Source: Planctomycetota bacterium
GTDB taxonomy: Bacteria; Planctomycetota; UBA1135; UBA2386
Reading direction: 5' to 3'
DNA length: 41,186 nucleotides
NCBI GenBank assembly: GCA_016235155.1
Contig: JACRLW010000107.1
Span: 66,464 to 107,649, forward strand
Of the stretch, positions 1-41,186 are shown in pieces. The first letter of the stretch is position 1. Each line of letters starts with the position of its first letter. Made by a program: the position numbers and the translations under genes. The notes under the pieces are model-generated. The model did not search any database. It had not been told where the DNA came from and saw only the letters and a program-made list of their open reading frames with translations.

Positions 1-645
1 GACTACGTGTTCCGCATCGGCCGCGTCGCGCCGATCCTGCCCGACTTCGTCGTCGCCGACGCGTTCTGGATCACCTTCTCCGCCTTGTACCTCGTCGGGC
101 TGGTCCTGTTCGCGATCAAGACGCACCGCGAGCACCGCGACGGCACGCTCAACCGCGCGCGCTTCCGCCTCGTCGCGTCGACCGCGATCGTCGGCCTGAT
201 GGTGCCACTGTTCCCCAACCTCGACACCGCGTTCCAGGGCTTCAACGCCTGGCACTCGTTCCAGTACCTCGGGATCGTCTGGCTCTGGAACCGTCGCGCG
301 TACGACGCGGGCCAACTCCGCGGCGTCGTCCCGCGCGCGATCAGCCGCCCCGAACGCGCGGGCAGCTTCTACCTGACCGCGCTCGCGTCCACCGTCGGCC
401 TGCTGCTGGTCATCCTCTGCGCCGGTTGGCTCATCGAACTCCTCAGCGCCGGGCGCTTCCGCATGTTCGGCCTCGACACGATCCCGATCGATCCCGCGAC
501 GGGTCGTCCCGAGTACCGACCCGGCGGCGTGCTGCTCGCCTACTACATGGTCGCGTTCAGCCTGCTGCTCGTGCATTACCTGCACGACGGGCACTACTTC
601 TTCCGCCCGCGCGACCTGCGCGGAGCGGAGCGCCTCGCGCGCTGA
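1..645 (+). CDS. Integral membrane protein, C-terminal part (5' end outside window)
   Basis: The frame is open from the first base, so the start lies outside the window; the GTG at 7 is internal to the open frame and cannot be trusted as a start. The visible 214 residues hold about four hydrophobic helices: one near residues 20-40, one near 55-75, one near 120-148 and one near 175-200. A short loop between the last two is rich in Pro, Arg and Gly. Histidines near membrane edges (motifs HSFQYL and HDGHYFFRPRD, the latter just before the C-terminus) suggest a metal or catalytic site, but this is inference. I do not recognise the family. It converges on the reverse-strand peptidase gene, with only four bases between the two stop codons. 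Confidence 0.75.
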   Translation, partial: DYVFRIGRVAPILPDFVVADAFWITFSALYLVGLVLFAIKTHREHRDGTLNRARFRLVASTAIVGLMVPLFPNLDTAFQGFNAWHSFQYLGIVWLWNRRAYDAGQLRGVVPRAISRPERAGSFYLTALASTVGLLLVILCAGWLIELLSAGRFRMFGLDTIPIDPATGRPEYRPGGVLLAYYMVAFSLLLVHYLHDGHYFFRPRDLRGAERLAR

Positions 646-649
646 CCGA

Positions 650-1685
650 TCACTTCGCCGGCGACGCCGGCCGGAACTTCGCGCGCGTCGAGGGCAGCGT
701 GCCGTCGGCGTGGACCATGATCGAGAGCGTCTTCAGCGCCACATAGGCGCGCGACATCATCACGTTGCCCGCGAAGGGACCGCCCGCACCCCACGAGTTC
801 TTGACGACGTACCACACGCCGCCGTCGCCGTCCTTCGCGAGGCCGACGATGTGCATCAGGTGATCGTCGGTGGTCTCGCGGGTGTCGAAGAGGAGCTGGC
901 GGAGTTCGTCGGTGATCTCGCGCTTCTCGAGTTGGGGCGAGAGGCGCATCAGACCACGGCCCGGGTCGTTGCTCGGTTCGCTCACGTCGCAGTCGATCGC
1001 CACGCTGAAGCCCGCGCGCAGCGCATGGTCGATGTTCTCGAGCAGCTCGGTCACCGGGACGTTCCAGTAGTTCGAATCGCGCAGCCAGTTGTCGGGCACG
1101 AGCAACTCGGCCTTCTTGTCGAAGCCGTCCGTCTCGAACGACATCAGCTCGACATAGTCGTCGAGCGGCAACGCGAGCACCTCGCGCGCGTACTGCTGCG
1201 GCGTGACGGTGCGGCCGTCGACCTCGAACGTCGCGGGCGGCTTGCCGAGGTAGGCGTCGACGATGCCGCGCACGGCGTCGGGCCATTCGTCGCTCGGCCG
1301 GCTGCCCTGCGCGTAGATCGGCCGGGACCACACCGTATTCCCGCACCACCGCGATCAGGTCGTGGCTCAGTCCGCCCTGGCCGAGCTGCGCCTTGCCGTG
1401 CAGCCGCACGAACAACTCCGCCTTCTCGAGCCATGCCGCGTGAACGCCGTAGATCTCCGAGAGGTCGACGGTCTCGCCCTTTTGCCGCTTGACCTCCGAC
1501 TCGAGGAACGAGGTCGTCGCGAAGCACCAGCAGGTGCCGGTGTTGCCCTGCGAGAGGGCCGGCAGACGATCGAGGTTCACCTCGATCGTGAAGTCTTCGG
1601 GGCCGAGCGGGCGCGCGCGTTGCGCCGACAGCGCGGAGACGGCGAGGAGGACGGCGCCGATCAGGCGCGGGAGCGAGGGGTTCAT
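650..1685 (-). pseudogene. Secreted C1-family (papain/bleomycin hydrolase-like) cysteine peptidase, frameshifted
   Basis: This encodes an exported papain-fold peptidase split over two frames. The N-terminal frame starts at ATG 1685, with a signal peptide of about 21 residues ending in ALSAQ. It then carries Gln46 (QGNTG) and the nucleophile Cys52 in the motif TCWCFA, which resembles the bleomycin-hydrolase branch (QG..G.CW.FA). The C-terminal frame continues from about 1320 and supplies the catalytic His in DDHLMHIVGLAKD and the Asn in VVKNSWG. All active-site residues are therefore present once the frames are joined. The break lies near 1320-1327, where the coding strand has a CCC run; one extra C would give an uninterrupted protein of about 345 residues. 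A sequencing or assembly error is more likely than decay because both halves look fully conserved. A TAACCT box lies 8 nt before the ATG. Confidence 0.8.
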
Positions 1686-1693
1686 CGGCGCGC

Positions 1694-1699
1694 AGGTTA
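1694..1699 (-). promoter_or_regulatory. Start-proximal -10 box (TAACCT) of the C1 peptidase gene
   Basis: TAACCT on the reverse strand, 8 nt before the ATG at 1685. It fits the TANNNT start-proximal pattern seen repeatedly in this window. No clear -35 was found. Confidence 0.4.
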
Positions 1700-1722
1700 T
1701 CGACCCGCGCGACGCATGCGAT

Positions 1723-3405
1723 TCACTCGACGCCCTGTCCCGAGAGGATCAGGCGGTTCGCCGTGCCGGCCGCGACCGGGCGCGTGCCGTTCGGCGTCAC
1801 GAGCAGGATCTCCTGCGCGCCGTCGAGCGCGAGCGCGCCGCTCGCGCTGAGGACGGCGTCGTCCGCACCGGTCGCGGGGAAGCCGAAGATGCCGATCCCC
1901 GGCACCTCGACGACCAACGCGCGCAGTCCGAGCGCGTCGGCGAAGAACGCGCGGTAGACGCCGTTCGGCCCCATCACGCTGGTCGACAGGCGCAGTCCTG
2001 CGATCTCGGTGAACAAGGGCCGGCCGTCACTGCCGGACAGCAGGAGGTCGCCGCTCGCGGACGGAACCAGCAGATCGGCAGGGACGCGTGCGTCGGTCGA
2101 CGCGCCGCGACGGACTTCGCCGGACTGGTCGCCGCCGCGGGGCGTGATGCCGGCGGGTCCGAACTGGAACGCGTGCGGAGCCCCGCCGGTGCTCGCCGCG
2201 AGCGACGAGAGGAAGCTGCCGTCGCGGAAGGTCGTCATCGCCGACAGCACGAGCGCACCGCTCTGGTACGGCGGCGCGAGGTTGCCGCTGGTCTGCGTGA
2301 GATTCACGGTCGTCGCGGTGCCCGCGCTCGCGGCATGGAGGTCGAAGCGGCCCGGATCACCGATGCCCGCGACGAACACGGTTCCGATCGCGAGCGGCAG
2401 GATGATCACGCCGATGTACGGCTGGAAGTTGTGGTCGCCGGTCCAATGCGTCACGGGAAGCAGGCCCGCGACGTCGGCGACGAAGGTCTCGTCGCGGACG
2501 GTCGCGTCGATGCACAGGAGACGCGTGCCGTCAGCGTTGAGCAGGAGATGCGGACCACCCGTGATCTCCGGCAGGTAGCCGGGTTCCTCGTAGTCGGCGG
2601 GCGCCACCGGCACCTGCACCGACGGCCCCTGCTCGCCGACGAGCCAGATGCCGAAAGCACCGCGTGGTCCGTAGAGAAAGGCCGCGCTGCGACCGTCGGC
2701 GGCCGGGGCGAACTCGGGCTTCGCGCGCGCGCCGGCGATCACGGGCGGCGTGACCTCGATCGGGACGGCCCCGTCGCTCAACGCGATGCGCCACACGGTG
2801 TCGTTGCCGCCGACGAGCCACGCGACGTTGCGCCCGCAGGTGTGCGAGAAGTTCTCGACCCCGTTGGCGAGGGTGACGAAGCGCGCCGGCGCGGAAGTCG
2901 ACGGGTAGTCGGCGCCGTCGAGCCGCAGGATCGCAAGTCGTCCGTCGATCAGGGGCAGGATCGCGTGGCGCCCGTCGGGCGCGACCGCGATGCGATCGAA
3001 GAAGGGATCGGTGCCGCCGCCGGCGAGTCCGGCGACCTCGACCACGACGCGGGCGGCACCGGCGGCGTCGATCGAGAGGAAGCCCCAGAGGGTGCCGTTG
3101 GCCCGGCGGTAGCGGAACAGCGAGCCGCCGTCGGGGAGCACGACCCGCGCGAGCCCTTGGCGAACCGCGCGGCGCGCGACGTCGTCGGCGAGGTCCTGCT
3201 GCGCCGTGCGGTTGGTGATCTCGATCGGAAGGAACTCGACGCCGGCGAGCACGAGGCTCGGCGTCGCCGTCGGATCGCTCTCGGTCACGCGCCAGACGTC
3301 GCGCAGCAGGGGGCTGGCGCCTTCAGCCCAGACCAGATCCTGCGCAGGCGCAGGGACCGCGGCGGCGAGCGCGAGCGCGGTGAGCAGGAGCGGGCGGGAC
3401 GACAT
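1723..3405 (-). CDS. Secreted propeller-like protein of unknown function
   Basis: This 560-residue protein starts at ATG 3405 with a typical signal peptide (about 21 residues, ending VPAPAQD), so it should be exported. The rest is rich in short beta-strand-like segments with repeated Asp-Gly turns (VAPDGRH, LNADGTR, AAADGRS, GSDGRPL), as in WD40/TolB-like propellers, though I cannot define each blade. No catalytic motif, C-terminal anchor or membrane helix is visible. Two isolated cysteines, in HTCGRN and LLCIDA, could form a disulfide. It lies 37 nt upstream of the peptidase start in the same direction, but that gene appears to have its own promoter box. The upstream side is a 321-nt gap shared with the divergent kinase regulator. 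Function unknown; a surface or periplasmic binding role is only an inference. Confidence 0.75.
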   Translation of the reverse strand: MSSRPLLLTALALAAAVPAPAQDLVWAEGASPLLRDVWRVTESDPTATPSLVLAGVEFLPIEITNRTAQQDLADDVARRAVRQGLARVVLPDGGSLFRYRRANGTLWGFLSIDAAGAARVVVEVAGLAGGGTDPFFDRIAVAPDGRHAILPLIDGRLAILRLDGADYPSTSAPARFVTLANGVENFSHTCGRNVAWLVGGNDTVWRIALSDGAVPIEVTPPVIAGARAKPEFAPAADGRSAAFLYGPRGAFGIWLVGEQGPSVQVPVAPADYEEPGYLPEITGGPHLLLNADGTRLLCIDATVRDETFVADVAGLLPVTHWTGDHNFQPYIGVIILPLAIGTVFVAGIGDPGRFDLHAASAGTATTVNLTQTSGNLAPPYQSGALVLSAMTTFRDGSFLSSLAASTGGAPHAFQFGPAGITPRGGDQSGEVRRGASTDARVPADLLVPSASGDLLLSGSDGRPLFTEIAGLRLSTSVMGPNGVYRAFFADALGLRALVVEVPGIGIFGFPATGADDAVLSASGALALDGAQEILLVTPNGTRPVAAGTANRLILSGQGVE

Positions 3406-3726
3406 CGAGGATCCTGTGGGGCGGGAACGGCGGTGCGGAACTGCGGCGTCCGCGAGCGACCCCTACGTGCAGGGTAGCTCGCGCGGGTGAGGTGAGACGG
3501 AACAGGGTGGTCCAAGGGCCGTGCCGTGGCAAGCGGGGGCCCGGCCTGTGCGCGCGGCGGACGGGACCAGGCCGTTTCGCGACCGTGAAGCGGACTCGTC
3601 CGCCCTTCGGGCACGGGGCACGCTGTTTGACCTCCGCCTGTCGTGACCACGAGCACGAGGCTTCCGAGGACCGCGCGGCGAAACTGTCGCGTCCGCCGTC
3701 CAGCCGCCGTGCCCCCGCTCCCACCG
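3406..3726. other. Intergenic region between divergent genes
   Basis: This 321-nt gap separates the propeller protein and the kinase regulator. I see no convincing TANNNT box next to either start codon, no gene and no repeat. A short GCCC-TTC-GGGC hairpin near 3602-3612 is too weak to call. An in-frame ATG at 3643 would extend the kinase gene by 28 residues that are Arg/Pro-rich and unlike a kinase N-terminus. Confidence 0.5.
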
Positions 3727-6700
3727 ATGGATCCCGTCTTCCCCGCCGACCTCGCCGCGCGCTTCGACGTCGAGCGCGGCATCACGGGCGGCGAGGGACA
3801 GACCTTCATGGTCTCCGAACGCGGCACGGGTGAACGCCTGGTGCTGAAGCTGCTCGACGGCGCCGCGGACCTCGGTGAAGCCTCGCTCCTCACCTCGCTG
3901 CGCCATCCCCGCATCCCGCTGGTCCGCGAGGTCGGCCGCGCCGCCGACGGCCGGGCCTATGTGCTGCGGACCCTGGCACCGGGCCGACCGCTCGGCGATC
4001 TCGCGCCGCTCGCCGCGGCCGAGCTGCTGCCGATCGCGACCGAACTCTGCGAACTGCTCGCCTTCGTGCACCTGCGCGGGATCCTCCATCTCGACGTCAA
4101 GCCGGCGAACGTGCTGGTCGCGGACGAGACCGCCGGCAGCGAACGCGTCTGGCTGATCGACTTCGGCTTCGGGCTCCGCGGCGCGCGCTCGTCCGCGAGC
4201 GGCACGCCGTTCTTCGCCGCGCCCGAACTCCTGCTCGGAGCGGCCGTCGACGCCCGCACGGATCTCTTCGCGCTCGGGGCGACGTTCGTCGCGATGCTCG
4301 TGCCCGATCTCCGCGCGCGCGTGCCGGGCTTCTTCCTGCGCTTCCCTCGCGAGGGCTTCCTTCCGGCACTGGGGCTCGCGCAAGAGGACCTGCCGCCCCC
4401 GTTCGATCGCATCGTGCCGCGGCTCGTCGAGCGACGGCCCGAGCGACGCTTCGCCGACGCGCAGGAGTTGCTCGAGGCACTGCGCGGCCGCGCGGGCCGG
4501 GCGTCGCGCGCGGCGATCGCGCTCGATCCGGTCGCGGCGCACGGCAGAGCACTCGACGAGGAACTCGCGAAGCTCGAAGCAGGCGACGACCTCGCGCTCG
4601 CAGGACTGACGCACGAGGACCGCGACGCACTCGCGTTGCACGTCGCATGCGTGCTCGGCGACGTGCGCGCGATCGTCCACGCTGGCGACTCGGTCACGCT
4701 CACGCGCGGCGGTGCGCGAGTGCGACGCGTCGCGTTGCGCCCTCTCGACGGCGCGGAACTCGCGCGACACGCCGGTGCTTGCTTCGGACTCGACGCCGAC
4801 GCGGCGATCGCCGTCGCGGAACTGCTGCGCGCGCACGGTGCGACGTCGGCCGCGCGTGCCACGTCCTTGCTCGAAGCCTTGGTCGACGCGGGCGCGATCC
4901 GTCCCGACGGTGCGTCGTGGACCTGGCCCGACGCCGCAGCCGGTCGCGCCGCGTGGCCGGCCGACGACGACGCGACCAGCACCGCGATCGATCCCGCGAC
5001 GATCCTCGCACTCGCGTCGCGCGGGCGCGTCGAAGCGGCGCAACGCACCGCGAAACGCGCGCTCGAAGCCGGCCACGCGAGCGACGTCGAAGTGCGTGCC
5101 GCTCTCGCGCAGGGCCTGCTGCTCGCGGGCGAAGCGCTGCGCGCGCTCCCGTTCACGCACGACTTGCCGCTGCTCCGCGCGCGCGCGCTGTTGGAGTCCG
5201 GCGACGTGCTCGGCGCGGCGGCAAGGTTGGCCGAGGTCCCCGCGGGAACGGACGAAGCCGCGCTGCGCCGCCTGCGCGCGGGTCTGCGCTACCACGAGGG
5301 CCGCTACGCCGACGGTCTCGCGGAACTCGCGTCGCGAGCGTGCCCGGCTCCCGAGGACCGCGTGCTCCGCGGTGCTCTGCTCGCCGCGCTCGCGCGTCAC
5401 GACGACGCGCGCGCCGAGCTCGATGCCGCCCTCGCCGAACTGCCCGCCGCGACCCAGCCCTTCGTGCGCGCCGCAGCGCTCGCGGCCCGCGGTGAACTCG
5501 CGCGGCGGCGCGGCGATCTCGCGGCGGCGCGCGAGGATCAGCAGGAGGCGCTCGCGTTGTGCCGCAGCGTGGGCAACGCGCATGCGGCGGCGTCGGCGTC
5601 GCTCAACCTCGGCGTCGTCGCGAAGGACCTCGGCGATCGGATCGCGGCGCGCGAGCACCTGCGGCGCGCCCGCGCCCTCTTCCATCACGTCGGTGATCGC
5701 GCACGCGAACTCACCGCCGACGCCAACCTCGGCATCGTGTTGCTCGCCGACGGCGACGCCTTCGGCGCGCGCGAGCGCTTCGACGTCGCGATCGACGGCC
5801 TGTCGGCATGCGGCGCGACCCAGGCCGTCCCGCTCGTGCGCGCATTCCGCGCGCAGGCGAGTGCGGCGCTCGGCGACGTCGCGCGCGCCCAAGCCGACCT
5901 CGGAGCGATCGAGGCGTCCGCCGACCGCCGCGTGCAGGACGAAGCTGCGCGGGCAGTCGCTCTTCTCGCTGCCGTTCCAGCTTCCGCACGCGTCTCCGCT
6001 CTTCCGACCGCAATGCCTGTCCCCATGACCTCGCCCCTCGACTCGACCATGGACGGAGTGCCCAGCGCCGTCTTCCGCACCTTCCTCGCCGTGAACCGAA
6101 GGCTCGCGTCGGAACGCGACCTCGAGAAGGCGATGAACTCGCTGCTCGAAGCCGCGGAGACCGTGACCGGCGCGCGCGCGAGCTACCTGCTCGTCGAACG
6201 CGGCTCCGGGCTGCGCCTTGAACTCGCGTCGCGGCAGAGCACGGGTCTCGACAAGTCGTTCAGCCGCTCGCTCGCGAACAAGGCACTCTCCGCGCAGCGC
6301 ACCATGTCCGCCGAAGACGCCTTGACCGACCGCGACCTGATGAACATGCCGAGCGTGCGCGCGCTGAACGTGCGCTCCGCGTTGTGCGTTCCGTTCCGCG
6401 CGGCGTCGGGCGTCGCCGGGGCGCTGTACGTCGAGCACTCGGGCCGCGCCGGCGCGTTCGGACCGCGCGAGGCGGAGATGCTCGAGGCGTTGGCCGACCA
6501 GGCGGCGATCGCCGTCGAACGCATGCTGCGCGAGGAGCATCTCGCGTCACAGCTCGAACACAGCCGCCGCGACCTGCAGGTCGTGCAGCGGAAGCTGAGC
6601 CGCGTCAAGCGCACCGAGTTGCTCGGCAAGAGCCCGGTGATGGCCGAGCTGCGCCGGCACATCGAACGCTTCGCGCAGAGTGACCTCGCGGTGCTGGTGT

Positions 6701-7569
6701 ACGGCGAGACCGGCACCGGCAAGGAACTCGTCGCGCGCGCGCTGCACGACGCGAGTCCGCGTGCGCGCGGGCCGTTCGTCTCCGAGAACTGCTCCGCGAT
6801 CCCCGCCGACCTGATGGAGAGCGAACTGTTCGGCCACCAGAAGGGCGCCTTCACCGGCGCCGACGAGGATCGCTCCGGACTCCTCGAACTCGCGAACGGT
6901 GGCACGCTGTTCCTCGACGAGGTCGGCGACATGCCGCCGGGGATGCAGGTGAAGCTGCTGCGCGCGCTGCAGGAGCGCAGCATCCGGCGTGTCGGTGGAC
7001 GCGAAGCCATCCCGATCGACGTGCGACTCGTGAGCGCGACCCACAAGGACCTGCTCGCGATGGTGAAGGCGGGCGAGTTCCGCGAGGACCTGTACTTCCG
7101 CATCGCCGCGGGAACGATCCGCGTCCCGGCGCTGCGCGAGCGCGGCGACGACATCGAGCTGCTGGCGCGGAACTTCGTCGAGCGACACGGCCAGGAGCAA
7201 CGCCGCGCCGTGACGATCGACGACGCCTCGATCGCGCGGCTGCGCAAGGGCCGCTGGCCCGGCAACGTCCGCGAGCTCGAGCACGTGATCGCCCGTGCGT
7301 TCCTCCTGACCGAGGGCGACGTCCTGAAGCTCGATGACGCGGACGCAGCGCCGGCGAGCGCGGGCGAGGTCGCGGCGACCGCCGCGCGTTGGCCGGCCAT
7401 CCCGCTGAACGAGGCGATCTACCGCACGCTCTACGCGGCGCTGCGCACCACCGGCGGCGACAAGTCCGCCGCGGCGAAGCTGCTGCGCATCTCGCGCACC
7501 GCGCTCTACGAGAAGCTCCGCCGCGAGAGCGTCGACCGGCCCGAGGCAGGGAGCTTCGAAGAGCGCTGA
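3727..7569 (+). CDS. Ser/Thr protein kinase-TPR-GAF-sigma54 activator fusion regulator
   Basis: This 1280-residue protein joins an N-terminal protein kinase to a sigma-54 enhancer-binding protein. In the kinase (about 10-255) the ATP Lys is K41, the catalytic loop is HLDVKPANVL (D123, N128), DFG is 145-147 and APE is 165-167, so it should be active although HRD is HLD. A central region (about 280-740) is helical, with TPR-like repeats from about 420. A GAF domain follows (about 775-935). The AAA+ domain has Walker A GETGTGKE (993-1000), the sigma-54 contact loop GAFTGA (1040-1045) and Walker B LFLDEVGD (1061-1068). A Fis-type helix-turn-helix ends the protein (about 1227-1268). It should activate RpoN promoters in response to kinase or GAF signals. 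I chose ATG 3727 because the kinase fold begins directly after it. There is no receiver domain. Confidence 0.9.
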   Translation: MDPVFPADLAARFDVERGITGGEGQTFMVSERGTGERLVLKLLDGAADLGEASLLTSLRHPRIPLVREVGRAADGRAYVLRTLAPGRPLGDLAPLAAAELLPIATELCELLAFVHLRGILHLDVKPANVLVADETAGSERVWLIDFGFGLRGARSSASGTPFFAAPELLLGAAVDARTDLFALGATFVAMLVPDLRARVPGFFLRFPREGFLPALGLAQEDLPPPFDRIVPRLVERRPERRFADAQELLEALRGRAGRASRAAIALDPVAAHGRALDEELAKLEAGDDLALAGLTHEDRDALALHVACVLGDVRAIVHAGDSVTLTRGGARVRRVALRPLDGAELARHAGACFGLDADAAIAVAELLRAHGATSAARATSLLEALVDAGAIRPDGASWTWPDAAAGRAAWPADDDATSTAIDPATILALASRGRVEAAQRTAKRALEAGHASDVEVRAALAQGLLLAGEALRALPFTHDLPLLRARALLESGDVLGAAARLAEVPAGTDEAALRRLRAGLRYHEGRYADGLAELASRACPAPEDRVLRGALLAALARHDDARAELDAALAELPAATQPFVRAAALAARGELARRRGDLAAAREDQQEALALCRSVGNAHAAASASLNLGVVAKDLGDRIAAREHLRRARALFHHVGDRARELTADANLGIVLLADGDAFGARERFDVAIDGLSACGATQAVPLVRAFRAQASAALGDVARAQADLGAIEASADRRVQDEAARAVALLAAVPASARVSALPTAMPVPMTSPLDSTMDGVPSAVFRTFLAVNRRLASERDLEKAMNSLLEAAETVTGARASYLLVERGSGLRLELASRQSTGLDKSFSRSLANKALSAQRTMSAEDALTDRDLMNMPSVRALNVRSALCVPFRAASGVAGALYVEHSGRAGAFGPREAEMLEALADQAAIAVERMLREEHLASQLEHSRRDLQVVQRKLSRVKRTELLGKSPVMAELRRHIERFAQSDLAVLVYGETGTGKELVARALHDASPRARGPFVSENCSAIPADLMESELFGHQKGAFTGADEDRSGLLELANGGTLFLDEVGDMPPGMQVKLLRALQERSIRRVGGREAIPIDVRLVSATHKDLLAMVKAGEFREDLYFRIAAGTIRVPALRERGDDIELLARNFVERHGQEQRRAVTIDDASIARLRKGRWPGNVRELEHVIARAFLLTEGDVLKLDDADAAPASAGEVAATAARWPAIPLNEAIYRTLYAALRTTGGDKSAAAKLLRISRTALYEKLRRESVDRPEAGSFEER

Positions 7570-7576
7570 CGCGACG

Positions 7577-7594
7577 CGGGGCGGGGCGGGGCGG
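7577..7594 (+). repeat. Short CGGGG tandem repeat between genes
   Basis: Three full CGGGG units plus CGG lie just after the kinase-regulator stop. Four closely spaced G runs could form a G-quadruplex on the + strand. The position, 24 nt before the TATCAT box of the next gene, would allow an effect on transcription, but nothing proves one. Confidence 0.4.
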
Positions 7595-7617
7595 AACGGA
7601 GCGCGAGGGGACGTCGC

Positions 7618-7623
7618 TATCAT
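7618..7623 (+). promoter_or_regulatory. Start-proximal -10 box (TATCAT) of the solute-binding protein gene
   Basis: TATCAT lies 10 nt before ATG 7634. It fits the TANNNT pattern and suggests a leaderless or very short-leader transcript for the downstream trio. No good -35 is visible. Confidence 0.5.
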
Positions 7624-7633
7624 CGCGGCCCTG

Positions 7634-9340
7634 ATGCGCCTCGCCGTCGCGGTCCTCGTCCTCGCGCTCGCCGGCGTCGCCGGTCTCGCGTGGCTCGTGC
7701 TGCGGCACTCGCCGGCGCCCGCGACGACGACCGACGTCACGCTCGGCCCGCGCGCGCGACCGCAAGGCGATCTCTGGCGCAGCGGCGTGCCGCCGATCCC
7801 GTCGCTCAACGTGTTCACGACGCGTGACGCCGTCGCGGTGCGCCTCGTCCTCGCCTACACGCACGAGACGCTCGTCGATCGCGACCCGTGGACCGGCGAA
7901 CTGCGCGCCGGCGCGGCGCGGGCCTGGCGGGTCGACGACGACGGCCGCACCTGGATCTTCGACCTGCGCGACGACCTGCGCTTCGCCGACGGTGCGCCGG
8001 TCACGCGCGAGGACGTCGAGTTCACGTTGCGCGCGGCACGCGATCCACGCGTCGAACCGAAGAGCGACATGAGCGCGGCGCTGGCGTCGCTCGAGTCGGC
8101 GGTACTCCGCGGCGAGCGCGAGCTCGTGTTGGTTGCGAAGGAACCCGACGGACAACTGCCGCTCCGCATCGCCGCCGAAGTGCGCATCGCGCAGATCGCC
8201 TTCTTTTCCGCCGAGATCCGCTCGCGCGCCGAAGACGCGACGCCCTGGGACGACGCCTGGACGCAGGCACTCGCCGAAGCGGCGTGGTCCGGGCCGGGCA
8301 CCGGTCCCTACGCGGTCCGCCGTCGCGACGACGGTTCGCCGGACTGGTCGCGCGGCGAGTACCTCGACCTCGTCGCAAACGCACACGGCTGGCAGCGAAG
8401 CGCCCGCGCGACCTCGTGGAACCTCGCCGGCTTCCGGCTGCTGTTCCTTCCCGACGAGTCGGCGCGCCTCGCGGCGTTGAAGCGCGGCGAAATCGACTGG
8501 TTCACGTCGACGAGCGGTGAAGACCTCGCAGCACTCCGCGCCGGGGATCCCCTGCTCGCGCGCGCGTACCGCGTGTTCGCGTACGACCCGCCCCACATGG
8601 GTCATCTGCAGGTCGTCTGGAACTGCCGCCGGCCTGCGCTCGACAAGGCCTCGGTGCGCCGCGCGCTCGGCCTGCTGTTCGACCGCGCGACGATCTGCCG
8701 CGAGGTCTTCGGCGGCGCCGCGGCGATAACGCGCGGGTGGTTCAAGCCGGGCATGCCCGAGTACCCCGCCGCGGAGGAAGCGCCGCGCTTCTCGATCGCC
8801 GAGGCGAAGGCTCTGCTCGCCGCGGAGGGCTTCGGCCCGAACCGCGTGCCCTTGCGCGTCGAGGTGCTGTGCGCGAGCGAGGCGCAGATGCTCCGCAGGA
8901 CGGCAGAGCTCGCGCTCGCGTCGTTCCGCGAGGCCGGCGTCGAACTCGTGCCGGTACCCGGTGACTGGGCCAGCGTCTACGCGCGACTGACGTCGCACGA
9001 CTTCGACGGCGTGCTGATGCTCCAGTACCACGACCCGGTGATCGACCCGCACGACGTCTTCGCGCGCGACGACAACGACATGGGCTGGCGCAACGACCAG
9101 GCCGAGTCGCTCCTGCTCGCAGCGCAGCGCGAACCGGAGCGCGCGGCCCGCGCGAAGCTCTACTTGGAGTTCCAGGACCTGCTCGCCGCCGAACAACCCG
9201 TCACGCTCCTGGTCCATCCCCTCACGCAGGTCCTCGTGCACGCGCGCTTCCAGGACGCGGAGCCCGGACCTCTCGGACTCTCGCCCGAGCGGTTCTGGGT
9301 CGCACCCGAGGAACGCATCGCCGGAGCCGCGCCGAAGTGA
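7634..9340 (+). CDS. Extracellular solute-binding protein, family 5 (peptide/oligopeptide type)
   Basis: This 568-residue protein resembles DppA/OppA-type binding proteins (SBP_bac_5). Typical features are the N-terminal segment ending in YTHETLVDRD, then RTWIFDLRDDLRFADGAPVT with V-x-FTL, and a later region with ALGLLFDRATI and FKPGMPEY. The first 24 residues form a hydrophobic helix followed by RHSP, with no lipobox Cys, so it is either a cleaved secreted protein or membrane-anchored. No permease or ATPase gene is adjacent, so it is an orphan binding component. The stop overlaps the next start as GTGA, so translation of the serine hydrolase is probably coupled. Together they suggest capture and hydrolysis of a peptide or related extracellular compound, which is inference. 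Confidence 0.85.
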   Translation: MRLAVAVLVLALAGVAGLAWLVLRHSPAPATTTDVTLGPRARPQGDLWRSGVPPIPSLNVFTTRDAVAVRLVLAYTHETLVDRDPWTGELRAGAARAWRVDDDGRTWIFDLRDDLRFADGAPVTREDVEFTLRAARDPRVEPKSDMSAALASLESAVLRGERELVLVAKEPDGQLPLRIAAEVRIAQIAFFSAEIRSRAEDATPWDDAWTQALAEAAWSGPGTGPYAVRRRDDGSPDWSRGEYLDLVANAHGWQRSARATSWNLAGFRLLFLPDESARLAALKRGEIDWFTSTSGEDLAALRAGDPLLARAYRVFAYDPPHMGHLQVVWNCRRPALDKASVRRALGLLFDRATICREVFGGAAAITRGWFKPGMPEYPAAEEAPRFSIAEAKALLAAEGFGPNRVPLRVEVLCASEAQMLRRTAELALASFREAGVELVPVPGDWASVYARLTSHDFDGVLMLQYHDPVIDPHDVFARDDNDMGWRNDQAESLLLAAQREPERAARAKLYLEFQDLLAAEQPVTLLVHPLTQVLVHARFQDAEPGPLGLSPERFWVAPEERIAGAAPK

Positions 9341-10983
9341 CGAGCGCACGCTTCGTCGTGTGCGCGACCGTCGTCCTTCGACTCGCTGCGCAATCGCCGG
9401 TCGATCCCGACGCGGACTGGCGCGCGGCCGCCGAGGCAGCGCTCGGACGCGCGGTCGAATCGGCGCGGGAGGACGGCTTCTTCGGCGCGGTCCTCGTCGT
9501 ACGCGGCGGACACGTGTTGCTGCGGCGCGGCTTCGGCACCGCGTCGACAGGCGGCGCGCCGTGTGCGCCGGAGACCCTGTTCGACGTCGCCTCGGTGAGC
9601 AAGCAGTTCACCGTCGCGGCGGTGCTCGTGCTCCGCGCGCGCGGCAAGTTGTCGATGCACGACCCGCTCGAGCGGTTCTTCGCGGACGTGCCGGAGGACA
9701 AGCGCGCGATCCGCGTCGAGCAGTTGATCGCCCACGAGTCGGGCCTGCCTGCGAACGTGATCGCCAGCGGGAGCGAGCTCGACGACCGCGCACTCTGGCT
9801 GCGACGCGTGTGGGCGACGCCGCTCGACGGCGCGCCCGGCGAACGCTTCGGCTACAGCAACGCGGGCTACGGCGTGCTCGCCGCGATCGTCGAAGTCGTC
9901 GCCGCGCGACGGTACGAGGACTTCGTCCGCGACGCCGTGCTGCAACCCGCGGGCATGCACGACACGACCTTCACCGGCGCCGTGCCGCCCGAGGATCGTC
10001 GTCATGCGCGCGCGGCGCCGCGCAGCGGCGGACCGGACGATGCGCGCTTCCGCGACACGGCGCTCGCCTGGCCGAGGCACTGGGGCTTCCGCGGCGCGAG
10101 CGGCGTCGTGAGCACGATCGACGACCTGGCGCGGTGGGATCGCGCGCTGCGCGGCGATTTCGTCCTGCCACCCGACGAACGGCGCCTGCTCCTCGAACCC
10201 CGTCCACGCGACGACTCGGGCGGGCTGCAGAGCGCGTTCACCGCGCACGGCACGGTGCGGCAGGCGCACAGCGGTTCGGTCCACGGCTTCGAGAGTTGGT
10301 TCGCGCGCTATCCCGACGACGACGCATTCGCAGTCGCGCTGGGCAACGAGCGCTTCGTCGTCTCGCGGATGGCGGACGGTCTCGAGCAGGCGTTGTTCGC
10401 GGCGGGGGCACCGCCGTCGGTGGTCCAGTCCGCGGTCGGACGCTTCACGACCGGGGACGGCGACCGCGTCGAACTGCACGCCGAAGGCGGGCGCCTGCAC
10501 GCGTCGTGCAGCGGATCTCGCTTCGCCGCGCGGGCCAGTGCCGGCGAAGCGGAGTCGGAGCGGCTCGGCGCGCGGCGCAGTGTCCGCGCGCGGGCCGTCG
10601 ACCGCGCCGTCGCCGCCGCGTTGCGCGAGCGAGCGCTCGAGGTCGCGGTGCGCGAGATCGAGCGCCGCCACGGTCGCATCCGCGCGTCCCGTTTCGTCGG
10701 CTTCGGCGAACGCGATGACGAGGTCTGGGTCGAGCTGTCCGTCGCCGGTCGCAGCTTGACCGCCGTCGTCGATCTCGACGCCGCGGATCGCGTGCGCTCG
10801 CTGGAAGTCGTCGATCGCACGCCGCCGTCCGTCGAACTCGCGCTCGACTGGCGACGCGAGGCGATCTTCGCGGCGACCTCGCGGGACGGACGCGAGCGGA
10901 TCGAGTTGCGCGTCGACGGCGGCGGCCGGCGCCTCCTCTGGCGCGACCGCGACGGCGAGACCCTGCTCGAACGCCTGCGATGA
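9337..10983 (+). CDS. Beta-lactamase-fold serine hydrolase (class C/PBP4* family)
   Basis: A 548-residue exported serine hydrolase. The SxxK motif is S86-V-S-K89 (ASVSKQFT), the second motif is Y173-S-N175 (GYSNAGYG) and the third is H311-S-G313 (AHSGSVHG), matching the Beta-lactamase (PF00144) family, in which HSG or HTG replaces KTG. The N-terminus has a hydrophobic stretch of about 18 residues ending near AAQS, consistent with a signal peptide. Residues beyond about 370 form an extra beta-rich domain of unknown function, as in many esterase-like members. Members include D-aminopeptidases, esterases and penicillin-binding-protein relatives, so the substrate is open. The GTG start overlaps the preceding stop, and its own stop overlaps the next start as ATGA, placing it in the middle of a coupled trio. 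Confidence 0.88.
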   Translation: MTSARFVVCATVVLRLAAQSPVDPDADWRAAAEAALGRAVESAREDGFFGAVLVVRGGHVLLRRGFGTASTGGAPCAPETLFDVASVSKQFTVAAVLVLRARGKLSMHDPLERFFADVPEDKRAIRVEQLIAHESGLPANVIASGSELDDRALWLRRVWATPLDGAPGERFGYSNAGYGVLAAIVEVVAARRYEDFVRDAVLQPAGMHDTTFTGAVPPEDRRHARAAPRSGGPDDARFRDTALAWPRHWGFRGASGVVSTIDDLARWDRALRGDFVLPPDERRLLLEPRPRDDSGGLQSAFTAHGTVRQAHSGSVHGFESWFARYPDDDAFAVALGNERFVVSRMADGLEQALFAAGAPPSVVQSAVGRFTTGDGDRVELHAEGGRLHASCSGSRFAARASAGEAESERLGARRSVRARAVDRAVAAALRERALEVAVREIERRHGRIRASRFVGFGERDDEVWVELSVAGRSLTAVVDLDAADRVRSLEVVDRTPPSVELALDWRREAIFAATSRDGRERIELRVDGGGRRLLWRDRDGETLLERLR

Positions 10984-12176
10984 TCTTGGCCATGCGAAGA
11001 CCCGCTCTCGTCCTGCTCGCCCTGCTTGCATCGAGGATCGCCGCGCAGGATGCGCCGCTGCGCTTCGTGCTCGAACTCGCCGCGCCGCGCGCGGCCGGTC
11101 CGATCGACGTCGTGCTGCCGATCACGTCCGCCTCGGCGCCCGCGGGCTCGCCTGCCCTCGCGCGACTCGACGACGACACCTTGGTCCGTGCGGACGTGAT
11201 CGCACGCGCGGACTCCGGCGATGCGACGTTGCGGTTGCGCTGGGTGGCGCGCACGGCGATGGACGCGGGCGCGCACGCTCTCGCGCTGCATTGGCTCCCG
11301 CACGACGCCGCGCCGTGCCCCTTCGCGTGGGCCGGACCCGCCGACGCGCGCACGCTCACGCTGCACGATCGGGCCGTGTGGACCTTCGCGGCGCGCTTCG
11401 ACCTCGAGGATTTCGACGCGACCTACAAGCCCTTCCACGAGTTGTGGTCGCCCGACGGCGCGACCCTGCTGACGAAAGGGCTCGGCGGAACACACCCCCA
11501 CCACCGTGGACTCTTCGTCGGTTGGAACCAGACCAACTCCGGCGATGCGACGCACGACTTCTGGCACTGCCGCGAGGGGCGGCACCAGCGCCGCGTCGAC
11601 GGCGCGGAGTCACCGTTCCCGGTCGTCGCCGACGAACGCTCGTCGATCGAGTGGCGCGATGCGGACGGCAGAGCGGTGGTGCGCGAGACGCGCACGCTCA
11701 GCGCGTGGGACGCGGGTGACGACCGGCACGTCCTCGACCTTGTCGTCGAACTGAGCGGCGCGAGCGATCGTCCCGTCGCACTGCGCGGGGATGCGCAACA
11801 CGCCGGCTGCCACATCCGCCTCGCGCATGAGGTCGAGGAGCACCAGGCAGCGACCCGCTACGAACGACCGGAGGGTGCGAAGGCGGCGGGCGACGACGTC
11901 TGGCGCGACTGCGCCTGGGCGCTCGTGCGCGCGCAGGTCGGCGACGTCGACGCGGTGCTGCTGCACGTGACGGCTCCGCGCGCGGGCGCCCCGTTCGTCT
12001 ACTCGACGCGCGCGTACGGCCGCGTCGGCTCCTTCCAGACCCTCGATCTCGAGCCGGGTGCTTCGGTCGTGCTGCGTTACCGCTTCGTCGTGACGACCAA
12101 GACGGTCACGCTCGACCCCGCGCGGATCGCCGCCGACTTCGTCGCACCGCTGCGCGTCTCGCCGGCTGCGCACTGA
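10980..12176 (+). CDS. Secreted PmoA-like protein (DUF6807)
   Basis: This 398-residue protein belongs to the DUF6807/'methane oxygenase PmoA' family (PF14100), despite having nothing to do with methane oxidation. The diagnostic region is GTHPHHRGLFVGWNQTN around residues 170-186, followed by FWHCREGRHQRR. Histidines in the HPHHRG segment suggest a metal or sugar-binding cupin-like site. A signal peptide is present (LVLLALLASRIAAQ). ATG 10980 overlaps the previous stop; an in-frame ATG at 10992 would give a more standard signal peptide and is an equally good start. Family members in planctomycetes and verrucomicrobia often sit near carbohydrate catabolism genes, but here the partners are a peptide-type binding protein and a serine hydrolase. 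Exact function unknown. Confidence 0.85.
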   Translation: MILAMRRPALVLLALLASRIAAQDAPLRFVLELAAPRAAGPIDVVLPITSASAPAGSPALARLDDDTLVRADVIARADSGDATLRLRWVARTAMDAGAHALALHWLPHDAAPCPFAWAGPADARTLTLHDRAVWTFAARFDLEDFDATYKPFHELWSPDGATLLTKGLGGTHPHHRGLFVGWNQTNSGDATHDFWHCREGRHQRRVDGAESPFPVVADERSSIEWRDADGRAVVRETRTLSAWDAGDDRHVLDLVVELSGASDRPVALRGDAQHAGCHIRLAHEVEEHQAATRYERPEGAKAAGDDVWRDCAWALVRAQVGDVDAVLLHVTAPRAGAPFVYSTRAYGRVGSFQTLDLEPGASVVLRYRFVVTTKTVTLDPARIAADFVAPLRVSPAAH

Positions 12177-12183
12177 CGCCCGC

Positions 12184-12582
12184 TCACCCGACGTGATCGC
12201 CCGCGGGTTCGGCGCTCGACTCGTCCGGCAGCAGGTGCGAGGGGATCGGCCGTCGACCCGCGAAGCCCTCGTGTTCGCCGTGGTACTGCGCGACGCTGTC
12301 CTCGTCGCTGCGCCAGCACAACAGCACGCGCCGGCCGTCGATCTTGCTCGGGAAGTCGACGAGCCCGATCTCGAAGCCCCAGTCCTTGTACTGACAGCCG
12401 AGTTGCTCGAGTTCGCGGACGAGGTCGGCGATCTGGTGCTGGAGGTCGGCGACGCGGTCGGAGCCGTGCGAACCGCCGAGCGCGCGTAGTTCACGCGCCT
12501 TGCCGAGGATGTCGGCGACGATCCGCCGGACCAACGGCAGGGACTGATTGGCTTGGATCGGTGTGAAGAGGCGTCGCGGCAC
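12184..12582 (-). CDS. DUF2203 domain protein
   Basis: This 132-residue cytoplasmic protein matches the DUF2203 family (PF09969). The N-terminus has the typical FTPIQANQSLPLVRRIVADI, followed by a helical coiled-coil-prone region (about 25-65) and the conserved end segment DWGFEIGLVDFPSK, VLLCWRSDE, HGEHEGFAGRRPI. The start is GTG at 12582, directly before PRRLFTP, where the family normally begins. The family has no established function. It converges on the DUF6807 gene with a 7-nt gap. A CAGAAT box 10 nt upstream is a weak version of the start-proximal promoter motif seen elsewhere. Confidence 0.85.
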   Translation of the reverse strand: MPRRLFTPIQANQSLPLVRRIVADILGKARELRALGGSHGSDRVADLQHQIADLVRELEQLGCQYKDWGFEIGLVDFPSKIDGRRVLLCWRSDEDSVAQYHGEHEGFAGRRPIPSHLLPDESSAEPAGDHVG

Positions 12583-12749
12583 GGTCGGGGATTCTGCGGC
12601 TGCCCGGCAAGGCTGTCACCTCCCGCGGAACCCAACCGGTCGAAACGGGACGGCCGCACGGCGCGAGTGCGCCATGCGGCCGTCGTGCTGGCCGATGGGG
12701 TGCCGGTCGATGCGCAGCGCGACGCGGTCCAGAGCCGGCAGCCGATCGA

Positions 12750-13448
12750 TCAACCGAGGAACGAGAGCTCGCATCCCGTCGCGAGTTCGCGTGCGAACTC
12801 CCCTCGTTGGAACAGCCGCGCCGAACGCGGACCGTGCAAGGTCGTGCGGGCACCCGCGACGCGGATCATCCCACCCTCGCGCAGCCCGAGGACCGCGACG
12901 TGGTTCTCCTCGTGGAACTCGCGGATGCGTTGCTCGCGCGTCTCGCCCATGTGCGTCGAGCCGCGTTCGGGATCGAGGTAGTGCGGGTTGATCTGGAACG
13001 GCAGTAGTCCGAGCGCGACGAAGCTCGGCGGCGCGACGATCGGCATGTCGTTCGTCGTCTTGATCGTCGGGCACGCCACGTTCGTCCCCGCGCTCGCGCC
13101 GGCGTACGGCATCCCGGCGCGAACTCGCGCGCGAAGCGGATCGATCAGCCCGCGTCGCCAGAGTTGGTCGAGCAGGCGGAAGGTGTTGCCGCCGCCGACG
13201 AACACGCCGTCCGCGGACGCCAGCGCAGCGATCGGGTCCGCGAAGTCATGGAGGCCACGGCAGTCGTGACCCATCGCGGCGAACGCAGTGCGGGCGCGTG
13301 CCGCGTACGCGTCGTGATCCGCGAGCGCGAACGGCACGAACAGCAGCGATCGGCGTCCCGGGCCGAACAGTTCGACGAGGGCATCGCGACAGTGCTCGAG
13401 GTAGCCGCCGCCGAACTGCGTGGAGTTGCTGACGAGGAGGAGGTTCAT
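12750..13448 (-). CDS. pepE: Peptidase E (alpha-aspartyl dipeptidase, S51)
   Basis: This 232-residue protein is a cytoplasmic dipeptidase cleaving Asp-X dipeptides. It has the S51 signature: nucleophile Ser119 in GASAGTNVA, Asp134 in TTNDMPI and His156 in INPHYLDP. These sit exactly one residue before the Ser120-Asp135-His157 triad of the E. coli enzyme, with similar total length. The segment FVGGGNTFRLL is also typical. It starts at ATG 13448, which overlaps the stop of dus (ATGA), so the two are translationally coupled. The functional link between the tRNA-modifying enzyme and the dipeptidase is not obvious; the pairing may be simple co-transcription. Confidence 0.92.
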   Translation of the reverse strand: MNLLLVSNSTQFGGGYLEHCRDALVELFGPGRRSLLFVPFALADHDAYAARARTAFAAMGHDCRGLHDFADPIAALASADGVFVGGGNTFRLLDQLWRRGLIDPLRARVRAGMPYAGASAGTNVACPTIKTTNDMPIVAPPSFVALGLLPFQINPHYLDPERGSTHMGETREQRIREFHEENHVAVLGLREGGMIRVAGARTTLHGPRSARLFQRGEFARELATGCELSFLG

Positions 13449-14551
13449 GGACCGGCGGAGTTGCTCGCCTCGCGCACGCGCTGCGCGGCGAGCGCGAAGG
13501 ATGACAAGCGAGCGGACCGTTCTCCGGCGCGCGACGCCGGGTACAGCGAATCGAGGACGGCCAGCAGGTCGTCGACCGTTCGTGCGGCGACGAACGCGTC
13601 GCGGACCGCGACGGGATCGGGATGCACCGCCGCATGGTGGATCGCCTGCGTGCGGGCGCGCGCGGGGCCGCCGCGCGCGCCGAACAACCGCATGGTGAGT
13701 TCGATGTGCCGCGCGATCGCGACGCGTTGTTCGCCGATCGTCGGCGCCTGCGGTTCCAGACCCGCCGCGAGCGCGGCGACTTGCGCGAAGATCCAGGGGT
13801 TGCCGATCGCGCCCCGCGCGAGCGTGACGCCGTCGACGCCGGTGGTCGCGAGCATCCGCGCGACGTCGTGCGGTCCGAACAGGTCGCCGCTGCCGAGCAA
13901 GGTGCACGAGCCCATGCGGTCCCGCACGCGACGCAGGAAGGACCAGTCCGAGGCGCCGTCGTAGCGCTGCGCGACGGTCCGCGGGTGGATCGTCGCCGCC
14001 GCGATGCCGCGGGCGAACGCACCGTCGAGGATCGCGAAGAACGCGCGCTCCGACTCGATCTTGTCGTCGAGTCCTCTTCGCAGCTTGACCGTCACCGGGC
14101 GTGCGCCGCCGACCGCATCGAGGACGCGATCGACGACCTCGAGCGCGAGGTCGGGCGTTCCCAGGAGGAATCCGCCGCGGCAGCGACCGAGCACCTTCGG
14201 CACCGGGCAACCGAAGTTGATGTCGATCACGTCGTATCCCGCTCCGACCATCGCGCGAGCCGCCGCGGCGAACGACGCCGGCTCCGACCCCATCAACTGC
14301 CCGCCGATCGGATGGTCGTCCTCGTCGAGTTCGAGCACGCGCCTCGCGAGTCGCCCGCCGGCGAGCACGTCGCGATCGAGGACGACCTCGTGAACGCAGT
14401 AGGGCGCGCCGTGCTCGCGTGCGACGCGGCGCATCGCGGCGTCGCTGTAGCCGCTGAGCGCCGCGAGCACCGCGCGACCAGGGATCGCGACGGAGCCGAT
14501 GGCGAAGCCCCCGGCGAGCTTCGTGGCGAGGCGCGTGTCGGGTGCTTGCAA
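13445..14551 (-). CDS. dus: tRNA-dihydrouridine synthase
   Basis: This 368-residue FMN enzyme reduces uridine to dihydrouridine in tRNA. Key features are the catalytic Cys115 in INFGCPVPKV, Lys156 in VTVKLRRG, the substrate-contact segment HPRTVAQRYDG and the FMN-binding GSGDLF and ARGAIGNPWI motifs. The order and spacing fit the DusB/Dus1 branch. The frame stays open far upstream, so the start must be chosen: TTG 14551 gives a natural N-terminus ahead of the barrel and has a TAGCAT box 8 nt upstream, just as other genes here have. No ATG or GTG lies nearby in frame. Its stop overlaps the pepE start. The gene diverges from a zinc-ribbon gene, and the two -10 boxes overlap. Confidence 0.92.
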   Translation of the reverse strand: MQAPDTRLATKLAGGFAIGSVAIPGRAVLAALSGYSDAAMRRVAREHGAPYCVHEVVLDRDVLAGGRLARRVLELDEDDHPIGGQLMGSEPASFAAAARAMVGAGYDVIDINFGCPVPKVLGRCRGGFLLGTPDLALEVVDRVLDAVGGARPVTVKLRRGLDDKIESERAFFAILDGAFARGIAAATIHPRTVAQRYDGASDWSFLRRVRDRMGSCTLLGSGDLFGPHDVARMLATTGVDGVTLARGAIGNPWIFAQVAALAAGLEPQAPTIGEQRVAIARHIELTMRLFGARGGPARARTQAIHHAAVHPDPVAVRDAFVAARTVDDLLAVLDSLYPASRAGERSARLSSFALAAQRVREASNSAGP

Positions 14552-14559
14552 GGCGCGCG

Positions 14560-14565
14560 ATGCTA
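14560..14565 (-). promoter_or_regulatory. Start-proximal -10 box (TAGCAT) of dus
   Basis: TAGCAT on the reverse strand, 8 nt before the TTG start at 14551. It overlaps by 2 nt the TATCGT box facing the other way, so the two divergent promoters probably compete. Confidence 0.5.
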
Positions 14566-14569
14566 TCGT
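14564..14569 (+). promoter_or_regulatory. Putative -10 box (TATCGT) of the zinc-ribbon gene
   Basis: TATCGT followed by GCGCCCC, the same string as ahead of the DASS transporter gene. Here the start codon is 39 nt away, so this transcript would carry a short leader. Confidence 0.4.
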
Positions 14570-14608
14570 GCGCCCCGTCCACTGCGGCGACGCCGCGATC
14601 GAACGAAC

Positions 14609-15478
14609 GTGCTCATCGCCTGTCCGAACTGCCACCGCCAATACGACGTCGGCTCCCACGCGCCGGGGACCACGATCCGTTGTTTCTGCGGCGACCGGCT
14701 GACCGTCGAGACGCCGAAACCCCGCGATCTCCGCATGCAGCACTGCTCGTCGTGCGGCAGCGGCCTGCCGGTGGGCGCGTCCGAGTGCGAGTTCTGCAAG
14801 GGCGCGGTCTCGCTCGCCGAGCGCGGCGGTGGCGAGGTCTGCCCGGCCTGCATGGCGCGAATGGTCACGAGCGCGAAGTTCTGCAGCACCTGCGGGACGG
14901 CGATCCGACCGGCCGCGGTGCTGAAGGCCCTCGTCGACCGGAACTGCCCGCGTTGCGGCCTCGCGATGACGGAGTGCGCGGCGGAGAACGTCGCGTTCAC
15001 GGAATGCACCGGTTGCGGCGGGCTCTGGCTCGGGGAGGACGTCGTGCGGCAACTCGTCGAGGACCGCGACAAGAGCGCGGCTCCGGCCATCCTCGCGAAC
15101 CGGAACGCCTCGGATGCGGCCGCGAGGGACCAGGTGGTGGACACGCGGAAAGTCGTCTATCTGCCGTGTCCGTGCTGCGGCACCCGGATGAACCGTCAGA
15201 ACTTCGCGCGGTCGTCGGGCGTGATCCTCGACTGGTGCCGGGGTCACGGGTTCTGGTTCGACGTCGACGAACTCCAGGCGGTGTTCCGCTTCGTGCAAGC
15301 CGGCGGGATGGAGCGTGCGCGCGCGCGCGAGCTCGAGCAGCTCGAGCAGAAGCGCCGCGACGTGCGTCGACTCGCGACGCCGTCCCACGCATCGATCGGC
15401 GGACTGCCGACGCCCCGACTGAGGGAAGCGCCGGACCTGATCGGCGGACTCGCAGGCTGGCTCGCGTCGTTGTTCTGA
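14609..15478 (+). CDS. Zinc-ribbon protein with two zf-TFIIB domains
   Basis: This 289-residue soluble protein carries a series of CxxC knuckles. At the N-terminus, CPNC...CFCG resembles a small zinc finger; next CSSCG...CEFC and CPAC...CSTCG form zinc-ribbon pairs. Two zf-TFIIB-like domains (PF13453) follow: CPRCG...CTGCGGLWLGEDV and CPCCG...CRGHGFWFDVDEL, each with the family's C-x-x-C-G-G-x-W or related end followed by an acidic E/D-V helix. A charged, Arg/Glu-rich coiled segment lies near residues 230-260. The C-terminus LIGGLAGWLASLF is hydrophobic and could contact a membrane or partner. GTG 14609 is the start that directly precedes the first CPNC. Nucleic acid or protein binding is likely, but function is unknown. 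Confidence 0.85.
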   Translation: MLIACPNCHRQYDVGSHAPGTTIRCFCGDRLTVETPKPRDLRMQHCSSCGSGLPVGASECEFCKGAVSLAERGGGEVCPACMARMVTSAKFCSTCGTAIRPAAVLKALVDRNCPRCGLAMTECAAENVAFTECTGCGGLWLGEDVVRQLVEDRDKSAAPAILANRNASDAAARDQVVDTRKVVYLPCPCCGTRMNRQNFARSSGVILDWCRGHGFWFDVDELQAVFRFVQAGGMERARARELEQLEQKRRDVRRLATPSHASIGGLPTPRLREAPDLIGGLAGWLASLF

Positions 15479-15486
15479 ACGCGCGC

Positions 15487-16062
15487 CTACGCGTGGAAGT
15501 GGCTCTCGATCCACTCGCAGAGCAGGTGGACGACGAGCAGGTGACCTTCCTGCACGCGCGGCGTCGAGGTCGACGGCACGCGCACGGCGACCTCGGCGAG
15601 ATCGGCGACCGGACCTGGACGCGCACCGACCAGCGCGGCTCGGCGCACGCCGATCGTGCGGGCCGCCTCCATCGCCGCGATGACGTTGCGCGAGCTCGCG
15701 GAGGTCGAGATCCCGATCAACAGGTCGCCGCGACGGCCGAGCGCGCGCAACGGTCGCGCGAAGACCTGGTCGAAGCCGGAGTCGTTGCCGATCGCGGTGA
15801 GCGCCGGCACCTCGTGACCGAGCGCGATCGCGGCGATGCCGTCGCGCTGCTTGTCCTCGAACCAACCGACGAGTTCGCCGGCGGCGTGCGCCGCGTCGCA
15901 GGACGACCCGCCGTTGCCGCAGAGCATCAGCTTGCCGCCGGCGCGCAGGCACTCGACGGCCATGCGGCCGAGCCGTTCGACGTCGTCGAGGCACAAAAGG
16001 GCGAGTCGCTCCTTGCAGGCGATGCTCTCTCGGACGCGGGACTCGAGCGTGGTGCGGTCCAT
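15487..16062 (-). CDS. gmhA: Phosphoheptose isomerase (sedoheptulose-7-phosphate isomerase), SIS domain
   Basis: This 191-residue SIS-domain protein has nearly the same length as E. coli GmhA (192). The sugar-phosphate loop is CGNGGSSCDAAH (GNGGSS 49-54), Glu63 in AGELVGWF matches the catalytic Glu, the second phosphate loop is ISTSASSRN, and the C-terminal VQEGHLLVVHLLCEWIE carries the conserved Gln and His. It converts sedoheptulose 7-phosphate to D-glycero-D-manno-heptose 7-phosphate, the first step towards ADP-heptose for lipopolysaccharide or S-layer glycans. No other heptose genes are in the window. ATG 16062 has a TATCTC box 8 nt upstream and a TTGTCC element 16 nt before that. It converges with the zinc-ribbon gene (8-nt gap). 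Confidence 0.9.
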   Translation of the reverse strand: MDRTTLESRVRESIACKERLALLCLDDVERLGRMAVECLRAGGKLMLCGNGGSSCDAAHAAGELVGWFEDKQRDGIAAIALGHEVPALTAIGNDSGFDQVFARPLRALGRRGDLLIGISTSASSRNVIAAMEAARTIGVRRAALVGARPGPVADLAEVAVRVPSTSTPRVQEGHLLVVHLLCEWIESHFHA

Positions 16063-16070
16063 CGGCGTCT

Positions 16071-16098
16071 GAGATAGCCGCAGCCGCGCGCGGGACAA
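16071..16098 (-). promoter_or_regulatory. Promoter of gmhA (TTGTCC-16-TATCTC)
   Basis: The -35-like TTGTCC (16093-16098) and -10-like TATCTC (16071-16076) are on the reverse strand with a 16-nt spacer, ending 8 nt before the ATG. The -10 ends in C instead of the usual T. Confidence 0.4.
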
Positions 16099-16170
16099 GC
16101 CGAACCTCTCTTGCGGCGCGGTCCCGGTGCGTTCCGGTGGAGCGCCGCGCATGCTGTGGCACCTCCCACG

Positions 16171-16980
16171 ATGACCAGGACCGCCGCCGCGGCCACGCCG
16201 CTGACTCACCGCCTCGCCGCGCTCGCGCGACCGCTGGTCGTCGCGCACCGGGGCCTCTCGTCGCGCTTCCCGGAGAACACGCTGCCCGCGTTCGAGGCGG
16301 CGATCGCCTGCGGGGCGGAACTCATCGAACTCGACGTGCACACCACGCGCGACGGCGCCGTCGTGTGCATCCACGACGAGACCCTCGATCGCACGACCGA
16401 CGCTCGCGCCGTGTTCGGCCGCGGCGACGTAGCCGTCGCCGACGTCGATGCCGCTCAGATCGCACGACTCGACGCAGGCAGCTGGCGCGGCGCCGAACAC
16501 GCCGGCGCGCGCGTGCCGACGCTCGAAGCGACCGTCCGCGGCGCGGGCGATCGGATCGTGCTGATGATCGAGCACAAGCGGGGCGACCCGGCGCTGTTGG
16601 TGGCGGAGTTGCGACGGCTCGGCGTCGCGGAGCGGGTGTTCGTGCAGTCCTTCGACTGGGACACGGTCGCCGCGGTCGGACGCCTCGCTCCCGAGATCAC
16701 GCTCGGCGCTCTCGGCGAAGGCGAACTGAGTCCCGCGCGTCTCGCTGCGATCGACGCGCTCGGCGTCGCGCTCGTCCACTGGCACCACCGCGACCTGCGC
16801 CTGGCCGATCTGGGAGCACTGCACGCGCGCGGCTACCTGAGCTGCGTCTACACCGCCGACGGCGAACTCGAACTCTTCGGGCGCATCCGCGCCGGACTCG
16901 GCGCCGTGACGACGAACCGCGCCGATCACCTGCTCGCGCTGCGGCGCGCGGAATCGGGTCTCCGGCCGACCCCGCGCTGA
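16171..16980 (+). CDS. Glycerophosphodiester phosphodiesterase family protein
   Basis: This 269-residue protein is a GDPD TIM-barrel enzyme. The metal and catalytic residues are present: HRGLSSRFPENTLPAF near residues 28-43 (His and Glu), ELDVHTTRDG (Glu, Asp), CIHDETLDRTT (second His) and IEHK. The C-terminus keeps YTADG and VTTNRADHLL (normally W-T-V-N and T-D-x-P). It would hydrolyse glycerophosphodiesters to glycerol 3-phosphate and an alcohol, for phosphate or lipid recycling. There is no signal peptide, so it should be cytoplasmic. I prefer ATG 16171; the frame is open to a TTG at 16111 but the extra residues are low-complexity Arg/Gly. It diverges from gmhA and converges on the small exported protein gene (7-nt gap). 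Confidence 0.9.
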   Translation: MTRTAAAATPLTHRLAALARPLVVAHRGLSSRFPENTLPAFEAAIACGAELIELDVHTTRDGAVVCIHDETLDRTTDARAVFGRGDVAVADVDAAQIARLDAGSWRGAEHAGARVPTLEATVRGAGDRIVLMIEHKRGDPALLVAELRRLGVAERVFVQSFDWDTVAAVGRLAPEITLGALGEGELSPARLAAIDALGVALVHWHHRDLRLADLGALHARGYLSCVYTADGELELFGRIRAGLGAVTTNRADHLLALRRAESGLRPTPR

Positions 16981-16987
16981 CCCTTCC

Positions 16988-17410
16988 TCACCAGACGCGG
17001 ACCGAGTCCACGTCCAACTTGAGCACGAACTCGATCAGGAGCGCGCGCTGCTGGGCATCGACCAGAGTCATCCGGAAGGACGGGATGTGGATCGCGCGCA
17101 GGGATCGCAACTCGGCGCCGCGGAGGATCAGCATCCCGTTCTCGATGCGACCGACGGCCGGCATCGTGCTGCCGTCGACTTCGATGAGAGTCATCACGTT
17201 CGGACCGAGGTTGCTCGGCAGGGCGAACACGATGTCTCCGCCGACCGGGAACTCGTACTGGGCGCGGAGCTGCTGCCCGCAGTTCGCGATCGAGATCGCG
17301 CAGGGCAGGATGACGATTCCGCCGCTCCGGCCGATGTCCGCGGGCGCGTCGCGGACGACCAGGAACGGGATCAGCAGGGCAACGATCAGCAGCGAGAGTC
17401 GGCGGAGCAT
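16988..17410 (-). CDS. Small exported protein, last gene of the sigma-factor operon
   Basis: This 140-residue protein begins with a strong hydrophobic signal or anchor segment (RRLSLLIVALLIPFLVV, residues 3-19) followed by APADIG. The remainder is a compact beta-rich domain with two Cys residues (ILPCAIS and ANCGQQ) seven residues apart that may pair in the periplasm. No family is recognised. ATG 17410 overlaps the stop of the anti-sigma candidate (TGATG), so the two should be co-translated. As the third gene of an ECF sigma unit it may be a sensor input, a target or a co-regulator; this is inference from position only. Confidence 0.7.
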   Translation of the reverse strand: MLRRLSLLIVALLIPFLVVRDAPADIGRSGGIVILPCAISIANCGQQLRAQYEFPVGGDIVFALPSNLGPNVMTLIEVDGSTMPAVGRIENGMLILRGAELRSLRAIHIPSFRMTLVDAQQRALLIEFVLKLDVDSVRVW

Positions 17411-18528
17411 CAGCAGGCCTCACGATTCGGGAACCAGCACGGGAAGCTCGCGGCGAATGCGTCGTACACCTGCGGTCGGTCGGTCAGGGTGGCCACGAAC
17501 TCCGCACGAGCGCGGATCTCGTCCGCGATCATCCGCCGCTTGTGCGGCATCTCGGAGTACAGGCGGCCCAACCAGGTACGGCAGTCGTCGAAGCGTCCTT
17601 GCATGCCCGATGCGAGAGCGAGGTTGAAGTAGATCAGTCCGAATTGAGGGCGTCGCGCGACCTCGCCCGAGCTCACGAGCTCGAGGAACAGGTCTTCGGC
17701 GCGATCGGGACGCCCGGTGTCGAGGTAGAGATTGCCGAGGTGCAGGCGCGCGAAGGCGCGCGAGCCGGCGTCGTTCGAGAGCTCCAGCACGTGCCGGAAC
17801 TCGAGTTCGGCCGCCGCCGCGTCGTTCGCGACGTGGTAGGCGTGGCCGAGATAGATGCGCGCGTCGTCGAACGCGGCGTCGAGCATCAGCGACTCTTCGA
17901 GCAGCGCGATGCCCTTGTGCAGGTTCTCCTGGTCGGAGTGCACGTAGTCGTCATCGAAGACCGCCTTGGCCCGGATCCACTCCGCGCCGACGAAGCCTGT
18001 CCCACCTGCGCCGTCGTCCGACGCGACCGCGCTCGAGCCGCCCGTCAGGCGCTCGGTCTCGTCGACCAAGTTGCGTCCGCGGCGGCACATGTCGGTGATC
18101 GGCGCCGGTTCCTTCGCGACGACGCGCGAGAACTTCGGCGTCTTCCCGAGCAGGACGAAGCCGCGGCCGAGTTCGTAGAAGATCTTCGCGAGCTGGCGGC
18201 GGTTCTCGGTGAGTTGCCGGCGCAGTTCGCCGACCGTGATGCTGCGGATCGCGGTGCCCCCGGCCACCGACGCCGGCACCGTGACGCGATCGTCGTCCGC
18301 GCCGGTGAGCACGGTGTGCAGTGCACGGTGCGAGCGCGCCTGGGCGCGGATGCCGTCGAGGAACTCGCGGCAGGAACGGCAGGCGTCCGAGTGGACGACG
18401 ACGCGACGCACCGACGACGGATCGAGTTCGCCGTCGAGCATCGCCGACAGATCGACCTGGATCTGACCGCAGGGGTCATCCGGTCGGTGGGCGTCGCCCG
18501 TTCGATCGTGGTCGTCGAAGCCGGTCAT
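17410..18528 (-). CDS. Zinc-finger (zf-HC2-like) and TPR protein, candidate anti-sigma factor
   Basis: This 372-residue protein is encoded directly after an ECF sigma gene with an ATGA overlap. Residues 46-53 read H-S-D-A-C-R-S-C, the Hx3Cx2C signature of zinc-binding anti-sigma domains (zf-HC2), preceded by a typical helix (LSAMLDGELD). Unlike classic anti-sigma factors there is no transmembrane helix. Instead, after a helical middle region (about 95-140), residues about 195-345 contain TPR-like helices (ARIYLGHAYHVANDAAAAE, LHLGNLYLDTGRPDRAE, FNLALASGMQGRFDDC). It should therefore bind the sigma factor in the cytoplasm, with the TPR part taking input from a protein partner. That role is inferred from motif and operon; the zinc finger could serve another function. 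Confidence 0.8.
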   Translation of the reverse strand: MTGFDDHDRTGDAHRPDDPCGQIQVDLSAMLDGELDPSSVRRVVVHSDACRSCREFLDGIRAQARSHRALHTVLTGADDDRVTVPASVAGGTAIRSITVGELRRQLTENRRQLAKIFYELGRGFVLLGKTPKFSRVVAKEPAPITDMCRRGRNLVDETERLTGGSSAVASDDGAGGTGFVGAEWIRAKAVFDDDYVHSDQENLHKGIALLEESLMLDAAFDDARIYLGHAYHVANDAAAAELEFRHVLELSNDAGSRAFARLHLGNLYLDTGRPDRAEDLFLELVSSGEVARRPQFGLIYFNLALASGMQGRFDDCRTWLGRLYSEMPHKRRMIADEIRARAEFVATLTDRPQVYDAFAASFPCWFPNREAC

Positions 18529-19436
18529 GCCGAAGTGGAGAGCGACGAACGAGGAGGAGGAGCGAGACGATCCGCACGCGCGTCACGAGCAACCGCGTCA
18601 CGAACCGCACCGCCGTGCAGCTTGAACTCGCGGATCGCCGCCGCGCGGCGCGCGTTGCGCGCCTCGATCTCGGCGAGCGTGCGCGTCATGCCGCGGAGGA
18701 TCTTCCGGCGGGCGCGGAAGATCACCATCTTGAGGTTCTCGAGGCGGATGCCGAGTTCGGCGGCGGTGTCCTTGTAGGTGATCCCGAGGACCTCGACCAT
18801 CGTGAGCGCGCGCTGCTCCTTCTCCGCCAGCTGCGCGAAGTGGACGAGGTAGAGGTTGAGGTAGATCAGGAAGGCGCGATCGACCGTGATCGCCGACTCG
18901 GAGTCGACCGCGCTGCGCAGGGGCGACACCGCGCGTTCGTCGACCTGCGGGACGAGGTCGTCGTCGAGCGACGCCGGCCGCCCGCGACGCGCTTCGCCCT
19001 TCAACATCTTGAGCAGCGTGTTGCGGACGATGGTGTGACCCCAGTTCCGGTACGAGTCGGCGCGCTCCGCCACGAAACGATGGGGATAGCGATAGATGTT
19101 CAGGAACACTTCCTGGAGCACGTCCTGGACATCGAGCCGGGTGACCGTGCGGCGCAGCTTGCCGAGGATCGTCGCGCGGAACGACGGCTCGCTCAGGTGA
19201 TGGAGGAGCGCGAAGACCTGCGAGTCCCCCGTGTCCTTGAAGGCGTTCATCACCGCGGTGCCGATCCAGTCCGATCGTTCTTGCGCGGAGAGTGCGTCGA
19301 TCGACGGTGCGCCCGCTTCCCCCGAGAACGATTCGCCCGACGCGATCCTGAGCAGTGGCGCGTTGCCGGTCCGCTCCCACAGCTCGTGGAGGCGGTCCCG
19401 CAGCTCGTCATTCAGGACGGTGATGAAGGCGTCCAT
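18525..19436 (-). CDS. ECF-family RNA polymerase sigma factor
   Basis: This 303-residue protein is a group 4 (ECF) sigma factor. Region 2 spans about 70-150, with the typical LDVQDVLQEVFLNIYR, and the -10 recognition part SYRNWGHTIVRNTLLKMLK. Region 4 spans about 200-250, with the helix-turn-helix MVEVLGITYKDTAAELGI, RLENLKMVIFRARRKIL. Both an N-terminal extension of about 65 residues and a C-terminal tail of about 50 Arg/Ala-rich residues go beyond the usual ECF length of roughly 180-200. The sequence resembles planctomycete ECF groups with long linkers. ATG 19436 begins a natural N-terminus; the open frame upstream is non-coding in character. Its stop overlaps the anti-sigma candidate start (ATGA). 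A perfect inverted repeat lies 47-64 nt upstream. Confidence 0.9.
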   Translation of the reverse strand: MDAFITVLNDELRDRLHELWERTGNAPLLRIASGESFSGEAGAPSIDALSAQERSDWIGTAVMNAFKDTGDSQVFALLHHLSEPSFRATILGKLRRTVTRLDVQDVLQEVFLNIYRYPHRFVAERADSYRNWGHTIVRNTLLKMLKGEARRGRPASLDDDLVPQVDERAVSPLRSAVDSESAITVDRAFLIYLNLYLVHFAQLAEKEQRALTMVEVLGITYKDTAAELGIRLENLKMVIFRARRKILRGMTRTLAEIEARNARRAAAIREFKLHGGAVRDAVARDARADRLAPPPRSSLSTSA

Positions 19437-19482
19437 CGGGGGGGCTCGAAGTCGCTCGGAACGTCCGGGCGACGTGGACATC

Positions 19483-19500
19483 CTCCCATAGGGATGGGAG
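19483..19500. promoter_or_regulatory. Inverted repeat upstream of the ECF sigma operon
   Basis: CTCCCAT-AGGG-ATGGGAG is a perfect 7-bp inverted repeat with a 4-nt centre, 47-64 nt before the sigma start codon and within the divergent sigma/queG region. It could be an operator or a 5' leader hairpin. No other copy was noticed in the window. Confidence 0.4.
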
Positions 19501-19662
19501 ATCGGGAAGTAACTCGGCAGCGGCGCGCCTCGGGGCGAGGCTGGCGCGCCGCATGCGTCGTTGTCGTCGCCGCATCGGACCACGGCAACGCGCACGTTGT
19601 TCCATGGCCCGCGCTGGCCCCGGCCAGACGTACGCTGCGAGAATCGCGCATCGCATCGCGCC

Positions 19663-20784
19663 ATGAACCTCACACCCGAACTGGTCCGCTCCCTCGCGCA
19701 CGACGAGGGCTTCGATCTGGTTCGATTCGGCCCGGCGCATCCCGGCGAACACGCCGCCCGGCTCGAAGCCTGGCTCGACGAAGGCATGCACGGCTCGATG
19801 AGCTGGCTGGCCGACTGGCGGGAGAAGCTCGTCGACCCCGCTCGCTGGGCTCGCGACCCGAAGTCCGCGATCTGCCTCGCCGCCGACTACGGCGGCCCCC
19901 CGGTCGACCTCGCCGGCGGCGGCCGCATCGCCCGCTACGCCGCCGGCCGGGACTACCACCGCGCCCTCGGCGATCGGGTTCGACGGCTGCGCCGCCGGCT
20001 CGAGCGCGAAGGGGTCCCCCACGGATCGATCGACATCGGCACCGACGCGATCCCGATCCTCGAACGCGCGCTCGCGGTCCGCTCCGGGGTCGGCTTTCTC
20101 GCCAAGAGCGCCGGCGTGATCTCGCCGGACCTCGGACCCTATCTCCTGCTCTCCGAACTCCTCGTGCCGTTCGAGCTGCCCTTCGACCTGCCGAGCCCGG
20201 GGAGTTGCGGCACCTGCACGCGCTGCATCGACGCCTGCCCGACCGGGGCGATCCTCGCTCCGTACCGGGTCGATGCACGTCGCTGCATCAGCTACACGAC
20301 CATCGAACTGCGCGGCAGCATCCCGGACGAACTTCGCGAGCCGCAGGGGTCCTGGGTCTTCGGCTGCGACGTCTGCCTCGAGGTCTGCCCCTTCGCGTCC
20401 ACCCGTGGTCGGGCGGCGACGCCAGGAGCACCGCGGCCGGACGCCTTCCTCCCCCACCCCGTCGTGGAGCACGCGACGTTGGTCGGCCTCGTCGAGCTCG
20501 ACGAGGCGGACTACGAGGAACGCTGGGTCGGGACCGCGCTGCGCCGCGCGACGCGAACCGGCCTGCGCCGGAACGCCGCGGTCGCCCTGGGCAACCTGGG
20601 CGACCAGGACGCCCTGCCCGCGCTGCGCCGCGGGTTGGCCGACGTCGACGGGATCGTTCGGGAGCACTGCGCCTGGGCGATCGGCCGCATCGCACCGCGT
20701 GACACGTCTCTCGACGCCGCGCTCGCGCGCGAGACGGACGACGCGGCGCGACGCGCGATCGCCACAGCGCTCGCACGCCGCTGA
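19663..20784 (+). CDS. queG: Epoxyqueuosine reductase
   Basis: This 373-residue enzyme reduces epoxyqueuosine to queuosine in tRNA, using a cobalamin cofactor and two 4Fe-4S clusters. The cluster cysteines are C182, C185, C188 and C192 (CGTCTRCIDACP) and C235, C238 and C242 (CDVCLEVCP). The N-terminal domain has the family's GFDLVRFGPA and MSWLADWREK segments and RDYHRAL. The C-terminus (about 290-373) has HEAT-like helices (NAAVALGNLGDQDALPALRRGL, then CAWAIGRIA), usual in QueG. ATG 19663 gives a normal N-terminus. A TACGCT box lies 26 nt upstream. queA is about 1.8 kb away, so the last two steps of queuosine formation are near each other though not in one operon. Confidence 0.95.
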   Translation: MNLTPELVRSLAHDEGFDLVRFGPAHPGEHAARLEAWLDEGMHGSMSWLADWREKLVDPARWARDPKSAICLAADYGGPPVDLAGGGRIARYAAGRDYHRALGDRVRRLRRRLEREGVPHGSIDIGTDAIPILERALAVRSGVGFLAKSAGVISPDLGPYLLLSELLVPFELPFDLPSPGSCGTCTRCIDACPTGAILAPYRVDARRCISYTTIELRGSIPDELREPQGSWVFGCDVCLEVCPFASTRGRAATPGAPRPDAFLPHPVVEHATLVGLVELDEADYEERWVGTALRRATRTGLRRNAAVALGNLGDQDALPALRRGLADVDGIVREHCAWAIGRIAPRDTSLDAALARETDDAARRAIATALARR

Positions 20785-20930
20785 CCCGTCGTGCGCGCGC
20801 GACGACCGTCGCGCCGGCAGGACCGCGTGCGGATGCCCCGCTGCGATCGGCGATGCCCGCGCGGCGCGACCGATTTCCGCGAGGGACCGTCGCAATCACC
20901 GCATCGCTCCTCCACCGACCAGCACCGCCG

Positions 20931-21116
20931 ATGACCAACCGCGACTTCTACAACGAGACCAAGTGGTGTGAGTCCTGCCGGACCTACGTCCACTTCGTGA
21001 TGAGCGTCAACCACTCCTACTGCGTGCAGTGCGGGAGCCGCGTGAAGCTCTTCAACAAGGACGACTCCCGCCGCTTCGAGTCCGAGGTCCAGAAGCGCCG
21101 CTGGAAGGCGGTCTGA
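20931..21116 (+). CDS. Small zinc-ribbon protein (61 residues)
   Basis: A 61-residue protein with CESC near residue 13 and CVQCG near residue 31, a compact four-Cys zinc ribbon, followed by a basic, charged tail (VQKRRWKAV). ATG 20931 is the only start giving a protein that begins just before the ribbon. The codon choice and coding-type third-position GC fit a real gene. It lies 146 nt downstream of queG in the same direction. RNA or nucleic acid binding is plausible from the basic tail, but function is unknown. I believe similar short proteins occur in planctomycetes, though I could not check. Confidence 0.75.
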   Translation: MTNRDFYNETKWCESCRTYVHFVMSVNHSYCVQCGSRVKLFNKDDSRRFESEVQKRRWKAV

Positions 21117-21158
21117 GCGACGCCTCCCCGATCCGAACACCCCGCGTTCTGTTCTCCG

Positions 21159-21200
21159 TTCAGCTCCGAAACTTCAGCTCCGTGACTTCAGCTCCGTGAC
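21159..21200. repeat. 14-bp tandem repeat, three units, crossing a stop codon
   Basis: Three consecutive 14-bp units of TTCAGCTCCGWRAC lie at 21159-21172, 21173-21186 and 21187-21200; the first differs at two bases from the identical second and third. The last unit covers the stop codon (21188-21190) and final codons of the reverse-strand membrane-protein gene. Because 14 is not a multiple of 3, unit gain or loss would shift the reading frame at the end of that gene. Confidence 0.75.
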
Positions 21201-21811
21201 TCCGCGACGGGAGTCTGCCGCTCTTCGCGGTGGGCTCCCGTCGCCTTTTCGTCCGCCTCGAGCGCGGGCGCATCCGCGGGAGGCGGCGGCCGATCGGCGA
21301 GTTCGCGTTCGATCAGGTCGCGGAACCGATCGTCGCGATCGAGCCGGCGCGCCGCGACGAGCTGGCGTCGCGCGGGTCCGTGCATGCCGCCGGCGCGGAA
21401 CACCTTCGCGAGCAGGAGCCGTGAGCGGAGGTCCCAGGGATCGACGCGCAGAACCGCGAGCAGTTCGCGTCGCGCGGGATCGAACTCGCCGCGCAACCAG
21501 TTGGTGAACGCGGTGTGGAACGCGACGTCGCGGCGCGCGACGAAGTCCTTGCGCGATCGGCGCCAGCGACCCGCGATCAACCGCAGCGTCACGATCACCG
21601 TCCATGACTGGAGCACGATCAACGCGCCGGCGTAGACCGGCCCGACGTCGTCGAGCGCGAAGCGAGCGACCAGCGCGGAGTCGGCGGCGAGCCAGGTCGC
21701 GACGATCGTCGCGATGCCGGTGCGGACGAGACCGGTGCTCAGGTAGATCCATGCGACGACCTGGGCGACGACGAAGATCGCGAGGTTCGGCAGGAACGCG
21801 TCCGCAAACAT
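21188..21811 (-). CDS. Membrane protein with TPR-like C-terminal segment
   Basis: This 207-residue protein has about three hydrophobic segments in the N-terminal half: residues about 7-27 (LAIFVVAQVVAWIYLSTGL), 30-45 and 58-78 (AGALIVLQSWTVIVTLRLIAG). After a basic loop (RWRRSRKDFVARRD) comes a helical hairpin region (about 95-160: FHTAFTNWLRGEFDPARREL, LRSRLLLAKVFRAGGMHGPARRQL) resembling one and a half TPR units, facing the cytoplasm. The tail is Pro/Glu-rich. ATG 21811 is preceded 8 nt upstream by a TATCAT box. The stop codon lies inside a 14-bp tandem repeat. It diverges from thiE. Function unknown; a TPR suggests a protein partner. Confidence 0.75.
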   Translation of the reverse strand: MFADAFLPNLAIFVVAQVVAWIYLSTGLVRTGIATIVATWLAADSALVARFALDDVGPVYAGALIVLQSWTVIVTLRLIAGRWRRSRKDFVARRDVAFHTAFTNWLRGEFDPARRELLAVLRVDPWDLRSRLLLAKVFRAGGMHGPARRQLVAARRLDRDDRFRDLIERELADRPPPPADAPALEADEKATGAHREERQTPVAESRS

Positions 21812-21819
21812 CGCGCGGC

Positions 21820-21825
21820 ATGATA
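21820..21825 (-). promoter_or_regulatory. Start-proximal -10 box (TATCAT) of the membrane-TPR gene
   Basis: TATCAT on the reverse strand, 8 nt before ATG 21811; the same hexamer lies ahead of the solute-binding protein gene. Only 42 nt separate this gene from the divergent thiE. Confidence 0.5.
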
Positions 21826-21853
21826 GCGAGCACCCGCCATCGACCAGCCCGAC

Positions 21854-22507
21854 TTGCCGCGCACGCTCTACCTCCTGTTCACGCCGTCGCTCTGCGCGGC
21901 GGAACCCTGGACCACGCTTCGCGAAGCGATCGCGGGCGGCGTCGATCTCGTCCAGTGGCGGACGCCGCAGCCGGATCGCGACGGTGCCTTGCGTTGCATC
22001 GAGATCTGCGGCGAGCGCGGCGTGCCCGTGATCGTGAACGACCACGTCGAACTCGCCGCACGACTCGGGGCGTACGGCGCGCACGTCGGCCAAGGCGACC
22101 TGCCGGCGCGGCGCGCGCGACGCTTGCTGCGACCGGGCCAGTTCCTCGGCGTCTCGACCCATGACCTCGAGCAGATCGCGCGCGCGACCGCCGACGGCGC
22201 CGACCACGTCGGCTTCGGTCCGATGTTCGCCACGAAGACCAAGGGCTACGCGACCGGGCAACCCGACGGCGCCCTGCGGGCCGCGCTGGAGCAGAGCCTC
22301 GTCCCGGTCTGGCCGATCGGCGGGATCAGCGGCGCGAACGTGAGCCGCGTCGTGCGCGAAGGTGCGCGGCGCGCGGCAGTCGCTTCGGCGATCCTGCACG
22401 CGCCCGATCCACGGCGCGCGGCGGCTGAACTGCGTGCGGCGCTCGCGGTCGAGGTGGCGCATTGCGCCACCATCGCCAGGGTAGATCCGGTGGCACCGGA
22501 CGTCTGA
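21854..22507 (+). CDS. thiE: Thiamine-phosphate synthase family protein (ThiE/TenI)
   Basis: This 217-residue TIM-barrel protein matches ThiE, which joins HMP-pyrophosphate and thiazole phosphate to make thiamine phosphate. Visible signatures are LVQWRTP, VNDHVELA, HVGQGDLP, GVSTHD, DHVGFGPMFATKTK and WPIGGISGANV, in the proper order. The pyrophosphate-binding region VND has His in place of the common Arg (VNDH rather than INDR), so a TenI-like role cannot be excluded. No ATG or GTG starts nearby in frame; TTG 21854 gives a start just ahead of the first strand (RTLYLLFTP). The C-terminal 20 residues are an extension beyond the barrel. Only 42 nt separate it from the divergent membrane protein gene. 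No other thiamine genes are in the window. Confidence 0.88.
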   Translation: MPRTLYLLFTPSLCAAEPWTTLREAIAGGVDLVQWRTPQPDRDGALRCIEICGERGVPVIVNDHVELAARLGAYGAHVGQGDLPARRARRLLRPGQFLGVSTHDLEQIARATADGADHVGFGPMFATKTKGYATGQPDGALRAALEQSLVPVWPIGGISGANVSRVVREGARRAAVASAILHAPDPRRAAAELRAALAVEVAHCATIARVDPVAPDV

Positions 22508-22519
22508 GCGGCCGCGGGA

Positions 22520-22553
22520 CCGTGGGGGAGACGTATTACTAGGGCCCCCACGG
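22520..22553. terminator. Bidirectional hairpin between convergent thiE and queA
   Basis: CCGTGGGGG (22520-22528) pairs perfectly with CCCCCACGG (22545-22553) around a 16-nt AT-richer loop. Flanking GAC and GTC could lengthen the stem with a bulge. It lies between two convergent genes and so could end both transcripts, although no T-run follows on either side. Confidence 0.55.
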
Positions 22554-22608
22554 GGTCGATCGCGGGGAGCGGCCCAGGGCGAAACGCCCGACCCGACCAA
22601 TGGACCGT

Positions 22609-23682
22609 TCAGACCAGCAGCATCGCGTCGCCGTAGCTGAAGAAGCGGTAGCCGCGCTCGATCGCCTCGCGATAGAGCCGCAGCACGCGCTCGCGCCCGC
22701 AGAACGCGGCGACGAGCATCAGCAGCGTCGAGCCGGGCAGGTGGAAGTTGGTCAGCAGAGCGTCGACGACCCGCAGCGGGCGGCCCGGAAAGAGGAACAG
22801 CTCGGTCGAGCCGCTGCCCGCAGCGACCGTGCGGTCGTCGCGCGCGCAGGTCTCGAGCACCCGCGCGGCGGTCGTGCCGACGGCGACGACACGGCCGCCC
22901 CGTGCGCGCGTCGCGGCGATCGCCGTCGCGGTCGCCGCGGGCAACTCGTACCGCTCCCGGTGCATGCGGTGATCCTCGACGCGATCGACGCGCAGCGGCG
23001 CGAAGGTCCCTTCGCCGACGTGCAAGGTGTCGAACGCCGACCCGATGCCGCGCTCCGCGAGCCGCGCGAGCAGCTCGCCGGCAAAGTGCAGGCCCGCGGT
23101 CGGCGCCGCAACCGCACCGGGCACCCGCGCGAACACGGTCTGGTAGCGCGCGCGATCGACGCCCGCGTCGTCGCCGTCGGGGCGGCGGATGTACGGCGGG
23201 AGCGGCGCGCGCCCGACGGCCTCGATCACCGCGGTGAGATCGCCGCCGCGCGGTGCCCGGAGCGCGAAACGGAACAGCCCCCCGCCGAGCGCCGCGAGGG
23301 GCACGAGTTCGAGCGCACCACCCTCGAGGCCGATCGGCTCGTTGATCCGCAGCTTGCGCGCGGGCTTCAGGTAGCCGCGGCCGTGGTCGCCGTCGCGCGA
23401 GAGGATCAGCACCTCGACGCGCGCACCGCTGGGCAGTCGACCGACCAGGCGATGCGGCAGGACGCGCGTGTCGTTGAGGACGAGCAGATCGCCCGGCCGC
23501 AACAGCTCCGGCAGATCGCGCACGAAGCGGTGCTCGCTCCGATCCAGGGCCCGCTCGTGCACGAACAGCCGCGCCGCGTCGCGCGGCTCCACCGGCGCCG
23601 ACGCGATGCGATCGGCGGGCAACTCGTAATGGAAGTCGGCGACGCGCACGGAGCCGCGCGCTTGTACCGTCTCGCCCGACAT
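22609..23682 (-). CDS. queA: S-adenosylmethionine:tRNA ribosyltransferase-isomerase
   Basis: This enzyme moves the ribosyl part of SAM onto the 7-aminomethyl-7-deazaguanine base in tRNA to form epoxyqueuosine. The sequence has the family's VADFHYELPADRIA, LLVLNDTRVLPHRL, AAPTAGLHFAGELL, LHVGEGTFAPLR, HRERYEL, VGTTAARVLE, LFLFPGRPLRVVDALLTNFHLPGSTLLML and the end RFFSYGDAML. The ATG at 23682 gives 357 residues, but the family begins at a point equivalent to VRVADF. GTG 23649 is the better start: it leaves a 31-nt promoter space shared with the divergent lipoprotein gene, whereas ATG 23682 would overlap that gene's own ATG. With queG about 1.8 kb away, the final queuosine steps are covered here. 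Confidence 0.95.
   Translation of the reverse strand: MSGETVQARGSVRVADFHYELPADRIASAPVEPRDAARLFVHERALDRSEHRFVRDLPELLRPGDLLVLNDTRVLPHRLVGRLPSGARVEVLILSRDGDHGRGYLKPARKLRINEPIGLEGGALELVPLAALGGGLFRFALRAPRGGDLTAVIEAVGRAPLPPYIRRPDGDDAGVDRARYQTVFARVPGAVAAPTAGLHFAGELLARLAERGIGSAFDTLHVGEGTFAPLRVDRVEDHRMHRERYELPAATATAIAATRARGGRVVAVGTTAARVLETCARDDRTVAAGSGSTELFLFPGRPLRVVDALLTNFHLPGSTLLMLVAAFCGRERVLRLYREAIERGYRFFSYGDAMLLV
23665..23670 (+). promoter_or_regulatory. Start-proximal -10 box (TACCGT) of the propeller lipoprotein gene
   Basis: TACCGT lies 10 nt before ATG 23681. The box falls inside the apparent 5' end of queA if queA begins at 23682, which supports the later queA start at 23649. Confidence 0.5.
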
Positions 23683-25047
23683 GCGCCACCTCGTGCCCGC
23701 CGTCGTCGCGACCCTCGTCCTCTGGCCGGCGGCGGCGTGCTCCGGCGGCGGACAGCGCGGCGCAGGTCTGCCGCTGCAACCGGGAACCGCGCGCGCCGAA
23801 CTCGTCGTCGGTCGAGCGCGGATCGGTTTCGAACACGCGACCAGTGCGGTGCTCGGCCTCTCCGCCGACGGCCCAACGGGGAACCGACGAGCGACGAGTT
23901 GTTCGTCGCGCGCGTCGATCGAAGCACCGACGAAGTCCGTCTCACCGACGACGACGCCGTCGACGACGCCCCGTGCTGGTCGCCCGACGGCACGCGCCTC
24001 GCGTTCGCGAGCGAGCGGCTCGGCAACGGCCCGCGGCTGTTCTTGGTCGACGCCGCCCTGGGCTCACCGGCGCAAATCTGGAACGACGCCGCGGACCAGA
24101 CCGATCCCGATTGGTCACCCGCCGCGGGGCGGATCGTCTTCGCGCGCCGCGGAGCTCTTGCCCGCTTCGAACTCTGGACCATCGCGCCCGACGGCACGTC
24201 GCCCATCGCCCTGACCGACGGCGGAGCTGGCGCCGGTGATCGCGAACCGTGCTGGAGTGCGGACGGCAGCACGGTGGTCTTCGTGCGCTGGCTCGACGCG
24301 ACGCGCTCGACGCTGGCCCGCGTCGACGTCGCCACGTCCCAGGTCACGCTGCTCGCGGCCCCGGTCACGACCGCTCGCTTCCCGCGGTTCGCACCGCGCG
24401 GCGATCGGATCTTTTTCGCGGGCAGCGACCCGTCCGCGGGCGTCGACACGCTGCGCCTCTGGGTCGGCCGTGCCGACGCGAGCGAGGCGCTGCTGCTGAT
24501 CGCCGACGATCGCGAAGCCGTGACCGGCCTCGACTGCGCCGCGGATCTCCCCGCCGCCTCGACCGCGCCGCGCGCGTGGTCGCCGGTGCGCCTGGACGGT
24601 GCGCGCGTCTCCAACCTGCAGGGGCGTCGCACCGGCGGCTCGTACGACGCGATCCTCGCCGAGGGCGGCGCCGAGCTCGCGATCGAGACCGTCGAGCAGG
24701 GCGAACGGCAGATCGGCGGGCTCGAGCTGACCGTCCCGCTCGGCGTCGAGCCGCGGCGCGTCGCCGCGATCGAGGTCACGGTGCGCGCCGCGATCACGGA
24801 CCGCGACCCGACGACGCGCCTGCGCGCGACGCTCGCCGACTACGTGAGCGAGCGGCATGCGACCCACGTGCACGCGACGCCGAGCTCGGACGCGTTCGCC
24901 GTCTGGACCTGGCGCGCCGCGGGGCCGCGCTGCGTCGACCGCCGCGGCGACCTGCGCGTGTCGGTCGTCGCGGATCGCGCGGCCGGCGGCACGGCGACGC
25001 TGCACCTCGACCATGTCGGCGTGCGCGTGCTGATCGAATCGCCGTGA
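23681..25047 (+). pseudogene. PD40/TolB-type propeller lipoprotein, frameshifted
   Basis: A lipoprotein with a WD40-like (PD40) propeller. The N-terminal frame from ATG 23681 has a signal peptide and lipobox (LWPAAAC, Cys20) and stays coding to about 23870 (VLGLSADG). Then it turns into an Arg/Ser-rich shadow frame, while the +1 frame takes over with NGEPTSDELFVARVD and continues to 25047. PD40 repeats are clear: CWSPDGTRLAFASER, DWSPAAGRIVFARR, CWSADGSTVVFVR and PRFAPRGDRIFFAG. A C-terminal beta-sandwich-like domain follows (about 320-455). One missing C in the CCC run at about 23873-23875 explains the break, giving about 455 residues. A sequence error is likely. The gene ends 19 nt before the DASS transporter. 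Confidence 0.8.
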
Positions 25048-25051
25048 CCGC

Positions 25052-25057
25052 TATCGT
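25052..25057 (+). promoter_or_regulatory. Start-proximal -10 box (TATCGT) of the DASS transporter gene
   Basis: TATCGTGCGCCC lies between two same-strand genes only 19 nt apart; the box ends 9 nt before ATG 25067. The same 12-mer occurs at 14564. This suggests the transporter has its own start of transcription rather than depending on read-through. Confidence 0.55.
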
Positions 25058-25066
25058 GCGCCCGCG

Positions 25067-26458
25067 ATGCGAGCGCGCACGGGTTTGCTGATCGCCGGGC
25101 CGGTCCTCGCGATCGCGGTCGCGGTGCTCTGCGCGTGGAACGGACTCGCGACGCCGGCCGCATGGACCGCGGCGGTCGCGGTGCTCTGCGCATGGTGGTG
25201 GGTCACCGAGGCGATCCCGCTGCCCGCGACCTCGCTGCTTCCCTTCGTGCTGTTGCCGGCGGGCGGCGTCCTCGACGCGAGAGTCGTCGCGCGCGATCTC
25301 GGCGATCCGCTGATCCTGCTGATGCTCGGGGGCTTCCTGCTCGGCAAGGGCGTCGAGCGCAGCGGCGCTCATCGACGCATCGCCGTCACGATGGTCCGTG
25401 CCTTCGGTCGCTTCGGCCGGCGCGGACTCGTGCTCGGCTTCATGGTGGCGACCGCGTTCTGTTCGATGTGGATGTCGAACAGCGCGACCGCGCTGATGAT
25501 GCTGCCCGTCGTCCTCGCGGTGCTCGATCACGAGAAGGGCGACGATCTCGCGGTGCCGCTGCTGCTCGGCGTCGCCTATGCCGCGAGCATCGGCGGCGTC
25601 GGCACGCCGGTCGGGACGCCGCCGAACCCGATCTGCCTGCGCGCCTACCGCGACGCGACCGGCGAGACGATCGGCTTCCTGCGGTGGATGAGCTTCGGCG
25701 TGCCGCTGATGCTGCTCCTGCTGCCCTGCGCGTGGTGGATCGTCGTGCGAAAGGTCGTCCCCGGGCCTGCCGCCCAAGTATCGCCGGCCGGCGCGTGGCA
25801 GCGGGCCGAGCGCCGCATGCTCGTCGTGTTCGGCCTGACCGTCCTCGCCTGGCTGACGCGCAAGCTCCCGTTCGCCGGGGGCGGTTGGAGCGCGTGGCTC
25901 GGCGTCGAAGGCGTGGGCGACGAGACCGTCGCGCTCGCGGCGGCGGTCGTGGTGCTCGCGCTGCCGCACGGCGATCGGCCGGGTGAGCGACTCCTCGACT
26001 GGAAGAGCGCGGCGTCGATCCCCTGGGACATCCTCCTGCTGTTCGCAGGCGGCATCGCGATCGGCTCGGCCTTCGACGCCTCGGGCCTCTCGAAGAGCCT
26101 CGGCGACCATCTCGTTGCGCTCCGCGACCTGCCGCTGTGGCTCCTGATCGCGATCATCGCGGCGACGGTCACGCTCCTGTCCGAGCTCGCGAGCAACACC
26201 GCGATCGCCAATCTGCTGATGCCGGTGCTCGCGGCGGCGGCGACCGAGACCGGGATCGACCCGCTCGTGCTGTTGGTGCCCGCGACCCTCGCCGCGAGTT
26301 CGGGCTTCATGCTCCCGATCGCGACGCCGCCGAACGCGATCGTCTACGGCTCGGGACGCGTCCCCGTCCGCTCGATGCTGCGCGCCGGATTCGCGCTCGA
26401 CGTCGCGGGGGTGGTCGCGATCACCGTCGTCGCGCGGTTCGTGCTGATCCCGGCCTGA
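25067..26458 (+). CDS. DASS/SLC13-family sodium:anion (dicarboxylate/sulfate) symporter
   Basis: This 463-residue protein has about 11-12 membrane helices. The family's twin substrate/sodium motifs are present: MSNSATALMMLPV in the first half (near residue 138) and LASNTAIANLLMPV in the second (near 380), with the SNT/SNS loops that bind Na+ and carboxylate. Also typical are WWVTEAIPLPATSLLPF and GGVGTPVGTPPNPI, and the end LPIATPPNAIVYGSG. It should import di- or tricarboxylates or sulfate with sodium; the sequence does not settle the substrate. It follows a propeller lipoprotein by 19 nt but has a promoter box right at its start. A perfect 19-bp palindrome lies 28 nt after its stop. Confidence 0.92.
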   Translation: MRARTGLLIAGPVLAIAVAVLCAWNGLATPAAWTAAVAVLCAWWWVTEAIPLPATSLLPFVLLPAGGVLDARVVARDLGDPLILLMLGGFLLGKGVERSGAHRRIAVTMVRAFGRFGRRGLVLGFMVATAFCSMWMSNSATALMMLPVVLAVLDHEKGDDLAVPLLLGVAYAASIGGVGTPVGTPPNPICLRAYRDATGETIGFLRWMSFGVPLMLLLLPCAWWIVVRKVVPGPAAQVSPAGAWQRAERRMLVVFGLTVLAWLTRKLPFAGGGWSAWLGVEGVGDETVALAAAVVVLALPHGDRPGERLLDWKSAASIPWDILLLFAGGIAIGSAFDASGLSKSLGDHLVALRDLPLWLLIAIIAATVTLLSELASNTAIANLLMPVLAAAATETGIDPLVLLVPATLAASSGFMLPIATPPNAIVYGSGRVPVRSMLRAGFALDVAGVVAITVVARFVLIPA

Positions 26459-26485
26459 CCACTTGCACGTCGGAGGGCCGCACGC

Positions 26486-26504
26486 CCCTGTCACGGTGAC
26501 AGGG
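26486..26504. promoter_or_regulatory. Perfect 19-bp palindrome between the transporter and hsp20 genes
   Basis: CCCTGTCAC-G-GTGACAGGG is a perfect 9-bp inverted repeat around a single base, 28 nt after the transporter stop and 131 nt before the hsp20 ATG. The near-zero centre suits a dimeric regulator's operator better than a classic terminator, and no T-run follows. It may regulate hsp20. Confidence 0.5.
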
Positions 26505-26622
26505 CGCTCGCGCGAGGCGTGCGCGCCGCGCGCGCCGCAAGGCCCGGCAGCAGCGAGGCTTGCCTCCCCGCGATCGAACGCGGTACGTGCCTTGCCTGCC
26601 GCGCGGCCGACCCACCAGAACC

Positions 26623-26627
26623 AGGAG
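26623..26627 (+). promoter_or_regulatory. Shine-Dalgarno sequence of hsp20
   Basis: AGGAG with 8-nt spacing to ATG 26636. It is notable because a recognisable Shine-Dalgarno is nearly absent elsewhere in the window; this gene likely has a long leader. Confidence 0.55.
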
Positions 26628-26635
26628 CATCGAAC

Positions 26636-27079
26636 ATGAACGACGCCACCCAGACCATCACGCGACGCCGTCCCCTGCGCAGCTTCCTCGACGAGATGTT
26701 CGAGGATGTCTTCGCGCCGCTGGTCGCCGGCAGCCCCGCCGCCCGCAGCGGGCTCCCGGCGATGAACGTCGCCGAGACCAGCGAGGCCTTCCGCCTCGCC
26801 TTCGAGTTCCCGGGCATCGAGGAGAAGGACATCCAGGTGCAGGTCGACGGCACCCAGCTCGTCGTGAGCGCCGAGCGGAAGTTCGAGAACGAGAAGGTCG
26901 AGGGCGCGGACTACCACCGCGTCGAACACCGCTACGGCAGCTTCGCGCGGAGCGTGGGCATGCCGAAGGACGTGCGCACCGACGCGATCACCGCCACCTT
27001 CAAGAACGGCGTGCTGACCGTCGTCGTCCCGAAGGCCGAGCCGACCCGGGCGCGGAAGATCGAGATCAAGACGACCTGA
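26636..27079 (+). CDS. Small heat-shock protein, Hsp20 family
   Basis: This 147-residue ATP-independent chaperone has a short Arg-rich N-terminus with FLDEMFEDVF, then the alpha-crystallin domain (about 40-140): MNVAETSEAFRLAFEFPGIEEKDIQV, VVSAERKFENE, YHRVEHRYGSFARSV (usual RxYGxFxRxx strand) and TATFKNGVLTVVVPK. The C-terminal IEI (ARKIEIK) is the IxI anchor used to form oligomers. ATG 26636 has a good AGGAG ribosome-binding site and a long (177 nt) upstream region, in contrast to the start-proximal promoters of neighbouring genes. A perfect palindrome in that region may be a control site. No CIRCE element was seen. Confidence 0.95.
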   Translation: MNDATQTITRRRPLRSFLDEMFEDVFAPLVAGSPAARSGLPAMNVAETSEAFRLAFEFPGIEEKDIQVQVDGTQLVVSAERKFENEKVEGADYHRVEHRYGSFARSVGMPKDVRTDAITATFKNGVLTVVVPKAEPTRARKIEIKTT

Positions 27080-27139
27080 CGCCCCGCGCACCGATCGGCG
27101 GGCCGGAATCGCAGGCCGCTCTCGCGTGCCAGGTCCAGG

Positions 27140-27145
27140 TATCCT
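27140..27145 (+). promoter_or_regulatory. Start-proximal -10 box (TATCCT) of the GT2 gene
   Basis: TATCCTGCGCCC lies 10 nt before ATG 27156. It fits the TANNNT-GCGCCC pattern and would drive the GT2-DUF2304-dehydrogenase unit as a leaderless message. Confidence 0.5.
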
Positions 27146-27155
27146 GCGCCCCCCG

Positions 27156-27920
27156 ATGTCCGGCCCCAGGGATCTCATCCAGTCCGTCGTCGTGATCGTG
27201 CCCGCCCGCAACGAAGCGGATCGGATCGGCGCCGTGCTGGATGCCGTCCGCCGCGCGGCGCCGGCCGCGCGGATCGCGGTGATCGACGACGGCAGCGAGG
27301 ACGACACCGGCGCGGTCGCGCGCGCGCACGGCGCACAGGTCCTCCGCCACCCCTTCACCCTCGGCTATGGCGCGGCGCTCCAGACCGGCTACCACTGGGC
27401 GCTCCGGCAGCGCTTCACGCGACTCGTGCAACTCGACGCCGACGGCCAACACGACCCGGCCTCGATCCCGTCGCTCCTCGCGGCGCTCGACGCCGGCGCG
27501 CAGCTCGTGCTCGGCTCGCGCTACCTCGATCCCGCGACCACGCCGCGCACGTCGTTCGCACGCCGCATGGGCTCGCGCTTCTTCGCGTTCGTCGTCTCGC
27601 GTTGGACCGGCACGCGCATCACCGACCCGACGTCCGGCTACCAGGCGATGGACCGGCGCGTCGTCGAACGGCTCGCGCTCGACGACTTCCCCGAGGACTT
27701 CCCCGACTCCGACGTCCTGATCGCGCTCGCGCGCGAGGGCGTCCGGTTCGCGGAGGTGCCGGTGCAGATGCGCGAGCGGCTCGGCGGCGTGAGCATGCAC
27801 CGCGGCGGACGCATCGCGTACTACGCCTACAAGATGGCGCTGACCCTGAGCCTCCTCCCCGTGCGACGCTCGTCGCCGTTCCGCGCGGGACGTGAACTCG
27901 CGCGCGCGGGAGCGGATTGA
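27156..27920 (+). CDS. Family 2 glycosyltransferase (dolichol/polyprenyl-phosphate mannosyltransferase-like)
   Basis: This 254-residue enzyme has the GT-A fold: VVVIVPARNEADRI at the N-terminus, VIDDGSEDDT, QLDADGQHDP (the DxD-type metal site) and later DPTSGYQAMDRRVV, the characteristic end region of DPM1/GtrB-like transferases. It transfers a sugar from a nucleotide sugar to a polyprenyl phosphate. There are no strong membrane helices; the hydrophobic end segment (MALTLSLLP) is short. I chose ATG 27156 over an upstream TTG-type frame because a TATCCT box sits 10 nt before it. Its stop overlaps the next start (TGATG). Pairing with a DUF2304 membrane protein is a known arrangement, and suggests a membrane-linked glycosylation step. 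Confidence 0.93.
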   Translation: MSGPRDLIQSVVVIVPARNEADRIGAVLDAVRRAAPAARIAVIDDGSEDDTGAVARAHGAQVLRHPFTLGYGAALQTGYHWALRQRFTRLVQLDADGQHDPASIPSLLAALDAGAQLVLGSRYLDPATTPRTSFARRMGSRFFAFVVSRWTGTRITDPTSGYQAMDRRVVERLALDDFPEDFPDSDVLIALAREGVRFAEVPVQMRERLGGVSMHRGGRIAYYAYKMALTLSLLPVRRSSPFRAGRELARAGAD

Positions 27921-28408
27921 TGCCGTCGTTCGGACCCATCCTCCAGGAGCTGCAGGGTCCCGCCCTGCGAGAGGCCGTCGACGGCCTGCCGGGTCACCAG
28001 AAGACCGTCGCGATCGTGCTCTCGATCGCGATGTTCCTCGTCGTCGTCGAGCTGGTCCGCAAGCGCAAGCTCCGCGAGGAGTACTCGCTGGTGTGGATGC
28101 TCACCGCGTTCGCGCTGCTCGTGCTCGCGATCCAGCACCGCCTGCTCAACGTCGTGCGCGATCTCGTCGGCGCGGTCGAATCGACCTCGGCCCTGTTCTT
28201 CGGCGCGCTCGTCTTCCTGATGCTGCTGTCGCTGCAGTTCTCGGTGCGCCTGTCGAAGCTGACCTTCCGCAACCGCACGCTGAGCCAACGCGTCGCGCTG
28301 CTCGAGGACGAGATCGACAACCTGCGCGCCGGCCGGGGCGGTTCCGATCGGGCTGCGTCTGATCGGGCAGCGGCCGAACCGCGCGACGGCGACGCCGGCG
28401 CGGCCTGA
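27920..28408 (+). CDS. DUF2304 membrane protein
   Basis: This 162-residue membrane protein fits DUF2304 (PF10066). It has three hydrophobic helices: about 32-44 (VAIVLSIAMFLVVVEL), 55-73 (LVWMLTAFALLVLAIQH) and 90-108 (SALFFGALVFLMLLSLQFSV). Between the first two lies the family segment RKRKLREEYSLVWML, then FRNRTLSQRVALLEDEIDNLR as a terminal coiled coil and a low-complexity tail. The function is unknown. Members are usually next to a GT2 gene of the kind seen just upstream, so it probably acts as the membrane partner of that transferase. Both ends overlap their neighbours by TGATG, giving tight translational coupling. Confidence 0.88.
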   Translation: MPSFGPILQELQGPALREAVDGLPGHQKTVAIVLSIAMFLVVVELVRKRKLREEYSLVWMLTAFALLVLAIQHRLLNVVRDLVGAVESTSALFFGALVFLMLLSLQFSVRLSKLTFRNRTLSQRVALLEDEIDNLRAGRGGSDRAASDRAAAEPRDGDAGAA

Positions 28409-29942
28409 TGACGATTCCCTCCCCGATGGACCACGACTTCCTCTCTTCGCTCGGCATCGCGGCCGAGAACTCCGGCGCATTCTGCGGCGAGTGGCTCGCC
28501 ACGCGCGGCGAGCCGCTCGTCGCGACGAACCCCTCGACCGGTCGTCCGATCGGCGCCGTCCGCGACGCCTCGCGCGCCGACTACGAGCGTGTGGTCGCAG
28601 CCGCGCACGCGGCGTGGCTGCGCTGGCGTGAGGTGCCTGCTCCGGTGCGCGGCGAGTACGTCCGTCGCATCGGCCTCGCGCTCCGCGAGCGCAAGCAAGA
28701 GCTCGGCAAGCTCGTCACTCTCGAGTGCGGGAAGATCGCGCAGGAGGGTCTCGGCGAGATCCAGGAGTGCATCGACATCGCTGCCTGTCGCGCCAGCTCT
28801 ACGGACTGACGATCGCGTCCGAGCGACCGATGCACCACATGCGGGAGACCTGGCACCCGCTCGGCACCGTCGGCGTGATCACCGCGTTCAACTTCCCCGC
28901 GGCGGTCTGGGCGTGGAACGCGATGTTGTCGCTCGTCTGCGGCAACGCCCAGGTCTGGAAGCCGTCGCGCAAGACTCCGCTCACCGCGATCGCGATGACG
29001 CGGGTCTGCGCCGAAGTGCTCGAGAACGACGGCTTCGGCGCCCTGCTCGGTTTGTGCATCGGCACCGACGACCAGGTCGGCTCCGCGATGCTCGACGACC
29101 ACCGCATCCCGTTGATCAGCGCGACCGGCTCCGTGCGCATGGGCCGCATCGTCGCGGAGCGCGTCGGCAAGCGCCTCGGTCGCAGCCTGCTCGAACTCGG
29201 CGGCAACAACGCGATCGTCGTCCTCGACGACGCCGACCTCTCGCTCGCCGTGCGCGCGATCGTCTTCGGCGCGGTCGGCACCGCCGGCCAGCGCTGCACG
29301 ACGACGCGCCGCGTGCTCGCGCAGCGCGGCGTGATCGACGAGTTGCAGCGCCGCTTGCTCGAGGCCTACCGCACGGTGCGCATCGGCGACCCCTTGGATC
29401 AGAAGACCTTGATGGGCCCATTGATCGACGAGCAAGCCGTCGTCTCCTTCCTGCGCGCGATCGACGCGGCGAAGGCGCAGGGCGGCGAGATCGTCCAGGG
29501 CGGCGCGCGCCACGTCGCGCAAGGCCCGCTCGCCGGCGGCCACTACGTGCAGCCGACGATCGTCCGCGCCCGCGCCGACCTGCCGATCGTGAAGGAAGAG
29601 ACCTTCGCGCCGATCCTCTACCTGATCCCGGTCGACGACGTCGAACAGGCGATCCGCATCCAGAACGACGTCCCGCAGGGTCTGAGTTCGGCGATCTTCA
29701 CGATGAACGTCCGCCACGCCGAGCGCTTCGTCTCGGCGATCGGCTCCGACTGCGGCATCGCCAACGTCAACATCGGCACCTCGGGCGCGGAGATCGGCGG
29801 CGCCTTCGGCGGCGAGAAGGAAACCGGCGGCGGCCGCGAGTCCGGCTCCGATTCGTGGAAGGTCTACATGCGGCGTCAGACCAGCACGGTGAACTGGGGC
29901 ACGGCGTTGCCCCTGGCGCAGGGGATCAAGTTCGGGGAGTGA
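28408..29942 (+). pseudogene. ALDH7-type aldehyde dehydrogenase, disrupted by a 13-nt gap
   Basis: This is an NAD-dependent dehydrogenase of the antiquitin/ALDH7 branch, which oxidises alpha-aminoadipic semialdehyde (piperideine-6-carboxylate) in lysine breakdown. The first part (from ATG 28408 or 28426) is normal through LGEIQECIDIA, and the +1 frame resumes at LSRQLYGLTIASERP. Homologues have roughly A-D-F-A-V-G between them; here codons fit a loss of 13 nt (GCTG|CCTG at 28780-28787). The rest is well conserved: AFNFPAAVWAWN, ELGGNNAIVV (catalytic Glu), GTAGQRCTTTRR (nucleophilic Cys), KEETFAPILY and GAFGGEKETGGGRESGSD. The start overlaps the DUF2304 stop (TGATG). Because the gap is not a homopolymer, it may be a true recent lesion, but the rest shows no decay. 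Confidence 0.85.
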
Positions 29943-30038
29943 GGCCCGCCGGAGGTTGTCATAGCCGCCGTTCGCGACGAGACTCCGGCCCTCGCATGGC
30001 ACGATTCGCCCGCGTGCCGGCGAGATGCAGGTCGGTCC

Positions 30039-31166
30039 ATGACCAACGACCACTCCCACTCCACCGACGACGCGCATCGGCACTTGGAGGAGAAACAGCC
30101 GCAGGTTCGTCCCGTCGCGCCGACGAACTCAGAAGGAGGCTCGCCAGCCTCGTCGGCTTCCGCGAAAGCCGACTGCGAGCAGACCTCGCCGTCGATGCCA
30201 AGACCTCCTGGGTCGATCTGGGATGGAGTAACGAAGGGGATCGGCTACCTAGCCTTGCTTGCGCTCGTCACTTTGGGCATCACATTCTCGCTCGATTGGG
30301 CGGCTCCCACTCTCGCTCGTAAGTACAGCATTCCCCGGAACAACACCGAGCTTCGCGGCCGCACCCAGGAGACTCAGCTCCTAAAGCAAGGTCTTGGATC
30401 AGTAGCCCCGCAGGACCCGCGAAGCGATAGCTCCTCGACTTTCGGGGGGCTCTCGCAGGAGACGTCGGACAGTCTCCTTCGCTACCACCGAGAGCAGATC
30501 GCGGCTAACAAGGAGCGTGAGCGACAGGAGCGGCTCGCGGCTTTCAACGTCGCGGCAAAGGCCGACCCGGATTTCGCCGCCAAGGTGCAGCGCTTGGCGC
30601 GCGACACCGGCATCCCGGTAAGCGCCTTCACCGACGAGGAACGCGCTCGCGCGGGGGAGGAGTTTCTCCGTGCGCAGCGGATCCGAGAGTTGGACGCGCA
30701 AGCGCCCAAGCTCCGAGAGTTTCTGCGCGATCTGCCAAGTAAGCAGATGCTCACCGACGACGCCGGCAATCTCAAAACAGTCTCGGGACCGTTCGACTGG
30801 TGGCTCCGAAACCTCCAGTTCGGCGACACAGAGAGTCGCATTGCGCTCCTGGTGGTGCTGTTGACCGCCACCTTTCTGCTGCTGGCGCCTGCAATCCTCT
30901 GCTGGCACGCCGTGCGACACTGGCAGCCGCGATCGAGGGCCGGCTACGCCTGCAGGCTCGCTCTCTGGGGTGTCGCGATCCTTGGGTGGCCCACCATTCC
31001 GGTCCTCTTGAGGGTCGCTGACGGCGACTTCACGCATTCACCGACGGAGGCTCTGCTTTCGGCTCTGGCGACGGGAGCCACTTGGTCAGCCATCCTCGGA
31101 TTCCTCTCGTTCGGTCTGGGTAGCTGGCTGGGCGGGAAGCGATTCGGACCGGCGGTTCACACCTGA
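30039..31166 (+). CDS. Lower-GC membrane protein, probably acquired, with a phage polyvalent-protein-like segment
   Basis: This 375-residue protein has four membrane helices: about 67-88 (GYLALLALVTLGITFSLDW), 268-290 (LLVVLLTATFLLLAPAIL), 303-325 and 338-362, with a large region between the first two. That region (about 150-245) is helical and charged, with DPDFAAKVQRLARDTGIPVSAF, then RIRELDAQAPKLREFLRDLP. This resembles the repeat of 'large polyvalent proteins' of phages (pattern PD-x-AA...RLA..TGIP). The DNA is lower in GC (57% and 62% in two 60-nt samples, against 78% in a neighbouring gene) and uses TCA, CTA, AGT and AGC codons rarely seen nearby. There is no nearby transposase or integrase. 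Function unknown. No promoter box fits the start. Confidence 0.75.
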   Translation: MTNDHSHSTDDAHRHLEEKQPQVRPVAPTNSEGGSPASSASAKADCEQTSPSMPRPPGSIWDGVTKGIGYLALLALVTLGITFSLDWAAPTLARKYSIPRNNTELRGRTQETQLLKQGLGSVAPQDPRSDSSSTFGGLSQETSDSLLRYHREQIAANKERERQERLAAFNVAAKADPDFAAKVQRLARDTGIPVSAFTDEERARAGEEFLRAQRIRELDAQAPKLREFLRDLPSKQMLTDDAGNLKTVSGPFDWWLRNLQFGDTESRIALLVVLLTATFLLLAPAILCWHAVRHWQPRSRAGYACRLALWGVAILGWPTIPVLLRVADGDFTHSPTEALLSALATGATWSAILGFLSFGLGSWLGGKRFGPAVHT

Positions 31167-31236
31167 GCAGGAACGGGTCGCGGCACCAGCCCCGTGCGGT
31201 TGCCGTCAGTGCCGTTGGCCTCGGCATCGCGGCCAT

Positions 31237-31249
31237 GAGGTCAGACCTC
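31237..31249. promoter_or_regulatory. Perfect palindrome upstream of the 31307 gene
   Basis: GAGGTC-A-GACCTC is a perfect 6-bp inverted repeat around one base, 20 nt before a TTGCCT -35-like box. It is a possible operator for the secreted protein gene. Confidence 0.35.
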
Positions 31250-31268
31250 TGCGTGAGCCCGTGGGGAG

Positions 31269-31296
31269 TTGCCTGATCACCGCGACCATCTACCCT
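31269..31296 (+). promoter_or_regulatory. Promoter (TTGCCT-16-TACCCT) of the secreted-protein gene
   Basis: -35-like TTGCCT (31269-31274) and -10-like TACCCT (31291-31296) have a 16-nt spacer; the -10 ends 10 nt before ATG 31307. The box is followed by GGCGCCCCGC, similar to the other start-proximal boxes. Confidence 0.5.
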
Positions 31297-31306
31297 GGCG
31301 CCCCGC

Positions 31307-32347
31307 ATGAAACTCCCCGCAGCCGCGCTCGCGATGCTCGCTCTCGCCAGCGGCGCACTCGCCCAGCTCCCCACCGTCCTCCCCGCGGGCAACGACCTCA
31401 CCTTCGCCGGCAACAACGGCACGGGTGTCGGCTACGCCGCGAACAAGGGCATCTCGCAGAACCTCTACATCGCTCCGTTCGCGCCGCTCTTCATCAGCGC
31501 GGTCGGCTTTCGGCGCACGGCGACGACCACCGACTTCGCCGCGCAGTCGATCGACTTCGAGATCACGCTGTCCAGCACGACGGCGGACCTCACGACGCTG
31601 AGCGCGACCTTCGCGAACAACCTCGGCGCCGACCAGGCGGTCACCTTCCCGCGGACCCTGGTCTCGATCCCCGCCGCGCCCGCGAACCTCAGCCCGAACG
31701 ACTTCGTCGTGATGCCGGGCCAGGCGCCGTGGTTGTTCGGCATCGCCGGTCCGAACCTGCTGGTGCAGTGCAAGTCGTACGGGCCCGGCACCAACGTCAA
31801 CGCCTGGCGCATGGATCGCTGCTTCGAGCGCACGACCGCGGGCGAAGCGATCTCCTGGGGCCGCTCGTGCTCGACCGCGACGATCAACTCCTCGAGCACG
31901 GCGCCGAGCTACCTGCCGGGCAGCACGCTGACCTTCAGCCTCGCCGCGGCGGCGCCGAACCAACTCGCCTTCGCCGCTTTCGGCTTCGATCAGACCAACG
32001 CCGGCGGACTGCCGCTGCCCGCCGACCTGGGACCCTTCGGCATGACGGGCTGCACCCTGCTCGTCTCGCTCGACGCGATGTTCCAGACCATGACCGACGC
32101 CGCCGGCGCCGCGTCGATCCAACTCCCGATCCCGTCCTCGTCGGGTCTCAGCGGCCTGGGCTTCGGCATGCAGTGGATCCACGGCGATCCGAACGCCGGC
32201 AATCCGCTCGGCCTCGTCTCGACGGCCGGCCGCCTCTTCCACGTCGGACCGCTGATCTGCGCCAACCGCTACGTCTACAACCTCAGCAACGAGGCGAGCG
32301 CGACGGGCACGCTGCAGGCGGGCGGTCCGGTCGTGAAGGTCTACTGA
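31307..32347 (+). CDS. Secreted protein with a planctomycete-type C-terminal domain
   Basis: This 346-residue protein has a signal peptide (MLALASGALAQ, cleaved near 19). The middle (about 25-215) is a beta-rich domain of unknown type. The C-terminal part has GLPLPADLGPFGMTGCTLLVSLDA, then TDAAGAASIQLPIPSSSGLSGLGFGMQW and DPNAGNPLGLVSTAGR. I recognise this as a C-terminal module common in secreted proteins of deep-branching, GC-rich planctomycetes (pattern LP-DL-PFG-x-GC, then ASI-LPIP), but cannot cite a family number. It is probably surface-exposed. There is no anchor. The start has the promoter pattern TTGCCT-16-TACCCT, 10 nt away. A hairpin 18 nt after the stop may end transcription. Confidence 0.8.
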   Translation: MKLPAAALAMLALASGALAQLPTVLPAGNDLTFAGNNGTGVGYAANKGISQNLYIAPFAPLFISAVGFRRTATTTDFAAQSIDFEITLSSTTADLTTLSATFANNLGADQAVTFPRTLVSIPAAPANLSPNDFVVMPGQAPWLFGIAGPNLLVQCKSYGPGTNVNAWRMDRCFERTTAGEAISWGRSCSTATINSSSTAPSYLPGSTLTFSLAAAAPNQLAFAAFGFDQTNAGGLPLPADLGPFGMTGCTLLVSLDAMFQTMTDAAGAASIQLPIPSSSGLSGLGFGMQWIHGDPNAGNPLGLVSTAGRLFHVGPLICANRYVYNLSNEASATGTLQAGGPVVKVY

Positions 32348-32364
32348 CGCATCCCTTCCACGAC

Positions 32365-32382
32365 CGCAAGCCGCGGTTTGCG
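32365..32382 (+). terminator. Putative hairpin terminator after the 31307 gene
   Basis: CGCAAGC-CGCG-GTTTGCG forms a 7-bp stem (one G-T pair) with a 4-nt loop, 18 nt after the stop at 32347. No T-run follows, so it is a weak call. Confidence 0.4.
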
Positions 32383-32430
32383 CCGAGTGGAGTCACCCGA
32401 TCACCGCGATCACCGACCGTATCCATCCGC

Positions 32431-33387
32431 ATGAAGCTCCTCGCCCCCGCCCTCGTGTCGATTGCGTTCACCGCCAGCGCGCTCCCCGCGCAGTACTTCA
32501 ACTCGGTCGGATCCGAGACGCGACGCACGACGCGCGCGACCTGGCTCGGCCTGTCGGGCGAGCAGAGCGTCACCCTCGAGTACGGGCAGCCCACGTGGCG
32601 CCCCGAGTACGAACGCTTCGCGGAACAGCGCTCGGCTGAGCCGCTGATCCTGGGCAAGGGTGCCCTGACCACGCTGCGGAGCGACGTCGACCTCGCGTTC
32701 GGCGAACAGAAGCTGGCGCGGGGTCGCTGGTACGTCGGCGCCAGACGCAGCGATCAGAAGGGGTGGTTCCTGGCACTGTTCGCCGCCGATCGGATCGATG
32801 CCAGCGGGCGCGGAACGACGGCCATCCTCGCCACCGAGCCGGATCTGCTCGTGCCGATGCTCGTGGCGCACGAGGAGGATCCCGTGGAACTGTTCGAGAT
32901 CACGCTCTCCGCAAGCAAGGAGACGCCGCACAACCTCACCCTGGCGATGGCATGGGGGCCGTATCGCATGGGCGCGGCGATCGGGGCGGCGTTCGACCCC
33001 CGTAAGCCGGCAGGAACCCCGGAGTTCGCGCTCACCGAAGCGGGCAAGGGCATCAAGACGGCTTCCGGCCTGATCTACGAACCGTTGCACGCGGGCGCCG
33101 GCGCACCGCCAGGCCCGAACGACACGGTTCGCGCGCACTACGCCGGCTGGCTCACCGACGGGACCATGTTCTACTCCACTCATGTTCGCGGCGAGCCGGA
33201 GCCGCTGAAGTCGGAGTGGGTCGTGAAGGGTTTCGCCGAAGGCCTGCAGCTCATGCCGCAGGGCGCGACCTTCCGCCTGACCATTCCACCGGAGCTCGCC
33301 TATGGCGCGCGCGGCGCCGGCAACCGCGTGCCGCCGAACGCGACGCTGGTGTTCACCGTGACGTTGCTCGGCATCGACAAGCAGTGA
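32431..33387 (+). CDS. Secreted DUF2911-FKBP fusion protein
   Basis: This 318-residue exported protein has a signal peptide (ALVSIAFTASALPAQ, about residue 21). The first domain (about 40-190) is DUF2911-like: VTLEYGQPTWRPEY, LAFGEQKLARGRWYVGARR, FEITLSASK and LTLAMAWGPYRMGAAI. The second (about 208-318) is an FKBP-type peptidyl-prolyl isomerase domain, with SGLIYEPL, VRAHYAGWLTDGTMFYSTH, VVKGFAEGLQLMPQGATFRLTIPPELAYG and PPNATLVFTVTLLGI. In FKBPs the loop after DGT is normally FDSS with a catalytic Asp; here it is FYST, so the Asp is missing and activity may be low. It may be a periplasmic chaperone linked to DUF2911 function. A second DUF2911-like protein is encoded at 39267. Confidence 0.85.
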   Translation: MKLLAPALVSIAFTASALPAQYFNSVGSETRRTTRATWLGLSGEQSVTLEYGQPTWRPEYERFAEQRSAEPLILGKGALTTLRSDVDLAFGEQKLARGRWYVGARRSDQKGWFLALFAADRIDASGRGTTAILATEPDLLVPMLVAHEEDPVELFEITLSASKETPHNLTLAMAWGPYRMGAAIGAAFDPRKPAGTPEFALTEAGKGIKTASGLIYEPLHAGAGAPPGPNDTVRAHYAGWLTDGTMFYSTHVRGEPEPLKSEWVVKGFAEGLQLMPQGATFRLTIPPELAYGARGAGNRVPPNATLVFTVTLLGIDKQ

Positions 33388-33454
33388 CGAGGCGGCACGG
33401 CCGCGGATCGGCCTACATCGCGCCGTCCCCCGCCTCCGATACCACCAAGCGTCC

Positions 33455-34378
33455 GTGGCCACGACCGTCACCCCCTTCGCCTTCCGCATCCCGGCCACGA
33501 CGGCGAACCTCGGCCCGGGCTTCGGGGTGCTCGGGCTCGCGCTCGATCTGTGGCTCGAGTTCGGGGTGACGCCGACCGAGGGCCCGATGGCCGTCACGCG
33601 GATCGACACGCCGAGCGAGGTGACGCGCGATCTGCGGCACGACCCGGTGGCGCGCGGCATCCGCGCTGCCGCGGAGCGCTTCGACATCAAGGTGCCGCCG
33701 GGTCTGAGCATCGACGTGCGCGGCGACGTGCCGCGCGGCTGCGGGTTGGGCACCAACACCGCGGAACTCGCGGCGGGGATCCAGCTCGCGTGCCGTCTCG
33801 CGAAGGAAGCGCCGGCGCTGGACGACCGGCTCACGCTGCTCGTTTCGATCGGCGGCGATCCGGCGCACGGGGGCGCGGCGCTCCGCGGCGGACTCACGGC
33901 GTCGGTGCCCTGCCACCGCCATCCGCACGAGGACATCTGGCGCATCCTCGCGCTGCCGCTCTCGCCGATCTGGCGCTTCGTGATCGTGGCGCCCGACGTC
34001 GCGCTCGGCACCGCGGACGTGCACCGGGTCGTGCCCGCTTCCGTCCCGAACACCGTCTCGCAGCGCACCGCCGGACGGATCGTCGGCCTGATCGAGGCGC
34101 TCGCTCACGGCGACCCCGAACTCCTCGCGGAGTGCCTCCACGACGAGACCCACGTGCCCTTCCGCATGCAGCTCGCGCCGGGCATGCCGTCCGCCGCCGC
34201 GGCCGGACGCGCCGCCGGCGCCGCGGGGGTCACGATCTCCGGTCACGGCCCGGCCCTGGTCGCGTTCGCCGCCGGCGACCCCGACGCCCGGCGCATCGCG
34301 GATGCGATGGCGGAGGCCTTCGCCCAGCACGGGATCACCTCGCGGAGCGAAGTGGTGCGGGCTGCGCCGGCGCTCTGA
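33455..34378 (+). CDS. thrB: Homoserine kinase (GHMP family)
   Basis: This 307-residue cytoplasmic kinase phosphorylates homoserine on the way to threonine. The N-terminus FRIPATTANLGPGFGVLGLALDLWL is the homoserine kinase signature. The GHMP ATP-binding motif is PRGCGLGTNTAELAAG (G-L-G-T-N-T-A in place of the common GLGSSA). The C-terminal motif is VTISGHGPALVAF (family pattern G-x-SG-x-GP). The GTG at 33455 gives the standard N-terminus. No other threonine gene is in the window. The upstream gene ends 67 nt before. It is followed by a GC-rich hairpin and then the reverse-strand tRNA-Val. Confidence 0.93.
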   Translation: MATTVTPFAFRIPATTANLGPGFGVLGLALDLWLEFGVTPTEGPMAVTRIDTPSEVTRDLRHDPVARGIRAAAERFDIKVPPGLSIDVRGDVPRGCGLGTNTAELAAGIQLACRLAKEAPALDDRLTLLVSIGGDPAHGGAALRGGLTASVPCHRHPHEDIWRILALPLSPIWRFVIVAPDVALGTADVHRVVPASVPNTVSQRTAGRIVGLIEALAHGDPELLAECLHDETHVPFRMQLAPGMPSAAAAGRAAGAAGVTISGHGPALVAFAAGDPDARRIADAMAEAFAQHGITSRSEVVRAAPAL

Positions 34379-34428
34379 CCCTTTCTTTCTCCCCTCGCAC
34401 TTCCGCCCTCAACGCCGCGCGATCGACC

Positions 34429-34445
34429 GGCGCCCGTCAGGCGCC
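34429..34445 (+). terminator. Hairpin after thrB
   Basis: GGCGCC-CGTCA-GGCGCC forms a perfect 6-bp stem with a 5-nt loop, 50 nt after the thrB stop. No T-run follows on the thrB strand. Confidence 0.4.
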
Positions 34446-34450
34446 GAGGA

Positions 34451-34499
34451 GGGGGAGGCCGCGTGTCGCGGCCGATGCGGGGGAGGGTCGGCCTCCCCC
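34451..34499. terminator. Competing GC-rich hairpins between thrB and tRNA-Val
   Basis: GGGGGAGGCCG (34451-34461) pairs perfectly with CGGCCTCCCCC (34489-34499) as an 11-bp stem. A nearer GGGGGAGG (34479-34486) can pair with the same CCTCCCCC arm (34492-34499) around a 5-nt loop. The two structures exclude each other. The position just downstream of the reverse-strand tRNA and of thrB suggests a bidirectional terminator. Confidence 0.5.
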
Positions 34500-34509
34500 G
34501 CCAGCAAGT

Positions 34510-34582
34510 TGGGCCGTGCTGGATTCGAACCAGCGACTTCGACCTTGTGACGATCGCACTCTACCAACTGAGTTAACGGCCC
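34510..34582 (-). tRNA. tRNA-Val (anticodon CAC)
   Basis: On the reverse strand the 7-bp acceptor stem GGGCCGT/ACGGCCC is perfect. The D arm is ACTC-AGTTGGTA-GAGT, the anticodon stem CGATC/GGTCG closes the loop GTCACAA (U33, CAC at 34-36, A37), the variable loop is AAGTC, and the T arm is GCTGG-TTCGAAT-CCAGC. The discriminator is A, followed by ACTTGC, so CCA is not encoded. CAC decodes GUG valine. Confidence 0.93.
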
Positions 34583-34819
34583 GTGCGAGCGCGGAGACGG
34601 TAGCGAGCACCGTTGCGGGACGCAACGGGGCCGGCGGGGCCTCCGGCGGTCGTGAAAGTCGATCGTCCGCGGAAGCGGTCGACCTGGAGTGCGCGGCCCC
34701 GGCCGGGTGGCGCGAGGCGCTCAGGGAGTCGCGATCGGACGGCCGATACGCAGCCCTGGACCCGTGACGGTCGCCCGCTCCGCGATGGACCGGCGGCTGC
34801 GCCACGGTCGCCACCACGG

Positions 34820-37800
34820 ATGGACATGGCTTTGCTGACGACGATCGCGCTCCTCGCCGCAACGGTGTCGCCCCAAGACCCCGAGCGGGCCAGCACGGAG
34901 CCGTTCCGCCACGCCGCGTCGATGCCCGCCGACACGTTGTTCGCGGCGGAGCTGCGCCCTCAGGCCGGGTTCCGCGACGAACTCGAGCCGACGCGCTTCT
35001 GGGCCGCGTTCCAGGAGCAACTCGACCAGCCGACCTGTCGCGATCTGCTGGCGACCCTGCGCGCTCCGCTCTCGGGTCGCGAGGGCGAAGGGATCCGCGC
35101 GACCGACCTCATCGCGCACGGCGTGTCGATCGCGATCACGGCGCCGGACCGGACCGGTGCACCCGGCGTGCTCGCGATCGCCGAGATCGGCGACCTCGCG
35201 TCGAAGCTCGCGACCGCGCTCGACGACCGCACCGCCCAGGGCAGGAGCGGGATCGAGCGGCGCGATCGTCCGGGCACCTCGGCGTGGCACGTCGCGGTGG
35301 GACGTCAGCCGTTCGTGATCGCGCTCGCCGGGACGACCTTGATCGTCGCGTCCCCGCCCGATCGCCTCGACAAGGCACTCCAGAACCGCGCCGGACAATC
35401 GGCGGAGTCGCTGGCGAGCAACGCGCGCTTCCGTCAGTTCAGCCGGCACGTCGGCACGCGCCTCGGCGCGACCGAGGTCGCGATCGCGTGGTTCGACGTG
35501 ACGGGCATGGTCGAGCAGGGACTCGCCGAAGCCCCGGCGGCGATCCGCGAGAACGCCAAGCGCTGGCTCGCGCGCATCGGCCTCGACGGCCTCGGCGGAG
35601 TCGGGATCACCGTCGGCGCCGAGCGCGGCGTCGTCCGTGAACGCGTGCTGGTCAGCACGAACGGTCCGCGCGGCACGCTGCTCGACGCCCTCTTCCCACA
35701 GGGCGGTCAGCTCGGCCTCGACGCCGCGACGCTCGCCCCGCGTGACGTCGCCTCGTTCTTCGCCATCGAGACCGACCTGAAGACCGCCTACTCGGAGATC
35801 CTGCGGATCCTCGACGGCGCGGAACCGAAGCTCGCGGAAGAACTCCGCCGCTTCGTGCGCGCGTCGGGCCAGCAGCTCGGCGTCGACGTCGAGACCGACC
35901 TCCTCTACCAGCTCGGGCATCGCGTCGCGGCGATGCAGTGGCCGGCGACCGACTCGACGTCGACCGGCGAGTGGCTGTACGTGATCGACGTGGAACGCAG
36001 CGAGCGCGTCGCCGACGTGCTCACGCGCCTGCCGATGTTCGAGAGCAGCAAGCTCGGCGCGTACGACATGCTGCTGCAGCGCAACGGCGGCGTCGGCCTC
36101 GCCGTCGGCCGCGGGATGCTGGTCGCCGCGAGTTCCGAGCGCCAGCTCCGCCGTTGGCTCGGTGATCAGCGCGTGCCGACGCCGCACGCCGAGGTGCGCG
36201 CGGCGTTGTCGCAGTTGACCGAAGGCGGCATCGGTTGCGGATGGGTGAACCCGCGACCCTTGATGACCGAAACGCGGCGCGCGATCGACGCCGCCGGCGC
36301 CGTCGCGCCGGGTGCGGCCATCGCGCGCCGGATCGTCTCGCACGCGTCGACGACGCTCTCGCCGTTGACCTGGAGTCTGTACTCCAACCCGCTCGGCTTC
36401 ACGGCGCAGTTCGAGTCGTCGTCGGGCTTCATCGCCGAGCTCGCCGTCGCGGTGCTGGTCGGGATCGCCGAAGAAGCGGCGGCCGATCCGATGCTCGCGC
36501 GCCTGCTCGACGCGACCCGATCGTCGGAGGACCTGCGTTCGGTGCACGCCACGCAAGTACTCGCCGCGCTGCAGTTCGCGGAGACGCGCTGGTTCGAACA
36601 GCACAAGGTCTACGCCGACGTCGACGCGCTGATCGCGGGGGGGTTGATCGGCGCCGACATGTTCGACGGGCCCCGCGGCCCCGGCATCCTCGGCCTCGGC
36701 GACTCGCTGGTCACCGTGCTGCTCGTCCCTGGCGACACGCCCCACTGGGTCGGCGTGATCTGGCCCGCCGATCGCCATACCGGTGAGGTGTTCGCCGTCA
36801 GCGACGAGCAGCCGCCGATGCGCAACGAGCTGGTGGCCCGATCGCGCGGCATCGCCACGCCGATGCTCCGCGACGTCTTCAACCGCGGCGACGTCGGCGC
36901 CGGCCTCACTCCCGGTTGGCGCGTGATCGACCTCGGTTCGGACACCGAGACCTCCGCGCCCGCGGTCGCGGGATCCGGCGAGCGCGCGACGCTCGGCATC
37001 ATCGCCGCACTCGAGAAGCGCGGACCGTCGGCGGCCGCCGAGATCGTCCGCTACCTCGACTCGGAGAGCCCGCACATCGTTTCGCGCGCGGTCTACGCCC
37101 TCGGCAAGTTGCGGTCGAGCCAGGCGGTGCCGCGCATCATCGAGCTCGCCACGAAGCACGAGTCGGTCGACGTCCGCCAGCAGGCGATCAAGGCGCTGAC
37201 GAATCTCGGCGATCGCCGCTCGGTGCAGGCGTCGATGCACCTGCTCGCGGATCCGGACGCGACCGTCCGCAAACTCGCCGCCGCGAATCTCGGTCGGCTG
37301 AAGGCCGCCGAGGCGAAGGATGAACTCGTCGCGTTGATCGCACGAGCGAGCCGGGATCCCGCAGCCGACGAGGACGGTGCCGCCGCGCTGCTCGCGCTCG
37401 GCGAGATCGGCGACGCGACCGTGCTGTTGCGCGCCGCGGGCAGCACCGGCGGCTCCGGCAAGAAGACCGAGGAGGCGCTGGTCTGGATGTTCCAGACCCT
37501 GGCGCCGAAGGTCGGCGCCGACGAGGAGCCCAAGACCTTGATGGCCGTGCTCGACCACACGAGCACGTTGCTGCGCCGCTTCGCGATCCAACGCCTCGGC
37601 GAACTCAAGGACCCGCGCGCCGCGGCCGCGCTCGAGTCGCGCCTCGGCGTGGAGAACGATCAGCTCCGTCCGCTCGTGGAGGTGTCGCTGTCGGCGATCC
37701 GCGGCGGCACGGCCGGTGAGAACACGGGCGTCGCCGGACTCGCGCGCCGCGCGATGGACTCGACCCAGTCCGCGGTCTCGTCGATCTGGAACGACCCGCG

Positions 37801-38119
37801 CTGGCGCACCCTGATCGTCGCGGTGCTCGCGTTCCTCGCCGTGCTCGCGGTCGGGCTCACCGTCGCGATCAAGCGCCAGCGACGCCGTCGCCAGGGCGAG
37901 AGCTGGGCCGCGATGGCGCGTCAGTCGGCCGGACCCGCGCCACAGAACCGAGGGCGCCTCCGCCCCCGCTACGAGGACTACGAACCGGAGTACCGTCCTG
38001 CCGAGAACTGGGACGCCGAGATCAAGCGCGGCGAGGAGGACGAATGGCCGGTCGACGAGGAAGTCCCGCCCCCCTCCGAGGCGACGTGGCAGGAAGAGCA
38101 GGACGGCGCGCAGCGCTGA
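34820..38119 (+). CDS. Giant membrane-anchored protein with pilin-like and HEAT-repeat regions
   Basis: This 1099-residue exported protein is preceded by a short hydrophobic segment (ALLTTIALLAATVSPQ) that may serve as a signal. Residues about 30-560 are a large beta/alpha region (MPADTLFAAELRP, VAIAWFDVTGM, MLVAASSERQLRRWLG) that loosely resembles DUF3352-type proteins. Residues about 565-675 (VLAALQFAETRWFEQHKVYADVDALIAGG, then TGEVFAVSDEQPPMRNE) look like the C-terminal part of a pilin/pseudopilin. Residues about 725-970 contain HEAT repeats (ARAVYALGKLRSSQAVPRII, QQAIKALTNLGDRRSVQA, KLAAANLGRLKAAEAKDELV). One membrane helix is near 997-1018, followed by RQRRRRQ and an acidic cytoplasmic tail. 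I chose ATG 34820; upstream open frame reads through the tRNA flank and is non-coding. Function unknown. Confidence 0.78.
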   Translation: MDMALLTTIALLAATVSPQDPERASTEPFRHAASMPADTLFAAELRPQAGFRDELEPTRFWAAFQEQLDQPTCRDLLATLRAPLSGREGEGIRATDLIAHGVSIAITAPDRTGAPGVLAIAEIGDLASKLATALDDRTAQGRSGIERRDRPGTSAWHVAVGRQPFVIALAGTTLIVASPPDRLDKALQNRAGQSAESLASNARFRQFSRHVGTRLGATEVAIAWFDVTGMVEQGLAEAPAAIRENAKRWLARIGLDGLGGVGITVGAERGVVRERVLVSTNGPRGTLLDALFPQGGQLGLDAATLAPRDVASFFAIETDLKTAYSEILRILDGAEPKLAEELRRFVRASGQQLGVDVETDLLYQLGHRVAAMQWPATDSTSTGEWLYVIDVERSERVADVLTRLPMFESSKLGAYDMLLQRNGGVGLAVGRGMLVAASSERQLRRWLGDQRVPTPHAEVRAALSQLTEGGIGCGWVNPRPLMTETRRAIDAAGAVAPGAAIARRIVSHASTTLSPLTWSLYSNPLGFTAQFESSSGFIAELAVAVLVGIAEEAAADPMLARLLDATRSSEDLRSVHATQVLAALQFAETRWFEQHKVYADVDALIAGGLIGADMFDGPRGPGILGLGDSLVTVLLVPGDTPHWVGVIWPADRHTGEVFAVSDEQPPMRNELVARSRGIATPMLRDVFNRGDVGAGLTPGWRVIDLGSDTETSAPAVAGSGERATLGIIAALEKRGPSAAAEIVRYLDSESPHIVSRAVYALGKLRSSQAVPRIIELATKHESVDVRQQAIKALTNLGDRRSVQASMHLLADPDATVRKLAAANLGRLKAAEAKDELVALIARASRDPAADEDGAAALLALGEIGDATVLLRAAGSTGGSGKKTEEALVWMFQTLAPKVGADEEPKTLMAVLDHTSTLLRRFAIQRLGELKDPRAAAALESRLGVENDQLRPLVEVSLSAIRGGTAGENTGVAGLARRAMDSTQSAVSSIWNDPRWRTLIVAVLAFLAVLAVGLTVAIKRQRRRRQGESWAAMARQSAGPAPQNRGRLRPRYEDYEPEYRPAENWDAEIKRGEEDEWPVDEEVPPPSEATWQEEQDGAQR

Positions 38120-39270
38120 TCCTCGGCGCGGCGATCGCGACGCAGCTCGCGAGCGCGCAGGAGGCGCGCCTCGCGGTGCGATTCGCCGCCGACGCCGAGC
38201 ACCGCGGTCCCGCGGGTTGGACCTTCGTCCGTGAGCACGCGCTGCCGGCGTTGAGCGACGGACTCGACGATCCGTTCGCGGCGCTGCGCGTGACGATCGA
38301 CGAACACGGCAAGGTCAAGGTCGAGCGCGACGACCGGAGCGACGCCCCGGAGGACCCGTCCTACCTCCGCTTCGAACTGGTCGCGGGCGGCCGGATCGTC
38401 GCGACCGGCACCTGCGATCACGTCGGACGCGAGACCTGGTTCGTGCGTGGCGACCTTCATCGCGACGTCCTGCCGCCGCCGCTCCGCACGCTCGGCGATC
38501 GCTTCGCCTACGAAGCGACGACCGGTTGGCTCACCCTCGACCTGCCCGCCGCGACCGGCAACCTGATGGCGGGCAGCGCTGAAGGCGATCTCGCGAGCGC
38601 GATGCTCACGATCGGCACCGCGGAGTGCGGGACCGTCGCGTTGTTCGCGCGCCGCGGCGACGACGGCACCTGGCGCGTCGACGGCCGCAGCGATGCGGGT
38701 CTCCTGCTGCCCGCGATCCTCCTTTCGCTCGCCGACTTCCAGTCGGGACGGCTCGACGCCGACGACGCACGCGGTCTCGCCGACGACCTCGATCGCTGGC
38801 TCCTGCTCGCCGCGTCCGCGGCGCGCGAGGAACAGGAGGAAGCCGCGCGCCAGCTCGGCCGCTTCCGCGATCCGCGCGCGATCGCGACCCTCGAACGCCT
38901 GCTGCGCGCCGACGGACCGCTGCGCGAGATCGCGATGCACGGGCTCGTGCGTCAGGGCGCCCTGCGCTCGCTCGGCTCGATCGTCGCCGCGGCCGATCCT
39001 GCGCGGCCGAACTCGGTCGCGCTCGCCGCGCTCGCGATCTGGACGCTCGCGCCGCGGCCGGTTGCCGAGGAACTGATCGCGAGCCTGCCCGGGCAGCCTG
39101 CGCCGCGCATCGCGGAACTGCGCACCACGACCGACACCGCATGGGACGCCGTCCTCGTCGCGCTCGGAGCGATCGCGATCGCGTCGGCGATCGGACTCTT
39201 CGTGTTGCACGGCCGGTACCGCAGGGTTCCACGAGTCGGGCCACGCGCGGCTACCGTGCCGCCCTCGTGA
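38044..39270 (+). CDS. Exported HEAT-like membrane protein, second of a pair
   Basis: This 408-residue protein starts at ATG 38044, inside the previous gene (76-bp overlap). GTG 38086 would shorten the overlap and give the more typical signal peptide AGRRAALILGAAIATQLASAQ. After the signal is a beta-rich domain (about 40-200: LRVTIDEHGKVKVERDD, GRETWFVRGDLHRDVLPP). A helical HEAT-like region follows (about 250-350: REEQEEAARQLGRFRDPRAI, LREIAMHGLVRQGALRSL). A single C-terminal helix (about 368-388, ALGAIAIASAIGLFVLH) is followed by a basic tail. Overall layout parallels the larger upstream gene product: exported region, HEAT, anchor, basic tail. The pair probably acts together. No known family recognised. 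Confidence 0.78.
   Translation: MAGRRGSPAPLRGDVAGRAGRRAALILGAAIATQLASAQEARLAVRFAADAEHRGPAGWTFVREHALPALSDGLDDPFAALRVTIDEHGKVKVERDDRSDAPEDPSYLRFELVAGGRIVATGTCDHVGRETWFVRGDLHRDVLPPPLRTLGDRFAYEATTGWLTLDLPAATGNLMAGSAEGDLASAMLTIGTAECGTVALFARRGDDGTWRVDGRSDAGLLLPAILLSLADFQSGRLDADDARGLADDLDRWLLLAASAAREEQEEAARQLGRFRDPRAIATLERLLRADGPLREIAMHGLVRQGALRSLGSIVAAADPARPNSVALAALAIWTLAPRPVAEELIASLPGQPAPRIAELRTTTDTAWDAVLVALGAIAIASAIGLFVLHGRYRRVPRVGPRAATVPPS
39252..39257 (+). promoter_or_regulatory. Start-proximal -10 box (TACCGT) of the DUF2911-like gene
   Basis: TACCGT lies 9 nt before GTG 39267, inside the 3' end of the preceding gene. Same hexamer as before the lipoprotein gene at 23665. Confidence 0.45.
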
Positions 39271-40250
39271 AACACGCCATCCGCCGTCCGACTCTCGCCG
39301 TCCTCGCGCTTCTCGTCGCTCCCGCGCTCCTCGCGCCCGCACTTGGCGCGCAACGCCAGGAGGCGAGCTTTCAGTGGCAGCGGCGGACCACCACCATCGC
39401 GTACGGCGCGGTGCCGCTCGGCAAGCACACGCTCTCCGAACTGAAGTCGGGCGACTCGTGGCGGCTCGGGATGAACGAGGCGACGACCTGGCAGCTCGCG
39501 ATGCCGCTGCTCTTCGGTGACTCGATGCTCGCGCCCGGTCAGTACCGCATCGCGCTCGCGCGCGACGGCGAGACCAGCGCGTCGATCACCGTCGCCGGCA
39601 GCGGACACGCGCTCGGCGGCGCCGACCTCCGCGTCCCCGGCACGCTCGGCACGAGCAAGGACTCGACGAAGAAGCTCGCGATCGAGCTGAAGGCGGCCGC
39701 GCCGGCGAAGGACGCACAGCCGAAGGACGCACAGGCGGAGGACTCACCGTCGAAGCCGATCGCCGGCGGTCAGTCCGTCGCGATCGACGTGCACTTCGGC
39801 ACCGATGCCTGGACCGGCCGCGTCACGGCGCTCGGCGGCTCGACCAGCACGCGCCTCGGCGGCGGCTGGGTCCTCGACGTCTTCGCCGTGCCGAGTGCCC
39901 TGGTCGCCGCCCGCGCCACGAAGCCGATCGTCGCCGCGGCGATCCACAAGCGCACGCCGGCCGACGGCGCACCGGCCGGATGGAACCTCGTGCTCGCCGG
40001 GAGCGAAGCGCGGCTCGTGCCGTGGATGGTTGCGCCGACGGCGCAGAACGGCTTCGGCGCGGTCGAGCCGCCCGCCGAGTCGTGGATCACGCGCGGCACC
40101 TGCGCGGAGTCGGCGACCGAGGTCGAGGAGGAAGCGCTCGAGCTGCGCGACGCGAGCGGCAAGGCGGGTCAGTTCACGTTCACCTTCGCGAGCGATCGGC
40201 TGCAACTCGAAGTCGCGATCGCCGAGCCGAAGGCGGCGAAGAAGAACTGA
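39267..40250 (+). CDS. Exported DUF2911-like protein
   Basis: This 327-residue protein has a signal peptide (TLAVLALLVAPALLAPALGAQ, about 28). The region about 40-110 is DUF2911-like: IAYGAVPLGKHTLSELKSGDSWRLGMNEATTWQLA and MLAPGQYRIALARDG, in particular the SWRLG-NEATTW motif typical of the family. A repeat-rich linker follows (KDAQPKDAQAEDSPSKP, about 152-168), then a second beta-rich half (about 170-320) of unknown fold. GTG 39267 overlaps the previous stop (GTGA) and has a TACCGT box 9 nt upstream, so it may be transcribed both with and without the upstream gene. A GC-rich hairpin ends the gene. DUF2911 has no assigned function; the family also appears here as a fusion to FKBP. Confidence 0.82.
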   Translation: MKHAIRRPTLAVLALLVAPALLAPALGAQRQEASFQWQRRTTTIAYGAVPLGKHTLSELKSGDSWRLGMNEATTWQLAMPLLFGDSMLAPGQYRIALARDGETSASITVAGSGHALGGADLRVPGTLGTSKDSTKKLAIELKAAAPAKDAQPKDAQAEDSPSKPIAGGQSVAIDVHFGTDAWTGRVTALGGSTSTRLGGGWVLDVFAVPSALVAARATKPIVAAAIHKRTPADGAPAGWNLVLAGSEARLVPWMVAPTAQNGFGAVEPPAESWITRGTCAESATEVEEEALELRDASGKAGQFTFTFASDRLQLEVAIAEPKAAKKN

Positions 40251-40258
40251 CGGACGAC

Positions 40259-40273
40259 GCCGCGCGTCGCGGC
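40259..40273 (+). terminator. Hairpin terminator after the DUF2911-like gene
   Basis: GCCGCG-CGT-CGCGGC forms a perfect 6-bp stem with a 3-nt loop, followed by TGATTTG, which is unusually T-rich for this genome. It begins 9 nt after the stop. Confidence 0.5.
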
Positions 40274-40277
40274 TGAT

Positions 40278-40306
40278 TTGCAGCGCGTCGGGTGCGCACC
40301 TACGCT
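40278..40306 (+). promoter_or_regulatory. Promoter (TTGCAG-17-TACGCT) of the HTH-EIIA gene
   Basis: -35-like TTGCAG (40278-40283) and -10-like TACGCT (40301-40306) with a 17-nt spacer; the -10 ends 17 nt before GTG 40324. This transcript would have a short leader of about 10 nt. Confidence 0.45.
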
Positions 40307-40323
40307 CGATTGCAAACCCGCCG

Positions 40324-40930
40324 GTGCAACTCACGATCGAACAGGCCGCCGCGATGCTTCGCGTACCGGCCGCACAAGTCCGCCGCTGGATCCGCGACCG
40401 CGGACTCCCCGCCGTCCTCTTCGACGAGCGCTATCACCTGAACCGGCTGGACGTGTTGGTCTGGGCGCAGACCAACCAGATCCCGGTGCCGGACGCGACG
40501 CCGAACGACTCCGCGCGCGGCGACGTCTCGCTCGCGCAGGCGCTCGCGCGCGGCGGCATCCACCGCGACGTACCCGGGGAACGCGCTCGTGCGCGAGATG
40601 GTGCTGGCGCGACAGGTGCACGGCGAGACGGCGATCGGCGCGGGCATCGCGATCCCCCACGCGCGATTCCCGATCGTCGTCCACGCGCAAGAGCCGGTCG
40701 CGGCGCTCGGCTTCCTGCGCCACGCGTTGCGCATGACCACACCCGACGGCCTCGCGGTGACGACCCTCTTCCTCCTGCTGACGCCGACGATCCGCGCACA
40801 CCTCGACCTGTGCGCGCGGTTGGCGTGGGGACTCTCGACCGAACTCGCCGGGCCGGTCCAGTCGCGCGCGGACGACGCGACGATCCTCGCGGCCGCGCGG
40901 CGCACCGACGGGCGCGGAGCGCACGCGTGA
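40324..40930 (+). pseudogene. HTH-PTS EIIA (nitrogen/fructose type) regulatory protein, frameshifted
   Basis: The N-terminal frame from GTG 40324 has an excisionase/MerR-like helix-turn-helix (LTIEQAAAMLRVPAAQVRRWIRDRG, then YHLNRLDVLVWAQ, about residues 3-52). A short linker leads to VSLAQALARGGIHRDVPG. At about 40577-40580 (GGGG) the frame is lost; the +1 frame continues with NALVREMVLARQVHGETAIGAGIAIPHARFP, matching PTS_EIIA_2. The phosphorylatable His is retained in GIAIPHARF. Removing one G would give an uninterrupted protein of about 200 residues. Such homopolymer errors are common in draft genomes. The product is probably a phosphorylation-controlled DNA-binding regulator. Its stop overlaps the next gene's GTG (GTGA), so it is tied to the membrane-subunit gene that follows. 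Confidence 0.82.
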
Positions 40931-41186
40931 CGTCCGCCTTGGCGCTCGCCCTCGCGGGCACGACGCTCGCGTTCACCAGCGGCGCACCGGTCTTGGTCCT
41001 GCGGCGGAACCCGTTGATCGCCGATCGCTGGGCCGCGGCCGTCGCGGTGCTCGGTTCCGCGCTCGGCCTGCTCGGCGCCCTGCTCGCGGTCGCGAGCGGC
41101 GGCGACACCGCGACCTGGCAGTGGTCGCTGCCGGGCGCTTCGTTCGCGATCGGCATCGACGGTCTGTCGGCGCTGTTCCTCGTGCC
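40927..41186 (+). CDS. Proton-conducting membrane subunit, NuoL/HyfB family (3' end outside window)
   Basis: The first 86 codons of a membrane protein that runs off the window. GTG 40927 overlaps the preceding stop. The fragment has two helices (about 2-22 and 32-58) and then WQWSLPGASFAIGIDGLSALFL, the conserved start of the antiporter-like subunits of complex I and group 4 hydrogenases (HyfB/HycC/NuoL type, W-x-LP...F-x-I-x-DGLSA-x-F). A translocating subunit of a hydrogenase- or Mrp-like complex is most likely. The rest of the operon is beyond the window, so the partner modules are unknown. Coupling to an HTH-EIIA gene is unusual. Confidence 0.8.
   Translation, partial: MTSALALALAGTTLAFTSGAPVLVLRRNPLIADRWAAAVAVLGSALGLLGALLAVASGGDTATWQWSLPGASFAIGIDGLSALFLV

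What the first reader, a model, noticed from the sequence alone, without database searches (positions are those of the whole stretch)
1694..39269. TANNNT boxes 8-10 nt before start codons: likely leaderless transcription across the window
Seen directly: exact TANNNT boxes end 8-10 nt before the start codon in nine genes, at 1694 (TAACCT), 7618 (TATCAT), 14560 (TAGCAT), 21820 (TATCAT), 23665 (TACCGT), 25052 (TATCGT), 27140 (TATCCT), 31291 (TACCCT) and 39252 (TACCGT). gmhA has the close variant TATCTC at the same distance. Several are followed by GCGCCC-like bases. A recognisable Shine-Dalgarno was noticed only at hsp20. In other bacteria such as Deinococcus and Actinobacteria, a -10 box directly before the start codon marks leaderless mRNAs, because the transcription start then falls at or within a few bases of the AUG. 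If this lineage uses leaderless genes widely, the motif also helps choose start codons.
Basis: partly seen in the sequence, partly recalled or inferred. Interest (0 to 1): 0.75.

Follow-up and report, generated by a model that had tools for sequence, protein, structure and literature searches.

The report
Predicted leaderless-gene promoters in planctomycetes
In this bacterium, likely a planctomycete, a TANNNT box sits 8-10 bases before the start codon of nine genes in the window and is far more frequent than chance at that spot in the fifth of its genome that was examined, and it likely acts as a promoter that would give messenger RNAs with almost no leader before the gene.

Summary
All nine boxes are present, 8-10 nt before a start codon; three belong to minus-strand genes. 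In 1.14 of 5.34 Mb, 50 of 586 operon-first starts carry the exact box at gap 6-10 (8.1 expected from flanks, 3.9 from shuffles), against 5 of 232 operon-internal starts, where Shine-Dalgarno (SD) words are enriched instead. TA...T topped an open pattern scan of operon-first starts and was not among the patterns listed for decoy starts. None of the 50 boxed genes has a strict SD, and A is depleted in the last six bases (10/300 vs 435/3216). Boxes reach 12 of 40 starts in divergent spacers of 20-70 nt. Annotation-free counts show an excess in 50 of 119 phylum genomes. Best reading: -10 boxes that likely start transcription at or just before the start codon of a minority of genes (roughly 9%). 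The kind is known; the searches made listed no report of it for Planctomycetota. The gap, mostly 8-10 nt, exceeds the 6-7 nt of Deinococcus. No 5' ends are mapped, and the two boxes tested are mostly not conserved between genera.

The parts
1694..1699 (-). TAACCT box, 8 nt before ATG at 1685 of a papain-like peptidase gene (594-1685, minus)
   Evidence: Pfam Peptidase_C1_2 just under its cut-off
594..1685 (-). gene behind box 1694; N-terminus looks like a signal peptide (read by eye)
7618..7623 (+). TATCAT box, 10 nt before ATG at 7634 (solute-binding protein gene 7634-9340)
14560..14565 (-). TAGCAT box, 8 nt before TTG at 14551 (Dus tRNA-dihydrouridine synthase gene 13445-14551)
   Evidence: of 20 family orthologs examined none has a box at the aligned start and one has a TANNNT before a codon 42 nt further in
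21820..21825 (-). TATCAT box, 8 nt before ATG at 21811 (gene 21188-21811, no Pfam match)
23665..23670 (+). TACCGT box, 10 nt before ATG at 23681 (lipoprotein-like N-terminus; ORF 23681-24214, with coding sequence continuing in another frame in 23899-25047)
25052..25057 (+). TATCGT box, 9 nt before ATG at 25067 (CitMHS-type transporter gene 25067-26458)
   Evidence: one of 7 alignable family orthologs (G007) has TACAAT 6 nt before the aligned ATG
27140..27145 (+). TATCCT box, 10 nt before ATG at 27156 (glycosyltransferase family 2 gene 27156-27920)
31291..31296 (+). TACCCT box, 10 nt before ATG at 31307 (gene 31307-32347, no Pfam match, signal-peptide-like N-terminus)
39252..39257 (+). TACCGT box, 9 nt before GTG at 39267 (gene 39267-40250); lies inside the upstream ORF 38086-39270

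Best explanation
The TANNNT boxes are likely -10 promoter elements read by a sigma70-type RNA polymerase and are predicted to start transcription at, or within about four bases upstream of, the start codon, giving leaderless or near-leaderless mRNAs for a minority of operon-first genes. Shown by sequence: only the exact T1-A2-T6 form is enriched; it sits 6-10 nt before the start codon, and none of 586 operon-first starts has it at gap 5; it is concentrated at operon-first genes and in short divergent spacers; boxed genes carry no strict SD; the spacer is depleted of A. Inferred: that the box is a working promoter, that the 5' end is the A/G of the start codon or just before it, that ribosomes start directly on this 5'-terminal start codon, and that operon-internal genes are translated with the help of SD and the retained anti-SD.
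For:: among all three-base gapped patterns at 577 operon-first starts, TA...T at -15 ranks first (43 vs 6.6, about 1e-20); GGA and AGG rank first at 227 operon-internal starts; for decoy in-frame (546) and out-of-frame (480) starts TA...T is not among the 6 and 4 patterns listed, the best of which reach only 1e-6.6; 50 at 586 first starts vs 8.1 expected; D. deserti plasmid 12 at 95 vs 2.0; E. coli 4 at 83 vs 6.3; of TA...T and nine one-position variants only TA...T is enriched; 0/50 boxed genes have a strict SD vs 43/536; A in the last 6 nt 10/300 vs 435/3216 (1e-8; 58/300 in control genes with a distant TANNNT); ATG 40/50 vs 338/536 (p 0.02); annotation-free TANNNT-Ng-ATG counts peak at g 8-10 (18, 24, 18 vs mean 6.9); box frequency falls with divergent spacer length, 12/40, 5/48, 3/56, 3/96 (12/40 vs 11/200, p 3e-5); two pairs 31 and 57 nt apart have boxes both ways; excess over the gap-21 control in 50 of 119 phylum genomes, none in the reverse direction; two matches to sigma70 region 1.2; 16S genes of two family members keep CCTCC.
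Against: No 5' end is mapped. The gap peaks at 8-9 nt in called genes and 8-10 in ATG counts, longer than the 6-7 nt reported for D. radiodurans, so leaders of 1-4 nt are possible. At divergent starts alone TA...T ranks fourth, behind C-rich patterns next to the start. The box fills part of the stretch in which SD was sought. Boxes tested for conservation mostly fail: dus 0 of 20 at the aligned start, CitMHS gene 1 of 7 alignable. In relatives the trend with divergent spacer length is weaker (7/20, 7/34, 10/44, 8/66). By the tool's own control (pattern read backwards) this genome shows no excess at gap 9 (79 vs 87) or gap 6 (53 vs 95); that control is also higher at gap 21 (74 vs 37), so its base rate differs and I compare gaps instead; the gap-6 excess of this genome alone is not significant (p 0.06). 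The -35 signal is weak. Unconstrained motif EM did not return TANNNT, and a mixture model seeded with ATNNNT converged on another weak motif with nearly equal likelihood. My sample is richer than the whole genome (24 gap-9 sites in 1.14 Mb vs 79 in 5.34 Mb). 2 of the 9 window boxes are at operon-internal starts (25067, 39267).
Confidence: 0.82

Rival explanations
1. The boxes are ordinary -10 elements but the true translation start lies further downstream, so the mRNAs have a short leader and the box position relative to the listed start is incidental.
For: Start codons are predicted; the coding-score starts and the box-based starts disagree at two of the nine (1685, 23681).
Against: Predicted N-termini directly after several boxes look like signal peptides or a lipoprotein signal (read by eye); in called first genes the box occurs at gaps 6-10 and not at 5; A is nearly absent from the spacer up to the listed start.
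Confidence: 0.08
2. TAA/TAG stop codons of upstream genes followed by short spacers mimic TANNNT before starts.
For: 17 TAG and 4 TAA among 50 boxes.
Against: 29 of 50 boxes begin TAT or TAC; boxes are rarer at operon-internal starts, where upstream stop codons are nearest (5/232 vs 50/586); they are most frequent in short divergent spacers, where the neighbouring gene lies on the other strand (12/40).
Confidence: 0.02
3. An A/T-rich ribosome-binding element (for example for ribosomal protein S1) rather than a promoter.
For: Given as an alternative to leaderless mRNA for A/T bias before non-SD genes (PMC5397173, passages).
Against: Only the T-A-three free-T form is enriched, not its near variants; the spacer is GC-rich and poor in A and T.
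Confidence: 0.06

Closest known systems
Leaderless genes with TAnnnT -10 signal in Actinobacteria and Deinococcus-Thermus (Zheng et al. 2011, PMC3160421; passages and section 7 seen)
   Same: High-GC genomes, TAnnnT with free middle bases; the paper links SD to operon-distal genes, as seen here
   Different: Planctomycetes are not in its list of groups with leaderless genes (section 7); the fraction here (roughly 9%) is below its ~20% and ~40%
-10-motif adjacent to ORFs in Deinococcus radiodurans (PMC12340547; sections 7 and 11 and passages seen)
   Same: TANNNT with T1, A2, T6 nearly invariant; second motif GGAG
   Different: There about 6-7 bp before the ORF, in nearly a third of genes, tested with reporters; here mostly 8-10 nt, in a minority, untested
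Mycobacterial leaderless transcriptome (PMC3898074; passages seen)
   Same: TANNNT -10, no clear -35, leaderless genes beside SD genes
   Different: 5' ends mapped there, not here

Membership tests
Leaderless-gene -10 (TANNNT) promoters | T1, A2 and T6 required, middle three free | tested here: met
   Of TA...T and nine one-position variants only TA...T is enriched at gap 6-10
Leaderless-gene -10 (TANNNT) promoters | Fixed position just before the start codon, beyond chance | tested here: met
   50/586 vs 8.1; shuffles 3.9
Leaderless-gene -10 (TANNNT) promoters | Box ends 6-7 nt before the ORF, as in D. radiodurans | tested here: inconclusive
   Gaps 6 to 10: 9, 7, 13, 14, 7 in called first genes; ATG counts peak at 8-10; 47 of the 50 phylum genomes with an excess favour 6 over 9, this one does not
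Leaderless-gene -10 (TANNNT) promoters | Boxed genes lack SD and are mainly operon-first; distal genes use SD | tested here: met
   0/50 boxed with strict SD; boxes 50/586 first vs 5/232 internal; SD 43/586 first vs 56/232 internal
Leaderless-gene -10 (TANNNT) promoters | Mapped 5' end at or within a few nt of the start codon | not testable with these tools
   No transcript data
Leaderless-gene -10 (TANNNT) promoters | Box drives transcription in a reporter | not testable with these tools
   Needs bench work
sigma70 promoters | -35 hexamer about 17 nt upstream of the -10 | tested here: inconclusive
   TTG beginning at -26..-21 from the box: 9 vs 2.7 in 109 aligned boxes, picked post hoc from all 3- and 4-mers

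The most novel reading that the evidence does not exclude
Leaderless expression is a phylum-scale, patchy trait of Planctomycetota, and the lineage of this window uses a stretched form in which the -10 box has moved to 8-10 nt from the start codon while transcription still begins at the AUG, allowing back-to-back leaderless promoters in divergent spacers as short as about 30 nt.
Probability: 0.35. Interest if true: 0.62.

Novelty: new member of a known kind. Interest (0 to 1): 0.48.

Why it matters
Planctomycetes have been described as having few SD genes, with leaderless mRNA and/or S1 suggested as the alternative from a single species (PMC5397173, passages). A sequence signal that marks promoter and start codon at once could improve start annotation in uncultured genomes of the phylum, explain part of the missing SD, and make gain and loss of leaderless initiation testable inside one phylum, where some families show the excess and others do not (f35 4/4, f30 5/5, f63 3/3 with; f32 0/5, f49 0/4, f34 0/3 without).

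Tried and rejected
Unconstrained ZOOPS motif discovery returned a low-information TCG motif, not TANNNT (log-likelihood 272 vs 225-239 in six shuffles); base composition dominates, so I used a positional pattern scan. A mixture model that re-picks starts gave a box at 40% of divergent genes; rejected as inflated, because its box matrix has only 5 bits and an ATNNNT control seed reached nearly the same likelihood with another motif (TTNNNA also went elsewhere), although TNANNT, CANNNT and TANNNG seeds converged on the same box. Ortholog footprinting was mostly negative; I examined 20 of the 30 other family genomes for dus and 14 for the CitMHS gene, and 7 of those 14 gave no alignment to the 120-residue N-terminal query and were dropped. 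No 16S was found in this MAG, so the anti-SD was read in relatives. My first gene caller found no genes in two relatives of lower GC (G012, G024); seeding was changed. The annotation-free count shows nothing in the known leaderless species at lower GC: D. deserti plasmid 115 vs 113. The tool's reversed-pattern control was set aside because its base rate differs from the pattern's at every gap; by it alone this genome shows no excess. One genome counted as significant, G141, has a ratio of only 1.07; 45 of 119 have a significant excess with a ratio of at least 1.5.

Full report
Observation. Three of them (1694, 14560, 21820) are read on the minus strand. The gap from box end to start codon is 8, 10, 8, 8, 10, 9, 10, 10 and 9 nt. 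The genes behind them are a papain-like peptidase (just under the Pfam cut-off), a solute-binding protein, a Dus enzyme, an unmatched protein, a lipoprotein-like ORF, a CitMHS transporter, a family 2 glycosyltransferase, an unmatched protein with a signal-peptide-like start, and a protein with a sub-threshold DUF2911 match (signal peptides read by eye). With a gene caller of my own that picks starts from coding score only, 7 of 35 window starts have a box at gap 6-10. Dinucleotide shuffles average 0.28, and none of 2000 reaches 7. The starts 1685 and 23681 are not the coding-score starts.

Lineage. The window lies in a 5.34-Mb, 152-contig genome.

Genome-wide test. I took 1.12-1.14 Mb (21%) of the genome as stretches. 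In 816 complete starts, 48 boxes begin at -17..-13 against 8.6 expected from the upstream flanks. An open scan of all three-base gapped patterns puts TA...T at -15 first among 577 operon-first starts (43 vs 6.6, about 1e-20), closely followed by C-rich patterns next to the start; at divergent starts alone TA...T is fourth behind such patterns. SD words lead at 227 operon-internal starts. For decoy in-frame starts (546) and out-of-frame ATG/GTG (480) the six and four best patterns listed do not include TA...T. In the final gene set, 50 of 586 first starts have the box (8.1 expected from flanks, 3.9 from shuffles), and 5 of 232 internal starts (0.4 expected from flanks). Without the window it is 45 of 562. 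Only the exact TA...T pattern is enriched; CA, GA, AA, TG, TC and TT with T at position 6, and TA with C, G or A at position 6, are not.

Independent marks of a transcription start beside the start codon. None of 50 boxed genes has a strict SD word in -18..-5 (43 of 536 unboxed first genes do), though the box itself fills part of that stretch. A makes up 10 of 300 bases in the last six before the start, against 435 of 3216 in unboxed first genes and 58 of 300 in control genes with a TANNNT further up. ATG is the start in 40 of 50 against 338 of 536. In the 21 genes with gap 9-10 there is no purine excess at -3 or -4, where a canonical spacing would put the first base (0.33 at both, vs 0.51 and 0.46 in unboxed genes); A is nearly absent up to the start codon. 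This favours starting at the AUG with a long discriminator, though G starts giving 1-4 nt leaders remain possible. The box is commoner the shorter a divergent spacer is: 12 of 40 starts at 20-70 nt, 5 of 48 at 70-120, 3 of 56 at 120-200, 3 of 96 beyond, and 0 of 6 below 20 (12/40 vs 11/200 p 3e-5). In nine relatives pooled the trend is weaker (7/20, 7/34, 10/44, 8/66). Two pairs in this genome, 31 and 57 nt apart, and three in relatives (32, 36 and 137 nt) carry boxes in both directions.

Mixed system. Strict SD words occur at 56 of 232 internal starts and 43 of 586 first starts (p 3e-10). The 16S genes of two family members keep CCTCC. Two matches to sigma70 region 1.2 are present. A -35 signal is at best weak.

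Annotation-free counts. TANNNT-Ng-ATG in the held sequence peaks at g 8-10 (18, 24, 18 against a mean of 6.9 at g 16-39). Summing the excess over gaps 6-11 for ATG (90 vs 41) and 6-9 for GTG (61 vs 34) gives about 75 sites per 872 genes, roughly 9%; the gap ranges were chosen after seeing the data. In whole genomes, gap 6, gap 9 and control gap 21 were counted in 119 genomes drawn from the phylum. 50 of 119 (27 of 66 sampled families) have a significant excess at gap 6 or 9 (47 at gap 6, 10 at gap 9), and none shows the reverse. Several families are uniform: f35 4/4, f30 5/5, f63 3/3, f21 3/3, f10 3/3 with; f32 0/5, f49 0/4, f23 0/4, f34 0/3, f18 0/3 without; others are mixed, such as f17 2/6. 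The test has more power where background is low (36 of 47 genomes with under 40 control sites per Mb, 14 of 72 others). This genome has 53 at gap 6, 79 at gap 9 and 37 at gap 21; its gap-9 excess is significant (6e-5), its gap-6 excess is not (0.06), and it is one of three significant genomes that have more at 9 than at 6. The tool's own control, the pattern read backwards, gives 87 at gap 9, 95 at gap 6 and 74 at gap 21 for this genome; by it there is no excess, but it is about twice the forward pattern at the neutral gap 21 too, so I rely on the comparison between gaps.

Controls. D. deserti plasmid 1, from a species with reported leaderless genes, gives 12 at 95 first starts (2.0 expected, peak at gap 6); E. 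coli gives 4 at 83 (6.3 expected); the phylum genome G122 gives 0 at 58 (1.2 expected). Relatives with a clear signal include G025 14/47 (0.9), G149 15/60 (1.7), G099 10/44 (0.7), G030 8/45 (1.1) and the same-genus G001 6/34 (0.3); weak or absent in G018 4/71 (1.6), G010 2/43 (0.8), G015 2/43 (0.4), G027 1/32 (0.7) and G065 3/44 (0.7) (66-140 kb each, 67 kb for G027).

Results against. The Dus box has no counterpart at the aligned start in the 20 family orthologs examined (1 of 20 has a TANNNT before a codon 42 nt further in). For the CitMHS gene 1 of 7 alignable orthologs has a box at the aligned start and 1 more before an internal TTG. Box turnover between genera is therefore high, or those boxes are chance. 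The held sample is richer than the whole genome (24 gap-9 sites in 1.14 Mb; 79 in 5.34 Mb). Two motif-model attempts were unsatisfactory.

Literature. Zheng 2011 lists the groups with leaderless genes among 953 bacterial genomes and does not name Planctomycetes (PMC3160421, section 7; no occurrence of the word in its main text). Nakagawa 2017 examined one planctomycete and suggested leaderless mRNA and/or S1 (PMC5397173, passages). The Deinococcus-Thermus paper of 2025 scanned common phyla, but its text does not name Planctomycetes; its Figure S7 could not be seen (PMC12340547). Searches for leaderless with planctomycet (15 papers) or Planctomycetota (2 papers), and for planctomycet with dRNA-seq and transcription start site (1 paper), listed no report of such a system by title and start of abstract. 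I opened passages of two of the 15 papers (PMC5397173, PMC10783764); the latter is also one of the two. For GeneMarkS-2 with leaderless, 58 papers were found and 12 listed; none was opened. Papers outside that open library were not searched.

Conclusion.

Noticed in passing
window 23681-25047: A lipoprotein-like N-terminus (ORF 23681-24214) is followed by the rest of a likely gene in another frame (23899-25047): an apparent frameshift, real or from assembly.
   Followed up: partly
window 23680-23683: The ATG at 23681 (plus) and the called ATG of the Queuosine_synth gene 22609-23682 (minus) overlap in CATG, so the box at 23665 would lie inside the called minus-strand gene; its start may be further in, since the Pfam match begins at residue 15.
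   Followed up: no
L060 1518-1550 and L007 10976-11034: Divergent gene pairs 31 and 57 nt apart with TANNNT boxes facing both ways: compact two-way promoter candidates.
   Followed up: partly
G000, G039, G061 whole genomes: These three have more boxes at gap 9 than at gap 6, unlike the other 47 genomes with an excess.
   Followed up: partly
window 34510-34582: tRNA-Val (cac) gene on the minus strand, the only match to an RNA family at gathering score in the window.
   Followed up: no
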